64,000 nucleotides of DNA, from positions 246,573,474-246,637,473 of the forward strand of contig CP136065.1 of NCBI GenBank assembly GCA_032622095.1. The letters are read 5' to 3'. The number at the start of each line of letters is the position of its first letter. Positions within the stretch are counted from its first letter, which is position 1. The stretch comes from Siphonodentalium dalli (lineage: Eukaryota; Mollusca; Scaphopoda; Gadilida; Siphonodentaliidae). The translations under genes and the position numbers were made by a program. The notes below the pieces were generated by a model. That model made no database searches. It was not told where the DNA came from and was given only the letters and a program-made list of their open reading frames with translations. This document shows positions 1 to 64,000 of the stretch, in pieces.

Positions 1-1215
1 GTGATTATTGTACAAATCTGCTAGTTTACTTTAAATTTCTGTGACACAACATCATGTTGATGACATTATATTACTATGATTATCAATCCACACTAACTCG
101 TTCGATAGGCCATTGGGGCTTTTACGAGTATATCATGTAACTGTAAATAGAGCAAATATAATGTTATACTACGACATTGGCCAATACATGCGAAAGCTTA
201 AAATAGGCCTGAAGATCACAGGTAAATCACAGGTAAAAAAAATTGTGACGCTGGGTGAACCTGAAACCATCCAACCAGATGACTATCCGGTATCCGGTGC
301 AGACCGAAGTTTATACCGCACTTCCGGGAAAGTTACGCTCCGGGTACTTTTTTTCAGGGTTCTTGCACAACAACACGCAACTAAATCGAGATTACCCTAA
401 AATTAAAGTTTTGCTATTCTTAAAAAATAGCTAGTTGGTGTTTATACCACCATTGGAAGGCTAGGACAGGTAATTTCACTATATAAGTTTTGAGGGTAAC
501 GTATTATCGTTCCGAAAAACAGCAAATTTCCTAATTTCGATGGGGTAATGAGGTATCGGTCGCAGCGTCTATAGCAACTTCATAACTCTTGACATATCAG
601 GTCTGGCAATTCCCAAATACAGCTATTGTAGCTACATTTGACTATCATAAAGCAATATTTTACCAATTGGCATGGCGCATAGTCATTACTATGGTGACAC
701 AGTAAAAGTTGTAGTCCGATTTGGGGGAGGTGTGGGGGCGGTAAGTTGTGGATCCGGGCCCACTGGCCCCAGGGCCCACTCGCCCCAGGCAGTTTTTGGG
801 GCGAGCTGGCCCAGCTTTCAGGGGCGGGTTGGCCCGGGTATTACATTTGTATTAAAGTTGTAAATAAGCCTCGGTTAATATATATTAATATATTAATTTT
901 TTAAGTTCAGATTATGAAATTTCAGAATTATGTCCATCAATTTTGACATTTAGATTACTTTAGGCACGTTTGTTAGCAAAGATAATAGCCAGTATATCAC
1001 ACTACTAGTTGGTTTTAACAACGAACCGGCGAATTCATAAATAACAATAATGAACTGTTTTCACATTCTGGATATTAAAGTTTCTCTTAGGCCTAAAAAA
1101 AAAATACGTTTGTTTCCGCTAACCCGACCGACCCTATTTTAAGCCGCCGACCCTAAACTTTTTATTGCCAATTTAGGTCCCAATTCATATCATAACAAGA
1201 TGCAAAACATTTATA
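1..1215. other. Intergenic, no gene seen
   Basis: AT-rich sequence with a G/C-rich island at about 735-840 made of short GGGCCCACTGGCCCC-like repeats. The two short open frames here lack coding composition and splice context. No promoter is identified. Confidence 0.5.
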
Positions 1216-1826
1216 TCTATTATATATTTTTGGAAGATCTGTGTCTGTGTGTGGTGTGAGGGTGTGTGTGTCTGTGTGTTCGCGATGGACTCGAAAATGG
1301 CCAAACCGATTTCGATGAAACTTGGTATGTGGGGGTATTTTCGGCCGAGAACTGGCATAGGCCTATTAATTTGTCCGTGCGACATGACCTTGACCTTGAA
1401 ATCGGGTAATTTCAAGGTCAAACGCCCGAATATCACGGGATTTCGAGGAAACTTGGTATGTGGGGGTACTTTCTTATGGCGAGTCTCTTAAGCATATTCA
1501 TTTGCCCGCGCGACGTGACCCTGACCTTGAAATCGGGTAACTTCAAGGTCAAATCGTCAATTTTGATGGGATTTCGACGAAATTTGATACGTGGGGTTAC
1601 TTTTGTCCACTGATTGTTTTGGACGGGTCCAATCGTGACCCCGACCAGACCTTGACCTTCAAAATGATAAATTCAAGGTCAAAATCGGGTAAAACCGGAT
1701 GGATTTCGACGGGCACGTTTGTCGGGTACTTGTGTCCGGGCAGTGTTTTTGGACTGGTCAAATCGTGACCCCACTTGACCTTGACCTTCAAGGTCAAAGC
1801 CCGGACGAAGTCGGGTCACCTTCTAG
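1216..1826 (+). mobile_element. Non-autonomous Helitron-like element 1
   Basis: Starts TCTATTATATATTTTTGG after an A and ends in CTAG before a T. A GC hairpin (CCCGGAC, loop GAA, GTCGGG) lies about 10 bases before the CTAG. This is the Helitron signature (5' TC, 3' hairpin then CTRR, insertion between A and T). The interior is four imperfect units containing GACCTTGACCTTGAAATC and inverted TTCAAGGTCA, with (TG)n near the start. No coding capacity. Confidence 0.5.
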
Positions 1827-3000
1827 TCTATACTATATATTTTGAGACTTCGTATATATGTGTGTACTTCATAGAATCCAAAACACGTGTACAGATTGAG
1901 ATCAAATTTCGTATGTAAGTGTAAAATCCCACCGACACCGCCGTAATCGTGTTTTCGAGAAGCTCTGAGCACCCTTTATCCACTCCCAGTCATCGAAATC
2001 AGCTCAAACGGCACGGCCGGGGTTAATAACGTCATTATATATATATATGAAGTCAGAGTCTCCAAAGTTATACCGGAACAAACACGTGTTTACGTCGTCT
2101 TGGGGGTCCACGATGGGAGTCTGACTTCAATGCAATGTTATCGCTCGAAACACGTGTTTACTTCGTGTTGAGGTTCACGATGGGTTTGACAATTGTTATC
2201 GCTCGAAATAGTACATTAGGACGGGAACGGCTGGACAGATTGAGCTCAAACTTCCTATCTAAAGGTAAAATAACACGTACGATGTCGTCCACGCGTTTTC
2301 CAGAAGCTCCGAGCACCCGTACTCCACTCCCAGTCATAAAAATCAGCTCAAACGGCACGGCCGGGGTTAATAACGTCATTATATATATATATACGAAGTC
2401 AACGTTATTAGCATCTGCATTGAGTGCATTTCCTAGAACGCAACACGTGTTTTACGTCGTCTTGAGGTTCACGATGGGAGTCATTTCAATGCAATGTTAT
2501 CGCTCGAAACACGTGTTTACTTCGTGTTGAGGTTCACGATGGGAGTCTGACATTTCAATGCAATGTTATCGCTCGAAATATTATGCAGAAAGGCAGATCT
2601 CGGAAACGGGTGGAGCTATCGACCTGAAATTTGCTATGTGAATGTATCTTGCACCGGGTACAAATTTTATCGGGTCGTCGAGCCCATGCGACGCCCGTGC
2701 AGCGCATGCGCAGACGAGATCTCGGAAACGGGTGGAGCTATCGACTTGAAATTTGCTATGTGAATGTATCTTGGGCCGGGTACAAATTTGATCGGGTCGC
2801 CGAGCCCGTGCGACGCCAGCTTCGCGCATGCGCAGACCAGATCTCGGAAACGGGTGGAGCTACCGGGTACAATTTGTTCTTATTGAAACGCGTGGAGCTA
2901 AAAATAAAAAAAAAATATAAACAAATGTCACAATTAACTCATTGAAAAACAAAAAATGTCATGTTTCGGACAAGCCGCCGGTGGCGGGCTACCCTGCTAG
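1827..3000 (+). mobile_element. Non-autonomous Helitron-like element 2
   Basis: Begins TCTATACTATATATTTTGAG directly after the CTAG of the previous element and ends CTGCTAG preceded by the hairpin CCGCC-GGT-GGCGG. It holds a 344 bp-spaced pair of blocks containing GGCACGGCCGGGGTTAATAA and (TA)n at about 2000-2060 and 2345-2400, CACGTGTTTACTTCGTG repeats, and ~122 bp units starting GATCTCGGAAACGGGTGG at 2597, 2719 and 2841. Confidence 0.5.
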
Positions 3001-3602
3001 TACTATATATTTTGAGAACTCTGTGTATTCGAGAGATAGCCCACACCCTCCGGACCTCAATGATATGATCGTGAATGAGTATTGATATACCCCACTAAAC
3101 TTTGACAAACACCAGTAATGGTGTGTAGATAATTTACATATCTCTCCTATATATTTTGATACAATCTATCTAATTTACATATCTCTCTTATATATTTATG
3201 TTTGTGTGTGTGTGTGTGTGTACTTCATACAAATCTACGATTCTCGACCGATCGGGACGAAACTTGGTACGTGTGTGTAGTTTGACCAGGCGGTGGTCGT
3301 TGTCGTATTGGCGAGCCCGTGCGACGCCCGTGCAGCGCATGCGCAGACGAGATCTCGGAAACGGGTGGAGCTATCGACATGAAATTTGATATGTGAATGT
3401 ATCTTGCGCCGGGTTCAAATTTTATCGGGTCGCCGAGCCTGTGCGACGCCAGCTTCGCGCATGTGCAGACCAGATCTCGGAAACGGGTGGAGCTACCGGG
3501 TACAAATTTTTCTTATTGAAACGCGTGGAGCTAAAAATAAAAAAAAAATATAAAAAAATGTCATGTTTCGGACAAGCCGCCGGTGGCGGGCTAACCTGCT
3601 AG
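3001..3602 (+). mobile_element. Non-autonomous Helitron-like element 3
   Basis: Follows element 2 head-to-tail, starting TACTATATATTTTGAGAA. It ends with the same CCGCC-GGT-GGCGG hairpin and CTAG at 3599-3602. It carries two more GATCTCGGAAACGGGTGG units (about 3350 and 3473) that match element 2 closely. The true 5' end could instead be a TC-TATATATTT start near 3150-3185. Confidence 0.42.
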
Positions 3603-3639
3603 TACTCTATATATTAACTAAAAAAATATGTAATCAAAG

Positions 3640-4300
3640 TTGGAAGTGATATTAAAGATACATAGAATAGACCTCTGCACACCCAAAAACCCAATTCCGC
3701 TTTTATAATTAAATTTTTATATGCCTTTTTGAAAAAAAGGTTGTATTTTGTAATCAGTCTGTCCATCCGTCCCTCTGTTAACATTTTTGGTTTCTGATCA
3801 ATAACTCCAGTTTGGAATAATTGATTACAACCAAAGTTGGTATGTGTATTTCCCAGCTTAAAATACAGGCCAAGTTCAAATATGGGCTTCGTCCAATTAT
3901 TTTTACATGAGTTACAGCCCTTTTTCGACTTCAAATTTGGCCGTCCTTTAACATTTTTGGTTTCCGACTGATAACTCCAATTTTGATTATTTGATCTGAA
4001 CCAAATTGGTATGTGTATTTCCCAGCTAAAGATATAGACGAATTTCCAATATAGGTTTCGTCCAATTATTGTTACATGAATTACAGCCCTTTTCAACTTA
4101 GAATTTGACCGATTTCATAGAATTTTGGTTTCCGGCCGATAACTCCTGTTTGGATTATTTTATCTGAACTAAAGCTGGTATGTGTGTTTCCCAGCTAAAA
4201 CTACAGACCAAGTTTGAATATGGGTTCTGTCCAATTATTTTTTTACATGAGTTATGGCCCTTTTTCCACTTAGAATTTTACTGCATTGTGGCATTGAAAT
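3640..4300. repeat. Degenerate ~172 bp tandem repeat, about 3.5 copies
   Basis: Units share TTTGGTTTCYGAYCRATAACTCC, TTGGTATGTGTATTTCCCAG and TTACAGCCCTTTTTCGACTT, recurring about every 172 bases. TCTGTCCATCCGTCC precedes the array. The 160-aa reverse frame spanning it is a by-product of the repeat and is not called a gene. Confidence 0.7.
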
Positions 4301-4530
4301 TAGGGGTATGTCAGATATTCTTTGTAAGCTCAAATTATTATCTTATTTTGCAGTTGTACAAAGGGCATATTTTGCTGCGCACTAGCGATGCTCTTGTTGG
4401 ACCTGTGTTTGTTTATGTTCGTTTGTGTTTGTTGTTTAGTAGGACCACTTGGTTGCTATAATTACCAGTGAACAGAATCCTTTACTGACTCCATCAAATT
4501 TTGGAGAAAATGGGTCCACAAAGCCTTTAA

Positions 4531-4718
4531 CCCTTTCAGTGCCAAGTCCAATTTTTGTATCAACCCATATTTCCTTGATCATTTTTAAAATTTATTGATT
4601 ATAATAATGTGATACATTGATGGAAAGAGCTCTAAGAGTTCTTTCCATCAATGTATCACATTATTATAATCAATACATTGTGAAATATGGGTTGATACAA
4701 AAATCGGCACTGAAAGGG
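4531..4718. mobile_element. TTAA-flanked palindromic MITE, CCCTTTCAGTGCC family
   Basis: 188 bp, almost a perfect palindrome, with TIR CCCTTTCAGTGCCAAGTC and TTAA on both sides. TTAA duplication and a CCC terminus are typical of piggyBac-type elements, so it is probably a non-autonomous derivative; no transposase is present. Relatives are at 28402, 31073 and 53255. Confidence 0.75.
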
Positions 4719-4722
4719 TTAA

Positions 4723-5514
4723 CTAACCAACTATTCATTTAGTTCTTGATTCACAAGTAGCCAGTTAGTGAAAGGAGCCAGAAGCCACAGCAGATTGTTT
4801 CATCCCCATGGGATTTCCAGGAAGAGTTTTATAGTAGATGATTCAGTTGATTGTTAATGTTAGATTCCATAAATTGGCATAAAGGCGTTATTAATTAGGT
4901 AATATTCATATTGTATCCCACTGGGCCTGTGAGTGCATTGTGTGGAATTTATGCTTTGAAAATGATTTCAGAATCAGATATACAAATTTGACACATATTA
5001 AAAGGTACAATACTGGACACATTTCATAATTCGGCTCCGCTCCTCCCATAATGTCATGACCAGGGATGACACTGCTAGGCCATCATTGAAACGGCATGTG
5101 TGCATGGTATATCAACCAATTCACGAAAAAGGACTTCACAATTACATACAACACATTGTTCTTCCTTTGAATTTTAATGATATTTTTAATCCAATTAAGC
5201 AGCATTGATTCAATAATTCAATACATTATACATCAATCGGGCCGAATTCTCAGGAAGGGGGGAACTTCTATTGTATTTCTCTATAGTGAATAAACTACTT
5301 CCTGGTTTGAAACTACAACAGTACTTGAGGGTAGTAACACAGCCCTCGAAATTCGGAAAAATGTCCCACAGCAAATTTAATGCTCTGGCATCTTAGATTC
5401 CACATGTTGCCACAGTGTTTCCCACAGCATTGCTTATTGCCATGGTCGATTTTGAAGACTGGTAACCTGATACATCATGGTCATTATCATATGGTATGTG
5501 ATTTATATTTCCAG
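4723..5514. other. Region 5' of exon 1
   Basis: AT-rich, no repeat family recognised, no TATA or initiator that I can defend. It ends in the polypyrimidine/AG used as the exon 1 acceptor, so it is probably the end of a 5' UTR intron. Confidence 0.4.
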
Positions 5515-6512
5515 GCTGATATTCTTAACAATGGGGGAGTGCACTGACGGAATTGATGCCCTTATTAGGCACCGGAGCCAGAGACCAACTTTCGCTAGAA
5601 TGATTTCTTGGGAAATGAGCAAAGATGCTGTACCAAGAAAACGGCACAGCTCTAAAACATCAAAGAAGCGACATCCATCTGCTGTCGGAGAGGTGACAAA
5701 TGAAGAGGAGGATGAAATTCCAGATGACGATTTATCTGATTCGTATTCTGATGATAGCATTTATTTAACAGCTGATGAGAGCCCCAATGAACATAGTGAT
5801 GATGATTCTACAAGTGTCGGAACCGAGAGTGTTTCTGAATCGATAACATCATATGTTAGTACAGCCTCCACTGACTGTGACTCAACACCCTCAGAGGGAC
5901 GTCAAAGGCGTTTGAGTAAGAAACAAAGAAAGGGCAAACGCAAAACATTTGAATTATTCTATTGTGATAGCTTATTTGTTAATGAAGATTCTTTTAATAT
6001 CACTGGACTCAATGAATTAACGCTCAATGTTGATGAGTTACTGAATGAATCGCAGAGAGTTTCTGTGCATAAAAGTGTGCCTAGTCTTCTGGAAATTTGT
6101 TTGCAAGTAACATGGAAAAGTGGATTGAAATTTGAGGAAACTCCACCTGGCTTGATGCCACTTATACATTCTCATCGACACGGTGGTAAATTCTCGTCCA
6201 TGCAGCTGAAGACATTGCAAAATTATTTCAAAGATAAAGATGAGGACAATTTACTGACTGATACCTGGCAAATGAACATTAACGGCAATTCTGAGAAACA
6301 CAAGAAAATTCTGTGGAGAGCAAAAAGAAATTTATGGAATGAGCATGATATAGACTGTCCCTGGCGGTCGGGGTCAGAACAAAACATTCCATATCATGGT
6401 TCACTAATGACTTCGTTTCTCCGATGGACATCAGAGCAAGCCTTGTTTATAAATTTAAATGTTAATGATACATCTTCTCAGGATTGGCATGTAACCATGG
6501 CAGCACTGTCAG
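5515..6512 (+). CDS. Exon 1: N-terminal charged region (ATG at 5531)
   Basis: Codes residues 1-327 and leaves one base. ATG 5531 is preferred over the in-frame ATG at 5477 because a typical acceptor (TTTATATTTCCAG) ends at 5514, between them. Residues 36-48 are basic, 58-96 very acidic and Ser-rich (contains EEEDEIPDDDLSDS), and 123-138 again basic (RQRRLSKKQRKGKRK), a possible nuclear localisation signal. The remainder is ordinary folded-protein composition. The donor CAG|GTCAGT at 6513 is chosen over reading on to the stop at 6557 because it gives the phase required by exon 2. A second, diverged copy of the exon end plus donor lies at about 6826-6880. Confidence 0.8.
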
Positions 6513-6825
6513 GTCAGTATTGTCTCACTGCAATAGATAATTTCTTCAATTTGGTTTGAATGTTTCTGCATCAGTTATTCGAATAACATAGCTTATATAC
6601 TGTCACAGATATTTACTCTTTTATATTCTGTCACAGATATTTACTCTATTAGTGTTCCTAGGCCTCATTCAAAATATTCTTATTTCCCCTCACCCAATGT
6701 TTAAGAGTGAGTAGCTACATGTAGTTAATTAATTTGTCCTTACATTTACCGGAGGTCACTAGATAGGTTCAATAACTGTTATAACTTGAGATTTGTCCAG
6801 ATATAAAAGTATGACATAGATCTCA

Positions 6826-6880
6826 GAATTGGCATGTTACCATGGCAGCAATGTCAGGTCAGTATTGTCTCAGTGTTAAG
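6826..6880 (+). repeat. Duplicate of exon 1 3' end plus donor
   Basis: TTGGCATGTTACCATGGCAG, then CAATGTCAGGTCAGTATTGTC, matches 6484-6530 with few differences, including the donor. It lies about 340 bases into intron 1. Confidence 0.75.
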
Positions 6881-6899
6881 TAGTGTTCAGAGGACTACG

Positions 6900-7270
6900 T
6901 TACGTTCGTCTGTTGTGTTGGATCTGTTGAACCGTTCCACACACATTGCGGTTGCAATTACATCCGTCTTCTGAATTGTGAGAGAAAATAAGTGCTCTCA
7001 CTGTGTTTTCCTCATGGGAAGGAAACTCAATGCGCCAATCCACAACAAATTCAATACAATTAGCTCGTCTGAACACTCCTAGGTCGCCTCGCATATATAA
7101 GAGAATGCATTGGCTTAACACATTAAAAATTATAAAATTGTTAAAGAATGTAAGAAAAAATAGTAAAAAGTGTTAAAAAAAGATTTTTTTTTAGGCCAAT
7201 GCATTCTCTTATATATGCGAGGCGACCTATGGTCGACTCGCATATATAAGAGAATGCATTGGCACAGGGC
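6900..7270. mobile_element. Palindromic element with TATATAAGAGAATGCATTGG arms
   Basis: Contains three copies in alternating orientation of CGCATATATAAGAGAATGCA joined through GACCTATGGTCGACTC (itself palindromic), separated by an A/T-rich stretch. The same core occurs in TTAA elements at 29550, 30725, 31115, 49204 and 58749, so this is probably a rearranged or TIR-less member. Confidence 0.55.
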
Positions 7271-7330
7271 ATAACTGTAACTATCACAATTTGGTCAAGG
7301 AGCCAGTTCCAATGATATCCATATTTGTAT

Positions 7331-8185
7331 TAGAGGTGCCACGATTATTGATTTTGATAATCGATAATCGGTCGTCAATAATCGACTATAATCGATTAAT
7401 CGTACCTAATAACATCAGTACCGGTAGGAGTATTCTGTAATATGGCCTATTGGCTGGGTGCTTGTTAACTGCACTGTCGCTGGTTGTTTGAGGCATCGGC
7501 CGATGAAATCAAACATCCAGAGCGTGGATAACAATCACAAAGATGTGTCCCCACCTGCAAATTGTAGGACTTACAACAAATTAAACATTTTGATAATAGC
7601 GAGCATTCACCGCATGATACGTGATAGCCTGTGCTAGTATCATCTTAGTATAACAATGCAAACAAAGTATAGTCGCAAATGACATCGCGGAGAACATCGA
7701 TGAATAAAATGCTGTAGGTTCCGTGGTTTCCAGAGAATGTCAAACAACTCACCATTGGTCCAATCAGATTCAAGGCTAGTGGCGTTCATTTCATTGAACA
7801 CGGTACCAGTCGGAATATTTCAAAGATATAGTGCTGCCTTTCAAGTATAGATATACAACGACATCGCCATACTAGTAAGTTCAAAGCTTTGTAGAATATA
7901 CAACGACCCGAAGAGTAGCCATGTCACATCATCAATTGAACTGCCGACTGTTTGCAACATATTAAGTTAGTAGTACTCATGTCGGAATCTCTTTGATCTG
8001 CGATCAAAGATTGTTAACCCTTCAGTTGTAGATAAAACTGTGTAAAACAAACAAAGTATTCAATAATATCCAACATTTTCCGACGTCCGAAATAAATAAC
8101 GTAGATTAATCGACTATGGAAATGGTAATCGATTATCGGCTTTATCAACGGTTCATCGATTATACGATTAATCATGGCACCCCTA
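7331..8185. mobile_element. Non-autonomous hAT element with exact 8-bp TSD
   Basis: 855 bp, TIR TAGAGGTGCCACGATTA / TAATCATGGCACCCCTA, flanked by ATTTGTAT at 7323-7330 and 8186-8193. The 8-bp duplication and the TAGGGGTG-type terminus define hAT. Subterminal repeats of ATCGATTATCG occur at both ends. No transposase frame inside. Confidence 0.85.
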
Positions 8186-8193
8186 ATTTGTAT

Positions 8194-8536
8194 GGTTCTA
8201 TTGAGACAGACTGAAGATATTTTAGGCTGTTGAAGCCTTATTTGGGCGTTTTTGGCCGGTTTGTTGGGTAAAGGGTTAACAGTTATGCGATGTGTCTGTT
8301 TTACAGGGAAATGAATCGGTTTACATGAAAAATAAAATGGGATGTGTAATAATTTAGCAAAATCAATAAAATGAAAACGGTCGGGGGTGCTGGAATAGGG
8401 GCGGGTGGGTCACCAGAAACACAGGTCTGTTTTATTTTGGCCTTAATATAACGGGTTTTTTTATGTTTTCCAAAAAGCATTTTTGTACAAATCTTAAAAT
8501 GTTAATAATTTTTCTACTATTTTTATTTTGACACAG
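8194..8536. other. Intron 1 remainder
   Basis: No recognisable repeat; ends in a pyrimidine-rich tract and the exon 2 acceptor. Confidence 0.4.
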
Positions 8537-8675
8537 CTGTCGGGCATGCCATCGATTTAATGTTGCCTTCAACCATGTCACACAGAACCAAGAAAATATG
8601 TGCCACAGATCAGAACTTACTGGATCAGAATCTGAAAGCTGCTGCATCTCGAGTGAAAACCGCTCTTAAGGCGAG
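8537..8675 (+). CDS. Exon 2: short helical segment
   Basis: Bounded by ACACAG and GAG|GTGCGT. With one base carried from exon 1 it reads about 46 residues beginning VGHAIDLMLPSTMSHRTKK and ending KAAASRVKTALKA, then leaves AG. Only this frame is open, and it matches exon 3, which supplies the final G of an Arg codon. The 3' half looks like an amphipathic helix. No family match is recognised. Confidence 0.75.
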
Positions 8676-9087
8676 GTGCGTACTATGTCTCTAGACAAAT
8701 CTCCACTCTCAAAGAATTTGTGCGTAATCTAATGGAACATTGTCACTTAACAAATCTTGTTTGCAAGGCAAGATGTGTAATCCAATAGCACGGCAATATA
8801 TCAAAATTAACCTCCACTTGCAAAGCAATGTGCAGAATCCAATTTATCAATTTTTGTTGACTCGAATATAGCCGTAAGATCCAATTTCGGTCACCAGTCA
8901 TCTCTGTATACTGGTTTGTTTCTACCAGTCCAGGGAGTCAGTGTGTGGTATTCATGTACCCTACCTTGAGTTGTCATATGCCCTTTGCCAAAATGGATAT
9001 AAACATAAAACAAAAACAAACCTGCACTCCCAAACCAATGGGCGTAATAGGAACTCTTTTGTCTAAAGGTAAGATGTCCCGGTGTCT
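8676..9087. other. Intron 2, possible decayed donor copies
   Basis: Several phrases such as CAAGGCAAGATGTGTAATCC and AAAGAATTTGTGCGTAATCT faintly resemble the exon 2 end and donor (CTTAAGGCGAGGTGCGTAC). The similarity is too weak to call. Confidence 0.25.
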
Positions 9088-9431
9088 TAAAGACCCTTCA
9101 TGTGTGTACCGTTAGACTCTTCATGTGTGTACCGTTAGACTCTTCATGTGTGTACCGTTAGACTCTTCATGTGTGTACCGTTGTGTGTTTACTTTATGTG
9201 TGTACCGTTAGACTCTTCATGTGTGTACCGTTGTGTGTTTACTTTATGTGTGTACCGTTAGACTCTTCATGTGTGTACCGTTGTGTGTTTACTTTATGTG
9301 TGTACCGTTAGACTCTTCATGTGTGTACCATTGTGTGTTTACTTTATGTGTGTACCGTTAGACTCTTCATGTGTGTACCGTTGTGTGTTTACTTTATGTG
9401 TGTACCGTTAGACTCTTCATGTGTGTACCGT
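9088..9431. repeat. Minisatellite, 22-bp unit with 51-bp higher-order unit
   Basis: Tandem GACTCTTCATGTGTGTACCG units, the later ones organised into a longer unit that adds TTGTGTGTTTACTTTATG. Confidence 0.9.
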
Positions 9432-9530
9432 TTAGAGCTGGGACGGTTATGGGTTTTTCGTGACCGGTTATGAACGGCAAAAAACCGCGATTAACCGGTT
9501 AACCGCATATTATAGGTATTATTATGGGTG
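9432..9530. mobile_element. Solo hAT-like terminus
   Basis: AGAGCTGGGACGGTTATGGG followed by inverted ACCGGTTA motifs resembles a hAT end, but no partner end or target duplication was found. Confidence 0.3.
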
Positions 9531-9667
9531 TGTAAGCCCAGTATGCAGAACGGCGATGATTGTGATGCTGGGACATTCCGTGGTGAATTAGAGTTACCTC
9601 CCTTACTGTGTTTCTAACGAAGATGAAGGTCGATTTGAGAATGTATGTCATTCACATTCCATTGCAG

Positions 9668-9786
9668 GTTTTCATTTCTAATTGACAAGTTGTTTGATGA
9701 AGCATTAGCATATGTCTGTTGGGCGAGAGGCAATGTCAGCCAAGCATCGGATATGTTGATAAAGATCGCAGACAAAGAAGAACTTT
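9668..9786 (+). CDS. Exon 3: TPR-like helical pair
   Basis: Acceptor CATTGCAG ends at 9667; donor TTT|GTGAGT is at 9787. It codes about residues 374-413, including LIDKLFDEALAYVCWARGN and SQASDMLIKIADKEEL, two amphipathic helices with Ala/Gly spacing as in TPR or other alpha-solenoid repeats. One base is left over. The surrounding intron carries a piece of the repeat unit that flanks exon 5 (about 9560-9612). Confidence 0.82.
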
Positions 9787-10053
9787 GTGAGTATAAAGAG
9801 CTGTTCTGGGATGAAATTTTTCAGAATTTATTTCTGATTTCAGGATTTTTTTGAGACTGGTATCCATTTTATTTCGTTATTGACATACAGTAGCATACGA
9901 TTGAACATGCCATATGGTCACCAGGCTTCAACATTATGGCATCTGTCTCAAGTGTTTCTATAGTAAGATGGCAGAGTGGTATTGTACCATGTCTTAGAAG
10001 GACACTCCGAGATAGGATATAATTAGCCTAGGATACTACATCGTGCCACCTCT

Positions 10054-11100
10054 CAGTGTTTGCGCTTTCAGTGGCCAAATTAGCCAATGGCTAATCTTTT
10101 TCGAATTTGGCTAATAAAAATTTAATTTGGCTAAACTTTTTTTTACCCCAAATGGAGACGGAAAGCATGGAGCCGGAAAGCTAATTAAAAGCGCTGAATA
10201 GATCGACATTCAAGACGGAGTTAGGCGACCTATTATACGCCGTCGATGACACCGACTATGTAAACAATACTAAACATGTATGCTTTGAAGAGAGTTGTTA
10301 TCAGTGAGCACAATGAATAGGTGATTACCTAGTGATACCGCTGTTGTTTTATGGAGTGTTTTTGTAATGTCCAATAAATAGGCGGATCAGAATAGTATCC
10401 ATCATTCACAATTTCTACAATGAGTAACAAACGCAAGCTACGGACTTTTTCGGACTAAGACAGACATTGCCTTCTATAGACTGACTGTCCTCTAACGGAC
10501 ATACGAAATGATGATAGTAGATGTGAGGAAGTTACTGAACGCTTAAGCTGTATACTGGTTATGTAATTTTTTGTTGATTAGGCAGACTGTAAGATAAAAT
10601 ACCTAAATGCTTTGTTCCTTAATTGGATGAGCAGTTCTTAACTCAATGGTTATGTAATGTGTCATTAACTGCATCCCGTCTAATAACCTGGCTTCACATC
10701 ATAAATGGTTTGAATACAATAGATATTCAACAGTTATCACCTTACTATAATATTTTCACCGGGCTTTTTGCGTATGGTCGGACGTGAAATCCCGCCATAT
10801 TCTATATTAATGCTTTACATTAATTGATCTGTCTGTGGGATATAACACATACCTATGTTCGTATAATATTGTTTTTAAAGTTGTTTTAATTATGTTTTTA
10901 TTCTGAGTAACAAACAAAGTTTAAAACAAATATTTTAGTCATTAATTGTGAACCGCCCAGAAAATGAGGATTTAATTTGGCCAAAGTTTTTTTTAATTTG
11001 GCCAAAAAACATTTGGCCAAAGTTTTTTTCATTTGGCTAATAAAATTTTCATTTTGCTAAACCTTTGGCCACAAGATTTTTCGGTCCAGCGCGAACACTG
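10054..11100. mobile_element. TIR element with CAGTGTTYGCGCT termini
   Basis: 1047 bp with 13-bp TIR CAGTGTTTGCGCT / AGCGCGAACACTG. Both ends carry runs of TTTAATTTGGCTAA or TTTGGCCAAA. The terminus style is hAT-like, but the flanks show no matching 8-mer (CCACCTCT versus GTAGTAAG). No coding capacity. Confidence 0.6.
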
Positions 11101-12150
11101 GTAGTAAGTGCCAGGGATGTGGTAAGGAGGGGGCTGTAAAGCATTCTGTTACACTATTATGGAAGTTCAGCAGGCAGCTTTTCCTCCTGTGAACTGTGGT
11201 AAATCAAGCATTTACTGATATAACTCAATAATCCAGCATGCTAAATTCTTACCAGATGATATCTCAATTACGTCATTTATTGTGTATTATAAACCAATGA
11301 ATATCACTATCTTTTAAAGACATGTTATGGACTTGTTTGGTTGTATGAAACTGATAAGTTAGTATTCAAGGAATGTAACATTGTACTAACATCAGTGAAA
11401 ATCTGAAGCAAATCGACCATACCATAGAAAACATCGTTTGAACAACGCTCAATTGTAAATATTTACCACTCGTTTCGGGACGCGTCTCTCTGCGATAAAC
11501 TAACGAAAATGATTTCGCCATCAAGAGTCACTGTATTTAATTAATATATAAGAACGACTGTGTGTTTGTCTATGTGGATATAATATCTCAAAAAATTACT
11601 ACTTTGAACAAGATTATTTACCATTTCTGTTTGATCACCCTACCGGAGTGTTTCACATCACTTCAAACGAAACATCATTGTATCCCCAAGTTTCAATAAA
11701 ATGTGCAGTATACTAGATTGACTGTCCATCCATCACGACTGCTTTCAAAAGAGGATTCAATAACATTATATGCATTTTCCATTCTAGAGTTATCCTTCTT
11801 TGTTTATCTGGAAATCTTTATTTTTATCTCAGCGATCGGTTATGAATGAAATGTGGTATCGAGGTTTGCAATCTGGGGTGCTTTCAACGTGCCCAATGAC
11901 CATGTTTGCATTATCCGTTTTTAGTTACCCTTCATTGTTTAACAGGAAGTAGTGGTTTTCTGTCTGTCTGTCTGTCTGTCTGAGTATTTCACATATGCCT
12001 GAGTATTTCACGAATGAAATTTGTTAGGGAGGTTCACCTTCCTGAGTGCTTTCAAGAGTACCCAATGACAATTCTGGAGTTATTCTTCTTTGTTTTCTTT
12101 AGAAATAATAGCTTTTTGTCTGTCTGTCTGAGTATCACAGCCATGGGTAT
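11101..12150. repeat. Degenerate repeat with GAGTTATCCTTCTTTGTTT units
   Basis: From about 11780 the phrases AGAGTTATCCTTCTTTGTTT, TTAGTTACCCTTCATTGTTT and GGAGTTATTCTTCTTTGTTT recur roughly every 140 bases, interleaved with (CTGT)n and GAGTATTTCAC. The first 650 bases show nothing clear. Confidence 0.5.
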
Positions 12151-12156
12151 AGGATG

Positions 12157-12523
12157 AGGCCCCCACCCCCCTGAAATACGGAATACCACTTAACACAGAG
12201 GGTGGAATACGGAATACCAGTTAACAGCCATATGGAATTTTCCGGATAAATTTCTATTGCCGTACGAACGCTGGTCATCCCGCAGTGTCCATGTCTAAAA
12301 TGATCTAAAATGAAGATGATCGACGATCTGTATGTCAAACCGTGAATTTATTGTGACAAAAATCGCATTTATATTATTATTATGATCATTTTTTGGAAGG
12401 TGTCGAAGGTCGGTGTACGAATACCGGTATTTTTGGAATACCGAATACCTCCTAACAGAGGGGCCGGAATACGGCGTACCTCATAACAGGGCATGGAATA
12501 CGGCGTACGAAAAAGGGGGTGGG
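12157..12523. mobile_element. Short TIR element, GAGGCCCCCACCCCC ends
   Basis: Inverted ends GAGGCCCCCACCCCC and GGGGGTGGGGGCCTC enclose repeated GGAATACGGAATACC / GGAATACGGCGTACC motifs. About 367 bp, no coding capacity. Target duplication is unclear. Confidence 0.55.
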
Positions 12524-12655
12524 GGCCTCTGATCTCAATGACATTTTGCTATGGATATTTACCATCACAAGACCTTTCAATGAAGTGTTGGTAATGTTTA
12601 CATTTTCTCTTATTTATCCTTTGGGTTCCATCCTGCCCATGTTTCAATATTTTCA

Positions 12656-14294
12656 GTATTTAAATTCGCGCATTACTATTTTTCATCCATCGTTGAGCGA
12701 ATTTATAACTGGGTGAAAAATAGTACGACTCCTAAGTTTATACCAACCACAGAGAAACAAGAAGGCTATATGTTGATGAGTTACGTACATGTATATAGAT
12801 TACGGAAGGTTGGACCAAATATTAGGCTTGCAGGACTATAATTTACATGTGGGCAACAAACATCAAAACCATTACTGATATGTATGATATAAGTATACAG
12901 TAACAAATCATGGTATCATATTATTGCTGTTGAAATAAGAAATACACATATTGCTGACATAAGATGCACGAAAGCACGTCCCCTTATTCACAACGCTAAC
13001 ACTACACCGTGAACGAACATTCTGAGTTAGTCATGTCAACACAACCCACAGTCAAGTTTTGATTTTTTTTCTGATGTAAGTTTATTTTATATGCGGTGTG
13101 GTTTTACTTCTTTCAAGTTGATTTCAATTATTAGTCGAGTTTTTCAAAAACTCGACTTATGGTTTGACGAGGGACGGTGGGCGGGCGGGCGGCGGCGGGT
13201 GGACCTAAAGAATGCCTTATAACTTTGACATTTGTGAACGGATTCAAAAACATTTTGGTATGTGAGTTGCTCCCAATGACTATTTACTGCCTGTAGAAGA
13301 GTTATCCATCTTTGATGACTTTTTTGCAATTTTATCACCTGTTAGCGCGATAACTCAATAAAATATTAACTGATTCAAACCATATTTGATATATGAGTCT
13401 CTTGCAACAATATCTCGGACGAGTTCGAAAACCAGGTTTGTCCGAATTTTTTCCCCGGAGTTATGGGCCTTAGTTTGTCTATTTTTAGCATTTTTTTCAC
13501 CGCTAGCGCGATAACTCAATTAAATATTAACTGATTCAAACCATATTTGGTATATAAGTCTCTTGCAACAATATCTCGGACGAGTTCGAAAACCAGGTTT
13601 GTCCGAATTTTTTTTGCGGAGTTATGGGTCTTAGTTTGTCTATTTTTAGCAATGTTATCACCGTTAGCGTGATAACTCAATAAAATATTAACCGATTTAA
13701 ACAATATATGGTATATGAGTCTCTTGCAACAATATCTCAGACGAGTTCGAAAACCTGGTTTGTCCGAATTTTTTTTCCGGAGTTATGGGTCTTAGTTTGT
13801 CTATTTTAATAACAATTTTATCACCGTTATTGCGATAACTCAATGAAATATTAACGGATTCAATTGATATTTCGTATATAGGTCTATTGCAATGATATAC
13901 CACCGTCCGACTGGACCTGGAGTTGTGCACCTTATTGGCAGAAGTTTGGTTCGACTGCCAAAAAACTCGACAAAAGCATCTTAGATGCGTACCCCTTGTG
14001 TTTATAACTATTTCAATATCAGAATAATTATTTGGAGCATATAAACAGCCGTCTTCACAAGACATTGATGATGTAGTTATGTTAAATTACACACGATGTA
14101 AAGCCACCGTGATGGTGTTTAATATGCACATGTATCTTCATTAACGATTAAGATCTGAAACTTTCATCAAAGCCAAGCATTTTACGAAAATATTTTTGTC
14201 AGTTTTGAATTCGCGCAGCTTGGTGCGCGAATAAAAAGTGCGCGAATTCAAAACTGAGCGAAAAATAGTACTGCGCGAATTTAAATATGAGTAA
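12656..14294. mobile_element. Candidate TIR element enclosing a second repeat
   Basis: ATTTAAATTCGCGCATTACT at the left and its near-reverse complement at about 14260-14294 form terminal inverted repeats, with additional GAATTCGCGC palindromes at 14200-14255. The interior is largely occupied by the 13136-13970 element. Confidence 0.4.
13136..13970. mobile_element. GTCGAGTTTTT-terminated element with ~155 bp tandem core
   Basis: Inverted ends GTCGAGTTTTT and AAAAACTCGAC. The start is a small foldback, followed by a GGGCGGGCGGGCGGCGG tract, then four units of about 155 bp containing GCGATAACTCAATAAAATAT, GTCTCTTGCAACAATATCTC and GGAGTTATGGGTCTTAGTTT. No coding capacity. Confidence 0.6.
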
Positions 14295-14383
14295 GTTAGT
14301 ATGAAGCACCAGAGGTTCAACCTCTTGTTTAATCTGAATTGAATGTTGTCCTATCTACATCTATGCTTTTTACACATTTACAG

Positions 14384-14576
14384 ATCTAGAAAAAGCTTTA
14401 CTGCTATCAGAGATTGGTCGAATGTACTCTCAGTTAGATGACCCTCAGCTGGCGACAAAGTTCATCCGTCTGGCATCAGAAGCTGCACACGAAGCCGGTC
14501 GAGTCGATACAGATAAAGATTTCAATGACATTAATCATCAAATGTTACATCTGCTGGCGAATGTCCAGGATCAAGG
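14384..14576 (+). CDS. Exon 4: helical repeat segment
   Basis: Acceptor CATTTACAG ends at 14383; donor is GG|GTTAGT. Residues 414-477, including LEKALLLSEIGRMYSQLDD and ATKFIRLASEAAHEAGR, continue the TPR-like alternation of helices from exon 3. The frame runs open into TAG shortly after the donor, as expected for intron sequence. Two bases are left over, matched by exon 5. Confidence 0.85.
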
Positions 14577-15485
14577 GTTAGTGGAAAAATAGTTAAAAAA
14601 ATTCTAGGGTTATTGGCAAATAAGATGTCCATCAAACTGTTATTTTTATGTTATCAGAGGATAATCAGATCATACCTATGATCAAGGGATGTTTTGGTGG
14701 CCCCTTTGTGCTCTTCACACACATTTTCATTTAAACATTTTTATTAAAAAAAAAGAAGAAATTTTTTAAATAAAACTCCTTGCTCAAGTTTTGAATATTT
14801 TTTTTAATTAAAAAATCTAAATTCTGAAAAACTAATAACCGATATAACATATGCGGGTACCCCTAGTTACCACACAACATTTGGTTGAAATCGATACAGG
14901 GGTCTGTGAGAAAAATCATGAACAGACATATACAGACAGATCCTACTCTTTTATTATATATACATATCATAAGATATTCTGCAATCAGTGTTTAGTACTT
15001 TAGTTATAGCATGTTTGATAGGTAACAACACAAGCACGTGGGGCGTTATGATGAAAATCAATAGCAAATCCATGGAATGATTGTTTATGATTTTAGTTTG
15101 CAAGCTCACATTGGGCATCCAATTCAATCCCTGATTGGTAAAAAATGTCTTCTCGAGGGATAATTTAGTTTATTAACTGTCACTCCTACAAGGTATTACC
15201 ATTTTTTTTAAAGTAGAATGCAGAATTTCTCAGCCCTGCATAACAGAGACTTGTGGATGGAATGTGCGATAAATTAAAAAAGAAGTTTTTCTGTGAGAAT
15301 GAGGAATCCTTTCACAGATCAATTTTGGAGCATGGTATGTAATATAGTGGCCGCATAACGCCTGTAGTTCTTGATCGTGCAAATTATTCCTGGCTGACTA
15401 TATCTTACTTTCACTCCAATATTAGTGTTGCTTCCCTTAGAATATGACAGTATTTTTAATGTATATGTATAATTTTTTACTCCAG
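14577..15485. other. Intron 4
   Basis: AT-rich with A- and T-runs near 14740-14820; includes a short foldback-type repeat trace near 14830-14960 (CGGGTACCCC, GACAGACAGATCC). No gene. Confidence 0.4.
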
Positions 15486-15625
15486 ACTGATGACTGAAAC
15501 CAAATGCAGGGAATCTAAAGCTCTCTGGTTATCAGTAATAAACAGTGGCTACAAACAAATGACAACCACCTCGTACCTCGCGGCATTTGATGCTCTGCTG
15601 TGCTTTCATTCTGGGACATTCCCTG
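15486..15625 (+). CDS. Exon 5: helical segment with tandemly copied 3' end
   Basis: Acceptor TTACTCCAG ends at 15485; donor CCTG|GTAAGTTAG is a strong consensus. Codes residues 478-524, including CRESKALWLSVINSGYKQM and SYLAAFDALLCFHSGTFPG. The last ~25 exon bases and the donor recur as a degenerate ~55 bp tandem array in the following intron, so donor choice here is potentially ambiguous; the first site is chosen because phase matches exon 6. Confidence 0.83.
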
Positions 15626-16960
15626 GTAAGTTAGAGTTACCACCCTTACTGTGGTTCCATGGTAGGACATTCCCTGATAAGCTAGAGTTACATCCCTTGC
15701 TGTGCTGGGACATTCCCTGATGATTGAGAGTTACCTCCCTTATTGTGCTTTCTTGTTGGGACATTTCCAGGTGAGATAGAATTACCCCCCATTCTGTGAT
15801 TCCATGCTGGGACATTCCCTGGTTAGTTACATCTCTTACCATGCTTTCATGGTGGGACAGTCTCGGGTGAGTTCGAATTACCTCCCTTACTGCTCTTCCA
15901 TGCTGTTACATTCCCTGGTGAGTTTGACTTACCTCCCTTCTGTAGTGGGTTCAGTGCAGTAACCAATTCTAGGCACACTGGGTGGAGGATGATGTTGGTT
16001 CCGCCGAGGACTCTGATGGTGCTGTGTCCTCAGGTTCAGTGATTCCATCATTGCGGAGTGCCCGTAAGAATAACTCTGGATCACTGTTGCACACGATCCG
16101 GTCTTCCAGTTGGTTCCAATCCAGGATCGTCTTGTTAAAGAAAGAATGTTTTAATTGATTACAGCTAGTACGCCGTGGCTCGAAGGCTCTTACATTTTTA
16201 CATTCTTCTTTTTCGACGATGTTTGTTGTCAGGTAGTTGTTTGCGCTTAATGCTGGCACCATCCCCTCAACTATCGTATGGAACTGAATGAGACGCTGTT
16301 CTCTTCGTCGCTCGTCTAGAGGTTTTAGATCTAGTTCCTCAAGCATGGTGGTGACTGATGTAATTCCTTGGCGACTATAATTATTCTTTATGAATCTCGC
16401 GCTCCTTCGCTGTACTTTTTCAAGGTGGTCAATGTCTTTCTTTAAGTGGGGGTCCCATACCACTGCTCCATATTCGAGCGCCGATCTCACTGTAGCGATG
16501 TAAGCTGTCTTTTTACATTTCTCTGGAGCATGTCTGATGTTACATCTTAGGAGGCCTAAAGCACACTTTGCTTTCTTTGTTGTTTTCCTAATATGGGCTG
16601 ACCATGTCAGGTCGTTGGTAAAGGTCAGTCCCAGGTATGGGGTCTCAGCTGTTGTCTCTAGTATGTGTTCTCCCAGTTGGTACATGTTTGATGATTTGTT
16701 TTTGGTGCTCATGATGTTACATTTTTTGGAGTTGTGTTGTGTGCTTCCATGCTGTGAAATTCCTTGATTAGTTAAGAGTTACATCCCTTACTCTGCTTCC
16801 ATTCTAGAACATTCCCTGGTGATTTAGAGTTACCTCCCCATATTGTGTTTCCATTATGGGACATTCCCTGGTGATTTAGAGTTACCTCCCCATATTACCT
16901 GGTAAGTCAGATTTACAACCCTTACTGTGATTCCATTCCAATTCTCATTATTTTACCTAA
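15600..16960 (+). repeat. Tandem array derived from the exon 5 / intron 5 junction
   Basis: Degenerate ~55 bp units of the form CTTTCATTCTGGGACATTCC, then CTGGTRAGTTAGAGTTACCTCC. The first unit spans the genuine donor. Donor-like GGTGAGT or GGTAAGT sites persist near 15770, 15865, 15915 and 16903, others are decayed. The array is split at about 15955-16745 by a non-LTR retrotransposon fragment. Confidence 0.82.
15969..16712 (-). pseudogene. Non-LTR retrotransposon reverse transcriptase, C-terminal fragment
   Basis: A 247-codon open frame with YLGLTFTNDLTWSAHI, the Lys-rich helix, then VRSALEYGAVVWDPHL and ARFIKNNY, typical of the thumb region of jockey/CR1-clade reverse transcriptases. The catalytic FADD region is absent, so this is a 5'-truncated copy (3' end at about 15960). 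It is inserted inside the exon 5 junction array. It may be fairly young, because the frame is intact over 740 bases. Confidence 0.8.
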
Positions 16961-18087
16961 ACTAAGCAACATTGAGGCCGGTTTCTATTTGAACGGGTGA
17001 TCACCGAGGGATTCTGGGTATGTATCTCTAAGCAACATACACAGTGTGTAATGATATTTATTGGCCTGTGGTAGAAATATTCTAGTGGTGTTTCAAATAT
17101 TGTGCCGCTAGTGGTATCCATAGGCACAGGACTTAGGTTGAAGTGATCAGTTATCCCCAACACTGTTCACTGTTAATTGATGTTGTAATTTTGATAGATA
17201 TATATTTGTAACTGAATAATAATAATAAATCAATTATAATTTCTGCTAGATTAGTATCCAGTTTGATTGATTGGACGAAATTTTATTGGCTGGTTTTGCT
17301 TGTGATAATAGAAGGTCAAGGCCGCTCTATTCAAGATCAACTTGAACGTAAACAAAATTAAACTGACACAGAGGAACAGCGAACTATTATGTCATTAAAA
17401 ATCACTTTCTGAATTGAAAAATATGAATTAGATACTATATGAATGTGATGTGAATCCGCCTGATGCTTTGGCATTCTGCAATTTTACAATATTTATGTCT
17501 CTGGTTATCTCGTTCAAAATCAGTTACTGAATTGATGGGATTCCCTCCATTTCATTGGAGAGTGGCGAAGCATGCGCGTGATTTCATTGGCTTATGGCAT
17601 AACAGATCACTTCACAGATCAGAGGTCATTGATCTGTTGACAAGTTTCCCACGCATTGTCAAACTCAACTATTGTTGGAAAACTGAATACAGGCAATATA
17701 TCCATAACTCATTTTACTCATCGCAATATAGGAGACATCATCTTCGAGTTTTTATCAGTCAACGATATTCGTGACTGATTATTCTTTCGCATCTTGTTGT
17801 ATCTATAACTATTTCTAAATACTACGATTCTCACAAATATTTACTGCACCAGGAATGCACTCCATATTTGGAAATGGTTTATTACGTAATGTTGGGAATG
17901 GCTCGTCATTATAGAAATTAAATTTAGTGGACACATCTAGAGACGTACATCACTTAGGATTATCGTCGTCTTTTTAAAGAATAGAAATGTAGAAGTTATT
18001 GTTTGGCATTTTTTACACTTTCAATTAACTGAGAAAGCATCAGTAACCAAGGACACACAGTAAACATGGAAAATTCCCCTCTGGGAT
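16961..18087. other. Intron 5 middle
   Basis: No clear repeat. A 103-codon frame at 17463-17774 has no recognisable content and is not called. Confidence 0.4.
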
Positions 18088-18320
18088 CAAGCCTTGAAAT
18101 AGTGTGTCTGTCATTTGCAGAATGAGGTCCCCAGAGGGTGAATTTAGTGATGCTACCCTGCATAGTGGGCTAGCATCACCAAATTCACCCTCTGGGGACC
18201 TCATTCTGCTGAGGTGTAAGCAGAATGAGGTCCCCAGAGGGTGAATGAGGTCCCCAGAGGGTAAATTCACCCTCTGGGGACCTCATTCTGCAAATGACAG
18301 ACACACTATTTCAAGGCTTG
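18088..18320. mobile_element. hAT MITE, CAAGCCTTGAAATAG family, exact TSD
   Basis: 233 bp; TIR CAAGCCTTGAAATAGTGTGT at both ends, flanked by TCTGGGAT at 18080-18087 and 18321-18328. Internally it repeats GCAGAATGAGGTCCCCAGAG in both orientations. The 8-bp duplication assigns it to hAT. No coding capacity. Confidence 0.9.
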
Positions 18321-18328
18321 TCTGGGAT

Positions 18329-19962
18329 AATCGACTCTCATGATTGTTAACCTTCACGTATTCCTACGCCAGTGATGCTGCCACATATTTCTTTATACAG
18401 AAATATAAGCAACAAGTAACTAACTAAGGCATTGTGGGGACTTGTCCAATCAGAATGTAGGAAAATGAGAGAGAAAAATATACCCGGTTCAAAGCCCATG
18501 CCTGTGTTTAAGCCCACCCATATCTTTTGGCCAAATTCCATGCACAGGGGTATATTCGTGTTTAAGCCCACCCCAAATTTTGGTCAATTTCAGCAGTGGT
18601 AAGTAAGTATTTGCTAATGATACTCCCCAAATAAATAATTCCAATATATAAACGGGAAGTATATTCGCAAACGATCGGTGACGGCAAGAATGCCACGAAA
18701 AATGGAAAGTTATACTTCGTAGGTAAGTGATAATATTAAATGAAATCAAATAAAATGAATCTTAAATTCTCATTTGTTTATTCAATTATACTTCCCGGGG
18801 GAAACCAAATACAAAAGAACTCACTCGCTAACAGCATATAGCTTTAAAAACCATTTGCGGCTATGAGCGTGCAATACTTTAATCAAAGCGCACCTGTTCA
18901 ACTACAGTACTGTAAAAACATATTTTTCGTGTTCAGTGACAACGCACCATAGGTATGTTCCTGCATGTGACCAAACACAAAGAATTGGCTTCTTGGTTAT
19001 GTAAACACGCAGTGGGTATAATAATGGAACAGAAGGGGGAACTTGTCATTCCAATGTCTTCCAAACTACGTCAACGTTATTCACTCGAAACCAAAATAAA
19101 GGTTATTGACATCAAACTGCATTTTGTTCACGTTTTACAGTATAAACAATTCAGGAACAATAACACTAAATATTCAAACACGTGCTTTTTTCATTCGGCA
19201 AACCTCGTCAGATTCCGTCACACCCAGAGGTCACACCCAGAGGTCACAGGTCGAGGAGTTCAGAATGGTGCTTTTTTATACGTTTTAGCAGAAATACAAG
19301 CCTTTTGTCAGTCCTGTTAAATAAGTACACTCACTGGCTTTTGTTAAACATGCAATTAGTCGCTATTGTAACATCCTCAATGTGGACAATGGATCACGAA
19401 TAAAGCGCCGGGTTTATTGTTTTCCTAATCGGATTAAGTCTGAACATTGATATAAACTATAGACGTCTGATAGACTATAAGATAAGGGATTTACCCATAA
19501 CCCACACTGCCGCTTACATAATAGTGTCATTTTAACATGGGAATTTTGGGCAATAAAACTACAAGACTTAAAGTGTTATCATATATTTTAATATTCACAT
19601 TTAATTGAAAAATTACTTTCTCAAAGTAACTTATAAATACTTACCTTTACTTAATTTGGAAGCCGGTATATTTCCCAAATAATCGGCGTTAGATCGGCTT
19701 TCATAAGTTTTAATGTCCCGATTTCTTAGGATTTTTGGTCTGCAAAGGGCCATATCCGAGTTTAAGCCCACTTGGATTTTTTAGCTCAAATAAAACAAAG
19801 GCCCCCTGGGCCTAAACGCGGGTCAGTACGGTAGGTGTAATTATATGCAGATAAAACATAATAAAATTTGCATAGATTTCTACATATAACACATGCAAAA
19901 GTCTAGCATTGATATCTAGTCTATGTCTACAAATAATTCATGTATGTTCTCACCTATTACAG
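18329..19962. other. Intron 5 end, possible pogo-like transposase trace
   Basis: Phrases GTTTAAGCCCACC recur near 18510, 18560 and 19765 and may mark ends of one element. A short forward frame at about 19024-19130 contains LRQRYSLETKIKVID, which resembles the N-terminal helix-turn-helix of pogo/Tigger transposases, but nothing else supports it. Confidence 0.3.
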
Positions 19963-20113
19963 GAGGTGACATTGACTGGCTGAAGGATGCGGAAGATAAA
20001 CTGAATAAAGCCGTTAAAATGAGGATTCCCCTTAATATGCATTATTCATTCATTCTGGCATGGCTTGGGAAGACAGAAGAATCTAATTCAGCATTTCTGA
20101 AGCTCTCTTATGG
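19963..20113 (+). CDS. Exon 6: helical segment
   Basis: Acceptor CTATTACAG ends at 19962; donor ATGG|GTAAGG at 20114. Codes residues 525-574: DIDWLKDAEDKLNKAVKMR and HYSFILAWLGKTEESNSAF show a typical helix-turn-helix solenoid pattern with Ala and Gly at tight positions. Diverged copies of the 3' half, each with its own donor-like site, follow in the intron. Confidence 0.85.
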
Positions 20114-20515
20114 GTAAGGAATTTGAAGATAGAAGAATCTAATTTAGCATTTCTCAACCTATATTATGGGTAAAGATTTCAAACAACCTATTTATGTTAA
20201 TCGGCATTACTCCTTTGTTTTTTCATGGCTCAAGAGAACAGAACAATTTCCCCCTTGTTTTGTGTAGCTTGGGAAAACAGAGAAATCAAATTTTGCATTT
20301 CTCAAACTATCTTATGGGTAAGGTGTTTGAAGACAGAAAACGGAACTCTAATTTATCATTTCTAAACCCATCTTATGGGTAAGACGTTTTAAACAACTTA
20401 ATTTATGTTTATATATTAACATTAACACCTTTGTTTTTGTGTGGCTCAAGAAAACAGAAGAATCAAATTTAGCATTTATGAACCTATCTTATGGGTACGG
20501 TGTTTAACCTTTCAT
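20114..20515 (+). repeat. Array derived from the exon 6 / intron 6 junction
   Basis: Four diverged copies of AGCATTTCTGAAGCTCTCTT plus ATGG|GTAAGG follow the genuine donor. Donor-like GGGTAAGG, GGGTAAGA, GGGTAAAG and GGGTACGG occur near 20169, 20317, 20379 and 20494. Confidence 0.78.
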
Positions 20516-20560
20516 GACAGGAGCAGTGCTGGTGCAGCATTAAAGATCCTGTGCCAATGT
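20505..20560. mobile_element. Solo end of TTAA MITE (CCTTTCATGA family)
   Basis: TTTAACCTTTCATGACAGG followed by GGTGCAGCATTAAAGATCCT matches the left end of the 58749 and 30725 elements. No right end found. Confidence 0.6.
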
Positions 20561-20789
20561 ATTCAGTGGTGGCTGAAGTGGGAAGGATTGGAAAGTTTCA
20601 GTGGTGTTCACATGCCTTAGTCTTCAAAGTACTTACAATGACCCTATAATCAGTCTATTTTGATCTAATTTGGGCAATTTAAATCACCTTGTATTATATA
20701 AGGTACAATGTAGGATACTGATTCTAGAGATGACTATGACCATTTTTGTCAGGAAGAATAAAATATAAAGAATAAATTTGCATGCCAAA

Positions 20790-21181
20790 ATTGCCTGCAT
20801 AGCAGGTTAGCATCACCAAATTCACCCTCTGGGGACCTCATTCTGCTTAGGCCTCATCTTCTCTGGAAAGTTTTTTTCCTTTATTATAAAATTTCTATGG
20901 AAACTTAGATTCTAAATTTTTTTAGTTTAGTTTCTCTATATCCCCAAATTGGCAGACGATGCATTGCATAATCGACGTTCCCAATGGTGTACATCACAAT
21001 ACTCACCATTTGGGAACTTCAATCTGAGTCTATGTCTCCCATAGCATATGAGGCCATGCAGAGAATGAGGTTCGCAGAGGGTGAATTTAGTGATGCTAGC
21101 CCGCTATGCGGGATAGTGTCACTAAATTCACCCTATGGGGACCTCATTCTGCAAATGACGGACACACTAAACTCAGGCTTG
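20790..21181. mobile_element. hAT MITE family member, longer form
   Basis: Carries CATCACCAAATTCACCCTCT near the left and GACACACTAAACTCAGGCTT at the right, with a ~200 bp central spacer missing from the 18088 copy. Spacer sequence (AAACTTCAATCTGA-type) is shared with 48718 and 55930. The left terminus is lost. Confidence 0.65.
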
Positions 21182-21441
21182 TTGCCCCAATTTTACAAAC
21201 AAGTTGGATGAGAGTCTAGTTATTCATTTATATTGGCCTAAAATGTTTAATATTTCATATCGATTCCCCAAACTCTTGTGTCAGGCTATTTTTACTTAGT
21301 TTAAAATTCATACAAATAATAATACTGCACAAATTTAACTACATGTAAGGCAGTCAAGTCCTTATTTACAGATTTACAGTACCTAGTGGCAGCTGTCATA
21401 ATGAAAGTCTGATGTGTGATAAATGTGTCTAATATTTACAG

Positions 21442-21579
21442 TTCTCAAGGGCAGGCTTCCTACAAGATGTCCAGTGTGTGGGATCCATTAATAAATGAGG
21501 TGTTTAGGCGGAAGAGTGAAGTGCGGCCACTCAAGGTCATTTGGAGGACACAACTTCAGCCATATTGTCTGAGTGAAAC
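21442..21579 (+). CDS. Exon 7
   Basis: Acceptor AATATTTACAG ends at 21441; donor AAAC|GTGAGT. Codes residues 575-620, including YKMSSVWDPLINEVFRRKS and VIWRTQLQPYCLSET. Phase is 2 in and 2 out. The next intron is entered directly by the LTR end of a Ty1/copia relic about 45 bases downstream. Confidence 0.82.
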
Positions 21580-21989
21580 GTGAGTTTTCATTGGTTGAAT
21601 GATGTCATATAACAAAATAGTGATGTTTGTTCACTGTAATGGAGGTATATAAAAAAATAAAATTCCTCGTTGAAAAAGTAGTAGCAAAGCTTACCTATAC
21701 GATCGTCCAATCGCCGGAATCACTCACCACGGAATTCCAGTATTTTTTTATATCCTTATCGCCAGTTCATATATTTTTACAATTTTCTCCTCCACACCAA
21801 AACATCCACACTTCATCACGTGCCGTGACGTCACACCACTTCCGCCAAGGTTCGCAACTCCTCACAAACACAATTGTCAATTACACTGTAGCTAACTGTT
21901 GACACATTCCTCTCTCATTCTTTTTTTTGGTCATTTTCTGAATTTTCTGAATTCAACGTATAAACAGGAGCATGTCACAAAATGTTATA

Positions 21990-22453
21990 TCACAAAATTA
22001 TATCACATACATCATGAATATATTTTCTTCCCATAATCTCAATACTTCCAATTTCCAACGCATTGCAGAGCTTCTTTGCTGAGGCACATTTCTTTGTGAG
22101 ACAGTCTGCTAATTGATTCACACTATCAATCCATCTAATTTCATGCAGTTCTCCATTTTCTAACATTTCTTTCAAACTAGCTATATCCACCCTCAGTCTT
22201 TTACCGAAGCTAGTTTAGTTGAGTTGATGTTTTCGACTAATGATTTGTTATCTGTGAGAACGTCAATCGGTATCACATTTTGTCTCTTCTCATGATGAAC
22301 AATTTCGCTCAGTAAACTTCCCCGATAAAAGGCACTGTCCACTCCTTCAACCATGGCTAACGCTTCAGCTGCTAAAGTACATTTCACTACTCTTCGATTC
22401 TTCACCGATTTCCAGAACAAAGGATATGATGAATTATTGTTTTCAACAAGGAA
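21990..22453 (-). pseudogene. copia pol: RNase H, second part
   Basis: Resumes after the insertion with PLFWKSVKNRRVVKCTLAAE, DVLTDNKSLVENI and, after another break, LHEIRWIDSVNQLADCLTKK. The D-N-x-S-L and ADxLTKK motifs are typical of Ty1/copia RNase H. A single frameshift near 22190 separates two frames. Confidence 0.82.
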
Positions 22454-22455
22454 TA

Positions 22456-23779
22456 CAGTAAAACATGTCTTGAGAGACCACCGTCAACGGCGACCACCTG
22501 CTATTTCCGACCGCATTTCCTGTTCACCGACTGGTTTATTCTATATATCACCTTCAATGTGCGACCACCTGTCAAACGCGACCACCTAATATTTGGTTCA
22601 AAACACGAATTTCACCTGAAATTTATTAACGAAGAAAGAAACAGAAACGTCAGTTAAACTATGCAGTATTGCACGTGAAAAGACACTTGATACAACCGGA
22701 TATGAGTGATCTTCGTCATCAATTTATTTAACCGCTCTGGTAGAGCAACCACACAATACAAATGTGTGTATACAGTGAAACATTAAATGCTAAATAGACA
22801 CCAAATCCTCTCTGATGGACCCAAATGTCGCATCCACAAATATAAAAATATGAAAGTTATTCAGTTAAGAGTTTGAAGTTTGAACAAGCCCGTGTCACAT
22901 AATATTAGTAAGCGAAACCAAACATAAAAAATACGGAATTTCCGATATGACAAATGGACTCGTCTTCACGTTTACCTCAGACATAAATGGACACGTTCTG
23001 TGCACGTGCATAATGCGACTCAATGTTATTCAATGTATGCGTGGTATTATCTGATATTTAATTGGCTTCAGACTGGAGACCATTAACAAATTGGTCCTTT
23101 GTTAAAGTAGACATGGTTGCATATTTGTTTTGACAAATGATTCAGTCAGCTCGTTGGAGAACAATTAATTAATATAATAAGGGATTATGAGGGATGCCCA
23201 AAAATGGTTTTAGTGGATGCGTGTCCGCGGCTTACTTAATGTAAATACACTCGTGTAAGAGTCGTGTTGTCGTATAAAAGCATTTGATAGTTTATGGCTG
23301 GCAGTTGGGATTAAGGAAAGGGCCTCTCGGCCCTTTCGACAATCCTGGGGATAGCCACCCCAAACCACTCACCTCAAATGGCTGGCAGTTTGTAAGTTCT
23401 TAAATTTAAATCATGGATCGTTTTTCTAAATATGCAACGCCACAGAAAAAACGTAAATTCTCACTCTTGAGGAAAGAATCAACGTGATCGACAAGTCTGA
23501 AAAAGGTCTAAGTGCACGAAAAATATCGTTTGAACTATCTATTGGCAAGACACAAATTCAAAAAATTATTCAGAATAATGATTCCATCCGAAAAGAGTGG
23601 GAGAATGGACACAATTGTTTAAAATGAGATTATATCTTTGTGCTTTATGAATAGCTGATCCATGTTCTAATCAACAATCTTATGGTACATAATTTAACTT
23701 TTTTGGTAAATCCACCACCTGTCTTGAAAGACCATTTTTTACCGAAAAAATGGGTGGTCTTTCAAGACAGATTTTACTG
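22456..23779. mobile_element. pogo/Tigger-like element inserted in copia RNase H
   Basis: TIR CAGTAAAACATGTCTTGAGA / TCTTTCAAGACAGATTTTACTG; preceded by TA. Subterminal GCGACCACC motifs. Size 1324 bp. It carries only a transposase N-terminal relic (23413-23627). The right flank does not show a clean TA, so the target duplication has decayed. Confidence 0.7.
23413..23627 (+). pseudogene. pogo-like transposase N-terminal HTH relic
   Basis: Begins MDRFSKYATPQKKRKF and, after a one-base frameshift, continues LTLEERINVIDKSEKGLSAR, KISFELSIGKTQIQKII. This is the CENP-B/psq-type helix-turn-helix of Tigger transposases. It ends at a stop; the DDE domain is absent. Confidence 0.7.
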
Positions 23780-24381
23780 TTTTACATGCACTTGAGAATC
23801 CGTCTGGTAAGTTAGCTAGTGATGCATCACAGTAGACTTTCAATCGCATTTGATTGATATCGAACAGTTTGGGAAACTTTATGCTCTAATGTCCAAGTTG
23901 AAGCTTCTTCACTAATTTATTTGCATTTAGAATATGCTCCACTTTAGGTTCCTTCACACAAGTACTTAATTCTAGAGCATCAAATGACGAATCTGGTCTG
24001 GTCTGATTCACAACCCAGTTAATCTGACCAATAGCACATCTCAACTGGGTTACTTCACCTGAGTTAAGAGAGTCATTTTTCCTTGATGCACGATCAACTG
24101 TTATCGGGATCTTGCACATTGAATTGACATAATGTTTCTGATTCATCTCCATACCATTTTCATCCTTAAACAAATCCAGACTCATGTATTTGAAATCATC
24201 TTTAGCTTGTTTTCCAATCTTCAGTCCAACACCATACAAAGTCATCAACATGCATAAGAAACATTCCTTCTAAGCCTTCTGTTGAATGCATGTAGAATAG
24301 AGCAGGATCGTTCATTGATCTTTCACATTTTGCAGACTTGAGAACTTCACATACTCGCATATACCACATCCTAGATGCATC
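23780..24381 (-). pseudogene. copia pol: reverse transcriptase end and RNase H start
   Basis: After a frameshift the protein continues with GMFLMHVDDFVW (catalytic DD retained), then a frame with YVNSMCKIPITVDRASRK, LRCAIGQINWVVNQTRPDSS, and finally YCDASLANLPDGFSSA, the start of RNase H. At least two frameshifts. The frame is cut by the pogo-like insertion at 23779. Confidence 0.78.
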
Positions 24382-25473
24382 CTAGACACATTTTTTTAGT
24401 CTCCATAGTTTATTGTAATGTGCAATGCCCTTTGGAGGTTTTACAAATATCTCTCTCTCAATTGACTTTCCTTGTAAGAATGCCGCCTTTATGTCTATGA
24501 TATTACATTTCCAGGAAAAAGCTGATGCTAGTCCAACAAAAACTTTAAGAGTAACTTTACCAGCTGCAGGTGAATCAGTCTTATTCTCAACACTTTCCTC
24601 AAAGCCTCTTGCCACAAGTCTTGCTTTCACTTTAAGTTGTCCTTCTGAAAACTTCTCTGTGATCACCCACCGAGTAGTTATAAATGGCTGACCATTGTCT
24701 GTAACTTCCTCAAAGACCTCAAATTGCTTCCAGTTGCCAATTTCCTGAGATTTTGCTGAGGAAACTGCATCAGGGTTGGCACTGACAACGTTTACTTCCA
24801 CGTCCGTAAGTATTTCACTTTGTATGAGATCTGCCGGTACTGAATTACATGCAGAATGTTCCCATTTCTCCACTTCATGTTTAAAGTCAATACATTTGGT
24901 ATCACCACTAATATCACAGATATTCATCCAATCAGAATACTTTCCACCAACTTTTCCACATCGACTTACAACTTCAGCATCACACCATTCAGCATCACTC
25001 TTTGTAATAAATCTGATCTTATCACCCACTTTTGGCAGTCTGTTAACAGTTACATCAGGATCAGTACATGTAGCATTTTCATCATTACTGTTAATTACTT
25101 CTCCATCAGAATCATCACTTTCAACAGATTGAGAATTTTCATTACTTTGAACCACTGGAACATTGTCATCAGGAATTGTTTCAGAAACAGATGTGTCAGT
25201 AGTAACAAATTCATGTCCAGCTTTAACAAGTCGACATGTAGGAACTCTGATGTAAAGGCTTCCATGACGTACAAACACTATTTTACCGTCCTGTCCAAGA
25301 ACTTTTCCAGGTCCACTCCATTCGTCCCTTTTCACACTTTTGAAATACACTTTTTCACCAACACAATATTTCTCAACACTTGGTCGAATCTGATGTCTGA
25401 GTGCTCTCCTTATTTTCTCCGAAGCTTCTGCTCCAATAAAAGCTTGTCTAGCCGAATGTAGTGCACCTCGCAA
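24382..25473 (-). pseudogene. copia pol: integrase C-terminal domain and reverse transcriptase start
   Basis: A 363-codon frame. The N-terminal third has the integrase tail (VGEKVYFKSVKRDEWSGPGK, then VFVRHG). An acidic linker of about 130 residues follows, then the RVT_2 start: GNWKQFEVFEEV, TRWVITEKF, KARLVARGFEE, DIKAAFLQGK and IFVKPPKG. The frame breaks after KLWRLKKCV, where copia elements normally continue with YGL. Truncated at its 5' side, so not functional. Confidence 0.85.
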
Positions 25474-25615
25474 CTAATCCCTCAAGAATGACAATTATTA
25501 GCAGTGTTAGCAAATCCAGTGAGTTTTGTATCATAGGCAACAGTTCATATTTCCTTAATTCTGCACATGGATTCTGCATTTTTCTCACAGTTATCTCTTG
25601 TGTTTATATTTCCAG

Positions 25616-25744
25616 ACCGATATCTCTAGCTGATTTGTGCAGTACCCAAATTAACCTGCGTTTCACTGTCGATGGATACCTCACCGGGGATATGCAGCAG
25701 TTACTTCCTCCAGTCCGGGGAGTGTACCTTGATCCACATACCGG
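25616..25744 (+). CDS. Exon 8
   Basis: Acceptor TTATATTTCCAG ends at 25615; donor CCGG|GTAAGA. Codes residues 621-663, including ISLADLCSTQINLRFTVDG and MQQLLPPVRGVYLDPHTG. The last ~55 exon bases plus the donor are the founding unit of a 12-site tandem array immediately downstream. The first donor is used here because phase joins exon 9; in principle later copies could also be used. Confidence 0.85.
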
Positions 25745-26345
25745 GTAAGAATTACTTCCCCTGTCAGGCGAGTTATCCTCGATCCACATAGCGGGTAAGA
25801 ATTACTTACCCTGTCAGGCGAGTTGTCCTTGATCCACATACCGGGTAAGAATTACTTCCCCTGTCAGGCGAGTTATCCTCGATCCACATACCGGGTAAGA
25901 ATAGATATCAGCAGTTACATCCCCCTATGAGGGGAGTGTCCTTCAATCCATATACGGGGGTAAGAATCACTTCCCCTGTCAGGCGAGTTCTACTTGATCC
26001 ACATAGCGGGTAAGAATAGATATCAGCAGTTACATCCCCATGTGAGGGGAGTGTCCTTCAATCCACATACCGGGTAAGAATTACTTCCCCTATCAGGTGA
26101 GTTGTCCTTGATCCACATAGCGGGTAAGAATTACTTCCCTTGTCAGGCGAGTTCTACTTGATCCACATAGCAGGTAAGAATTACTTCCCCTGTCAGGGGA
26201 GTGTACCTCGATCCACATACCGGGTAAGAATAGATATCAGCAGTTACATCCCCCTGTGAGGGGAGTGTCCTTCAATCCACAAACTGGGTAAGAATTACTT
26301 CCCCTGTCAGGCGAGTTGTCCTTGATCCACATAACGGGTAAGAAT
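25745..26345 (+). repeat. 12-donor tandem array derived from exon 8 end
   Basis: Units of about 50 and 59 bp end in TTGATCCACATACCGG followed by GTAAGAAT. Donor-like GTAAGA sites lie at 25745 (genuine), 25795, 25845, 25895, 25960, 26010, 26074, 26124, 26174, 26224, 26288 and 26338. The longer units still resemble exon sequence (CAGCAGTTACATCCCCCTGT). Confidence 0.93.
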
Positions 26346-26350
26346 TACTT

Positions 26351-26750
26351 CCCCTGTCAGATCCACATGCCAGTTGAAAATAGTTCCCATGAATCTTGCT
26401 GAAACAAAAATGAGCTACAGTGTAATGGACAATTCTCTATGTTACTTCAGCAGGAGAAAAATGGGGGTATACTGGGTTGACTTATTCACAAGTGATGATG
26501 TTGAAATGGGTCTAAATTGTATTTGTGAGCTGCAGATGAATTTCTATCAGTCACCTCACAAGTGAAAAAGGACATATATTTCTGTCTGTTTTAAACACAA
26601 ATTCAAAAGTTTGTGTAAACACAGTTTTGAATCGATGCTTATTGATCAACCATACTATGTCCAAACTGACAATAAAATTGATGTTTGTTAGACTGATACC
26701 ATATTATAACAAAGATCTCAATATTTATTGATTTATTGACTTTAATATCT
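26351..26750. other. Intron 8 middle
   Basis: Unremarkable AT-rich sequence, no repeat recognised. Confidence 0.4.
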
Positions 26751-26754
26751 AACA

Positions 26755-27240
26755 CTGCACTATATTTAATAATCTGCACCCCTCAAAATTTACCCTGCAT
26801 CCCACTAAATTTAACATGCACCTCACTAAATTTAACCTGCACCTCACTAAATTTAACATGCACCCACTAAATTTAACATGCACCCACTAAATTTAACCTG
26901 CACCTCACTAAATTTAACCTGCACCTCACTAAATTTAACATGCACCACTAAATTTAACATGCACCTCACTAAATTTAACCTGCACCTCACTAAATTTAAC
27001 ATGCACCCACTAAATTTAACCCTGCTAAATTTAACCTGGACCCACTAAATTTAACATGCACCCACTAAATTTAACTCTGCTAAATTTAACCTGGACCCAC
27101 TAAATTTAACATGCACCCACTAAATTTAACTCTGCTAAATTTAACCTGGACCCACTAAATTTAACCTGGACCCACTAAATTTAACATGCACCCACTAAAT
27201 TTAACCCTGCTAAATTTAACCTGGACCCACTAAATTTAAT
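26755..27240. repeat. Minisatellite, ~20 bp unit CACTAAATTTAACMTGCACC
   Basis: About 24 units, with variant higher-order blocks (CTGCTAAATTTAACCTGGAC) towards the right. Confidence 0.92.
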
Positions 27241-27534
27241 CTGCCCTTCACTACTTTCTGGTCAGGGGATTGTCTGCAACTCACAAGTAGGTTGCCCCAC
27301 AATTGCATCTGCAGGGAAGTGCCATGTGTCTATTGTCCACCTGTCCGACCATCCATCCGGGCATATCTCTCTTGGGTTATCTGAATGAAAGTTTGTCTGG
27401 AGGTTCACCAGCACGACTGAGGTGAAAACGATGTTCACATTTTTCATTCTGGAGTTATCCTTCTTTGTTTGGGTTCTGTCATGCCTATGTTTCAATTTGG
27501 CACCGTGCAGATATGCCAACACCAGAGGTGCAAA
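27241..27534. repeat. Fragment of GAGTTATCCTTCTTTGTTT repeat family
   Basis: Contains CTGTCCGACCATCCATCC and TGGAGTTATCCTTCTTTGTT, shared with the 11780-12130 and 55690-55840 regions. Confidence 0.5.
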
Positions 27535-27918
27535 CTGCTTGTTGAGGCAGAGATGATCGACAGTGTTCTGATGCTTGTTCCTTGTTTTCCTTGTTTTCAC
27601 CAGGCAGAGAATAGTTCGATCAAATCCCTGTGATATAAAAATGAACTACATTTTCATTGACACTTTCATTTGTTTTCACCAAGCAGAGAATATAGTTTGA
27701 TCAAATCCCTGTGATATAAAAATGAGCTGCAATTTCATTGACACTTTCATTTGTTTTCACCAGGCAGAGAATAGTCCGATCAAATCCCAGTGATATAGAA
27801 ATGAGCTAAATTGTCATTGACACTTTTTTCTTAGGCCAAAGAATTATTCAATCAAATCATTTGAGACAGAGATGAGCGACCGTGTTATTGATGCTTGTTC
27901 TTTTTTTGTTTTCACCAG
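27535..27918 (+). repeat. Acceptor-side array derived from the intron 8 / exon 9 junction
   Basis: About 80 bp units of TTGTTTTCACCAGGCAGAGA, then ATAGTTCGATCAAATCCC, with AG sites ending near 27603, 27683, 27763, 27834 and the genuine 27918. Each copy includes the polypyrimidine tract, acceptor and about 40 exon bases. Earlier copies are followed by stops. Confidence 0.88.
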
Positions 27919-28001
27919 ACAGAGAATAGTTCGATCAAATCCCGGTGACACAGAAACATGGTTGGACTCTTATGAATGGCTTCAAAAGGTCATCTCCACA
28001 G
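27919..28001 (+). CDS. Exon 9: short exon with duplicated acceptor
   Basis: Acceptor TTTTCACCAG ends at 27918; donor ACAG|GTTAGA. Codes residues 664-691 (QRIVRSNPGDTETWLDSYEW followed by LQKVIST). The polypyrimidine tract, acceptor and exon start are repeated about four times upstream in diverged form. The most downstream copy is chosen because it is the only one followed by an open frame through to a donor in the right phase. Confidence 0.82.
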
Positions 28002-28401
28002 GTTAGAATCACACCCTGGCATTGAATACATCCCTACCACAGTCAATAAATAGCCATGTTCTCATCCAACTTATCTTATCTTTATAATTTGGATGAATTT
28101 TAGGGCAAATGGGTGAATTAAATTATTTTTTTTTTATTTTTCCAACAGAAATAGTCATGGTCAGTTCTGGAAATTGAAGTGTGCACATTTCAAAATTTTT
28201 CATAGCCTATTTTTGTTCCCCTGATTGATGCTTAAGTAACCCATAGTTCATTCCACTGGAATGATCCGATAACTCATATGTCCTGTAAGTTACCTAAAAG
28301 CTTATGCAAACTGCTTCAATGACTAGAAATTTTCCTAACATACATGGTTATACCGGTATTAGTGATGAATAATGAATAGATAATGAGATATTGATCTTTA
28401 A

Positions 28402-28608
28402 CCCTTTCAGTGCCAAGTCTGATTTTTGTATCAACCAATATTTCCTTGATAATTTTTCAAATTTATTGTTTATAATAATGTGATACATTGATTTAAAGAG
28501 CTCTTAGATCTCTTTCCATCAATGTATCACATTATTATAATTAATAAATTTGAAAAATGATCAAGGAAATATGGGTTGATACAAAAATCGGACTTGGCAC
28601 TGAAAGGG
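28402..28608. mobile_element. TTAA palindromic MITE, CCCTTTCAGTGCC family
   Basis: 207 bp, flanked by TTAA at 28398-28401 and 28609-28612, near-identical in design to the 4531 copy. Confidence 0.85.
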
Positions 28609-28612
28609 TTAA

Positions 28613-29549
28613 TAGTCTTCCACTGCTTTTATTCACTAATGATGAGCAATGGTTATTCTTTGTATATGTGGTTTGGTGCACTTGATTGGGTAATTATTGA
28701 GCTAATTAATCAGTGATAACGAGACCTTCATGAAAGTTCTAGGCAACCTGTTTTTCGTCAGCATAACCTGTTTTTCGTTTGCAGCATTTCCATTTTAGGT
28801 AACCTCTAGGTGAACTGAACAGTTGTTCGCAGTCCTGAAATTGAATTAGTATACTACTTTGTATCATACCATGTGCTTCAAGTCCCACTTAATTTTTGAG
28901 TCACTGATTATTTATTTTTTTATAGTGCCTTGATATAAGGTTTTAATAACAATATTTGCCATAAAATATGATTAAAATACTATAATTCATCACCATTTGA
29001 AACCTCTGTGTCTTAAGATATAGAGTTATTCCCCTTCCATTGAAAATAATGAAACTTTACCACAGAACACAGGTCAATATTTCACAGTTCCATTACACCA
29101 AATAAGTTGATAATACAATGGTTTGGAGCTTCCTCTTTCAAATGGTATATCATACTGTATCATATGGCATATATTTTATATAAAATGATCTGGGGGTTTG
29201 AAAATTAAGTGGGCCTTTCAGAAATGCTCAATGTGATCAGATTTGAGTGATTGTAATGAGTTATTGCAGAGTAATTCAACAGTTGACATATGAGACAAAG
29301 AAACTTAAGACTCCAAACTATCAGAATAAAATGGTAATAATCAATAGGAACCAAATTGGACTCGCGATGGTTTTGCCTAAGTCGGCCATGATGATAAGAC
29401 ATCTTAAATAATCACACAGCTACATGTAATTGAAAATTAATTTTGTAATGAAATAATCACTCCATTATTATGAACCAAGCATTATGAATAAAACATTACT
29501 TTCTACAAAATTGCTCATTATTAAATTTCTGTCAAAAAAGTCGAGCCTT
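28613..29549. other. Intron 9
   Basis: AT-rich, no clear repeat or gene. Confidence 0.4.
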
Positions 29550-29815
29550 ATAACCCTTTAATTATGAGAGCTGCGCTGGTGCAGCATTAAAGACCCTGTG
29601 CCAATGCATTCTTGTATATATGCAAGTCTCCCATAGGGCACCTCGCATATATAAGAGAAAGCACTGGCTTACAAGGACAAGGTAACTATTGTTAGGCCAA
29701 TGTATTGTCTTATATATTCAAGGTTCCCTATGAGAGACTCACGTATATTAGAGAATACATCAGCACAGGGTTTTTACAAAATTTCAGGAATTTCCATTCA
29801 TTGAGTACCTTTAAC
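29550..29815. mobile_element. Degraded TTAA MITE, CCCTTTMATKATG family
   Basis: AACCCTTTAATTATGAGAGC at the left, GAGTACCTTTAAC at the right, with two internal TATATAAGAGAA palindromes. It ends only about 75 bases before exon 10. Confidence 0.65.
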
Positions 29816-29888
29816 ATCTCTCGACCAACTCTCAACCAATTGAATTACAATATAATCTATTGCTGGAATTACCTTCTTACAATTGCAG

Positions 29889-30088
29889 TCACCATGTTCT
29901 TGCCCACACCACGGCAGTTATATGCTGATGATGACGGCACGACTGTTCATCTTCTTTGTGCCACTTCTAAACTACTGACTTGCATCACAAATGTCAATTG
30001 TTCGATGGCTTCGTTACACTGGCAAGACAGAGAAGGTCATAAGGTCAAATTGAATCTTATACCAATTATGAGGAAATTCGCTTACCAG
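29889..30088 (+). CDS. Exon 10
   Basis: Acceptor ACAATTGCAG ends at 29888; donor CCAG|GTGAGT. Codes residues 692-758: MFLPTPRQLYADDDGTTVHL, then Cys-containing strands and LHWQDREGHKVKLNLIPIM. It ends in phase 0. Composition shifts from helical to mixed strand and turn. The downstream intron is the largest seen (20.6 kb). Confidence 0.83.
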
Positions 30089-30124
30089 GTGAGTCAAGAA
30101 TAATTAACTATTTTAGTTTAGGGA

Positions 30125-30720
30125 ACTCCATGGTCTAGTGGTTAGAGTGTGTGGCCTTTCTTCACTGTCTACAGGAGATGAGTTTGCACACTGTCTACAG
30201 GAGATGAGTTTGCACACTGTCTACAGGAGATGAGTTTGCATACTGTCTACAGGAGATGAGTTTGCACACTGTCTACATGAGATGAGTTTGCACACTGTCT
30301 ACAGGAGATGAGTTTGCACACTGTCTACAGGAGATGAGTTTGCACACTGTCTACAGGAGATGAGTTTGCACACTGTCTACAGGAGATGAGTTTGCACACT
30401 GTCTACAGGAGATGAGTTTGCACACTGTCTACAGGAGATGAGTTTGCACACTGTCTACAGGAGATGAGTTTGCACACTGTCTACATGAGATGAGTTTGCA
30501 CACTGTCTACAGGAGATGAGTTTGCACACTGTCTACATGAGATGAGTTTGCACACTGTCTACAGGAGATGAGTTTGCACACTGTCACAGGAGATGAGTTT
30601 GCACACTGTCTACAGGAGATGAGTTTGCACACTGTCTACAGGAGATGAGTTTGCACACTGTCTACAGGAGATGAGTTTGCACACTGTCTACAGGAGATGA
30701 GTTTGCCTCCTGCCAGTGGA
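30125..30720. repeat. tRNA-like head followed by 26-bp minisatellite
   Basis: ATGGTCTAGTGGTTAGAGTG resembles a tRNA A-box region, as in tRNA-derived SINEs. It is followed by about 21 units of GAGATGAGTTTGCACACTGT plus CTACAG. No B-box is seen, so the SINE call is tentative; the minisatellite is certain. Confidence 0.8.
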
Positions 30721-30724
30721 TTAA

Positions 30725-30974
30725 CCCTTTCATGATATGAGCTGTACTGGTGCACCTTTAAAGATCCTGTGCCAGTGCATTCTCTTATATATTCAAGTAT
30801 CCCATAGGGAGCCTCACATACATAAGAGAATGCACTGGATTACAAGGTCAATGTAAATATTGTTATTCCCTTTATATGCGAGGCTCCCTATGGTAGACTC
30901 GCATTTACTAGTATAAGAGAATGCATTGGCACAGGATTTTCACAAAATTTCAGGAAGCTCCAGTCATCAAAGGG
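30725..30974. mobile_element. TTAA MITE, CCCTTTCATGAT family
   Basis: 250 bp with TTAA at 30721-30724 and 30975-30978; CCCTTTCATGATATGAGCT at the left, AGCTCCAGTCATCAAAGGG at the right; two internal palindromes with TATATAAGAGAATGCAYTGG. Confidence 0.85.
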
Positions 30975-31263
30975 TTAAGTAACATGTGGCTTTCGAGTCA
31001 TACGCTCTTCAAATCTTGTGCAAAACTTTGACCCTTGAGCACTGGGACTGCTTCACACCAATCAAGCGTTAAGCCTTTCAGTGCCAGGTCCGATTTTTGT
31101 ATCAACCCATATACCCTGTGCCAATTATTCTCTTATATATGCGAGTCGACCATAGGTCGCCTCGCATATATAAGAGAATGCATTGGCCTAACAATTTTTC
31201 ATCATTTGTTATTATTTTTTATAATTTTTTACAATTTTAATAATTTTTTCTTATATTCTTTAA

Positions 31264-32703
31264 CTCTTTCGCTGCCAAACGCGCATAAATGCGAACTTCG
31301 GAGACGCTGCCAATCGCGCATTTTTGCGAATTTGGTATGTAGTCTAATGTATGGGATATAACTCTATTCTTTCCAGCATGTTTGACAGTGTACAATGTAT
31401 TTATCTGTAGTATTGTTGCGCGCGAACAATTTAAAGCGACACTGTCCTCAAGGTCATGCTATTTCTGACGTTATGGGAGTACAGTCAGAGCCGGAATATT
31501 GCGTCATTGTTGTTAGCACGTGGTTATCAGTCGAAAATGGCTGCTCGCAAAAGACTCAGGACTGAAGAAGTTATTGTTATTACCTCTATACTCTAATGAT
31601 CGAGGGGCGCCTGCAGCGCATAAGATACTTATACCTATTATTTATGTGGGCAGTAGCCTCTATAGGGGCGCCTGCGGCGCATAAGATACTATGGGTGGCG
31701 GGATGGGGTGGTGGGTGGGTAACTAACCTTTATACTCTAATGATCGAGGGGCACCTGCGGTGCATAAGATAATTATACCTATTATTTATGTGGGCAGTAG
31801 CCTCTATAGGGGCCCCTGCGGCGCATAAGATACTATGGGTGGCGGGATAGGGTGGCGGGTGGGTAACTAACCTCTATACTCTAATGATCGAGGGTCGCCT
31901 GCGGCGCATAAGATACTTATACCTATTATTTATAATACACCTTTACTGGTTTTGAACAACCCTTGTCTATTGTATCGTTTTCCAGTGGTGATAACAGGCA
32001 AGTAAATCAATTATGCTGGTGAGTTGACCATGCGTACGCCCGCGTGACCCATATAATTCACATAAATCATCGTAAAACCCAATTTTCCTGAAATTCAAGA
32101 TGGCCGCCAAGATCACGTGACTTATAAGGGGCGGAGCAGGGTCATATGTCCCCCTGCAGGTATATATACATATGGGTATGGTTATATATATATATATCTA
32201 TATTTGGAATTGTACCTATCAGGGAATATTCAAGCAACAAAAGCACGAACTCAACAAAGTGCGCCATTGTATCCCATTTTGCTACAAATAGGTGGCAACT
32301 TGCATAAATCCAAAATGGACGCCAAGGTCACGTGATCTATTTTATGTCCAAAGTGGGTTCATATAGGTAGCTCCCGTGTACCTTACTGTTGGACATCGTA
32401 TAATTGGGTTGAAAATTAGAAAACAAACAACACACCCATTCATACCCACACAAAATGTACATATACAGGCAAATAGCCACTAATCCAAGATGGCCGCCAA
32501 TGTCACGTGACCTTGGTGGGCGTGTCCACGGTGGCATTCGACAGGGTATACCTATGTCTATATACATGTGAAGTTTCAACTAATTATATTAGAAACTGCT
32601 TGAGATATAATGTATTACCCATATATACCTGAAATACATGGATATATGTACAGGATGCGTGGCACTGGGGGTACGTCTGTGGTGGCGGGTGGCAGCGAAA
32701 GAG
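31264..32703. mobile_element. TTAA element, CTCTTTCGCTGCCA termini
   Basis: 1440 bp; CTCTTTCGCTGCCAAACGCG left, GGTGGCAGCGAAAGAG right, TTAA both sides (31260-31263, 32704-32707). It contains a 144 bp tandem block, then CAAGATGGCCGCCAAGATCACG-type repeats with TATATA tracts. No coding capacity. Confidence 0.75.
31582..31932. repeat. 144-bp tandem repeat, ~2.4 copies
   Basis: Units start ACCTCTATACTCTAATGATC at 31582, 31726 and 31870 and include GCGCATAAGATACT twice each. Confidence 0.88.
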
Positions 32704-32961
32704 TTAACAGACTTATTTTGTAGGTTTAGTGCCAGGGAATCTTACGTTTTTCATGGGCATCAAAATTATTACTATGATTACTTGGTGATAGTTTTGAGTT
32801 ATAACATGCCCTAAAGGTTTTATCTAGTTTGTTTTTAAATTTGCTATAGCATGCTTAAGCATACCCAAAACAAATTCAACCCAAAAAAATCTTTTTAGGG
32901 CCGATTTTACAGACCGTAAATTAGGGCCGATGAGATCGGCCCCTGGCACTGAAAGGGTTAA

Positions 32962-33643
32962 AAGTGTACTGAGTGAGGTGGGATGGGATGTATGGGTCTG
33001 GTCACATAAATTACAATACGAATACGCAGTCCTTCCCATGAGGGAAACACAACAAGAGCATTTATTTGCTCCCCCAATTCAGAAGATGGGTGTAATATTG
33101 CACCAATAATAATAATCGTAAGTTGGGTTTTTCTCAAACAAATTGTTATTGTGGGATAGACCTACATGTATGTCCAATTATATTTTCATATGCCCATAAT
33201 TGAACTGAGAAGGGAATTTCCGGAAATGATCTAAATAAACCTTAAAAGAGTTCAATATTGAATCAACAATTACCTTAAGTCACCTTAAGTCTTTGACAAG
33301 ATGGACTAGTGCAAATTTTAGCTCCAGTGAATTGGAATTGAAAATTACGAGTGTGTACGGGTGCTAGAGCAATCGCTCCCGTCTTCTGGGAAGGACTGAA
33401 TACGTATCTAGATATCTCAGGTGAATATACTGAGACCTTATAGTAGTTAAAATCATCTGTGCCTGGTAGCGATTCACCTAGTGTATTTGGGCATCGTAAT
33501 TGGACAAGATTTTCCCCCAATTCTGGCCCCCATACGTCCCAATTAACATATTACCACTAGTTATGAAGGAGAAAATACACACTGTATGTTGTCATTCGGC
33601 TAACCTTGTATAACTTTTATTGGTATGCATTTGTTGACCAGAG
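32962..33643. other. Intron 10 segment
   Basis: No recognised repeat or gene. Confidence 0.35.
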
Positions 33644-33645
33644 TA

Positions 33646-33785
33646 CCGTTATGCCTTAAATAATCAACTCCTTAACCACAGCAGAATTATGGGTAACTTT
33701 TCAGGATTTAGTCGGAAATATGGCTTGTTGTCATTCATTGGAAAGCTCTCACTGAGAGCATAGTCGATTATTTAGGGCATTACTG
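33646..33785. mobile_element. Tc1/mariner-like MITE, half deleted
   Basis: TA-flanked; begins CCGTTATGCCTTAAATAATC, ends GATTATTTAGGGCATTACTG. Identical in design to the full palindrome at 56364, but most of the right arm is missing. Confidence 0.75.
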
Positions 33786-33787
33786 TA

Positions 33788-34447
33788 CATTTGGGAAAGT
33801 AGAGTTATCCATTCTGAATCATTCATTACATTGTTGTAAACTTTGCCATGACTGGAGTGGGAAGGGAGGTTAGGGAGATGGGGGGGGGCATCAAAGTCTT
33901 CTGATACATTGAGGGGAAGTAGTATATTTCATCCAAAATTGCCACACAACGAATAATAGTATCATTGTTTTCAGAAGTGGTATGTGAATTTGGAATTCAT
34001 TTCAGGGACCATAATTGGGAAAGCTTAGCTATTTGCAATCGGGATTGGGGTCCCCTGCCATCAGAAAGAAAAATCCTTGTGATCTTATGTTTACCAAAAA
34101 AATGTGGCACTATACAATGTCAGAAAGTCTGGAATTGCTTATACTGGTATTGGTATACTGGTTGAAAACAAAAGTACTTTATCAAATCAAGAAACTTCAT
34201 TTATGCTGCGATACAATACACCTATTGCCGAGTCATATATCACGATTCACTGATGCACCGGTTGTATTTCCCATCCCTACAGCAGGGTGTTAATGGACGT
34301 TGTCACCATTATTATAATGCTGATGCACAGGTATATGCCAAGGGGCCAATGAAATTGATGTCATAGTGCTTTATCAATGTGGGGGGGGGGGTAATATATC
34401 AGATTTATGGAGGCACGGACTCAGTATGAGCAAATATTATTAGGTGT
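33788..34447. other. Intron 10 segment with G-runs
   Basis: G-runs at about 33882 and 34381; otherwise nothing recognised. An open frame at 33965-34165 starts near a CAG but has no donor in phase. Confidence 0.35.
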
Positions 34448-34907
34448 TAGTCCAGGATATATTGGTTGACCTCTGCACCCCCCCCCAGGACTTAACTTTT
34501 CCGCCAAGGAGAAGCCCTCAACTGAACTATATGGATTACGTCTCCGGCCTTGTGTCAATCAGGAGGGTTAAAATTTTATTGCTGTGCCGACCCCACTCAC
34601 ACCCGTGTCCAGATTAGTCTCGCATGAATACACCCGCATTCTATCTATTGTCTAGTCAGTTTTTAATTCCTCCTCGCCAGGACAGGATCGTTTCTATTTT
34701 CTCAAGGTTGTATCTTTCTGTGTTGCGAGTTTATCGACTCAATATTTATTGTTGATATTACAAACTTGCAATTTATTGTACCCGATAGTTAATTAATATT
34801 TCTCACATCCGAAACGGGAACTTTTTTCGTTTCACTGTATCCGTAATTTGTTTCCGTGTTTTTTTTTCTTCCTCCAGACGACTTTATCTTTCAACAATTG
34901 GAATTAA

Positions 34908-36466
34908 GGGGATGGTAAAGTTTGGTCAAGATGGCCACCGCGGATTGCACCCTACCTCCAGATGATCAATAATTACTCACCGGCCATAGAATGGATAAAC
35001 TTCATATTTTTCACACATAATAATCAATAATAAACAAAGATCTTGTCATTAGTAGAGAAATTTTAGCTGTTAGAATTTACTCGCGGTAGAGTGACAAAAA
35101 ATCATGTCCCCAAATGGCGTTTCTCCAGTTCCAATGGTTAACTTTTTGTACAAACTGAACAGTCAAAATGGTTCTATAAGAATCTGGCTGGAGACAAGGA
35201 GACATCATTTTGAGGAAAAACAAGAACTTTCCCAAATACCCTGCCTGTGAAAATAGTACTGTCATCCTGAATAATGTCAAAATGTCCTCCATTTGCATTG
35301 TTTACATTCTTAGGAACTATTTTTCTTGGTATGGGAGACCATAATATCCTAACATTATTTTGCGATAGCCGATACACATGCCATGGGGGCGGGGCGGCCA
35401 TGATTACAAACAAACCCATCCGTCAATACTAGAATACGATTACGAATGGAAATCGATCAGTATAGACAATCGCGCATGGGATCAAGCTTTTGATTATGCC
35501 CATCAATATATATGGGTTATAAGCTATATGATTGTACCTGATAACCGACAATTTCTCGATTAATTTACATTCAAATGTTATTAAACGTATTTTTCTCCAC
35601 AATGTTTTTATCCCAGTGCACCAAAATAGAATTGACCGGAAGTGAACTCGCACAATGAGTCCGTCGTAAAATATGACATATTTTGTCGGAATACGGTACT
35701 TTCCTATTCATAAATATGTTTTTATATAGGCTATTTGATTTTAGAATAATACAATATTCTGAAACATGTAAGTTTTCTATTTATGTGATTTGCGTAATAA
35801 TACGACATCTTGTAATCTCGCTTTCGACTATAGACTGGTAATTCTAAAAATAAAATATCAACATTTCCATCTGTAAACAGCACAAAACTTCATAAATCGT
35901 GGGTAATCAAGCAACTAAATTAATTACAACAACTTAAATAAACTGAAAGCATCGATTTCATATCATAAACTTGCCTGATTGCAGGATCGAATTGCTTTTC
36001 TGGTCGATTTACATGTACCTGCCGCGAATTAAAAAATGACAACAACATCATGAACATGTGTTTACAATAGAAATATGGCGACTGGCTCCCAAGAAAAACT
36101 GACACGTTTTAGCGGACGTTTTTCAAACGATACAGTGAACATTAATCTAAAGCATAGCTCCTTGGCTCTTAACGGTATGTCACTTATCATAATGGGCTGC
36201 CTAATGATACTGTTGAAGTTATAGTTTTTCACATTTGAATGCCAAAACAGTGCCATAATATTGCAGATATACTCTGTTTCAAAGTCATTTTTCTGGTACA
36301 AAAAGCTTTTTAGCTCACATCTATTCGTGGCACCTCCTTTAACGATATATGCTCTATATATTATCTCTATGTTGTTATATCTATTTCTGTCTGCTTTTAT
36401 GTGAAAAATACCAATTTTGTCAGCCCGTTTCCAGACATTTTTTATGAAACAGACTTTGCCATCCCC
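34908..36466. mobile_element. TTAA element with GGGGATGGYAAAGT ends
   Basis: 1559 bp; GGGGATGGTAAAGTTTGG after TTAA 34904-34907, and AGACTTTGCCATCCCC before TTAA 36467-36470. Both flanks carry AAGATGGCC-type sequence. Short frames inside are unrecognised. Confidence 0.6.
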
Positions 36467-36470
36467 TTAA

Positions 36471-38929
36471 GATGGCCATCTTGACAATGACTAAAGAGGC
36501 ACATAGCTTACTTGTGGCAAAACCACATAGTGCATATTGTGCCACACATACGGCGTGATGACTATCATGACTTACAATTGAGGACGCAATGTAGTACGGT
36601 ATGCGATATCTCCTAATTTCGTGCTACACGTGCTTCACTTTACATAAGTTTCCGTCGACTCGCTTCGGTTATTTCGTAAGTTCCGTTGCTTTGTATCATA
36701 ATGTATACTGCCAAATCATACATGGCACTGCTCTGTTAATTCGCAGAAAGTTGCACAGGACAGCAATATCCTCCTTTGTAATAATTTACATGAATAAATA
36801 CGAAAGATAGTACTTGTTATCAGATGACAATTCACATTTCTTTCGACTGAGCGATCTGTAACATTGTTTTAACGATCAATACCTGCGAATCTACGCCCGC
36901 GTCTTAGACACATGGCAAATGTAATAAAACATTACAGCGACTTCAAGGTATTTAGAAAATTCTGCCTTGTCTATCACGATTAAATATCATATAACTCATT
37001 GTATCATCAGTACAATAGTTACTAACACTCCGTAACAGGGGGATGGTATTCGTTATCACATATATAACCACACTTCAAATTGATGTGTTGTCTGACGATC
37101 TAAATATTGTGTTGCATTCTTTACATCCATGTATGTACAGTTTGGATTACTACGAAATATTGATCACCAACTGCAATGAAGTGAAAACTTTGTAGCCTGA
37201 CACTCCAGCTACACTTGGCTCACTTTACTTAAACAATGGTGATTCTACCCATGGTAAGAACATTTTGGAGCCATCTTGGATGTTCGACTTGAAGTGAGAC
37301 CACTGGCCTACTTGTGGAGAGTAACCATCTCCAATGGGAACTTGGCAAATAAGGGAAAGCTTCGTCTTCAATATGGCACACCTTGTTCACAACATAGTCA
37401 GGGTGTCGCAACGATTTATTGGCTTGCCAGCATCTCACTGAATTTTAATTCGATTGATGTTTCTCCTTCATAACATCCGCCAGATGATTTAAGATTTACG
37501 CCACACATGGGTTGGCACTTAGAATTGACAATCTTTGTGATGTAACGACTGTGATCAGCAGATGTCACCAACTTGACACATCTGACCTCTTATCCTCAGA
37601 CATTAGTGTTTGTCGATACATTCAATTTCTCGGTCCCATTGACATATTATGGTTTAAGTGCCTCAATGCCATCTTACCGTAGGATCTAATATGCCTCGGC
37701 ATTGGCGAGCTTGCAATAATGTATTGCACGCCGTAATAGTTCCATACATTGTACATGACAATCATATGGTATCAGGGCCTCATGTATGCTGTCAGAACTG
37801 ACTACTAGTATGCTTACATATGGTGAACAGTTTTCATCCCAATACTGTCATACTTTGCAGTTTCATCAGTGAATGATAACGGCAAACAGCGAAATAGAAA
37901 GAATAAATATTGTCACGTGCTCCAGATTCACTGCCAATAGTCTTTCCAGTAGAGACCATCACTTGGCTCACTAACTTCTATTTCCACATATATCAAAACG
38001 ATAATCTGCCAAATAGCTTTCACTCGTGTATGATGCGCAGTTACATGCAACACATTTATATTGCGCAGAATATCATTAAGGACTGCATTTGTATTGTTAC
38101 ATGTCTAAAGCGAGCTTACATGCGCAGCGTTTATATTGCGCACATCTACTGCCAATATATTTCCGAAGCGGCCAAGACATGGCTCTTCGTCTATTGTCAC
38201 ATATCCACTGATTATGTGACAAAACGATTCGATACAATCATGACGAAAATGAAGGCATTCGTATCTTCACGTCCGCTGTAAGCGCACTTTCCTAACGGAA
38301 ACCGCCTAGTTCTTGCCTATGTGCATTCGGAACTCATCGTCCTCATATACGAGAAAAGACAGTATCTTACCTGTCATAGCAGGTAAGATCACGTGGCCAG
38401 GGGTATAACGTAATTATATTAACCTTACTTTCTACTCAATAACCTACAGATTGTATTGTATTATGTCTATTAACCTTGCTTTGTTATAACTAACAGCATG
38501 TCTTGCAGTCGAACGTGATTCGAATTTGCTGGCCACACAGTGCGGGTTGCTCATTCATGGGTGTATTACTTGTTATAGTTGGGTGAGGGCATATTAGTCA
38601 ATGATTACCTACTTTGAGCAACCGTACCAGTCTTTACCTCGGGCAGGACCAGTTCTGGCCCCACCCGGTCCTGCTACGGCAGTGTGAACCAATGGTAGGC
38701 GGGTGCTGCAAGTGGTTGATTCGGGAAACCAATCTTCTCGGGCGATTGCTCCAGCACCTTTCTCTCAGGTGCCTAATGGTAGTGGCAATACGATTATTAA
38801 ATTTCGAGAAAATTCACATCGATCTACTATTATTCCACATAGAGTGAAATTTCTATCAGTATTTTGATTTCGGCCTGGATTCATGCCACGAAGATCTGTT
38901 TATAGGTCATCACAATTATTGGGCACCTG
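36471..38929. other. Interior of the 6.6 kb TIR element
   Basis: No gene recognised. Frames at 37229-37473 and 37910-38281 lack family features. Confidence 0.35.
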
Positions 38930-40220
38930 GGAGTAGCCTTTGGCGGCTGTTCTGGGTGGGGAAGACTCGTTGTCACGTGACGCTCTTGCTCTCATAGACA
39001 TAGCGCACCAGCCAAATGGCCTGACTCTTCCCCATGGTGCAGTGGCCCACATCATTACAAGATGGGGTCCAGTCGATCCCCTGGAATCGTAATACCTTCG
39101 GGATACATCCGGGCCTGCTCCTCCGCCGTCATGTGATCATAGTGGTATGTCATCGACATTTATTCCAGTTTGGTCAGGACCAACTGCATTTGGGGGATTC
39201 CATGGAAGGGGCTTCCTCTGATCAAATGGCTCATCAGAACTAATTCCCTCTGGCCTTGGGGGCACAGCTTATTCTACATTTGCCATTGCTCGTGCCCCAG
39301 ACTTTGAGGGGGTGACCTTGGACAGGACATAGCTACTTATCCCAAATGCAAGAGCATTTGTCTTGCGTCGAACCATTTCAGAGTAGGCCTCTTCCACAGT
39401 CTGGTATCCCAACCTGATGCAGCCAATTCTGTTGGCTGGCGTCGATCTTGACATGCTTCTCTGCATCGCGTGGCGTCGGCAGGTTTGACGACGATGAGCA
39501 AGAATCGCGGGTCGACAGTGGGTCACCAGGCACACTGTCGGACGAGGATTCGGATGTTCCGCTGGTAAGTGATTTTGTACAGGATGAGGATACAGGTTGA
39601 TATCTTATATTGCTTCATTTAATTCAACAATTTGCGATAGGTACAAGTATTTACCTCAGTCAGGAAAGATCCAGCACTGTAGCCGTTGGAGGATGTTCTG
39701 GGTGGGGAAGTGAAGACTTGTTGTTGCGTGCCTCCAAGAGCTGCTCCAGCCTTCTGCCTCTTCCCCACGGTGCAGTGGCCCCCATCTCCACAGATGGGGT
39801 CCAGTCACTCCCCTGGAATCGTACACCTTCGGGATACCTCTAGGCCACTCCTCCACCAGTAGGAAAGAAAGACTGAATGTTCTGGGTGGGGAAGACTTGT
39901 TGTTGCGTGCCTCCAAGAGCTGCACCAACCAGCCTTCTAACTCTTCCCCATGGTGCAGTGGCCCACATCTCCACAAGATGGGGTCCAATCCCCTGGAATC
40001 GTAATACCTTAGGGATACCTCCAGGCCACTCCTTCACCGGTAGGAAAGAAAGGCTGAATGTTCTGGGTGGGGAAGACTTGTTGTTGTGTGCCTCCAAGAG
40101 CTGCACCAACCAGCCTTCTATCTCTTCCCCACGGTGCAGTGGCCCACATCTCCACACGATGGGGTCCAATCTCCTGGAATCGTAATACCTTCGGGATACC
40201 TCCAGGCCACTCCTTCACCG
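38930..40220. repeat. ~181-bp tandem repeat plus diverged copies
   Basis: Units contain TGTTCTGGGTGGGGAAGACT, CCCCATGGTGCAGTGGCCCA and GATGGGGTCCAATCCCCTGG. Regular copies run at about 39690, 39877 and 40058; a diverged copy is at 38950-39125. Open frames on both strands here are repeat artefacts. Confidence 0.85.
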
Positions 40221-41104
40221 GTCATTTTGCAATTTTGATCATTCTGCTAAATTTGATCATTTCGAAATGTACCCGACACTCGTTATGTGCGCCATCATAG
40301 ATCACTGATGCTTCTATGCTTGTTCATCAAGTCCTCAGTGGTGTTCTCTAATCCCATATATACTGGTATGCAATGATACCTTGGATCATGATGGCGTTCC
40401 CTGCTCTCTACATTATACGAGGCTGGAGTACAGATGTGTGGCATGAACTAGTGAAACCTCATACCTCGCTACGATATCTGCAGCATATCATTTTTATATC
40501 TGGTTTGTGTATCACAGGGAGCAATTTACTTTCGATATTTGATTAGCAAATAATCTCACATTGACATGATTAGATAGCATTTTTATAACATCATACATGT
40601 ATAAAAAATTCCTCGCTATTACCGGTATCCACATTTCAGTAGCAAATCGCGATGCGATTCCAGTTAATTTGCTCCCTGGTGTATCATAAGCATTCTGATA
40701 TCTTATGGCATACACAATGGCTGCATGTGACATCAGTTCATAATGTGAACTGTCGAGAGAGCGAAGAAGATGACAAAGAGAATAGGATGCAGCAAAGTTA
40801 TACTTGCTCGGTTGTCTCGCTAGCATGAATTATATGGCACTACCTGGGATGTTTCTTCCAAAAACAAGGGGGGGGGGGGGGGGGGCGGTACACATTTGAG
40901 CAATGTCGTAATCTGAATTGGGAGCTCTTTCACGTAACATAATCATATCTGATTCATGACTAAATCACATTTACATGAATCCTGTTTCGGAAGAGTACAT
41001 TCCCATCGAATTTGGATATTAATTAACTTTATTGCTCGTGCCTCCTCCTGGGCTTGCATTCTAATCCATATAGTTCAGTTGAGGGCTTCTCCTTGGCGGA
41101 AAAA

Positions 41105-41426
41105 TATAATTTTTATAATTAAAATTACTTTTTCCTTAAGGGAAGCCCGAAACTGAACTATCATAGATCCCTCCCATGGTGGTGCCATTCCCAACCCCGC
41201 GACTCGCAAATCTCATGATTAAGTCGGAAATAAAAAAACTGACTAGACAATAGATAGAATGCGGGTGTATTCATGCGAGACTAATCTGGACACGGGTGTG
41301 AGTGGGGTCGGCACAGCAATAAAATTTTAACCCTCCTGATTGACACAAGGCCGGAGACGTAATCCATATAGTTCAGTTTCGGGCTTCCCTTAAGGAAAAA
41401 GTAATTTTAATTATAAAAATTATATT
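41105..41426. mobile_element. MITE related to the 6.6 kb element
   Basis: Long TIR TATAATTTTTATAATTAAAA, then CCTTAAGGGAAGCCCGAAAC at both ends; ~320 bp. Its right half is the reverse complement of the left subterminal part of the 6.6 kb element, so it is a likely deletion derivative sitting directly beside it. Confidence 0.7.
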
Positions 41427-42815
41427 TCACCCCACTAATTTTCTTCCTTAAGGTCGCCTCTAATTTTGTTCACTTGTTAACAAGAAAAAAGTGGCTGCAG
41501 AGACTCCAGACAAGATGGCGTCCATCATGGCGGCCATTTTAAAAAAATGCACCAGGTCTCTTTGATCGCCATTATAGTAAAGATGATGTCACATGCCATC
41601 TTGTTTTCCGCTCAATTCGTTATGCTAATATACAACCCTTACAAATTAGCCAAAAATCCGACACCAGAATCCAATATGGCGGCCAAGATGGCCACCGAAA
41701 TGTGAAATTATGCTATTTTTCTGACATGTTACCACCTTTCGTTTGTCTCTGTGGGAAAATGTTGGCATCTTTGCGTCATGTTATACATTTATCATATAGA
41801 GGAGTCATTGGCGAACACATGGGGTCCATAATATACATTCATTGCAGGATATTTTTGTCCAATATCACGTTTTCCCAAATGCCGGTATAATAGGTCAAAG
41901 CCGAATCTACGTTAATAACGCGATGTAATGTTTCGAATCAATGAATGTTATTGCTATTATAACAACACCCATGCATATATATGTGCAGGAGATACTCAAG
42001 CTAGGATTCCTCTTATACCTAAGTTGAGGATTATTTACTCAAATCCAAGATGGCGGCCAAAATGGCCACCAGAAATAAAAAATCGCTGATTTTAACATCA
42101 GTGAACATTATTGTCATGACAACTCCACACCTGCTTACTATTGTGAGTTGGGAACACTTAGGCGAAGAACTTTCCTTGTACCGTATCCAAATAAAAGTCC
42201 CCCAAATCCAAAATGGCGCCCACAATGGCGGACAGATTTTGAAAATTCACCAAAATTCCCTCATATTCACATCATTGGGCATTATTGTCGAGACAACTCC
42301 ACCCATGCTTACAATTGAGTTGGAAATACTGAGGTGAAGTAATTACATTAGATCTCATGCAAGAAATTGTTTTCCAAATCGAAGATGGTGGCCAAAATGG
42401 CGACCGAAATTTGAAAACAAGTCTACATTCCTTTACTTTCTTACGATGGGCGTTATTGTTTCGCGATTTCTATCCACCATTACATGTTGATATGGAATAG
42501 TGACATGAAGTATTCATTAGGGTTTGGCAATTGATACTCACAGCCAAGATCGCTGCTAAATTGGCGGCTAGAAATTGAAAAGAAATCGATATTTTCACAT
42601 ATTAATTTCAACTTTTTGTCATAATATCGGTATGTATGGACGAAACTGTACATAAACCATCTACTAGTTCAACTTAAAGGTATAAAAACGCATAACATAG
42701 CTCGTATCCTTCTGGAAAGATGAAAAACCACAATTAATATCGCGATGTGGCATTTCGAAATCCAGTCTCCACTTAGCGCCGATAATGGCCGTAAGCGTAG
42801 GTGCGCCAAATAGTT
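41427..42815. repeat. Left arm of the long inverted repeat
   Basis: Reverse complement of about 44965-46345. Internally, CAAGATGGCGGCCAAAATGG-like motifs recur about every 165 bases. Confidence 0.85.
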
Positions 42816-42831
42816 ATATAAGAACAATTAC

Positions 42832-42967
42832 CTGATAACATATTCTGATTTGCCACGTCACGTCCATAATTATCTTGACCAGCTTCCATTTCTTTGTCTG
42901 ATAAATCTAGGTCGCTCACATCGACAAAGTATTCACCACTTCCTGGGAGTAGGGTCCCTCTAATCAT
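42832..42967 (-). CDS. Possible first exon of a spacer gene, unrecognised
   Basis: A reverse-strand frame beginning MIRGTLLPGSGEYFVDVSDL and continuing with acidic, Asn-rich sequence to NQNMLS, ending at a good donor (TCAG|GTAATT). Composition is protein-like and it lies just inside the inverted-repeat arm, as expected for a transposon-encoded gene. No downstream exon was identified. Confidence 0.35.
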
Positions 42968-43162
42968 GACTTTTCACACAATTCATTTTCCGGTGTCTAG
43001 CTTACGATTTTAAATATTTGCTAATTATGATATTTGTGCGTCATCTTGAACTAGGAAGGCATATGGCCGATGAGTATACAAGCTTACAGAAGGTCATCTC
43101 TATGTATGTGGGATAACGACATGTACACCTGGCGAACCAGTTAGCTAATCACTTCTCAATAC

Positions 43163-43339
43163 ATGGTTCGTCAACTCGCAAACTCAGCGAACGCATTGGC
43201 ATATGTGGACAACTTCGACAGTGTTTCGAAGGTTGCTAGCTGTCTCATTCCCTTGGACAGATGTCTATCTGTTAAGGAGAAGACCCTAGTGTACAGACTA
43301 CCCACACTTCTTGACCATTATCCGAAGCAAACTGTGTGA
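43163..43339 (+). CDS. Short coding-like frame in the foldback spacer
   Basis: Fifty-eight codons: MVRQLANSANALAYVDNFDS, then VASCLIPLDRCLSVKEKTLV and a stop. Composition is protein-like but no family is recognised. It could be a relic of the transposon's gene. Confidence 0.3.
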   Translation: MVRQLANSANALAYVDNFDSVSKVASCLIPLDRCLSVKEKTLVYRLPTLLDHYPKQTV

Positions 43340-43860
43340 CGCCCCGCAGTTATCTTGTCGAATATCTCCCAGCAGAGAAGAACAATGCTCGCGGTGCTAG
43401 TTTGTGGACATGCGCCATGATAGTGGGAATGAAATGGGCCACTGTATACACCACCCCTACACCTGGTGCATGTTTAAGATATCGAATGTCATGCGTGTCG
43501 GTTTTATTTGGTGTGGTAAAATTGTATTTCCACATCCGTTTCGAAGCCTTTCTTATTCAACTACGTACACTTTTGTCTGGATAATACTATGCTAGCCTCC
43601 CTCAAAACAGTCGGATGGACTAAATGATAATGTCTTTATAGCATGAATGTATGCGTGTTTTGTTATCCTCTCTCGGGGTTAGTGTCAGTACGTGGGCGGT
43701 ATTATTCAAGAAAATGTCAGGAACTGTGGTGCATTTATTTCACTATGTATTTAAAGAACAATTTACATGGCAATGGCTGTGGACGTTGGGGAACGCGACC
43801 TTTATGATCATATAGCTTTATATATATAACATTAGAATAAAGTAGTTAATTTCTCATGTA

Positions 43861-44013
43861 GGAAAATGGTCGCAATGGTGATGTTACCAAGAAATCACTT
43901 GGTGTACCAACGTTTGTTGAACTGAATGCAAGAGCTCATCAACGTAACATTCCTCTGGATGTTCTTCGCGTTGAACATTTCACCCTTTTGTTGATGGCAT
44001 TTGTACTTTCTTG
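43861..44013 (+). CDS. Possible exon in the foldback spacer
   Basis: After CTCATGTAG the frame reads ENGRNGDVTKKSLGVPTFVE, then LNARAHQRNIPLDVLRVEHF to a stop at 44011-44013. It looks like real protein and could be a terminal exon. No relation to known transposases is recognised. Confidence 0.35.
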
Positions 44014-44964
44014 AACCATACCACCCAGCGTTAGTATAACATATCAACCAACTATCAAATGTATCGCCTTTAAGACTACACCCCAGTCTTGGTGGGGCTT
44101 ATACAGCAGTAGCCAATGGCATACTCCTGGTCCAGTTGTTTAAGAACGGCTTCCAAACGGATGTGAACATACAATCTTAGCATACAAGGAAAGCAAAGCC
44201 ACACATGAGATCCTGTCTGAATCTAAAACATAACAAAATAAGGGGCGGTGCAGTCATGGTCCAATTTCATTTCCACTATCATGACACATACCCACAAACT
44301 AGCACCGTGTGTATTGTTATCATCTGCTTGCAACTGTTCGGTGAGACGATTGCTTGTTCTTATGATCATGTTCAAGGAGTTTGGGTATATTATGCATTAT
44401 GGTCTTCTACGCCTTAGCAGAAATGCATCCATCAAATGTCGGGCTTTCAACATTCGAAGCCATATACAGAAGTTGTCCGGGTACGTCAGTGCATTAGATG
44501 GGTATGTGAATTGATGAACCATATATTGAGAAGTGGCTGTTTGGGAAAATCACCAGGTGTACACGTTGTTATCCCCATTAGGTCACCAAAGCTGACAATA
44601 CGCAGATAGATAGGTCCTTCTGAAGCTACTATACGCATCGACCGAATACCTATTATAGTGTATCGCACAAGATGACGCATATACCCCATATGTAGCATCT
44701 GAATTATACCATAAGCTATACCACGAATGAAGCTCGCTAAGAATTCCAAGCTTTCGAAACAAACACGTGAGCTGGACACCGGCATATGTATTGTTTGAAA
44801 CATTCCGATTAGTGGCACCCTTCTACAAAGAAGAGTAGTGAACTGTTGTTGTGAGTGAGATAGATTAATCTGACGAAGAGACGGAAGCAAGTCTTGATAA
44901 TGCTGAATGTGGCAATTCAGAATAAGCTCAGGTACTGTTGTTTTGATTCTTGGAAGTCATAATA

Positions 44965-46345
44965 TGACTATTCGGCGCACCTATATACGGTTACGGCCAG
45001 TATGAGCCCTTAGTGGAGAATGGATTTTGAAATGCCACATCGCGATTGTGGGTTTTCATCCTTCCAAAAGGCTACGACTTACATTGGAACTAATAGATGG
45101 CTTATATTATGTACCGTTTCGTTTATACAAATTAATATTATGACAAAAAGTTGAAATTAGTATGTGATAATATCGGCTTCTTTTCAATTTCTGCACGCCA
45201 GATTGGCCGCCATATTGACTGTGAGCATCACTTGCCAAACCCTAATGAATAATTCATACATATCAACATGTAATGGTGGGTAGAAATCGCGAAACAATAA
45301 CGCCCATCGTAAGAAAGTAAAGGAATGTAGGTGTGTTTTCAAATTTTGGTCGCCATTTTGGCTGCCATCTTCGATTTGGAAAACCATTTCTTGCATGAGA
45401 TGTAAGGTAATTACTTCACCTCAGTATTTCCAACTCAACTGTACGCATGGATGGAGTTGTCTCGACAATAATGCCCAATGATGTGAATATGAGGGAATTT
45501 CAGTGATTTTTTTTAATCTGTCCGCCATTGTGGGCGCCATTTGGGATTTGGGGGACTTTTATTTGGATATGGTACAAGGAAAGTTCTTCGCCTAAGTGTT
45601 CCCATCTTACAAGAGTGAGCAGGTGTGGAGTTGTCATGACAATAATGCTCACTGATGTTAAAATCAGCGATTTTCAGCAATTTTTTATTTCTGGTGGCCA
45701 TTTTGGCCGCCATCTTGGATTTGGGTAAATATTCCTCAACTCAGGTATAAGAGGAATCCTAGCTTGAGTATCTCCTGCAAATATATATGCATGGGTGTTG
45801 TTATAATAGCAATAACATTCATTGATTCGAAACATAACATCGCGTTATTAACGGAGATTCGGCTTTGACCTATTATACCGGCGTTTGGGAAAACGTGATA
45901 TCGGACAAAAATATCCCGCAATGAATGCATATTATGGTCCCCATGTATTCGCCAATGACTCCTCTATATGATAAATGTATAACATGACGCAAAAATTCTA
46001 ACATTTTCCCACAGAGACAAACGAAAGGTGGTAACATGACAGAAAAATAGCATATTTTCACATTTCGGCGGTCATCTTGGCCGCCATATTGGATTGTGGT
46101 GACGGATTTTTGGCTAATTTGTAAGGGTTGTATATTAGCATAACGAATCGAGCGGAAAACAAGACGGCATGTGACATCATCTTTACTATAACGGCGATCA
46201 AAGAGACCTGGTGCATTTAAAAAAAAATGGCCACCATGATGGACGCCATCTTGTCTGGAGTCTCTGCGGCCACTTTTTTTTCTTGTTAACAAGTGAAAAA
46301 AATTAGAGGAGACCTTAAGGAAGAAAATTAGTGGGGTGAAGTTAA
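44965..46345. repeat. Right arm of the long inverted repeat
   Basis: Mirror of the left arm. The 179-codon reverse frame at 45873-46412 crosses arm and terminus and is not considered a gene. Confidence 0.85.
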
Positions 46346-46398
46346 GTCCTGGGGGGGGGGGGGGGTGCAGAGGTCGACCAATATCTCCTGGACTATGT

Positions 46399-47513
46399 CT
46401 TTTGGAGCGCAAACCGCCATGTGGCTTTAAAGTTTAGGTTTTACTACCTGCCAAACTATGATTGATGCAAAGGTGTTGTCAGTTTGGAGGAATAAACATC
46501 TGTCCATCGAGTTTACATGATGACAGTAATCCCCATGCATCATAATTGGTAAAATGAAAATAAAATATAGTGGGTCGCACATGGCAAACTAAATGTTTTA
46601 ATTGATATAACACCCGCGTACATTGTCCACTCTAGCACCTGTTACCCTGTCTGTGACCAGATTTTGTTTCCGCTAAACAGTGAAGTTCGACTTAATGTCG
46701 ATCTATTTATCCATGCTAATTTTGATCACTTTGTACAAACCTTTAGCTGGGACTGAGCTCTTGCTTTGACTTACATCGCCGCAAGTGGGTGTATATCTAA
46801 CATTATTCCACACCCATTGACGTGAGGCACATGTTTTCAACGGATTCCCAGCCATTGAGTACATAATAGTTTATACCTCTAGTGGAATACAAGCCGGAAA
46901 TATTCTTGTTGTCATTGTTGCCAAGAAAGATAACATACATAACATCAACGATTCGCTTTGGGTGATGCCCCGATCATTACTGGTTATTCATCAGACTTAA
47001 ATCACAATAAAGGTAGCTATATAGCATCAATGAAAGCGACAGTAATGGATTGAACTTATCTGAAACAACAGTGCAGAATAATTACAGAACACAATTTGCA
47101 TCATAATCTCAAATCTTTTATCGAACTTGTTGTTACATTTCGCTATAGCCTCTCGCGAAATATATACTTGCACCATCCGCAACTCATTCGATAAAATATT
47201 CTCGATTAAGATGCGCGTTGTGTTATCTATTTCTTGATGGAATCTCTTGTTTATCTCAAGAAACACACAATCAAACTGAGCTTGATTTTCATTGATGCAT
47301 CCATTCATTACAGTATATAACAGAAAAGATAGCCAATAACAAAATATCGCAAAAGAAAAGTGACAAGTGGAAGGAGCTATTTGATTGGCTGGCTCAGCAT
47401 GCATACGAGAGAGGCAAGTCACAATGCTTCGGGGTAAGTGCTCATAGCTTACTAGTCTATTCGCTGTTTCAGCTTGGGTATAAGAGAAGAAAGTCATGAT
47501 CCTACTGGGTGAG
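46399..47513. other. Intron 10 segment
   Basis: No repeat recognised. A 156-codon reverse frame (47027-47497) contains a hydrophobic stretch (FSFAIFCYWLSFLLYTVMNG) but has no homology I recognise. Confidence 0.35.
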
Positions 47514-47767
47514 CAAGCCTTGAAATAGTGTGTCTGTCATTTGCAGAATGAGGTCCCCAGAGGGTGAATTTAGTGATGCTACCCCGCATGGCGGGCTAGC
47601 ATCACCAAATTCACCCTCTGTAAACCTCATTCTGCTGAGGTGTAAGCAGAATGAGGTCCCCAGAGGGTGAATTTGGTGATGCTAGCCCACTATGCGGGGT
47701 AGCATCACTAAATTCACCCTCTGGGGACCTCATTCTGCAAATGACAGACACACTATTTCAAGGCTTG
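47514..47767. mobile_element. hAT MITE, CAAGCCTTGAAATAG family, exact TSD
   Basis: 254 bp with TGGGTGAG at 47506-47513 and 47768-47775. Same architecture as 18088-18320: two inverted pairs of GAGGTCCCCAGAGGGTGAAT. Confidence 0.92.
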
Positions 47768-47775
47768 TGGGTGAG

Positions 47776-48715
47776 TGGTTCTAGCTTACTAGTCTGCTAT
47801 TTGTACCACTGTGAGATTCTGTGAGATTCTGCATAATGACCACATTACACAAATATTGTGCACTCTGCAAAGAATGAAAGAAACTTATCAAGATTTTCTT
47901 TTCCCCATCCTTTTGCAATGCAAATATTGATGTAGATTTGTTCAGAAACTGGCAAAAAGCTCCTCTATAGTATAAATAATGGTATATACCATTGGAAAGT
48001 GGTCAGTCGTAAATGAATTTCGAAGTACAATTGCTAGTCGCGGTCGTACGTCGAACGAAAGAACCCCTCATTTCCGTTTGCACATTCCGGGAAAGCCCTG
48101 GGAAATCCTGTCACCTGATTGGCTGGCGTCTTTAAAAAATGCCAGCTTTTGTATACAAATAAACATGTGGAACATCTAATTTTAGCGTATGGGCGTGGAT
48201 AATCGATAACATAATTACTTCGCGCATGAGCAGTCCAAACAGGAATCTCTTCCGCTTTACATGAATGATGAATTCCGTGGATCTTAACAGTCTTTTGAAC
48301 CGATCTCCGCTCACTGACGTGAAGTTTGTTCGTAGATTGTCTTTAATTGTACAATTTGGTTTCGTTTCTTGGGTCCAAAATGATTGACGTGCATAAAGTA
48401 GTCTATTTTGGGAGTCGCTTGCCAGGATAATGACGTCACTCGCTCTGTTGTTTTTCGAGCTCGAGCAAATGACCTTGACTGCCATTTCGATAAGACGTAC
48501 CGTGCGCGACTCTGGGAGCAAATGTACGCTAAGTTTACTGGAAAGTGGTCTACTGTTTTAGCGATGCATGTGGTATAACTGTAATGCAAGGAAATACATT
48601 AAGAGTTTTGGGAAACACATTCAATCTTAGGTTTTCTTTGATTGATCAGCATGATACATATTAATTTTGTCTATTGTTTTCGAGGATGCACTGCATCAAA
48701 TTTTGACATATACCT
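47776..48715. other. Intron 10 segment
   Basis: Nothing recognised; overlapping frames at 48132-48589 on the reverse strand lack coding features. Confidence 0.35.
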
Positions 48716-49060
48716 GGATATAGTGTGACTACCGTTTGCAGAATGAGGTCCCCAGAGGGTGAAATTAGTGATGTTATCCCAGGGACCTCATTCTGTGGAG
48801 GCCTCATCTTCTGGGAATTGTTTTAGTTACTTTTTCCCTTCTGTTCAGTTTCTATATCCCCTAATTTCAGAAAATAAAATGCATAATGGAGGTGATTAAT
48901 GGGTGAACATCATCAATTTCAACTGAGAAACTTCAATCTGATCCTAGGTCTGCCATAGCAGTTGAGACCTAAGCAGAATGAGGTAAATTTGGTATGCTAG
49001 CCTGCTAAATTCACCCTCTGGGGACCTCATTCTGCAAATGTCAGACACACTATATCGAAA
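48716..49060. mobile_element. hAT MITE family member, long form
   Basis: ATATAGTGTGACTACCGTTT at the left, CAGACACACTATATCGAAAG at the right; ~200 bp spacer shared with 20790 and 55930. Target duplication not clear. Confidence 0.65.
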
Positions 49061-49203
49061 GGAAGGGTTAATTTAATTTTTAGATATATGTTTTCTCTTC
49101 ATAAACATGTCACCTAATTCTGATGTATGAATTGTCTCCCTTTGTATCTCAACAGTTCAGAAAATATGTCGTGTTTACTATAAACACACAAACATCAGTG
49201 GCA

Positions 49204-50584
49204 GTAACTCTTCCATGACTTCAATAAATTACGCGAAAACCCTGTGCCAATGCTTTCTCTTATATACACAAGTCTCCCATAGGGAGCCATGCATGTACAT
49301 GTATAAGAGAATACATTAACCTAACAATATTTACCTTGACCTCATAAGCCAGAGCATTCTCTTATATATGTGAGGCTCTCTATGGGAAACATGCATATAT
49401 AAGAGAGTACATTAACCTAACAATATTTACCTTGACCTCATAAGCCAGAGCATTCTCTTATATATGTGAGGCTCTCTATGGGAAATATGCATATATAAGA
49501 GAGTACATTAACCTAACAATATTTACCTTGACCTCATAAGCCAGAGCATTCTCTTATATATGTGAGGCTCTCTATGGGAAACATGCATATATAATAGAGT
49601 ACATTAACCTAACAATATTTACCTTGACCTCATAAGACAGAGCATTCTCTTATATATGTGAGGCTCTCTATGGGAAACATGCATATATAATAGAGTACAT
49701 TAACCTAACAATATTTACCTTGACCTCATAAGACAGAGCATTCTCTTATATATGTGAGGCTCTCTATGGGAAACATGCATATATAATAGAGTACATTAAC
49801 CTAACAATATTTACCTTGACCTCATAAGACAGAGCATTCTCTTATATATGTGAGGCTCTCTATGGGAAACATGCATTAACCTAACAATATTTACCTTGAC
49901 CTCATAAGACAGAGCATTCTCTTATATATGTGAGGCTCTCTATGGGAAACATGCATTAACCTAACAATATTTACCTTGACCTCATAAGACAGAGCATTCT
50001 CTTATATATGTGAGGCTCTCTATGGGAAACATGCATATATAATAGAGTACATTAATCTAACAATATTTACCTTGACCTCATAAGACAGAGCATTCTCTTA
50101 TATATGTGAGGCTCTCTATGGGAAACATGCATATATAATAGAGTACATTAACCTAACAATATTTACCTTGACCTCATAAGACAGAGCATTCTCTTATATA
50201 TGTGAGGCTCTCTATGGGAAACATGCATATATAATAGAGTACATTAACCTAACAATATTTACCTTGACCTCATAAGACAGAGCATTCTCTTATATATGTG
50301 AGGCTCTCTATGGGAAACATGCATATATAATAGAGTACATTAACCTAACAATATTTACCTTGACCTCATAAGACAGAGCATTCTCTTATATATGTGAGGC
50401 TCTCTATGGGAAACATGCATATATAATAGAGTACATTAACCTAACAATATTTACCTTGACCTCATAAGACAGAGCATTCTCTTATATATGTGAGGCTCTC
50501 TATGGGAAACATGCATATATAAGAGAATGCACTGGCAAAGGATCTTTAATGTTGCACCTGCGCAGCTCCCAGCATGAATGGATT
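49204..50584. mobile_element. TTAA-family MITE with 13-fold amplified palindromic core
   Basis: Left end TAACTCTTCCATGACTTCAA, right end GCGCAGCTCCCAGCATGAAT before TTAA, matching reversed 58749-type ends. Inside, a ~96 bp unit is repeated 13 times (49355-50530): CATTCTCTTATATATGTGAG, CTCTCTATGGGAAACATGCA, TATATAATAGAGTACATTAA, CCTTGACCTCATAAGACAGA. Two units are ~80 bp, lacking one palindrome half. Confidence 0.85.
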
Positions 50585-50733
50585 TTAAATATTTAGAATT
50601 GATAGCTTAGAGGAACTAAGATATCTGCAAAGGTGAAAAAATTGGTCACTTCTGTGTGAACCCTTGTTGGCAATTGGCCAATTCTGCCTCCAACAGTGTA
50701 AAACCCTGTTGAACATATTTTCCAAAATTTCAG

Positions 50734-50934
50734 AGGTTGGAACATTACGTCAAAGCCTTCCTTCAGAAACTTGAAAGTAAAAAGGAGAGAGACAAAGTCC
50801 CAGATGAGAAGAAATTTTTCCGAGAAAAAATAAAGGATGACTATGATTTTGATGTGACGATTGAAGCCATACAACAATATGGCAAAACGCTCTTCATACA
50901 ACTGTGTGGACTCGACTATGGCCGAATTAATTTC
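50734..50934 (+). CDS. Exon 11: charged, probably helical segment
   Basis: Acceptor CAAAATTTCAG ends at 50733; donor TTTC|GTAAGT. Codes residues 759-825, including LEHYVKAFLQKLESKKERDK and KFFREKIKDDYDFDVTIEAI, strongly charged with heptad-like spacing, then TLFIQLCGLDYGRINF. Phase 0 at both ends, so an unseen phase-0 exon before it cannot be excluded. It lies 150 bases after the amplified TTAA MITE array. Confidence 0.85.
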
Positions 50935-51039
50935 GTAAGTAGAGCACATTTACAAATTTGGAGGAAGTGCATTGTGCTGTTCCAATATAATGGGAGATCC
51001 ATTGTGTGTCAATATTTAAATCCATTTTTCATTTTTCGC

Positions 51040-51400
51040 ACTTTCGTTTGACTTGGAAATCTCTCCCAACTTGCATAATTTTGTTCGAGCTTGTATTCCT
51101 ACATTTTCCTGTCAATTTTTTGAAAACTTTTCACAGATATTTAGTACAATGGGAAACTGTGCACTTGTGATTTTGAGGTCTGTCCGACTTTTTTTGAGTG
51201 GAGTTATACCCCTTATTCGACTTAGAAACATTTCGAAACGTGCATAATTTTGTCTGAGCTTGTATTCGTTGTGTTTTTTTTTTCTTCAAAAAACAAGTTT
51301 CTTAATATGGCTCATTTGGGGAGTTTTATAGTGATGACGTAATGAAAGATGTCTCTTAAAAGCTGGATAAAAACAGTAAAATTTATTTTCGACCACAGGC
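51040..51400. repeat. Fragment of GGAGTTAT...CCCTT...CGACTTAG repeat family
   Basis: Two ~165 bp units with GTGGAGTTATACCCCTTATT and CGACTTAGAAACATTTCG, closely related to 59757-60240. Confidence 0.6.
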
Positions 51401-51466
51401 AACACCTATATAACTGTTGTTCATCAAAAAATCTCAAATTTATTTATCTTCTGGTTTCTTCTCTAG

Positions 51467-51621
51467 TTCTTTGACTGCAGTTCCTCTGAAAGTTTCGAGA
51501 ATTATGAGCTCTTCACAGAAATTGAGACAATTCATAAGAAGAGGTCAATTTGTCCAAATTTCAGGAACAACTCGATACCTGGTAGTGTGCTATGGATAGC
51601 ATATGGGTATACAAACGGCAC
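51467..51621 (+). CDS. Exon 12: first propeller-like strands
   Basis: Acceptor TTTCTTCTCTAG ends at 51466; donor GCAC|GTGAGT. Residues 826-876 include FDCSSSESFENYELFTEIET and SVLWIAYGYTNGT. The last motif, continued by SVRVYDSKGTELFTVD in exon 13, reads like a WD or propeller blade (strand, Asn-Gly turn, strand). Seven near-identical copies of the last ~60 bases and the donor follow. Confidence 0.85.
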
Positions 51622-51985
51622 GTGAGTTTATAGTATCCTGGTAGTGTGATATGGATAACATATGGGTATACAAACGGCACGTGAGTTTAGAGTATCCTGG
51701 TAGTGTGATGGATAACATATGGGTATACAAACGGCACGTGAGTTTATAGTATCCTGGTAGTGTGATATGGATAACATATGGGTATACAAACGGCACGTGA
51801 GTTTATAGTATCCTGGTAGTGTGATATGGATAACATATGGGTATACAAACGGCACGTGAGTTTATAGTATCCTGGTAGTGTGATATGGATAACATATGGG
51901 TATACAAACGGCACGTGAGTTTATAGTATCCTGGTAGTGTGATATGGATAACATATGGGTATACAAACGACACGTGAGTTTATAG
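51622..51985 (+). repeat. 7-copy tandem array derived from the exon 12 / intron 12 junction
   Basis: ~59 bp units GGATAACATATGGGTATACA, AACGGCACGTGAGTTTATAG, TATCCTGGTAGTGTGATAT. Every unit retains GCAC|GTGAGT (the last GACAC). Copies are nearly identical, so the expansion is recent. The reverse-strand frames here are artefacts. Confidence 0.95.
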
Positions 51986-53250
51986 TCAGTCAGCAGGCTT
52001 GTCATTCTGAGGCCCCTTCCCATCATCGGTCACCTAAACTCAAATTTGCGCGGCAGGTTAAAGCCCTCCTCATCGCTATTCTCGCAGATGAGATATTTAA
52101 AGAATATCTATCCAGTCAATCATGTTCCCTGTGAACATGCATCGCTGTGCCAATTGAAAGCGTGTGGAATTGTCATGTACTTATTGAAAACAGACTATAG
52201 TTAGTTTTGCAGATAATTCCATTGTGTATCGATTGCATCACCTGTTACGTACTTTTAGTGTGTGCAGCCGATTGCATCGCAGTAGCGGGGGAAGGGGGGG
52301 GGGGGGGGGGGGGGGTAATATACGTTACCACTTTGGAGAATGTAATGAATGTAACACTAATAAGGGATGACACAAACCTGTTACTGATTAACTCTCTTAT
52401 AACTTTGAACATTCCATGTCCCGTGAACTTTGTCAATAATGGTGAACGTTTTGACAAAATGAAATTTGAAAAATGAAATATAGTCTTATATAGATGCAGT
52501 CCGATGCATGTTGTCCATTTTGGATATAATGATCGCTAATTATCGATCCATAGGAACATAAATTCACAGTTAAACATAATTTATAAACAATGGCAAGGAC
52601 GTAACACGACATCAACGGCAAAGGAAGCCGCTGGCCCATCACTGACTGAGAACATTGTCACACACCAAATCAGACATCAGATGCATCAGAAGTGGCGAGA
52701 GAACAGGCTGTTACATACACTGTTAACTATTACTTCTAGGCATGGCATTTGTGCATGGTACTGCTTAAATACACAACCATACCCACAACCCCCCCCCCCC
52801 CCCCCCCCCCACCCCCCCCCTTGGGCGATTAGTTGATGAAAGTAAATAACCGTCAACTACCACACCTGTCAAAGGTTAGTCGATTAATGCTTGATGGTCC
52901 GTGTCAATAGCCATTGAGTGGGCATTCACTATAAAATGAATGAACGAGGCTTTGGTGTGATGATCCATGATCCCATTTTACTTGTTGCTTGGAAAGTTGT
53001 ATATTTTGACAAGTCTTTAATTTTTCTAGACCACCATGCGATATATTCCTCCTTAAGTTTAGTAAACTTAATTTCTTCAGACCAGGAGTTGATGTTGACC
53101 ATATTTTCATCAAAACAAGGCAAGATATATAGAATATAGTGTTTCTGAATAACAAATTTAATCCACGAGTGGGATTGGCGATTTACACCACGAGCTTGAG
53201 TACCCATGCTTCCAGGACCAATACTGGTACCAATTGAGAAATTATCCTTC
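51986..53250. other. Intron 12 segment
   Basis: Apart from the homopolymers, no repeat or gene recognised. Confidence 0.35.
52294..52820. repeat. G22 and C22 homopolymer runs about 500 bp apart
   Basis: 22 Gs at 52294-52315 and 22 Cs at 52789-52810 (then A and nine Cs) face each other as an inverted pair. The DNA between them is unremarkable. Confidence 0.8.
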
Positions 53251-53254
53251 TTAA

Positions 53255-55668
53255 CCCTTTCAGTGCCGATTTTTGTATCAACCCATATTTCCTTGATCAT
53301 TTTTATGTGTACCCATACCATGTATGGTACACATAATGCCGACGTCCGGATCAACCATCCGTCGTCCGTCCGTCCATCCATCCGTCTGTCCGTCTGTGCG
53401 TAGACACTTGCTATCCGATTCGATTACTGGAGTATCTTTTATCGGATCATGTTTAAATTTCATGTGCATGTTTACAATGACACACCCCTCACCTGTATAG
53501 TTTTTGGTATAGATCGATTGATCGGTTTAGAAATTATTAACACTTTGCATCCACACATGGGCATGTGCTATCCGATGCAATAACCAAAGTGTTTTTTGTC
53601 CGATTCTGTTCATATTTGAAATGTAGGTTTATGATGAAACACCCCTCACCTGTATAGTTTTTGGTATCGATCAGTTGATTGATTTAGAAAATAATTAACC
53701 CTGCACACAAATTCTATCTGATGCATGTAAGTCAAACAATTTGCTTATGATCTGCCTCATATTTCTTACCTAGATCATTGTTAGCACGTTCTTTATCTGT
53801 ATGGATTTTGGTATTGTTTTGTTAACCCTTTCCACTCTTGTTTTTAAATAGAATTCATCCAAGCTGTGAAGACTTAAATATTTTTCATCTGATCAGCACC
53901 AAATTTGATACATATGATCCTCACCCCAAAATACAAATAAAGTTCAAATTTGGGTTTGATCTGATATATTTTAACAGAGTCATGGCCATTTATAATTCAA
54001 GTAACTGATAATGTAACTAATAGCTGTTGTCTGCCAGTGTGGGGATTTTAAGAGAAGTTGTCATGCCACAGTGCCTCTCTTATTAGTTTTATTTATTTTA
54101 GCTGTACACTAGATTGAGTTAAATAGCCTTGGTGCCTGCAGGTGGCTGTCAAGAATATAATTAATGGATGGGTCTCTATTCTGTTCTGAGCAATATTAAG
54201 TTAACCCATTTGTTGAAACTGGTTCATTATTAGTTAATGTACACCTATTCCAAAATTACAAATTGGAATAGTCCATTGTTTATTTGTTGGGATGTTTTAC
54301 AGACATTTTTGTTTATAGACATTTTTGTTTACACTCACACTGTAACTTAGAAATAAATTAACTCACCCATTCCATAGTTCCATCGTATGATATCATTGAA
54401 CATTATTAACCCTCTCTGCACATCATATGGTCTTCTGATGTTTTCCATCTGATCATTCTCCTATTCTATGTCCAGGTTGATGGTGATCCACTTTTCCCTT
54501 GCATATTTAATGATATTCTGCTGTTTACAGACATTGTATCTTTCAAATGATCAGCTTAGAATAAAGTTAACCATAGATATACTGTATGCAATCCAATGTT
54601 ATGACTCTAATATTTTCAATCTGACCATTCTCATATCTCACCTTTATTTATCTAATAATTCTGTTTTAAAATATTTTATATCCAACCATTATCAATCACA
54701 TTTAATATCGAGGTCTATACACCCATCACTTGTATAGATGTTCAAGTATTGATTGGTCTCTAAGTCAATGATCTCATAAATTTTTAATATGTAGCTAACA
54801 CAACAATATTATGACTCAGGTTCCAATGTAAGAAGTAGATAAATAGAGTTGTTATGTGCTTAATTTCATAACTATTATATCTTTAACAGCTATGGTGCAT
54901 CTGTCTGACTGTGGTTGGGTTATTTAGCTTTATCACTCTATAACACATACATGTATCTGTGTTGGAGTTACCCACTTTTCGCTTGCATGGATTTTGCGAT
55001 TAAAATTAACCCATTCCATAGACACATGATATCCGATAGGCAGATATTAAATTATCTCTTTCACCTTGAACCAGGTTCAGTAAGGATTTCTATAAGCCAC
55101 CAATTGACCAATATTCATCATCAGATGAAATATCTTATTTTAAAATTCACTCAATTGCATTTGGGCTGCAGAATAATAATGGTGCTGGTATTCTTGAGAC
55201 TACTTATTGGTGAAATATTTCTCACCGATAACTTTTATAATCTCATCCAGGTTAATCATGACACATAAATTTCTTCACCTGTATAAATTTTGGTATTGAT
55301 TGAATGGTTTTGAAAATATTTACCCCATATTTAATAATATTCTGCTGTTTACAGACATTATATCTTGAAATTTAATGCCATATCCATGGTCATATTGTGT
55401 TTATGTGAGCAAGTTGCCCATTAAGTCTGATTCCACTTGGGAACTATTAATTAATGGTAAGCTGTGAATTGTTGAAAGTCTTATACTCATGACAAAATTG
55501 GTATACAGATTTATGAAAATAGCTAATCACTATCATCAAGGTATGGGTTAAACATCTGCCGATCGTTAAAATTTATTGATTATAATAATGTGATTTATAA
55601 TCAATAAATTTGAAAAATGATCAAGGAAATATGGGTTGATACAAAAATCGGACTTGCCACTGAAAGGG
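53255..55668. mobile_element. Long TTAA element, CCCTTTCAGTGCC family
   Basis: TTAA at 53251-53254 and 55669-55672. The outer ~55 bp and ~100 bp match the two halves of the 188-207 bp palindromic MITEs. The 2.25 kb interior starts with a foldback (GTACCCATACCATGTATGG), then CCGTCCGTCCATCCATCCG and degenerate ~155 bp units with CACCCCTCACCTGTATAGTT. Either a second element inserted into a MITE or a longer family form. No coding capacity. Confidence 0.65.
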
Positions 55669-55929
55669 TTAACTGGCATTTGTTTTTATTTATCTGTCTG
55701 CCTGAGTATCTCAGCCATGGGTTATCAAATCTGAATGAAATTTGTTATGGATGTTCACCATCAAAAGACCTTTCATAGAATTGTTGGTGATGTTCACATT
55801 TCCCTTATAGAGTTATGTTTCAGTTAAGCACCATGGGGAATGCCAACACACGTGGTGCAACCTCTTGTTGTCACTGGGGAGATTGTGGCATACAATATAA
55901 GTATAAAAATTACTTCCCATTCATTCATG

Positions 55930-56332
55930 CAGTTCCTTTTTAGTGATGCTATCCTGCATGTTGGGCTAGCATCACCAAATTCACCCTCTGAGAACCTCAT
56001 TCTTCTTAGGCCTGAACTGCTATAGGACCTATAGGGATCAGATTGAAGTTCCCCACTTGAAGTTGGTGATGATCACCCATTAGTCATCTCTATTATACAT
56101 TTTATCTTCTGCAAATTAGGGGATATAGAAACTGAATAGAAGGGAAAAAGTAACTAAAAACAATGTTAATTTGAGACTAAAGATACTTCCAATATGAAGA
56201 TGCCTAAGCAGAATGAGGTCCCCAGAGGGTGAATTGGTGATGCTAACCCACCATGTGGGGATAGCATCACTAAATTCACCCTCTGGGGACCTCATTCTGC
56301 AAATGACAGACACACTATTTCCAGGCTTGGTT
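55930..56332. mobile_element. hAT MITE family member, long form
   Basis: TTTAGTGATGCTATCCTGCA at the left and GACACACTATTTCCAGGCTT at the right; spacer shared with 20790 and 48716. The left terminus is missing. Confidence 0.65.
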
Positions 56333-56363
56333 GTCTGTGTTAAACCATTCATGTGAGTACATA

Positions 56364-56576
56364 CAGAAAGGCCATAAATAATCGACTCCTTAACCACAGC
56401 AGAATTATGGGTAACTTTTCAGGATTTAGTCGGAAATATGGCTTGTTGCCATTCATTGGAAAGCTCTCACTGAGAGCTTTCCGATGAATGGCAACAAGCC
56501 ATATTTCCGATGAAATCCTGAAAAGTTACCCATAATTCTTCTATGGTTAAGGAGTCGATTATTTAGGGCATTACTG
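56364..56576. mobile_element. Tc1/mariner-like palindromic MITE
   Basis: 213 bp between TA dinucleotides, nearly a perfect hairpin meeting at AAAGCTCTCACTGAGAGCTT. TIR CAGAAAGGCCATAAATAATC / GATTATTTAGGGCATTACTG. Confidence 0.82.
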
Positions 56577-57357
56577 TACATTGCATTATAACACAGAACT
56601 TCCAATTAGTAATTGCAGCTAATAAAGTTCAATATTGGGATAAATGCAATATTGCAAATCAATATTTCTGTATTAAACTGAATATGGAGGTGAATATGGT
56701 TGAGGAATAAATTACGCAAATATGTGGCCTTAAAATTAGCTATTTTTCAAATTTTCGAGTGAAAATGAACTTAAAAAAAAACAACACGCTATATATATTA
56801 TGACGTGTAGATAGCGATATTTTAGAAAATAATAACGTGTAGATGTGGTTTTTTTTGTGACTGCGTGGAATACCTTGCACAAACCACTGCCTGTTCACAA
56901 GGGAATGGCATAGCCTTTCATCAACCCATAATATATTTCTACGATGTCAAACCTGTCAAATCCCAACAACTAACACTTTATTGACATAAATACAAGTAGA
57001 TTTTCCTTTGCTCCAAAGACAGCTACCATCTGTTATTGATTGGAAACAAGAAACCATCAGGACCAATGCCATATAAGTCGTGCGTTCATGCATTATTATT
57101 AATTTCAGCTGAAAATACAGCTCTGAACTATAATTCGGCAGGTGAGAACACGCAACAGGCTCGTCTGAACACTACTTACCGATAACAAATTGTTGATTCT
57201 GATAATGTCACTGATATTTGATTACGGTGGCTCTATTTGTTGTGAAATCTTGCTCCCCGATTCGATTCGAGATTCACTTGAATATAGGAGATATATAACA
57301 GGTACATGAAGGTCTCCAAGATCTCATGTTATATTTTCTTTCTATTCCTTTCTTCAG
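56577..57357. other. Intron 12 end
   Basis: AT-rich, no repeat recognised. Confidence 0.35.
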
Positions 57358-57498
57358 ACAAAGTGTCCGCGTGTATGATAGTAAGGGGACAGAACTGTTC
57401 ACTGTGGATGCGATATCACAGGTGGATACGGAGCCTCCGATCTCTACGCCCTATATACTGGGGAACAGGATGTTTGGAATTCATAATGACGGAACAAG
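57358..57498 (+). CDS. Exon 13: propeller-like strands
   Basis: Acceptor TTCCTTTCTTCAG ends at 57357; donor CAAG|GTAGGA. Residues 877-923: SVRVYDSKGTELFTVDAIS, then PYILGNRMFGIHNDGT. The correct frame is set by two bases carried from exon 12. The 3' half is copied at 57535-57596 and, more diverged, at about 58430-58720, each followed by intact or decayed GTAGGA-type donors. Confidence 0.82.
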
Positions 57499-58720
57499 GT
57501 AGGATTTCTATACATCATGCTGACTTTGTCACACATCCCATCTTGACTCCCTATATACTGGGGAATCGGATGTTTGGGGTGCACGACGGCAAAACAAGCT
57601 ATTGTAAAATTCTTTTAATTCGTGGGGGTCTATTATTATTCATTTCGTGGTTTTGCTCAATCACGAAATTATCCAGCGAAATAATTGGCTCTTGAGTTGG
57701 TAGAGGAACTATCAATATATGAAATGGTCACAAAGATCGGGCATTAAGTCTGTTTTCCACATTTCATAAAAGGGTGGAGAAAAATACGGAAGACGAGATG
57801 CTTTTTAAATAAAAATATCATTCATGATCGAAAACAATATTTATATACTACATCATCTGATCCCTTCTCTAATAGTTTGTATATATAATGCTTAATTAAT
57901 TATTCTCTTAATAAAGGCTAGTGGTTTCACTGAACACTGGCAGCATAAAAAAATATAAAAAACTACCAATGTGGAAATGAAGCCGGTAGATATCAGTTTA
58001 GTGATTGTGTGATGCGCTTTTGGCGCCGGAATACCTGGGGGTCTCAATAGTGACTTGTCAAAGATGTCATAATCCTGCTATTGTAGGACCTGTTTGTGGT
58101 GTATGTCGGTCCGTTTCAGGAATGACTTTTAGATTCCGCGTTTTAACGTTGTGGCATTTGTGTGTTCTGTTTTGTACTTCCGATTGAATAAAATCGATAT
58201 TTGGAACCACGTGTATTGATTATGTGTGTTGCATGAAATGGCAGCCCGATTCAATTAACAAACATCAAAGTCATGAGTGTTGATGTGGATAAATTTATCA
58301 ACGAATTCAATTCCCCATGAAAAAGCCTTTTAATGAGAAACCATGAAAATTTATACTGACGAAATCAAAGCTATTCACAGTAGTATTCATCTTTTTGTCA
58401 CCATGTCTGTTAGTCCGTTGTCATAGGCCTCGTATATATCCTCGTATATATGCTGGGGATCTGGATCTTTAAAGATGCCCAAACCCATAATAAGGTAGGA
58501 TTCCTATATACATTATGATGTCAAGCTGCCCGTTATCACAGGTCCCTATTTAACACCCTATATACTGGGAAATTTGGTGTCAGGTTCCACTCAGGTAAAA
58601 CAAGGTAGGATCCCTATATATTTAATGCTGTCCCTGTGTCTTCGTGTCCTGTTGTCAGAGATAGATATGGAGCCTCACATCTTTAGACCCTATATATGGA
58701 GATTATCTGTCAAATCGCTT
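57499..58720 (+). repeat. Copies of the exon 13 / intron 13 junction
   Basis: CCCTATATACTGGGGAA, GGATGTTTGG and CAAG|GTAGGAT-type donors recur: a close copy at 57535-57600, and diverged copies at about 58430-58500, 58545-58615 and 58640-58700. Donor-like GTAGGAT sites are retained at 58496 and 58607. Confidence 0.78.
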
Positions 58721-58748
58721 GAAATTGTAAAATGGGAAAGTACATTAA

Positions 58749-59003
58749 ACCTTTCATGATGGGAGCTGTGCTGGTGCAGCATTAAAGATCCTGTGCCAGT
58801 GCATTCTCTTATATATGCGAGTCTTCCATACGGAGCCTTGCATATATAAGAAAATGCACTGGCTTACATGGTCAAAGTAAATATTATTTAGCCAATGCAT
58901 TCTCTCATATATGAGAGGCTCCCTATGGGAGACTCGCATATGTAAGAGAATGCATTGGAACAGCCTTTTCACAAGATTTCAGTAAGCTCCAATCATGGAA
59001 GGG
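58749..59003. mobile_element. TTAA MITE, CCTTTCATGATGGGAGCTG family
   Basis: 255 bp; TTAA at 58745-58748 and 59004-59007; two internal palindromes GCATTCTCTTATATATGCGA / TATATAAGARAATGC separated by a short linker. Confidence 0.88.
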
Positions 59004-59007
59004 TTAA

Positions 59008-59535
59008 GAAGTCACATGATTTTGTCCAAATATAAAAATATAACTGACTGGAACCAGGGCCTTCTTCCTTCTCGCCTCTTTGTCTGAACCAAAGTTGAAA
59101 TAAAATAGACATGAAAGACCCATGCATATATAGGGTATTGAGTTTACCATATATATCATACCTGAATTAAAGGTACACAACAAGCATATATAAGTTATAC
59201 ATTTGCCAAATTTTATTGGTGCTGTCCCATACATAAAAGTCAAATTTGAGTTAATTTTGTGCAAGTATGATATATGTGCTTATCCATGATATATAAAGCA
59301 CTAACAACTATTGGGTTCCATGCGAGTTAAATAAAAACGCTCTTTATATATATTTCCTTAGTTATGTGTCTCTGTTATCATAATGCGTGATTTCTTATGT
59401 CTAGTCATCCACACACTGTCACAAAAAGGTTTTTAATGTTCGTTTGTTGTTTGTGTGATTTCAGAGGTTTCACATTGATACACCATTGAAATCCATATTG
59501 CCACTACACATTTTAATTTTATGATCTGCTTACAG
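59008..59535. other. Intron 13 end
   Basis: Several TATATATA-rich phrases; no repeat family assigned. Confidence 0.35.
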
Positions 59536-59709
59536 GATTTTGGTAAATAACGGCTGTATGGACAAGACCATTGATGAGGTTGGTGCGTTTCCGATGATAG
59601 AAGCGATAAATATTGTTGGGAATCTAGTCTTGGTTCACACCAAAGATGGCATCAGTTTTCTGGAACCAGATTCGATGCTGCCAAACCTAATATTATTAGA
59701 TGAGAAACG
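59536..59709 (+). CDS. Exon 14: propeller-like strands
   Basis: Acceptor GCTTACAG ends at 59535; donor AACG|GTGAGT. Codes residues 924-981: ILVNNGCMDKTIDEVGAFPM, then NIVGNLVLVHTKDGISFLEP, with regular strand-turn alternation. No junction duplication is visible around it. A foldback-type repeat begins about 45 bases downstream. Confidence 0.85.
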
Positions 59710-59756
59710 GTGAGTTAACCCTTCAAAAACGAAGCTGCTAGGCTTATATTAATTAT

Positions 59757-60240
59757 ACCTCCCACAACAAAGTTGTGGGGGGTATACTGGAATCAGCTTG
59801 TCTGTCCATCCGTCTGTCATCGGTCCGTGGACACAAATTTGTCCGGAGTTTTTCTCAGTCGTTTTTTTGTTGTAATTTTCCTTTAAACTTGGCGCAGAAA
59901 TCTAACACCATGGGAACCTGTGCACCTGCGATTATGACGTGTCAGACTTTTTTTTAGTGGAGTTATCCCCCTTCTTCAACTTTTTACAACATGTATAATT
60001 TTGTCCGAACTTTTATTCCTACTTGTTTAGGTCATTTTTTTTAAAACTTGGCACATATATTTAGTACCATGGGAATCTGTGCACCTGCGATTATGACGTC
60101 TGTCTGACTTTTGTTTGAGGAGTTATCCCCCTTTTTCGACTTAGAAAATTTGTGCAACATGTATAATTTTGTCTGAGCTTTTATTCCTACATTTTTAGGT
60201 CAATATGTTTAGGATTAGGGATAGGGGTTAGAGTTGTGCA
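59757..60240. repeat. Foldback-headed degenerate tandem repeat
   Basis: Opens with the hairpin ACCTCCCACAACAAAGTTGT / GGGGGGT, then CTGTCCATCCGTCTGTCATC, then three ~170 bp units with GGAGTTATCCCCCTTCTTC and ACCATGGGAAYCTGTGCACC. Heads of this type are common in mollusc genomes as far as I recall; class uncertain. Confidence 0.65.
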
Positions 60241-60549
60241 CCTGCAATGGGAATCTGTAATTTTATTATTTCAACTTAATATTTACTGACACGGGATACA
60301 TCCTTAGTCCCATTAGGACAGTCACACCTCTAGTTGGATCCCTATTATTCAGCTGAATTGAAATCCCCTTTACCACCATTACGTTTGTTTAGCTGACCAT
60401 ACCGAGCCAATACCCAGCCTTATTAAAATCAAACTATTGAACAATTTATACAATTTTTAGACAGTGCATCTGAACATCATTCCTATTGCCGTCGCTATGA
60501 ATAGGTTCACTATGCACATTTCTCATTGAAATTAGTTTTTTGATTGATA

Positions 60550-61625
60550 TATAATAATAATAATATATAGCATTTGTATAGCGCTTCATCCCCGGTGTAG
60601 CTCGAAGCGCTTGGGACTCTATATACAGGTTATATACATGTACAGACATTAGAATATTTACTATCAGTGGATACGGAGAATGATGCAATGTTGCTATCTA
60701 CGGCTAGTTGTGTGCAGGTAAATATTGAACAGGTGCGTCTTAAGTCGTTGCTTGAAGATGTCGATAGAGTGCGAACGACGAATTTCGAGAGGGATGGAGT
60801 TCCAGACACTTGGTGCGGCGTGTGTAAACAGACGACGTTCAATTTTCTTATATTTACCCATGTGAACAGCCAGAAGCTGTTTTTCCTTTGAACGGAGGTT
60901 ATCACGGCCTGGTACATACAATGTAAGAATGTCCGAGATATATGCTGGTGCAGATGAATTAAAGTGACGATAGCAGAACGTTGCTAACTTGAAATCAATT
61001 CGCGCGCGCACTGGGAGCCAATGTAGGTTTTTCAAAATTGGAGAGACATGGGTCGATTTCGGAACACGCACTACAATCCTCGCGGCTGAGTTCTGTAGAC
61101 GTTGCAGACGACTTAATTGTTCTTGTGAACTTCCCACGAAAAGCGCATCGCAATAGTCCAATCTTGACATAATATTACAAGAAGCAACCTTTTTCGCCGC
61201 AGGCATTGTTAAGTATGGACGAAGACGACTAAGGCGCATAAGTTCAATTAGTATTGTACAGGAAATGTGTTGTACTTGAGCGTCCATGGATAACGAATTA
61301 GAAATTTTGACACCGAGATTTTTCGCACACGTCGTAGGCTCAATTTCACATCCACCGATGTTCAAACTTCTGATTGTGAATAGTTCGTGCTTACCGGCTG
61401 GGGGACACACAATTACTTCAGTTTTGTCATCATTTAATTTAAGCTTATTAGACAACATCCACCTCTTGACGTCAGAGACACAAAATTCCACTTTCTTATT
61501 AAAGACGACAGGCCATATGGAGGGACAGAACCGTAAATTTGCGTGTCATCCGCGTACATATGTACGTTGAGTCCATGTTTCCGAATCAAGTTTCCCAGAG
61601 GTAGAGTGTACAATGTGTAGAGAAC
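60550..61625 (-). mobile_element. CR1/L2-clade non-LTR retrotransposon, 5'-truncated
   Basis: Read in reverse: the fragment begins near 61625 in the reverse transcriptase palm and ends at 60550 in the L2-type 3' tail (AAGCGCTATACAAATGCTAT, then ATTATTATTAT). Located in intron 14, antisense to the host gene. Confidence 0.82.
60694..61620 (-). pseudogene. CR1/L2 reverse transcriptase fragment
   Basis: The upstream part (61620-61500) contains [12 protein letters not shown], the catalytic motif; after a frameshift near 61495 a 265-codon frame runs through [60 protein letters not shown] and APSVWNSIPLEIRRSHSIDI to FKQRLKTHLF. Endonuclease and the N-terminal half of the reverse transcriptase are absent, so it cannot be active. 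Confidence 0.88.
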
Positions 61626-62029
61626 CTCCTATAGATATAGATATCTCCTTTCGGTTTCACAAATAACAAATTCGGTGTTAACTGTTGAAATTCTTGGAAA
61701 TACTTCAACTCTATTCTCCTTGCTAGGTATTATTTGCCGATTGTGGACTCCTCAGAGATGGTTTTTAGTGTTTAATTAGTTGTCATAAATATCTCTAAAT
61801 TTGTAAACACTGTATGAAATTAGCAATGTGGCAGAAAAATTTTGCACTATTTTTATCTATGTGGCGAGGTTTACTGGAATCGAGGTCTCTGTGTAGGAAT
61901 TCTGACAATCACCTTATTGGCTTCATCAAATTACCGTGGAATATTTGATTGGTTGACATTGTTAGCTCAACTTTACTTTGTAAAGTTTGAGCTATTGCCA
62001 TGGCTTGGTATCCGTCGTGCGTGTGTGTG

Positions 62030-63235
62030 TGTGCGTGATTCGTCAACAATTTCCTTTAGCACGGGCTACAGTTCGTACCTTTGGTCCGATTATTATGAAA
62101 TTTGTCATGGATGTTGACATTGACATGTAGATGGGAACGAGTCATTTTGGGGTCATTCGGAAAAAAAACATGGTCGCCAGTGGCCATCTTGGATTTCAAA
62201 ATGCAATCCATTAGCACGGGCTACAGGCCGTACATTTCGTCTTATTGTCATGAAATTTGTCATGGATGTTAATATTGACATGTAGATGGGAACTAGTAAT
62301 TTTGGGGTCATTCGGCCAAAAAACATGGCCGCCGGCAGCCATCTTAGATTTTAATCTTTGCATGACTAAATCTTTTGACACGGGCTACAGGTCGTACCTT
62401 TGGTCGGATCATCATAAAATTTGTCGTGGATGTTAACAATGACATGTAGATGGGAACGAGTCATTTTTGGGTCATTCGGCCAAAAAACATGACCGACAGC
62501 TGCCATCTTGGATTTTACTCTTTGTATGACTAAATCCTTTAGCACGGGCTACAGGTCGTATCTTTAGTCTGATCATCATGAAATTTGTCATGGCTGTTGA
62601 AATTGGAATTTAGATGGGAACGAGTGATTTTGGGGTCATTAGAACAAAAAACATGGCCGCCAGTGGCCATCTTTGATTTCAAAATTTAATCCATTAGCAC
62701 GGGCCACAGGTTGTACTCTTCGCCTGATCATCATGAAATTTGTCATGGGTGTTAATATAGACATGTAGATCGGAACGAGTAATTTTGGGGTCATTCGGCC
62801 AAAAAACATGGCCGCCAGCAGCCATCTTGGATTTTACTCTTTGTATGACTAAATTCTTTAGCACGGGCTACAGGTCATACCTTTAGTCTGATCATCATAA
62901 AATTTGTGATGGATGTTAATATTGACATGTAGATGGGAACGATTAATTTTGGGGTCATTCAGCCAAAAAACATGACCGCTGGCAGCCAACTTAGATTTTA
63001 CTCTTTGTATGACTAAATCCTTTAGCACGGACTACAGGTCGTACCTTTAGTCTGATCATCATAAAATTTGTCATGGCTGTTGAAATTGACATGTAGATGG
63101 GAACTAGTCATTTTGGGGTTATTCGGCATTAAAACATGGCTGCCAGTGGCCATTTTGGATTCTACTCTTTGCATGACTAAAGCTATCAAATGTTGGAAAA
63201 CATAGCCGCCAGCAACCATCTTAGATTTTACTTTT
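62030..63235. repeat. ~162-bp tandem repeat, ~7 copies
   Basis: Units contain TAGCACGGGCTACAGGTCGT, GACATGTAGATGGGAACGAG, TTTTGGGGTCATTCGGCC and AAAACATGGCCGCCAGCAGC; GTAGATGGGA recurs at 62127, 62282, 62446, 62610, 62765, 62927 and 63093. Confidence 0.9.
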
Positions 63236-63506
63236 ATATACATGTATATATATATATCTCTTCATTTTGATAAACTAGTATTAGACATTCAACTTTCCAC
63301 ATTCCTAATCACTCCATCGACAGTAACACATTAAATTATTCCCTTTCCAAGTTGAGTTACAGTGTCATTGACACTTTCATTGTAATACTTCTTGGAAGTA
63401 TAATCGGATTCCCTGTTATTCAGTTAAGACTACAGATTGTGAAGCTTTTTCAATATTCTGATTTTAATAAGACTGACCTGTATCTAACCTTATTCTGTTA
63501 TTTTAG
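63236..63506. other. Intron 14 end
   Basis: (TA)n at 63236-63260 and the exon 15 acceptor; otherwise nothing recognised. Confidence 0.4.
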
Positions 63507-63662
63507 TGCTCCTTACCTGTCAATTAATGAGGACTCCTCCTGTCTCAAAGGAAACTACGAGAAAGTGAAAGTGTTGGAAGAGAAGAAAGTGAAGAATGTG
63601 ATTCAGGCGGTAATCAGCTTTGACAACCTTGTCTGTGTCATCCACTTCCAGTATGAAACGAG
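63507..63662 (+). CDS. Exon 15: last exon in window
   Basis: Acceptor TGTTATTTTAG ends at 63506; donor CGAG|GTAGGT. Codes residues 982-1033: YLSINEDSSCLKGNYEKVKV, a Lys/Glu stretch, then AVISFDNLVCVIHFQYE. Two bases are left over, so the gene continues past the right edge of the window. Confidence 0.82.
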
Positions 63663-64000
63663 GTAGGTTCATGTAAACACTTTCGATACTAGATGGATTC
63701 TTTCATCCAGCTATAAATAGATAGAGCCGTACAGTTTTGGGACGGGAAGTGATTATCGCACTCTAGATTTTTTGTTAATTATGAGAAGTTTTTTTGATGG
63801 AAATTAATTCATTATTTTGCAGCAATGTTGGAATCGCAAAAATAAGATATTCTTGTTATGTTGCCTGTAGTAACGCCATGATATAGCTTGCCGCAATAAA
63901 ACATCAGGATCGCTCTAGCCTCGTCGTTCGAGGAATGAAATCTGAATTCTGTTGAAAATTACCACACAGTTGAAAGTCATTGCTTTTAGTGAGAATACAA
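63663..64000. other. Start of intron 15
   Basis: No repeat or exon recognised. Confidence 0.4.

Follow-up and report, generated by a model that had tools for sequence, protein, structure and literature searches.

Duplicated exon-intron boundaries at seven edges of one gene in Siphonodentalium dalli and their likeness to amphioxus mirages

Duplications that span splice junctions have been proposed as a source from which new introns and alternative exons are built. The closest described systems are the mirages of amphioxus, which, in the portions of two papers on which we draw, are minisatellite-like duplications of exon-intron boundaries (PMC3087553, PMC3902484). They occur on the donor or the acceptor side, with units of 10-160 bp and variable copy number, and many of their copies, not all, carry splice signals. 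The genes named in those portions are Adh3, the globins BflGb6 and BflGb9, PGBD5 and troponin C, with RDH and presenilin added by citation; all cases called mirages there are cephalochordate (PMC3087553, PMC3902484), and normal splicing of mirage genes is suggested by Adh3 data and globin RT-PCR (PMC3087553). Related structures, each again known to us from part of its report, include complete or partial exons in introns beside the matching exons of amphioxus VCBP3, some with canonical splice sites (PMC2632668), internal tandem repeats located where exons meet introns in human segmental-duplication paralogues, with 27 intron modifications (PMC2812944), a duplication crossing an intron-exon boundary in a potato RdRp (PMC4974935), and repeats confined within an intron in an earthworm metallothionein (PMC12783039). 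Among the matches listed in our literature search (titles and abstract beginnings, from sources covering few subscription papers), there were no repeated splice-junction arrays outside chordates.

Gene model and duplicated boundaries

The window, that is, the whole stretch of 64,000 nucleotides that was analysed, holds a gene for which we built a home-made model of 16 exons with 31 edges (16 donors and 15 acceptors). It derives from a gene-finder run with 27 exons, 15 of which were retained and 12 left out; settings yielding 52 to 246 exons were set aside. E6 (18953-19101), a weak exon, was added by hand, and ends of E1, E12, E13 and E16 were altered by hand. Left out were one prediction from either outer end, four units of 27 nt within the E9 array, and six weak exons (31998-32018, 38647-38768, 39483-39564, 47314-47433, 55075-55209 and 60199-60226). 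The first-pass annotation had counted 15 exons, and our numbers run one higher than its own after exon 5, where E6 enters; E1, E5, E7, E9, E10, E13 and E14 correspond to its exons 1, 5, 6, 8, 9, 12 and 13. Successive exon phases misfit in two of 15 cases (E6-E7 and E15-E16) and the fit elsewhere is partly imposed by the gene-finding program, so exons of the model are missing or wrong in places. GC3 of the model is 0.40, which we take to be low by lancelet standards. Dispersed repeats of the window had no match in two scans of the genome_contigs collection and one of the viral_contigs collection.

As to the identity of the gene, five long ORFs (that of E1 included) and six exon peptides gave nothing for the host gene above a curated cut-off of Pfam profiles; a Protein Data Bank sequence search gave no match for the E1 ORF and only three chance-level matches (E 0.13-0.73) for the joined later exons, and an Rfam scan gave nothing at gathering thresholds. 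Weak tetratricopeptide scores (E 0.06 and 0.19) were insufficient for naming the gene.

Local alignment of each exon edge against its surroundings revealed extra copies of the edge in the adjacent intron at seven of the 31 edges, namely the donors of E1, E5, E7, E9, E13 and E14 and the acceptor of E10, while the remaining 24 had no copy at the local-alignment threshold. The claim that at least seven junctions of one gene are duplicated was thus borne out, as was the alignability of the arrays to their own exons, the edge-wise local alignment confirming related sequence. Copies were detected by this alignment, read directly and then aligned, with thresholds that differ between passes; with the exon copy included, they number 2 at E1, 11 at E5, 5 at E7, 12 at E9, 7 at E13, 4 at E14 and 4 at E10, in good agreement with the 2, ~10, 5, 12, 7, ~4 and ~4 put forward earlier. 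All copies found are intronic: those of donors follow the exon, those of the acceptor precede it. At 7 of the 31 model edges the repeat unit spans the exon-intron boundary, as it does in mirages. Tandem arrangement, earlier claimed for all seven edges, holds for six: the donors of E5, E9 and E13 lie inside arrays called by TRF, and alignment places E7, E14 and E10 in tandem, leaving E1 as a single spaced duplicate.

Features described below lie on the plus strand unless marked otherwise. E1 (5531-6512) is the first coding exon of the model, with a hand-placed start codon and the donor TCAG/GTCAGT (slash, exon end). Its copy (6821-6875) comprises the last 37 exon nt, the donor and 18 intron nt, is identical at 51 of 55 positions and lies 345 bp away, hence it is non-adjacent. 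In E5 (15486-15625) the last 28 nt form copy 1 of an array with a unit of ~51 bp, whose first part (15598-15946) holds the exon copy and six more (extra copies 15650-15946) and whose second part (16740-16936), ~0.8 kb further on, holds four. Local alignment gave 10 extra copies here, nine of them above the threshold of the later alignment, and GT is lost in three of the nine aligned. Most of the interruption is filled by a minus-strand ORF (15969-16778) which reaches into the opening bases of the second part; it had no Pfam match above its cut-off, and presumably, as judged by eye, resembles the C-terminal region of a non-LTR reverse transcriptase.

The array at the donor of E7 (19963-20113) extends over 20069-20505 with the exon copy and four others, the first being an adjacent 56 bp duplicate; the later alignment gave four extra copies and the edge-wise local alignment two. 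At E9 (25616-25744) the array (25689-26360; TRF periods 50 and 114 bp) comprises the exon copy and 11 others, all 11 of which keep GTAAGAAT; this is the count of the later alignment, the edge-wise one having given six longer matches. Four of its 50 bp units have an acceptor-like CAG 27 nt ahead of a strong donor, and these 27 nt segments are an in-frame micro-exon according to the gene finder. The single acceptor array (27542-27956), that of E10 (27919-28001), has three copies upstream of the exon's own, with the intron end, AG and the first 25-38 exon nt; TRF detects the intronic copies only and the exon's own was joined by alignment. At E13 (51467-51621, donor end hand-placed) a 59 bp unit is present as the exon copy and six nearly identical copies (51578-51986). 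Lastly, the donor region of E14 (57358-57498) and a first decayed copy that has lost GT (57540-57601) occupy 57436-57601, and two further decayed copies (58447-58520 and 58553-58637, within 58447-58637) keep GT, as seen by eye; the edge-wise local alignment found these three, and none exceeded the threshold of the later alignment.

Duplicates or units of 50-64 bp occur at five of the seven affected edges, and in these five the donor sits at 55-88% of the unit (calculated by hand from the alignments). The arrays differ in unit length and in decay, from the nearly identical E13 copies to the decayed ones of E5 and E14, which upholds the view that they are of different age and mostly at donors. 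Origin from a dispersed element was rejected, as no junction array matches another among the listed repeat pairs of at least 60 bases separated by more than 2 kb; with unrelated arrays and differing units, they are not one mobile repeat, as had been stated. An AGTTAC-TCCC motif is common to the E5 and E9 arrays; since its E9 occurrence derives from the exon, we take this sharing for coincidence.

Possible enrichment at exon edges

The earlier claim that such a concentration at exon edges is hard to expect by chance holds in part. Local direct repeats (score 50 or more) were found at five of 16 donors and one of 15 acceptors. Of 6000 random positions 19% reached this score, and so did 29 of 77 donor-like decoys located outside the exons, some of these decoys being array copies themselves. 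Edges inside arrays numbered 7, 7 and 6 of 31 at scores 50, 60 and 70, where circular shifts lead one to expect 7.0, 5.8 and 4.8 (P 0.37-0.53). When, on the other hand, array entry into exons was capped at 60-100 nt, only 1.1-2.9 edges were expected (P 0.0005-0.034), the observed number being 2.4-5.6 times higher. Inclusion of the six weak exons, which have one of 12 edges inside a repeat, gave 8, 8 and 7 of 43 edges versus 3.9, 3.3 and 2.3 expected at the same scores (cap 80 nt; P 0.053, 0.027 and 0.018; 2.1-3.0 times expected), and restriction to the 12 safer exons gave 7 of 23 versus 1.4 (P 0.0003, or 0.16 by circular shift). In the accompanying TRF count two rows (periods 10 and 1) were excluded and periods were picked by hand. 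The claim thus stands where array entry into exons is capped and fails against random positions and circular shifts, and the outcome also varies with the choice of doubtful exons. Numerous tandem repeats lie far from any exon edge as well, so the raw duplication process is general. Over-representation of arrays at exon edges is uncertain, and all these statistics come from one gene, picked for its pattern.

A mutational process that favours duplication at splice donors, whether through paused transcription, R-loops or microhomology of proto-splice sites, would be in line with the excess over the capped expectation, with copies at six of 16 donors versus one of 15 acceptors (Fisher P 0.083) and with the donor position within the five 50-64 bp duplicates. 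We nevertheless consider it unlikely, as the enrichment disappears against random positions or circular shifts and weakens with the six left-out exons (P 0.018-0.053), the single gene was chosen once the pattern had been noticed, and no shared motif was seen by eye in the flanks of the duplicates. Quite unlikely, too, is the broader idea of a non-lancelet genome with gene-wide, donor-biased tandem duplication in units near 50-60 bp through a transcription- or splicing-coupled process; if true, donor-biased duplication would keep supplying alternative exons and new introns, as the in-frame micro-exon units of E9 might illustrate.

Donor conservation, reading frame and exon tails

The extra sites might also be selected decoys, one of the possible causes named in the first-pass annotation, which would tune splicing or drive regulated unproductive splicing. 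GT is kept in 28 of 31 aligned copies, and its mismatches are rarer than others when cells, which are non-independent, are pooled (3/62 versus 199/1418; Fisher P 0.037). Ranked among windows of the intronic copies, the donor stretch of E9 is the 3rd most conserved of 41, whereas those of E5 (37th of 42) and E7 (19th of 42) are not special and some E5 copies have lost GT; extra donors thus show no consistent excess of conservation over the remainder of the unit (none in two of the three arrays tested, E5, E7 and E9). In favour of decoys, four duplicated donors out of six are of phase 2, where use of a distal copy would bring a stop in frame at once, and reading on past the donors of E7, E9, E13 and E14 meets a stop codon immediately. 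However, a phase-2 GTAA, GTGA or GTAG donor always yields that stop, and three array-free donors (E8, E10 and E15) share it. The suggestion of selected decoys is thus unsupported, and we regard it as very unlikely.

The order of events might also have been reversed, with intronic minisatellites present first and exon ends sliding into their first unit, the exon tails then being new coding sequence. The six duplicated tails do have a lower mean coding log-odds than the ten others (0.012 versus 0.174), but the difference is not significant (Mann-Whitney P 0.18) and the tails of E7, E1 and E9 (0.12-0.28) fall within the range of the others, which makes such exonisation highly improbable.

Origin of the arrays and comparison with known systems

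The arrays are probably mirage-type minisatellites, that is, junction-spanning duplications that were tolerated and later grew within introns, and they seem closer to a side product that a repeat-rich genome tolerates than to a functioning device. In a genome producing and retaining numerous tandem repeats, local duplications, mostly ~50-60 bp long, would have come to span exon-intron junctions. Such a duplication would be nearly neutral if splicing keeps using the exon-proximal donor or acceptor, as we infer, since every additional copy would in that case lie within the intron. Copies may later have been multiplied and homogenised by slippage or unequal exchange, as perhaps at E13, or have decayed, as at E5 and E14, and one array would have been split by another element. 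Growth would be directed into the intron only, since growth into the exon would alter the protein.

Several observations speak for tolerance: intron-side copies at seven edges, varied units and decay, donors without consistent conservation, the GT losses of E5, numerous repeats elsewhere, and the same anatomy in amphioxus, where normal splicing is suggested. Others speak against it: the 2.4-5.6-fold edge excess seen when arrays are kept from exon interiors, which tolerance alone does not explain, the rank of the E9 donor, and the pooled rarity of GT mismatches; 50-64 bp duplicates or units at five of seven edges could hint at a common process.

Seven junction duplications at varied stages of decay in one gene allow splicing at distal copies and hot spots of donor duplication to be asked about directly and, in a species that is not a lancelet, would show mirages to occur beyond the cephalochordates. 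The earlier statement that no described system does this gene-wide has to be given up in view of the amphioxus mirages, reported in PGBD5 at two exons (PMC3087553, PMC3902484). As far as the portions used describe them, mirages share with the S. dalli gene tandem boundary copies on the donor or acceptor side and differ in extent: two globin genes have a single such boundary apiece and PGBD5 has two affected exons, versus seven edges here. This density may be new, and so may the lineage; the boundary count of Adh3 could match it, so it is perhaps not unprecedented. VCBP3 is similar in having exon pieces with splice sites in adjoining introns, details given in that report as data not shown (PMC2632668). 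The human paralogues, too, have minisatellites at exon-intron boundaries, but in the part of that work used here these change splicing and create new introns in recent paralogues (PMC2812944). The potato RdRp duplication, as excerpted, likewise spans an intron-exon boundary (PMC4974935), whereas the S. dalli copies lie inside an existing intron, with no new intron evident.

Exon edges repeated in adjoining introns

A plus-strand gene traverses the window, and our model of it (16 coding exons, E1 to E16, from 5531 to 60732, 3192 nt in total) comes from a purpose-written small dynamic-programming gene finder, with some exon ends set by hand. Its GC3 is 0.40, E6 being one base short in the computation of GC3 and length; the GC content of the window is 38.7%, ranging from 33 to 48% across 2 kb steps. 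The spliced gene and the transposons mark the DNA as eukaryotic. The model is wrong in places, since 2 of the 15 successive exon phases do not match, 12 of the 27 predicted exons of the underlying run were left out, and it is predicted only, no supporting homologue having been found in Pfam and Protein Data Bank searches.

When every donor, taken as 60 nt of exon plus 40 nt of intron, and every acceptor (60 plus 60) was aligned to its surroundings, extra copies were found at six of the 16 donors and at one of the 15 acceptors. The E1 donor has one, a lone 55 bp duplicate 345 bp off, while those of E5, E7, E9, E13 and E14 have 10, 4 (2 in the edge-to-surroundings alignment), 11, 6 and 3, respectively, and the E10 acceptor has 3. 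Every extra copy found at these seven edges lies on the intron side, and the donor units take in roughly 28-62 nt of exon and from 8 to at least 23 nt of intron. Edge-by-edge alignment thus bore out the edges and copy counts listed in the first-pass annotation, though not its exon numbering. The E5 array is split by a stretch of about 0.8 kb holding a minus-strand ORF, which we take to resemble a reverse transcriptase C-terminus. A stretch at 27826-27870, in the gap that separates the E10 acceptor copies from E10 itself, resembles another decayed copy by eye and was left uncounted. Units of the E9 array at 25818-25844, 25983-26009, 26147-26173 and 26311-26337 carry an acceptor-like CAG 27 nt upstream of a strong donor, and are potential in-frame micro-exons chosen by the gene finder.

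Tandem repeats are dense in the window (48 TRF rows). A 26 bp unit repeated 21 times with 98% match (30163-30706; TRF) starts 75 bp past the E11 donor, of which no copy was found by edge alignment to its surroundings. The satellite-like 96 bp array at 49298-50526 was perhaps expanded from a dispersed element, as related copies lie at 29551, 30720 and 58744. Another dispersed element, with inverted repeats (18085-18321, 21059-21184, 47511-47768, 56203-56333), resembles a MITE and is nested or doubled at two sites. There are also a 1.4 kb inverted duplicate (41426-42819 and 44962-46340, 89% identity), a 159 bp inverted pair (34506-34664 and 41234-41391, 98% identity), which may be a dispersed element of recent date, and a minus-strand Copia-type remnant at 24382-25473 (RVT_2, E 1.2e-13, Pfam).

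Arrays at splice junctions and chance

All enrichment tests were post hoc, the gene having been chosen for its pattern. A local direct repeat scoring at least 50 was present at 19% of 6000 random positions versus 5 of the 16 donors and a single one of the 15 acceptors; it was also present at 29 of 77 donor-like decoy sites that lie apart from the exons, some of them array copies themselves. At scores 50, 60 and 70, arrays held 7, 7 and 6 of the 31 edges, and circular shifts gave expectations of 7.0, 5.8 and 4.8 (P 0.53, 0.38, 0.37), under a null that permits arrays across exons, which selection would prevent. Repeat-positive positions were 12 of 216 sampled in exon interiors versus 922 of 5114 in introns. 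With array entry into exons limited to 60, 80 or 100 nt, 1.1-2.9 edges were expected; the 80 nt limit, closest to the observed overlaps (at most 78 nt), gave P 0.0065, 0.0025 and 0.0018. Whether such concentration is hard to expect by chance, as claimed earlier, depends on the null and on which doubtful exons are counted: the claim is supported with an exon-entry limit (P 0.0005-0.034) and unsupported under circular shifts (P 0.37-0.53).

Restoring six weak dropped exons gave 8, 8 and 7 of 43 edges versus 3.9, 3.3 and 2.3 expected (P 0.053, 0.027, 0.018), and the 12 safer exons alone gave 7 of 23 versus 1.4 expected (P 0.0003), or P 0.16 under circular shifts. A cruder count of TRF arrays placed 3 edges within the founding unit versus 0.72 expected (P 0.037); adding four edge cases uncounted by TRF yields P 4e-05, a biased figure, because weak arrays of that kind were sought at edges only. 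An array excess at splice junctions is thus no more than plausible.

Constraint on the extra donors and origin of exon tails

GT is kept in 28 of 31 aligned donor copies, all three losses being in E5; this count leaves out one short E5 copy and three E14 copies, of which two retain GT by eye. Pooled GT mismatches are 3/62 versus 199/1418 elsewhere (P 0.037), though the copies are related by descent. When windows of the unit were ranked by conservation in the intronic copies only (1st being the most conserved), the donor window came 37th of 42 for E5, 19th of 42 for E7 and 3rd of 41 for E9; constraint is therefore inconsistent among these arrays, E9 being the exception. Selection for decoy splice sites, which had been proposed as a possible cause, is not supported by these ranks. 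Use of a distal donor at E7, E9, E13 or E14 is predicted to meet an immediate stop, but the same holds for read-through at three donors without arrays, those of E8, E10 and E15.

It might also be assumed that the exon ends themselves were derived from minisatellites. Array-borne tails are somewhat poorer in coding score than other exon tails (0.012, n=6, versus 0.174, n=10), but the difference carries P 0.18, and this origin is therefore not favoured. The duplicated edges are best explained by junction-spanning minisatellites tolerated in a repeat-rich genome.

Comparison with amphioxus mirages

The first-pass annotation knew of no described system of this kind, yet amphioxus mirages are one (PMC3087553, PMC3902484), and the duplicated edges are a real case of the described phenomenon. 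In the relevant passages of a globin paper, exon-intron boundaries of amphioxus are tandemly duplicated in a minisatellite-like manner, on either exon side, under a name that stems from work on Adh3; units measure 10-72 bp in Adh3 and 150-160 bp in globins, and copy number varies among haplotypes with apparently normal splicing (PMC3087553). Excerpts of other papers describe repeats of 60 and 108 bp at lancelet PGBD5 exons 3 and 4, citing Adh and troponin C as further cases (PMC3902484), partial exons with splice sites in amphioxus VCBP3 introns (PMC2632668), and exon-intron boundary minisatellites in human paralogues (PMC2812944). Against the published cases, as far as these passages describe them, the density is unusual; a non-lancelet source or a genome-wide donor excess, if true, would make the case more interesting. 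Save for the lone E1 duplicate, which is not in tandem, the testable anatomical features of the amphioxus mirages are matched by the present gene.
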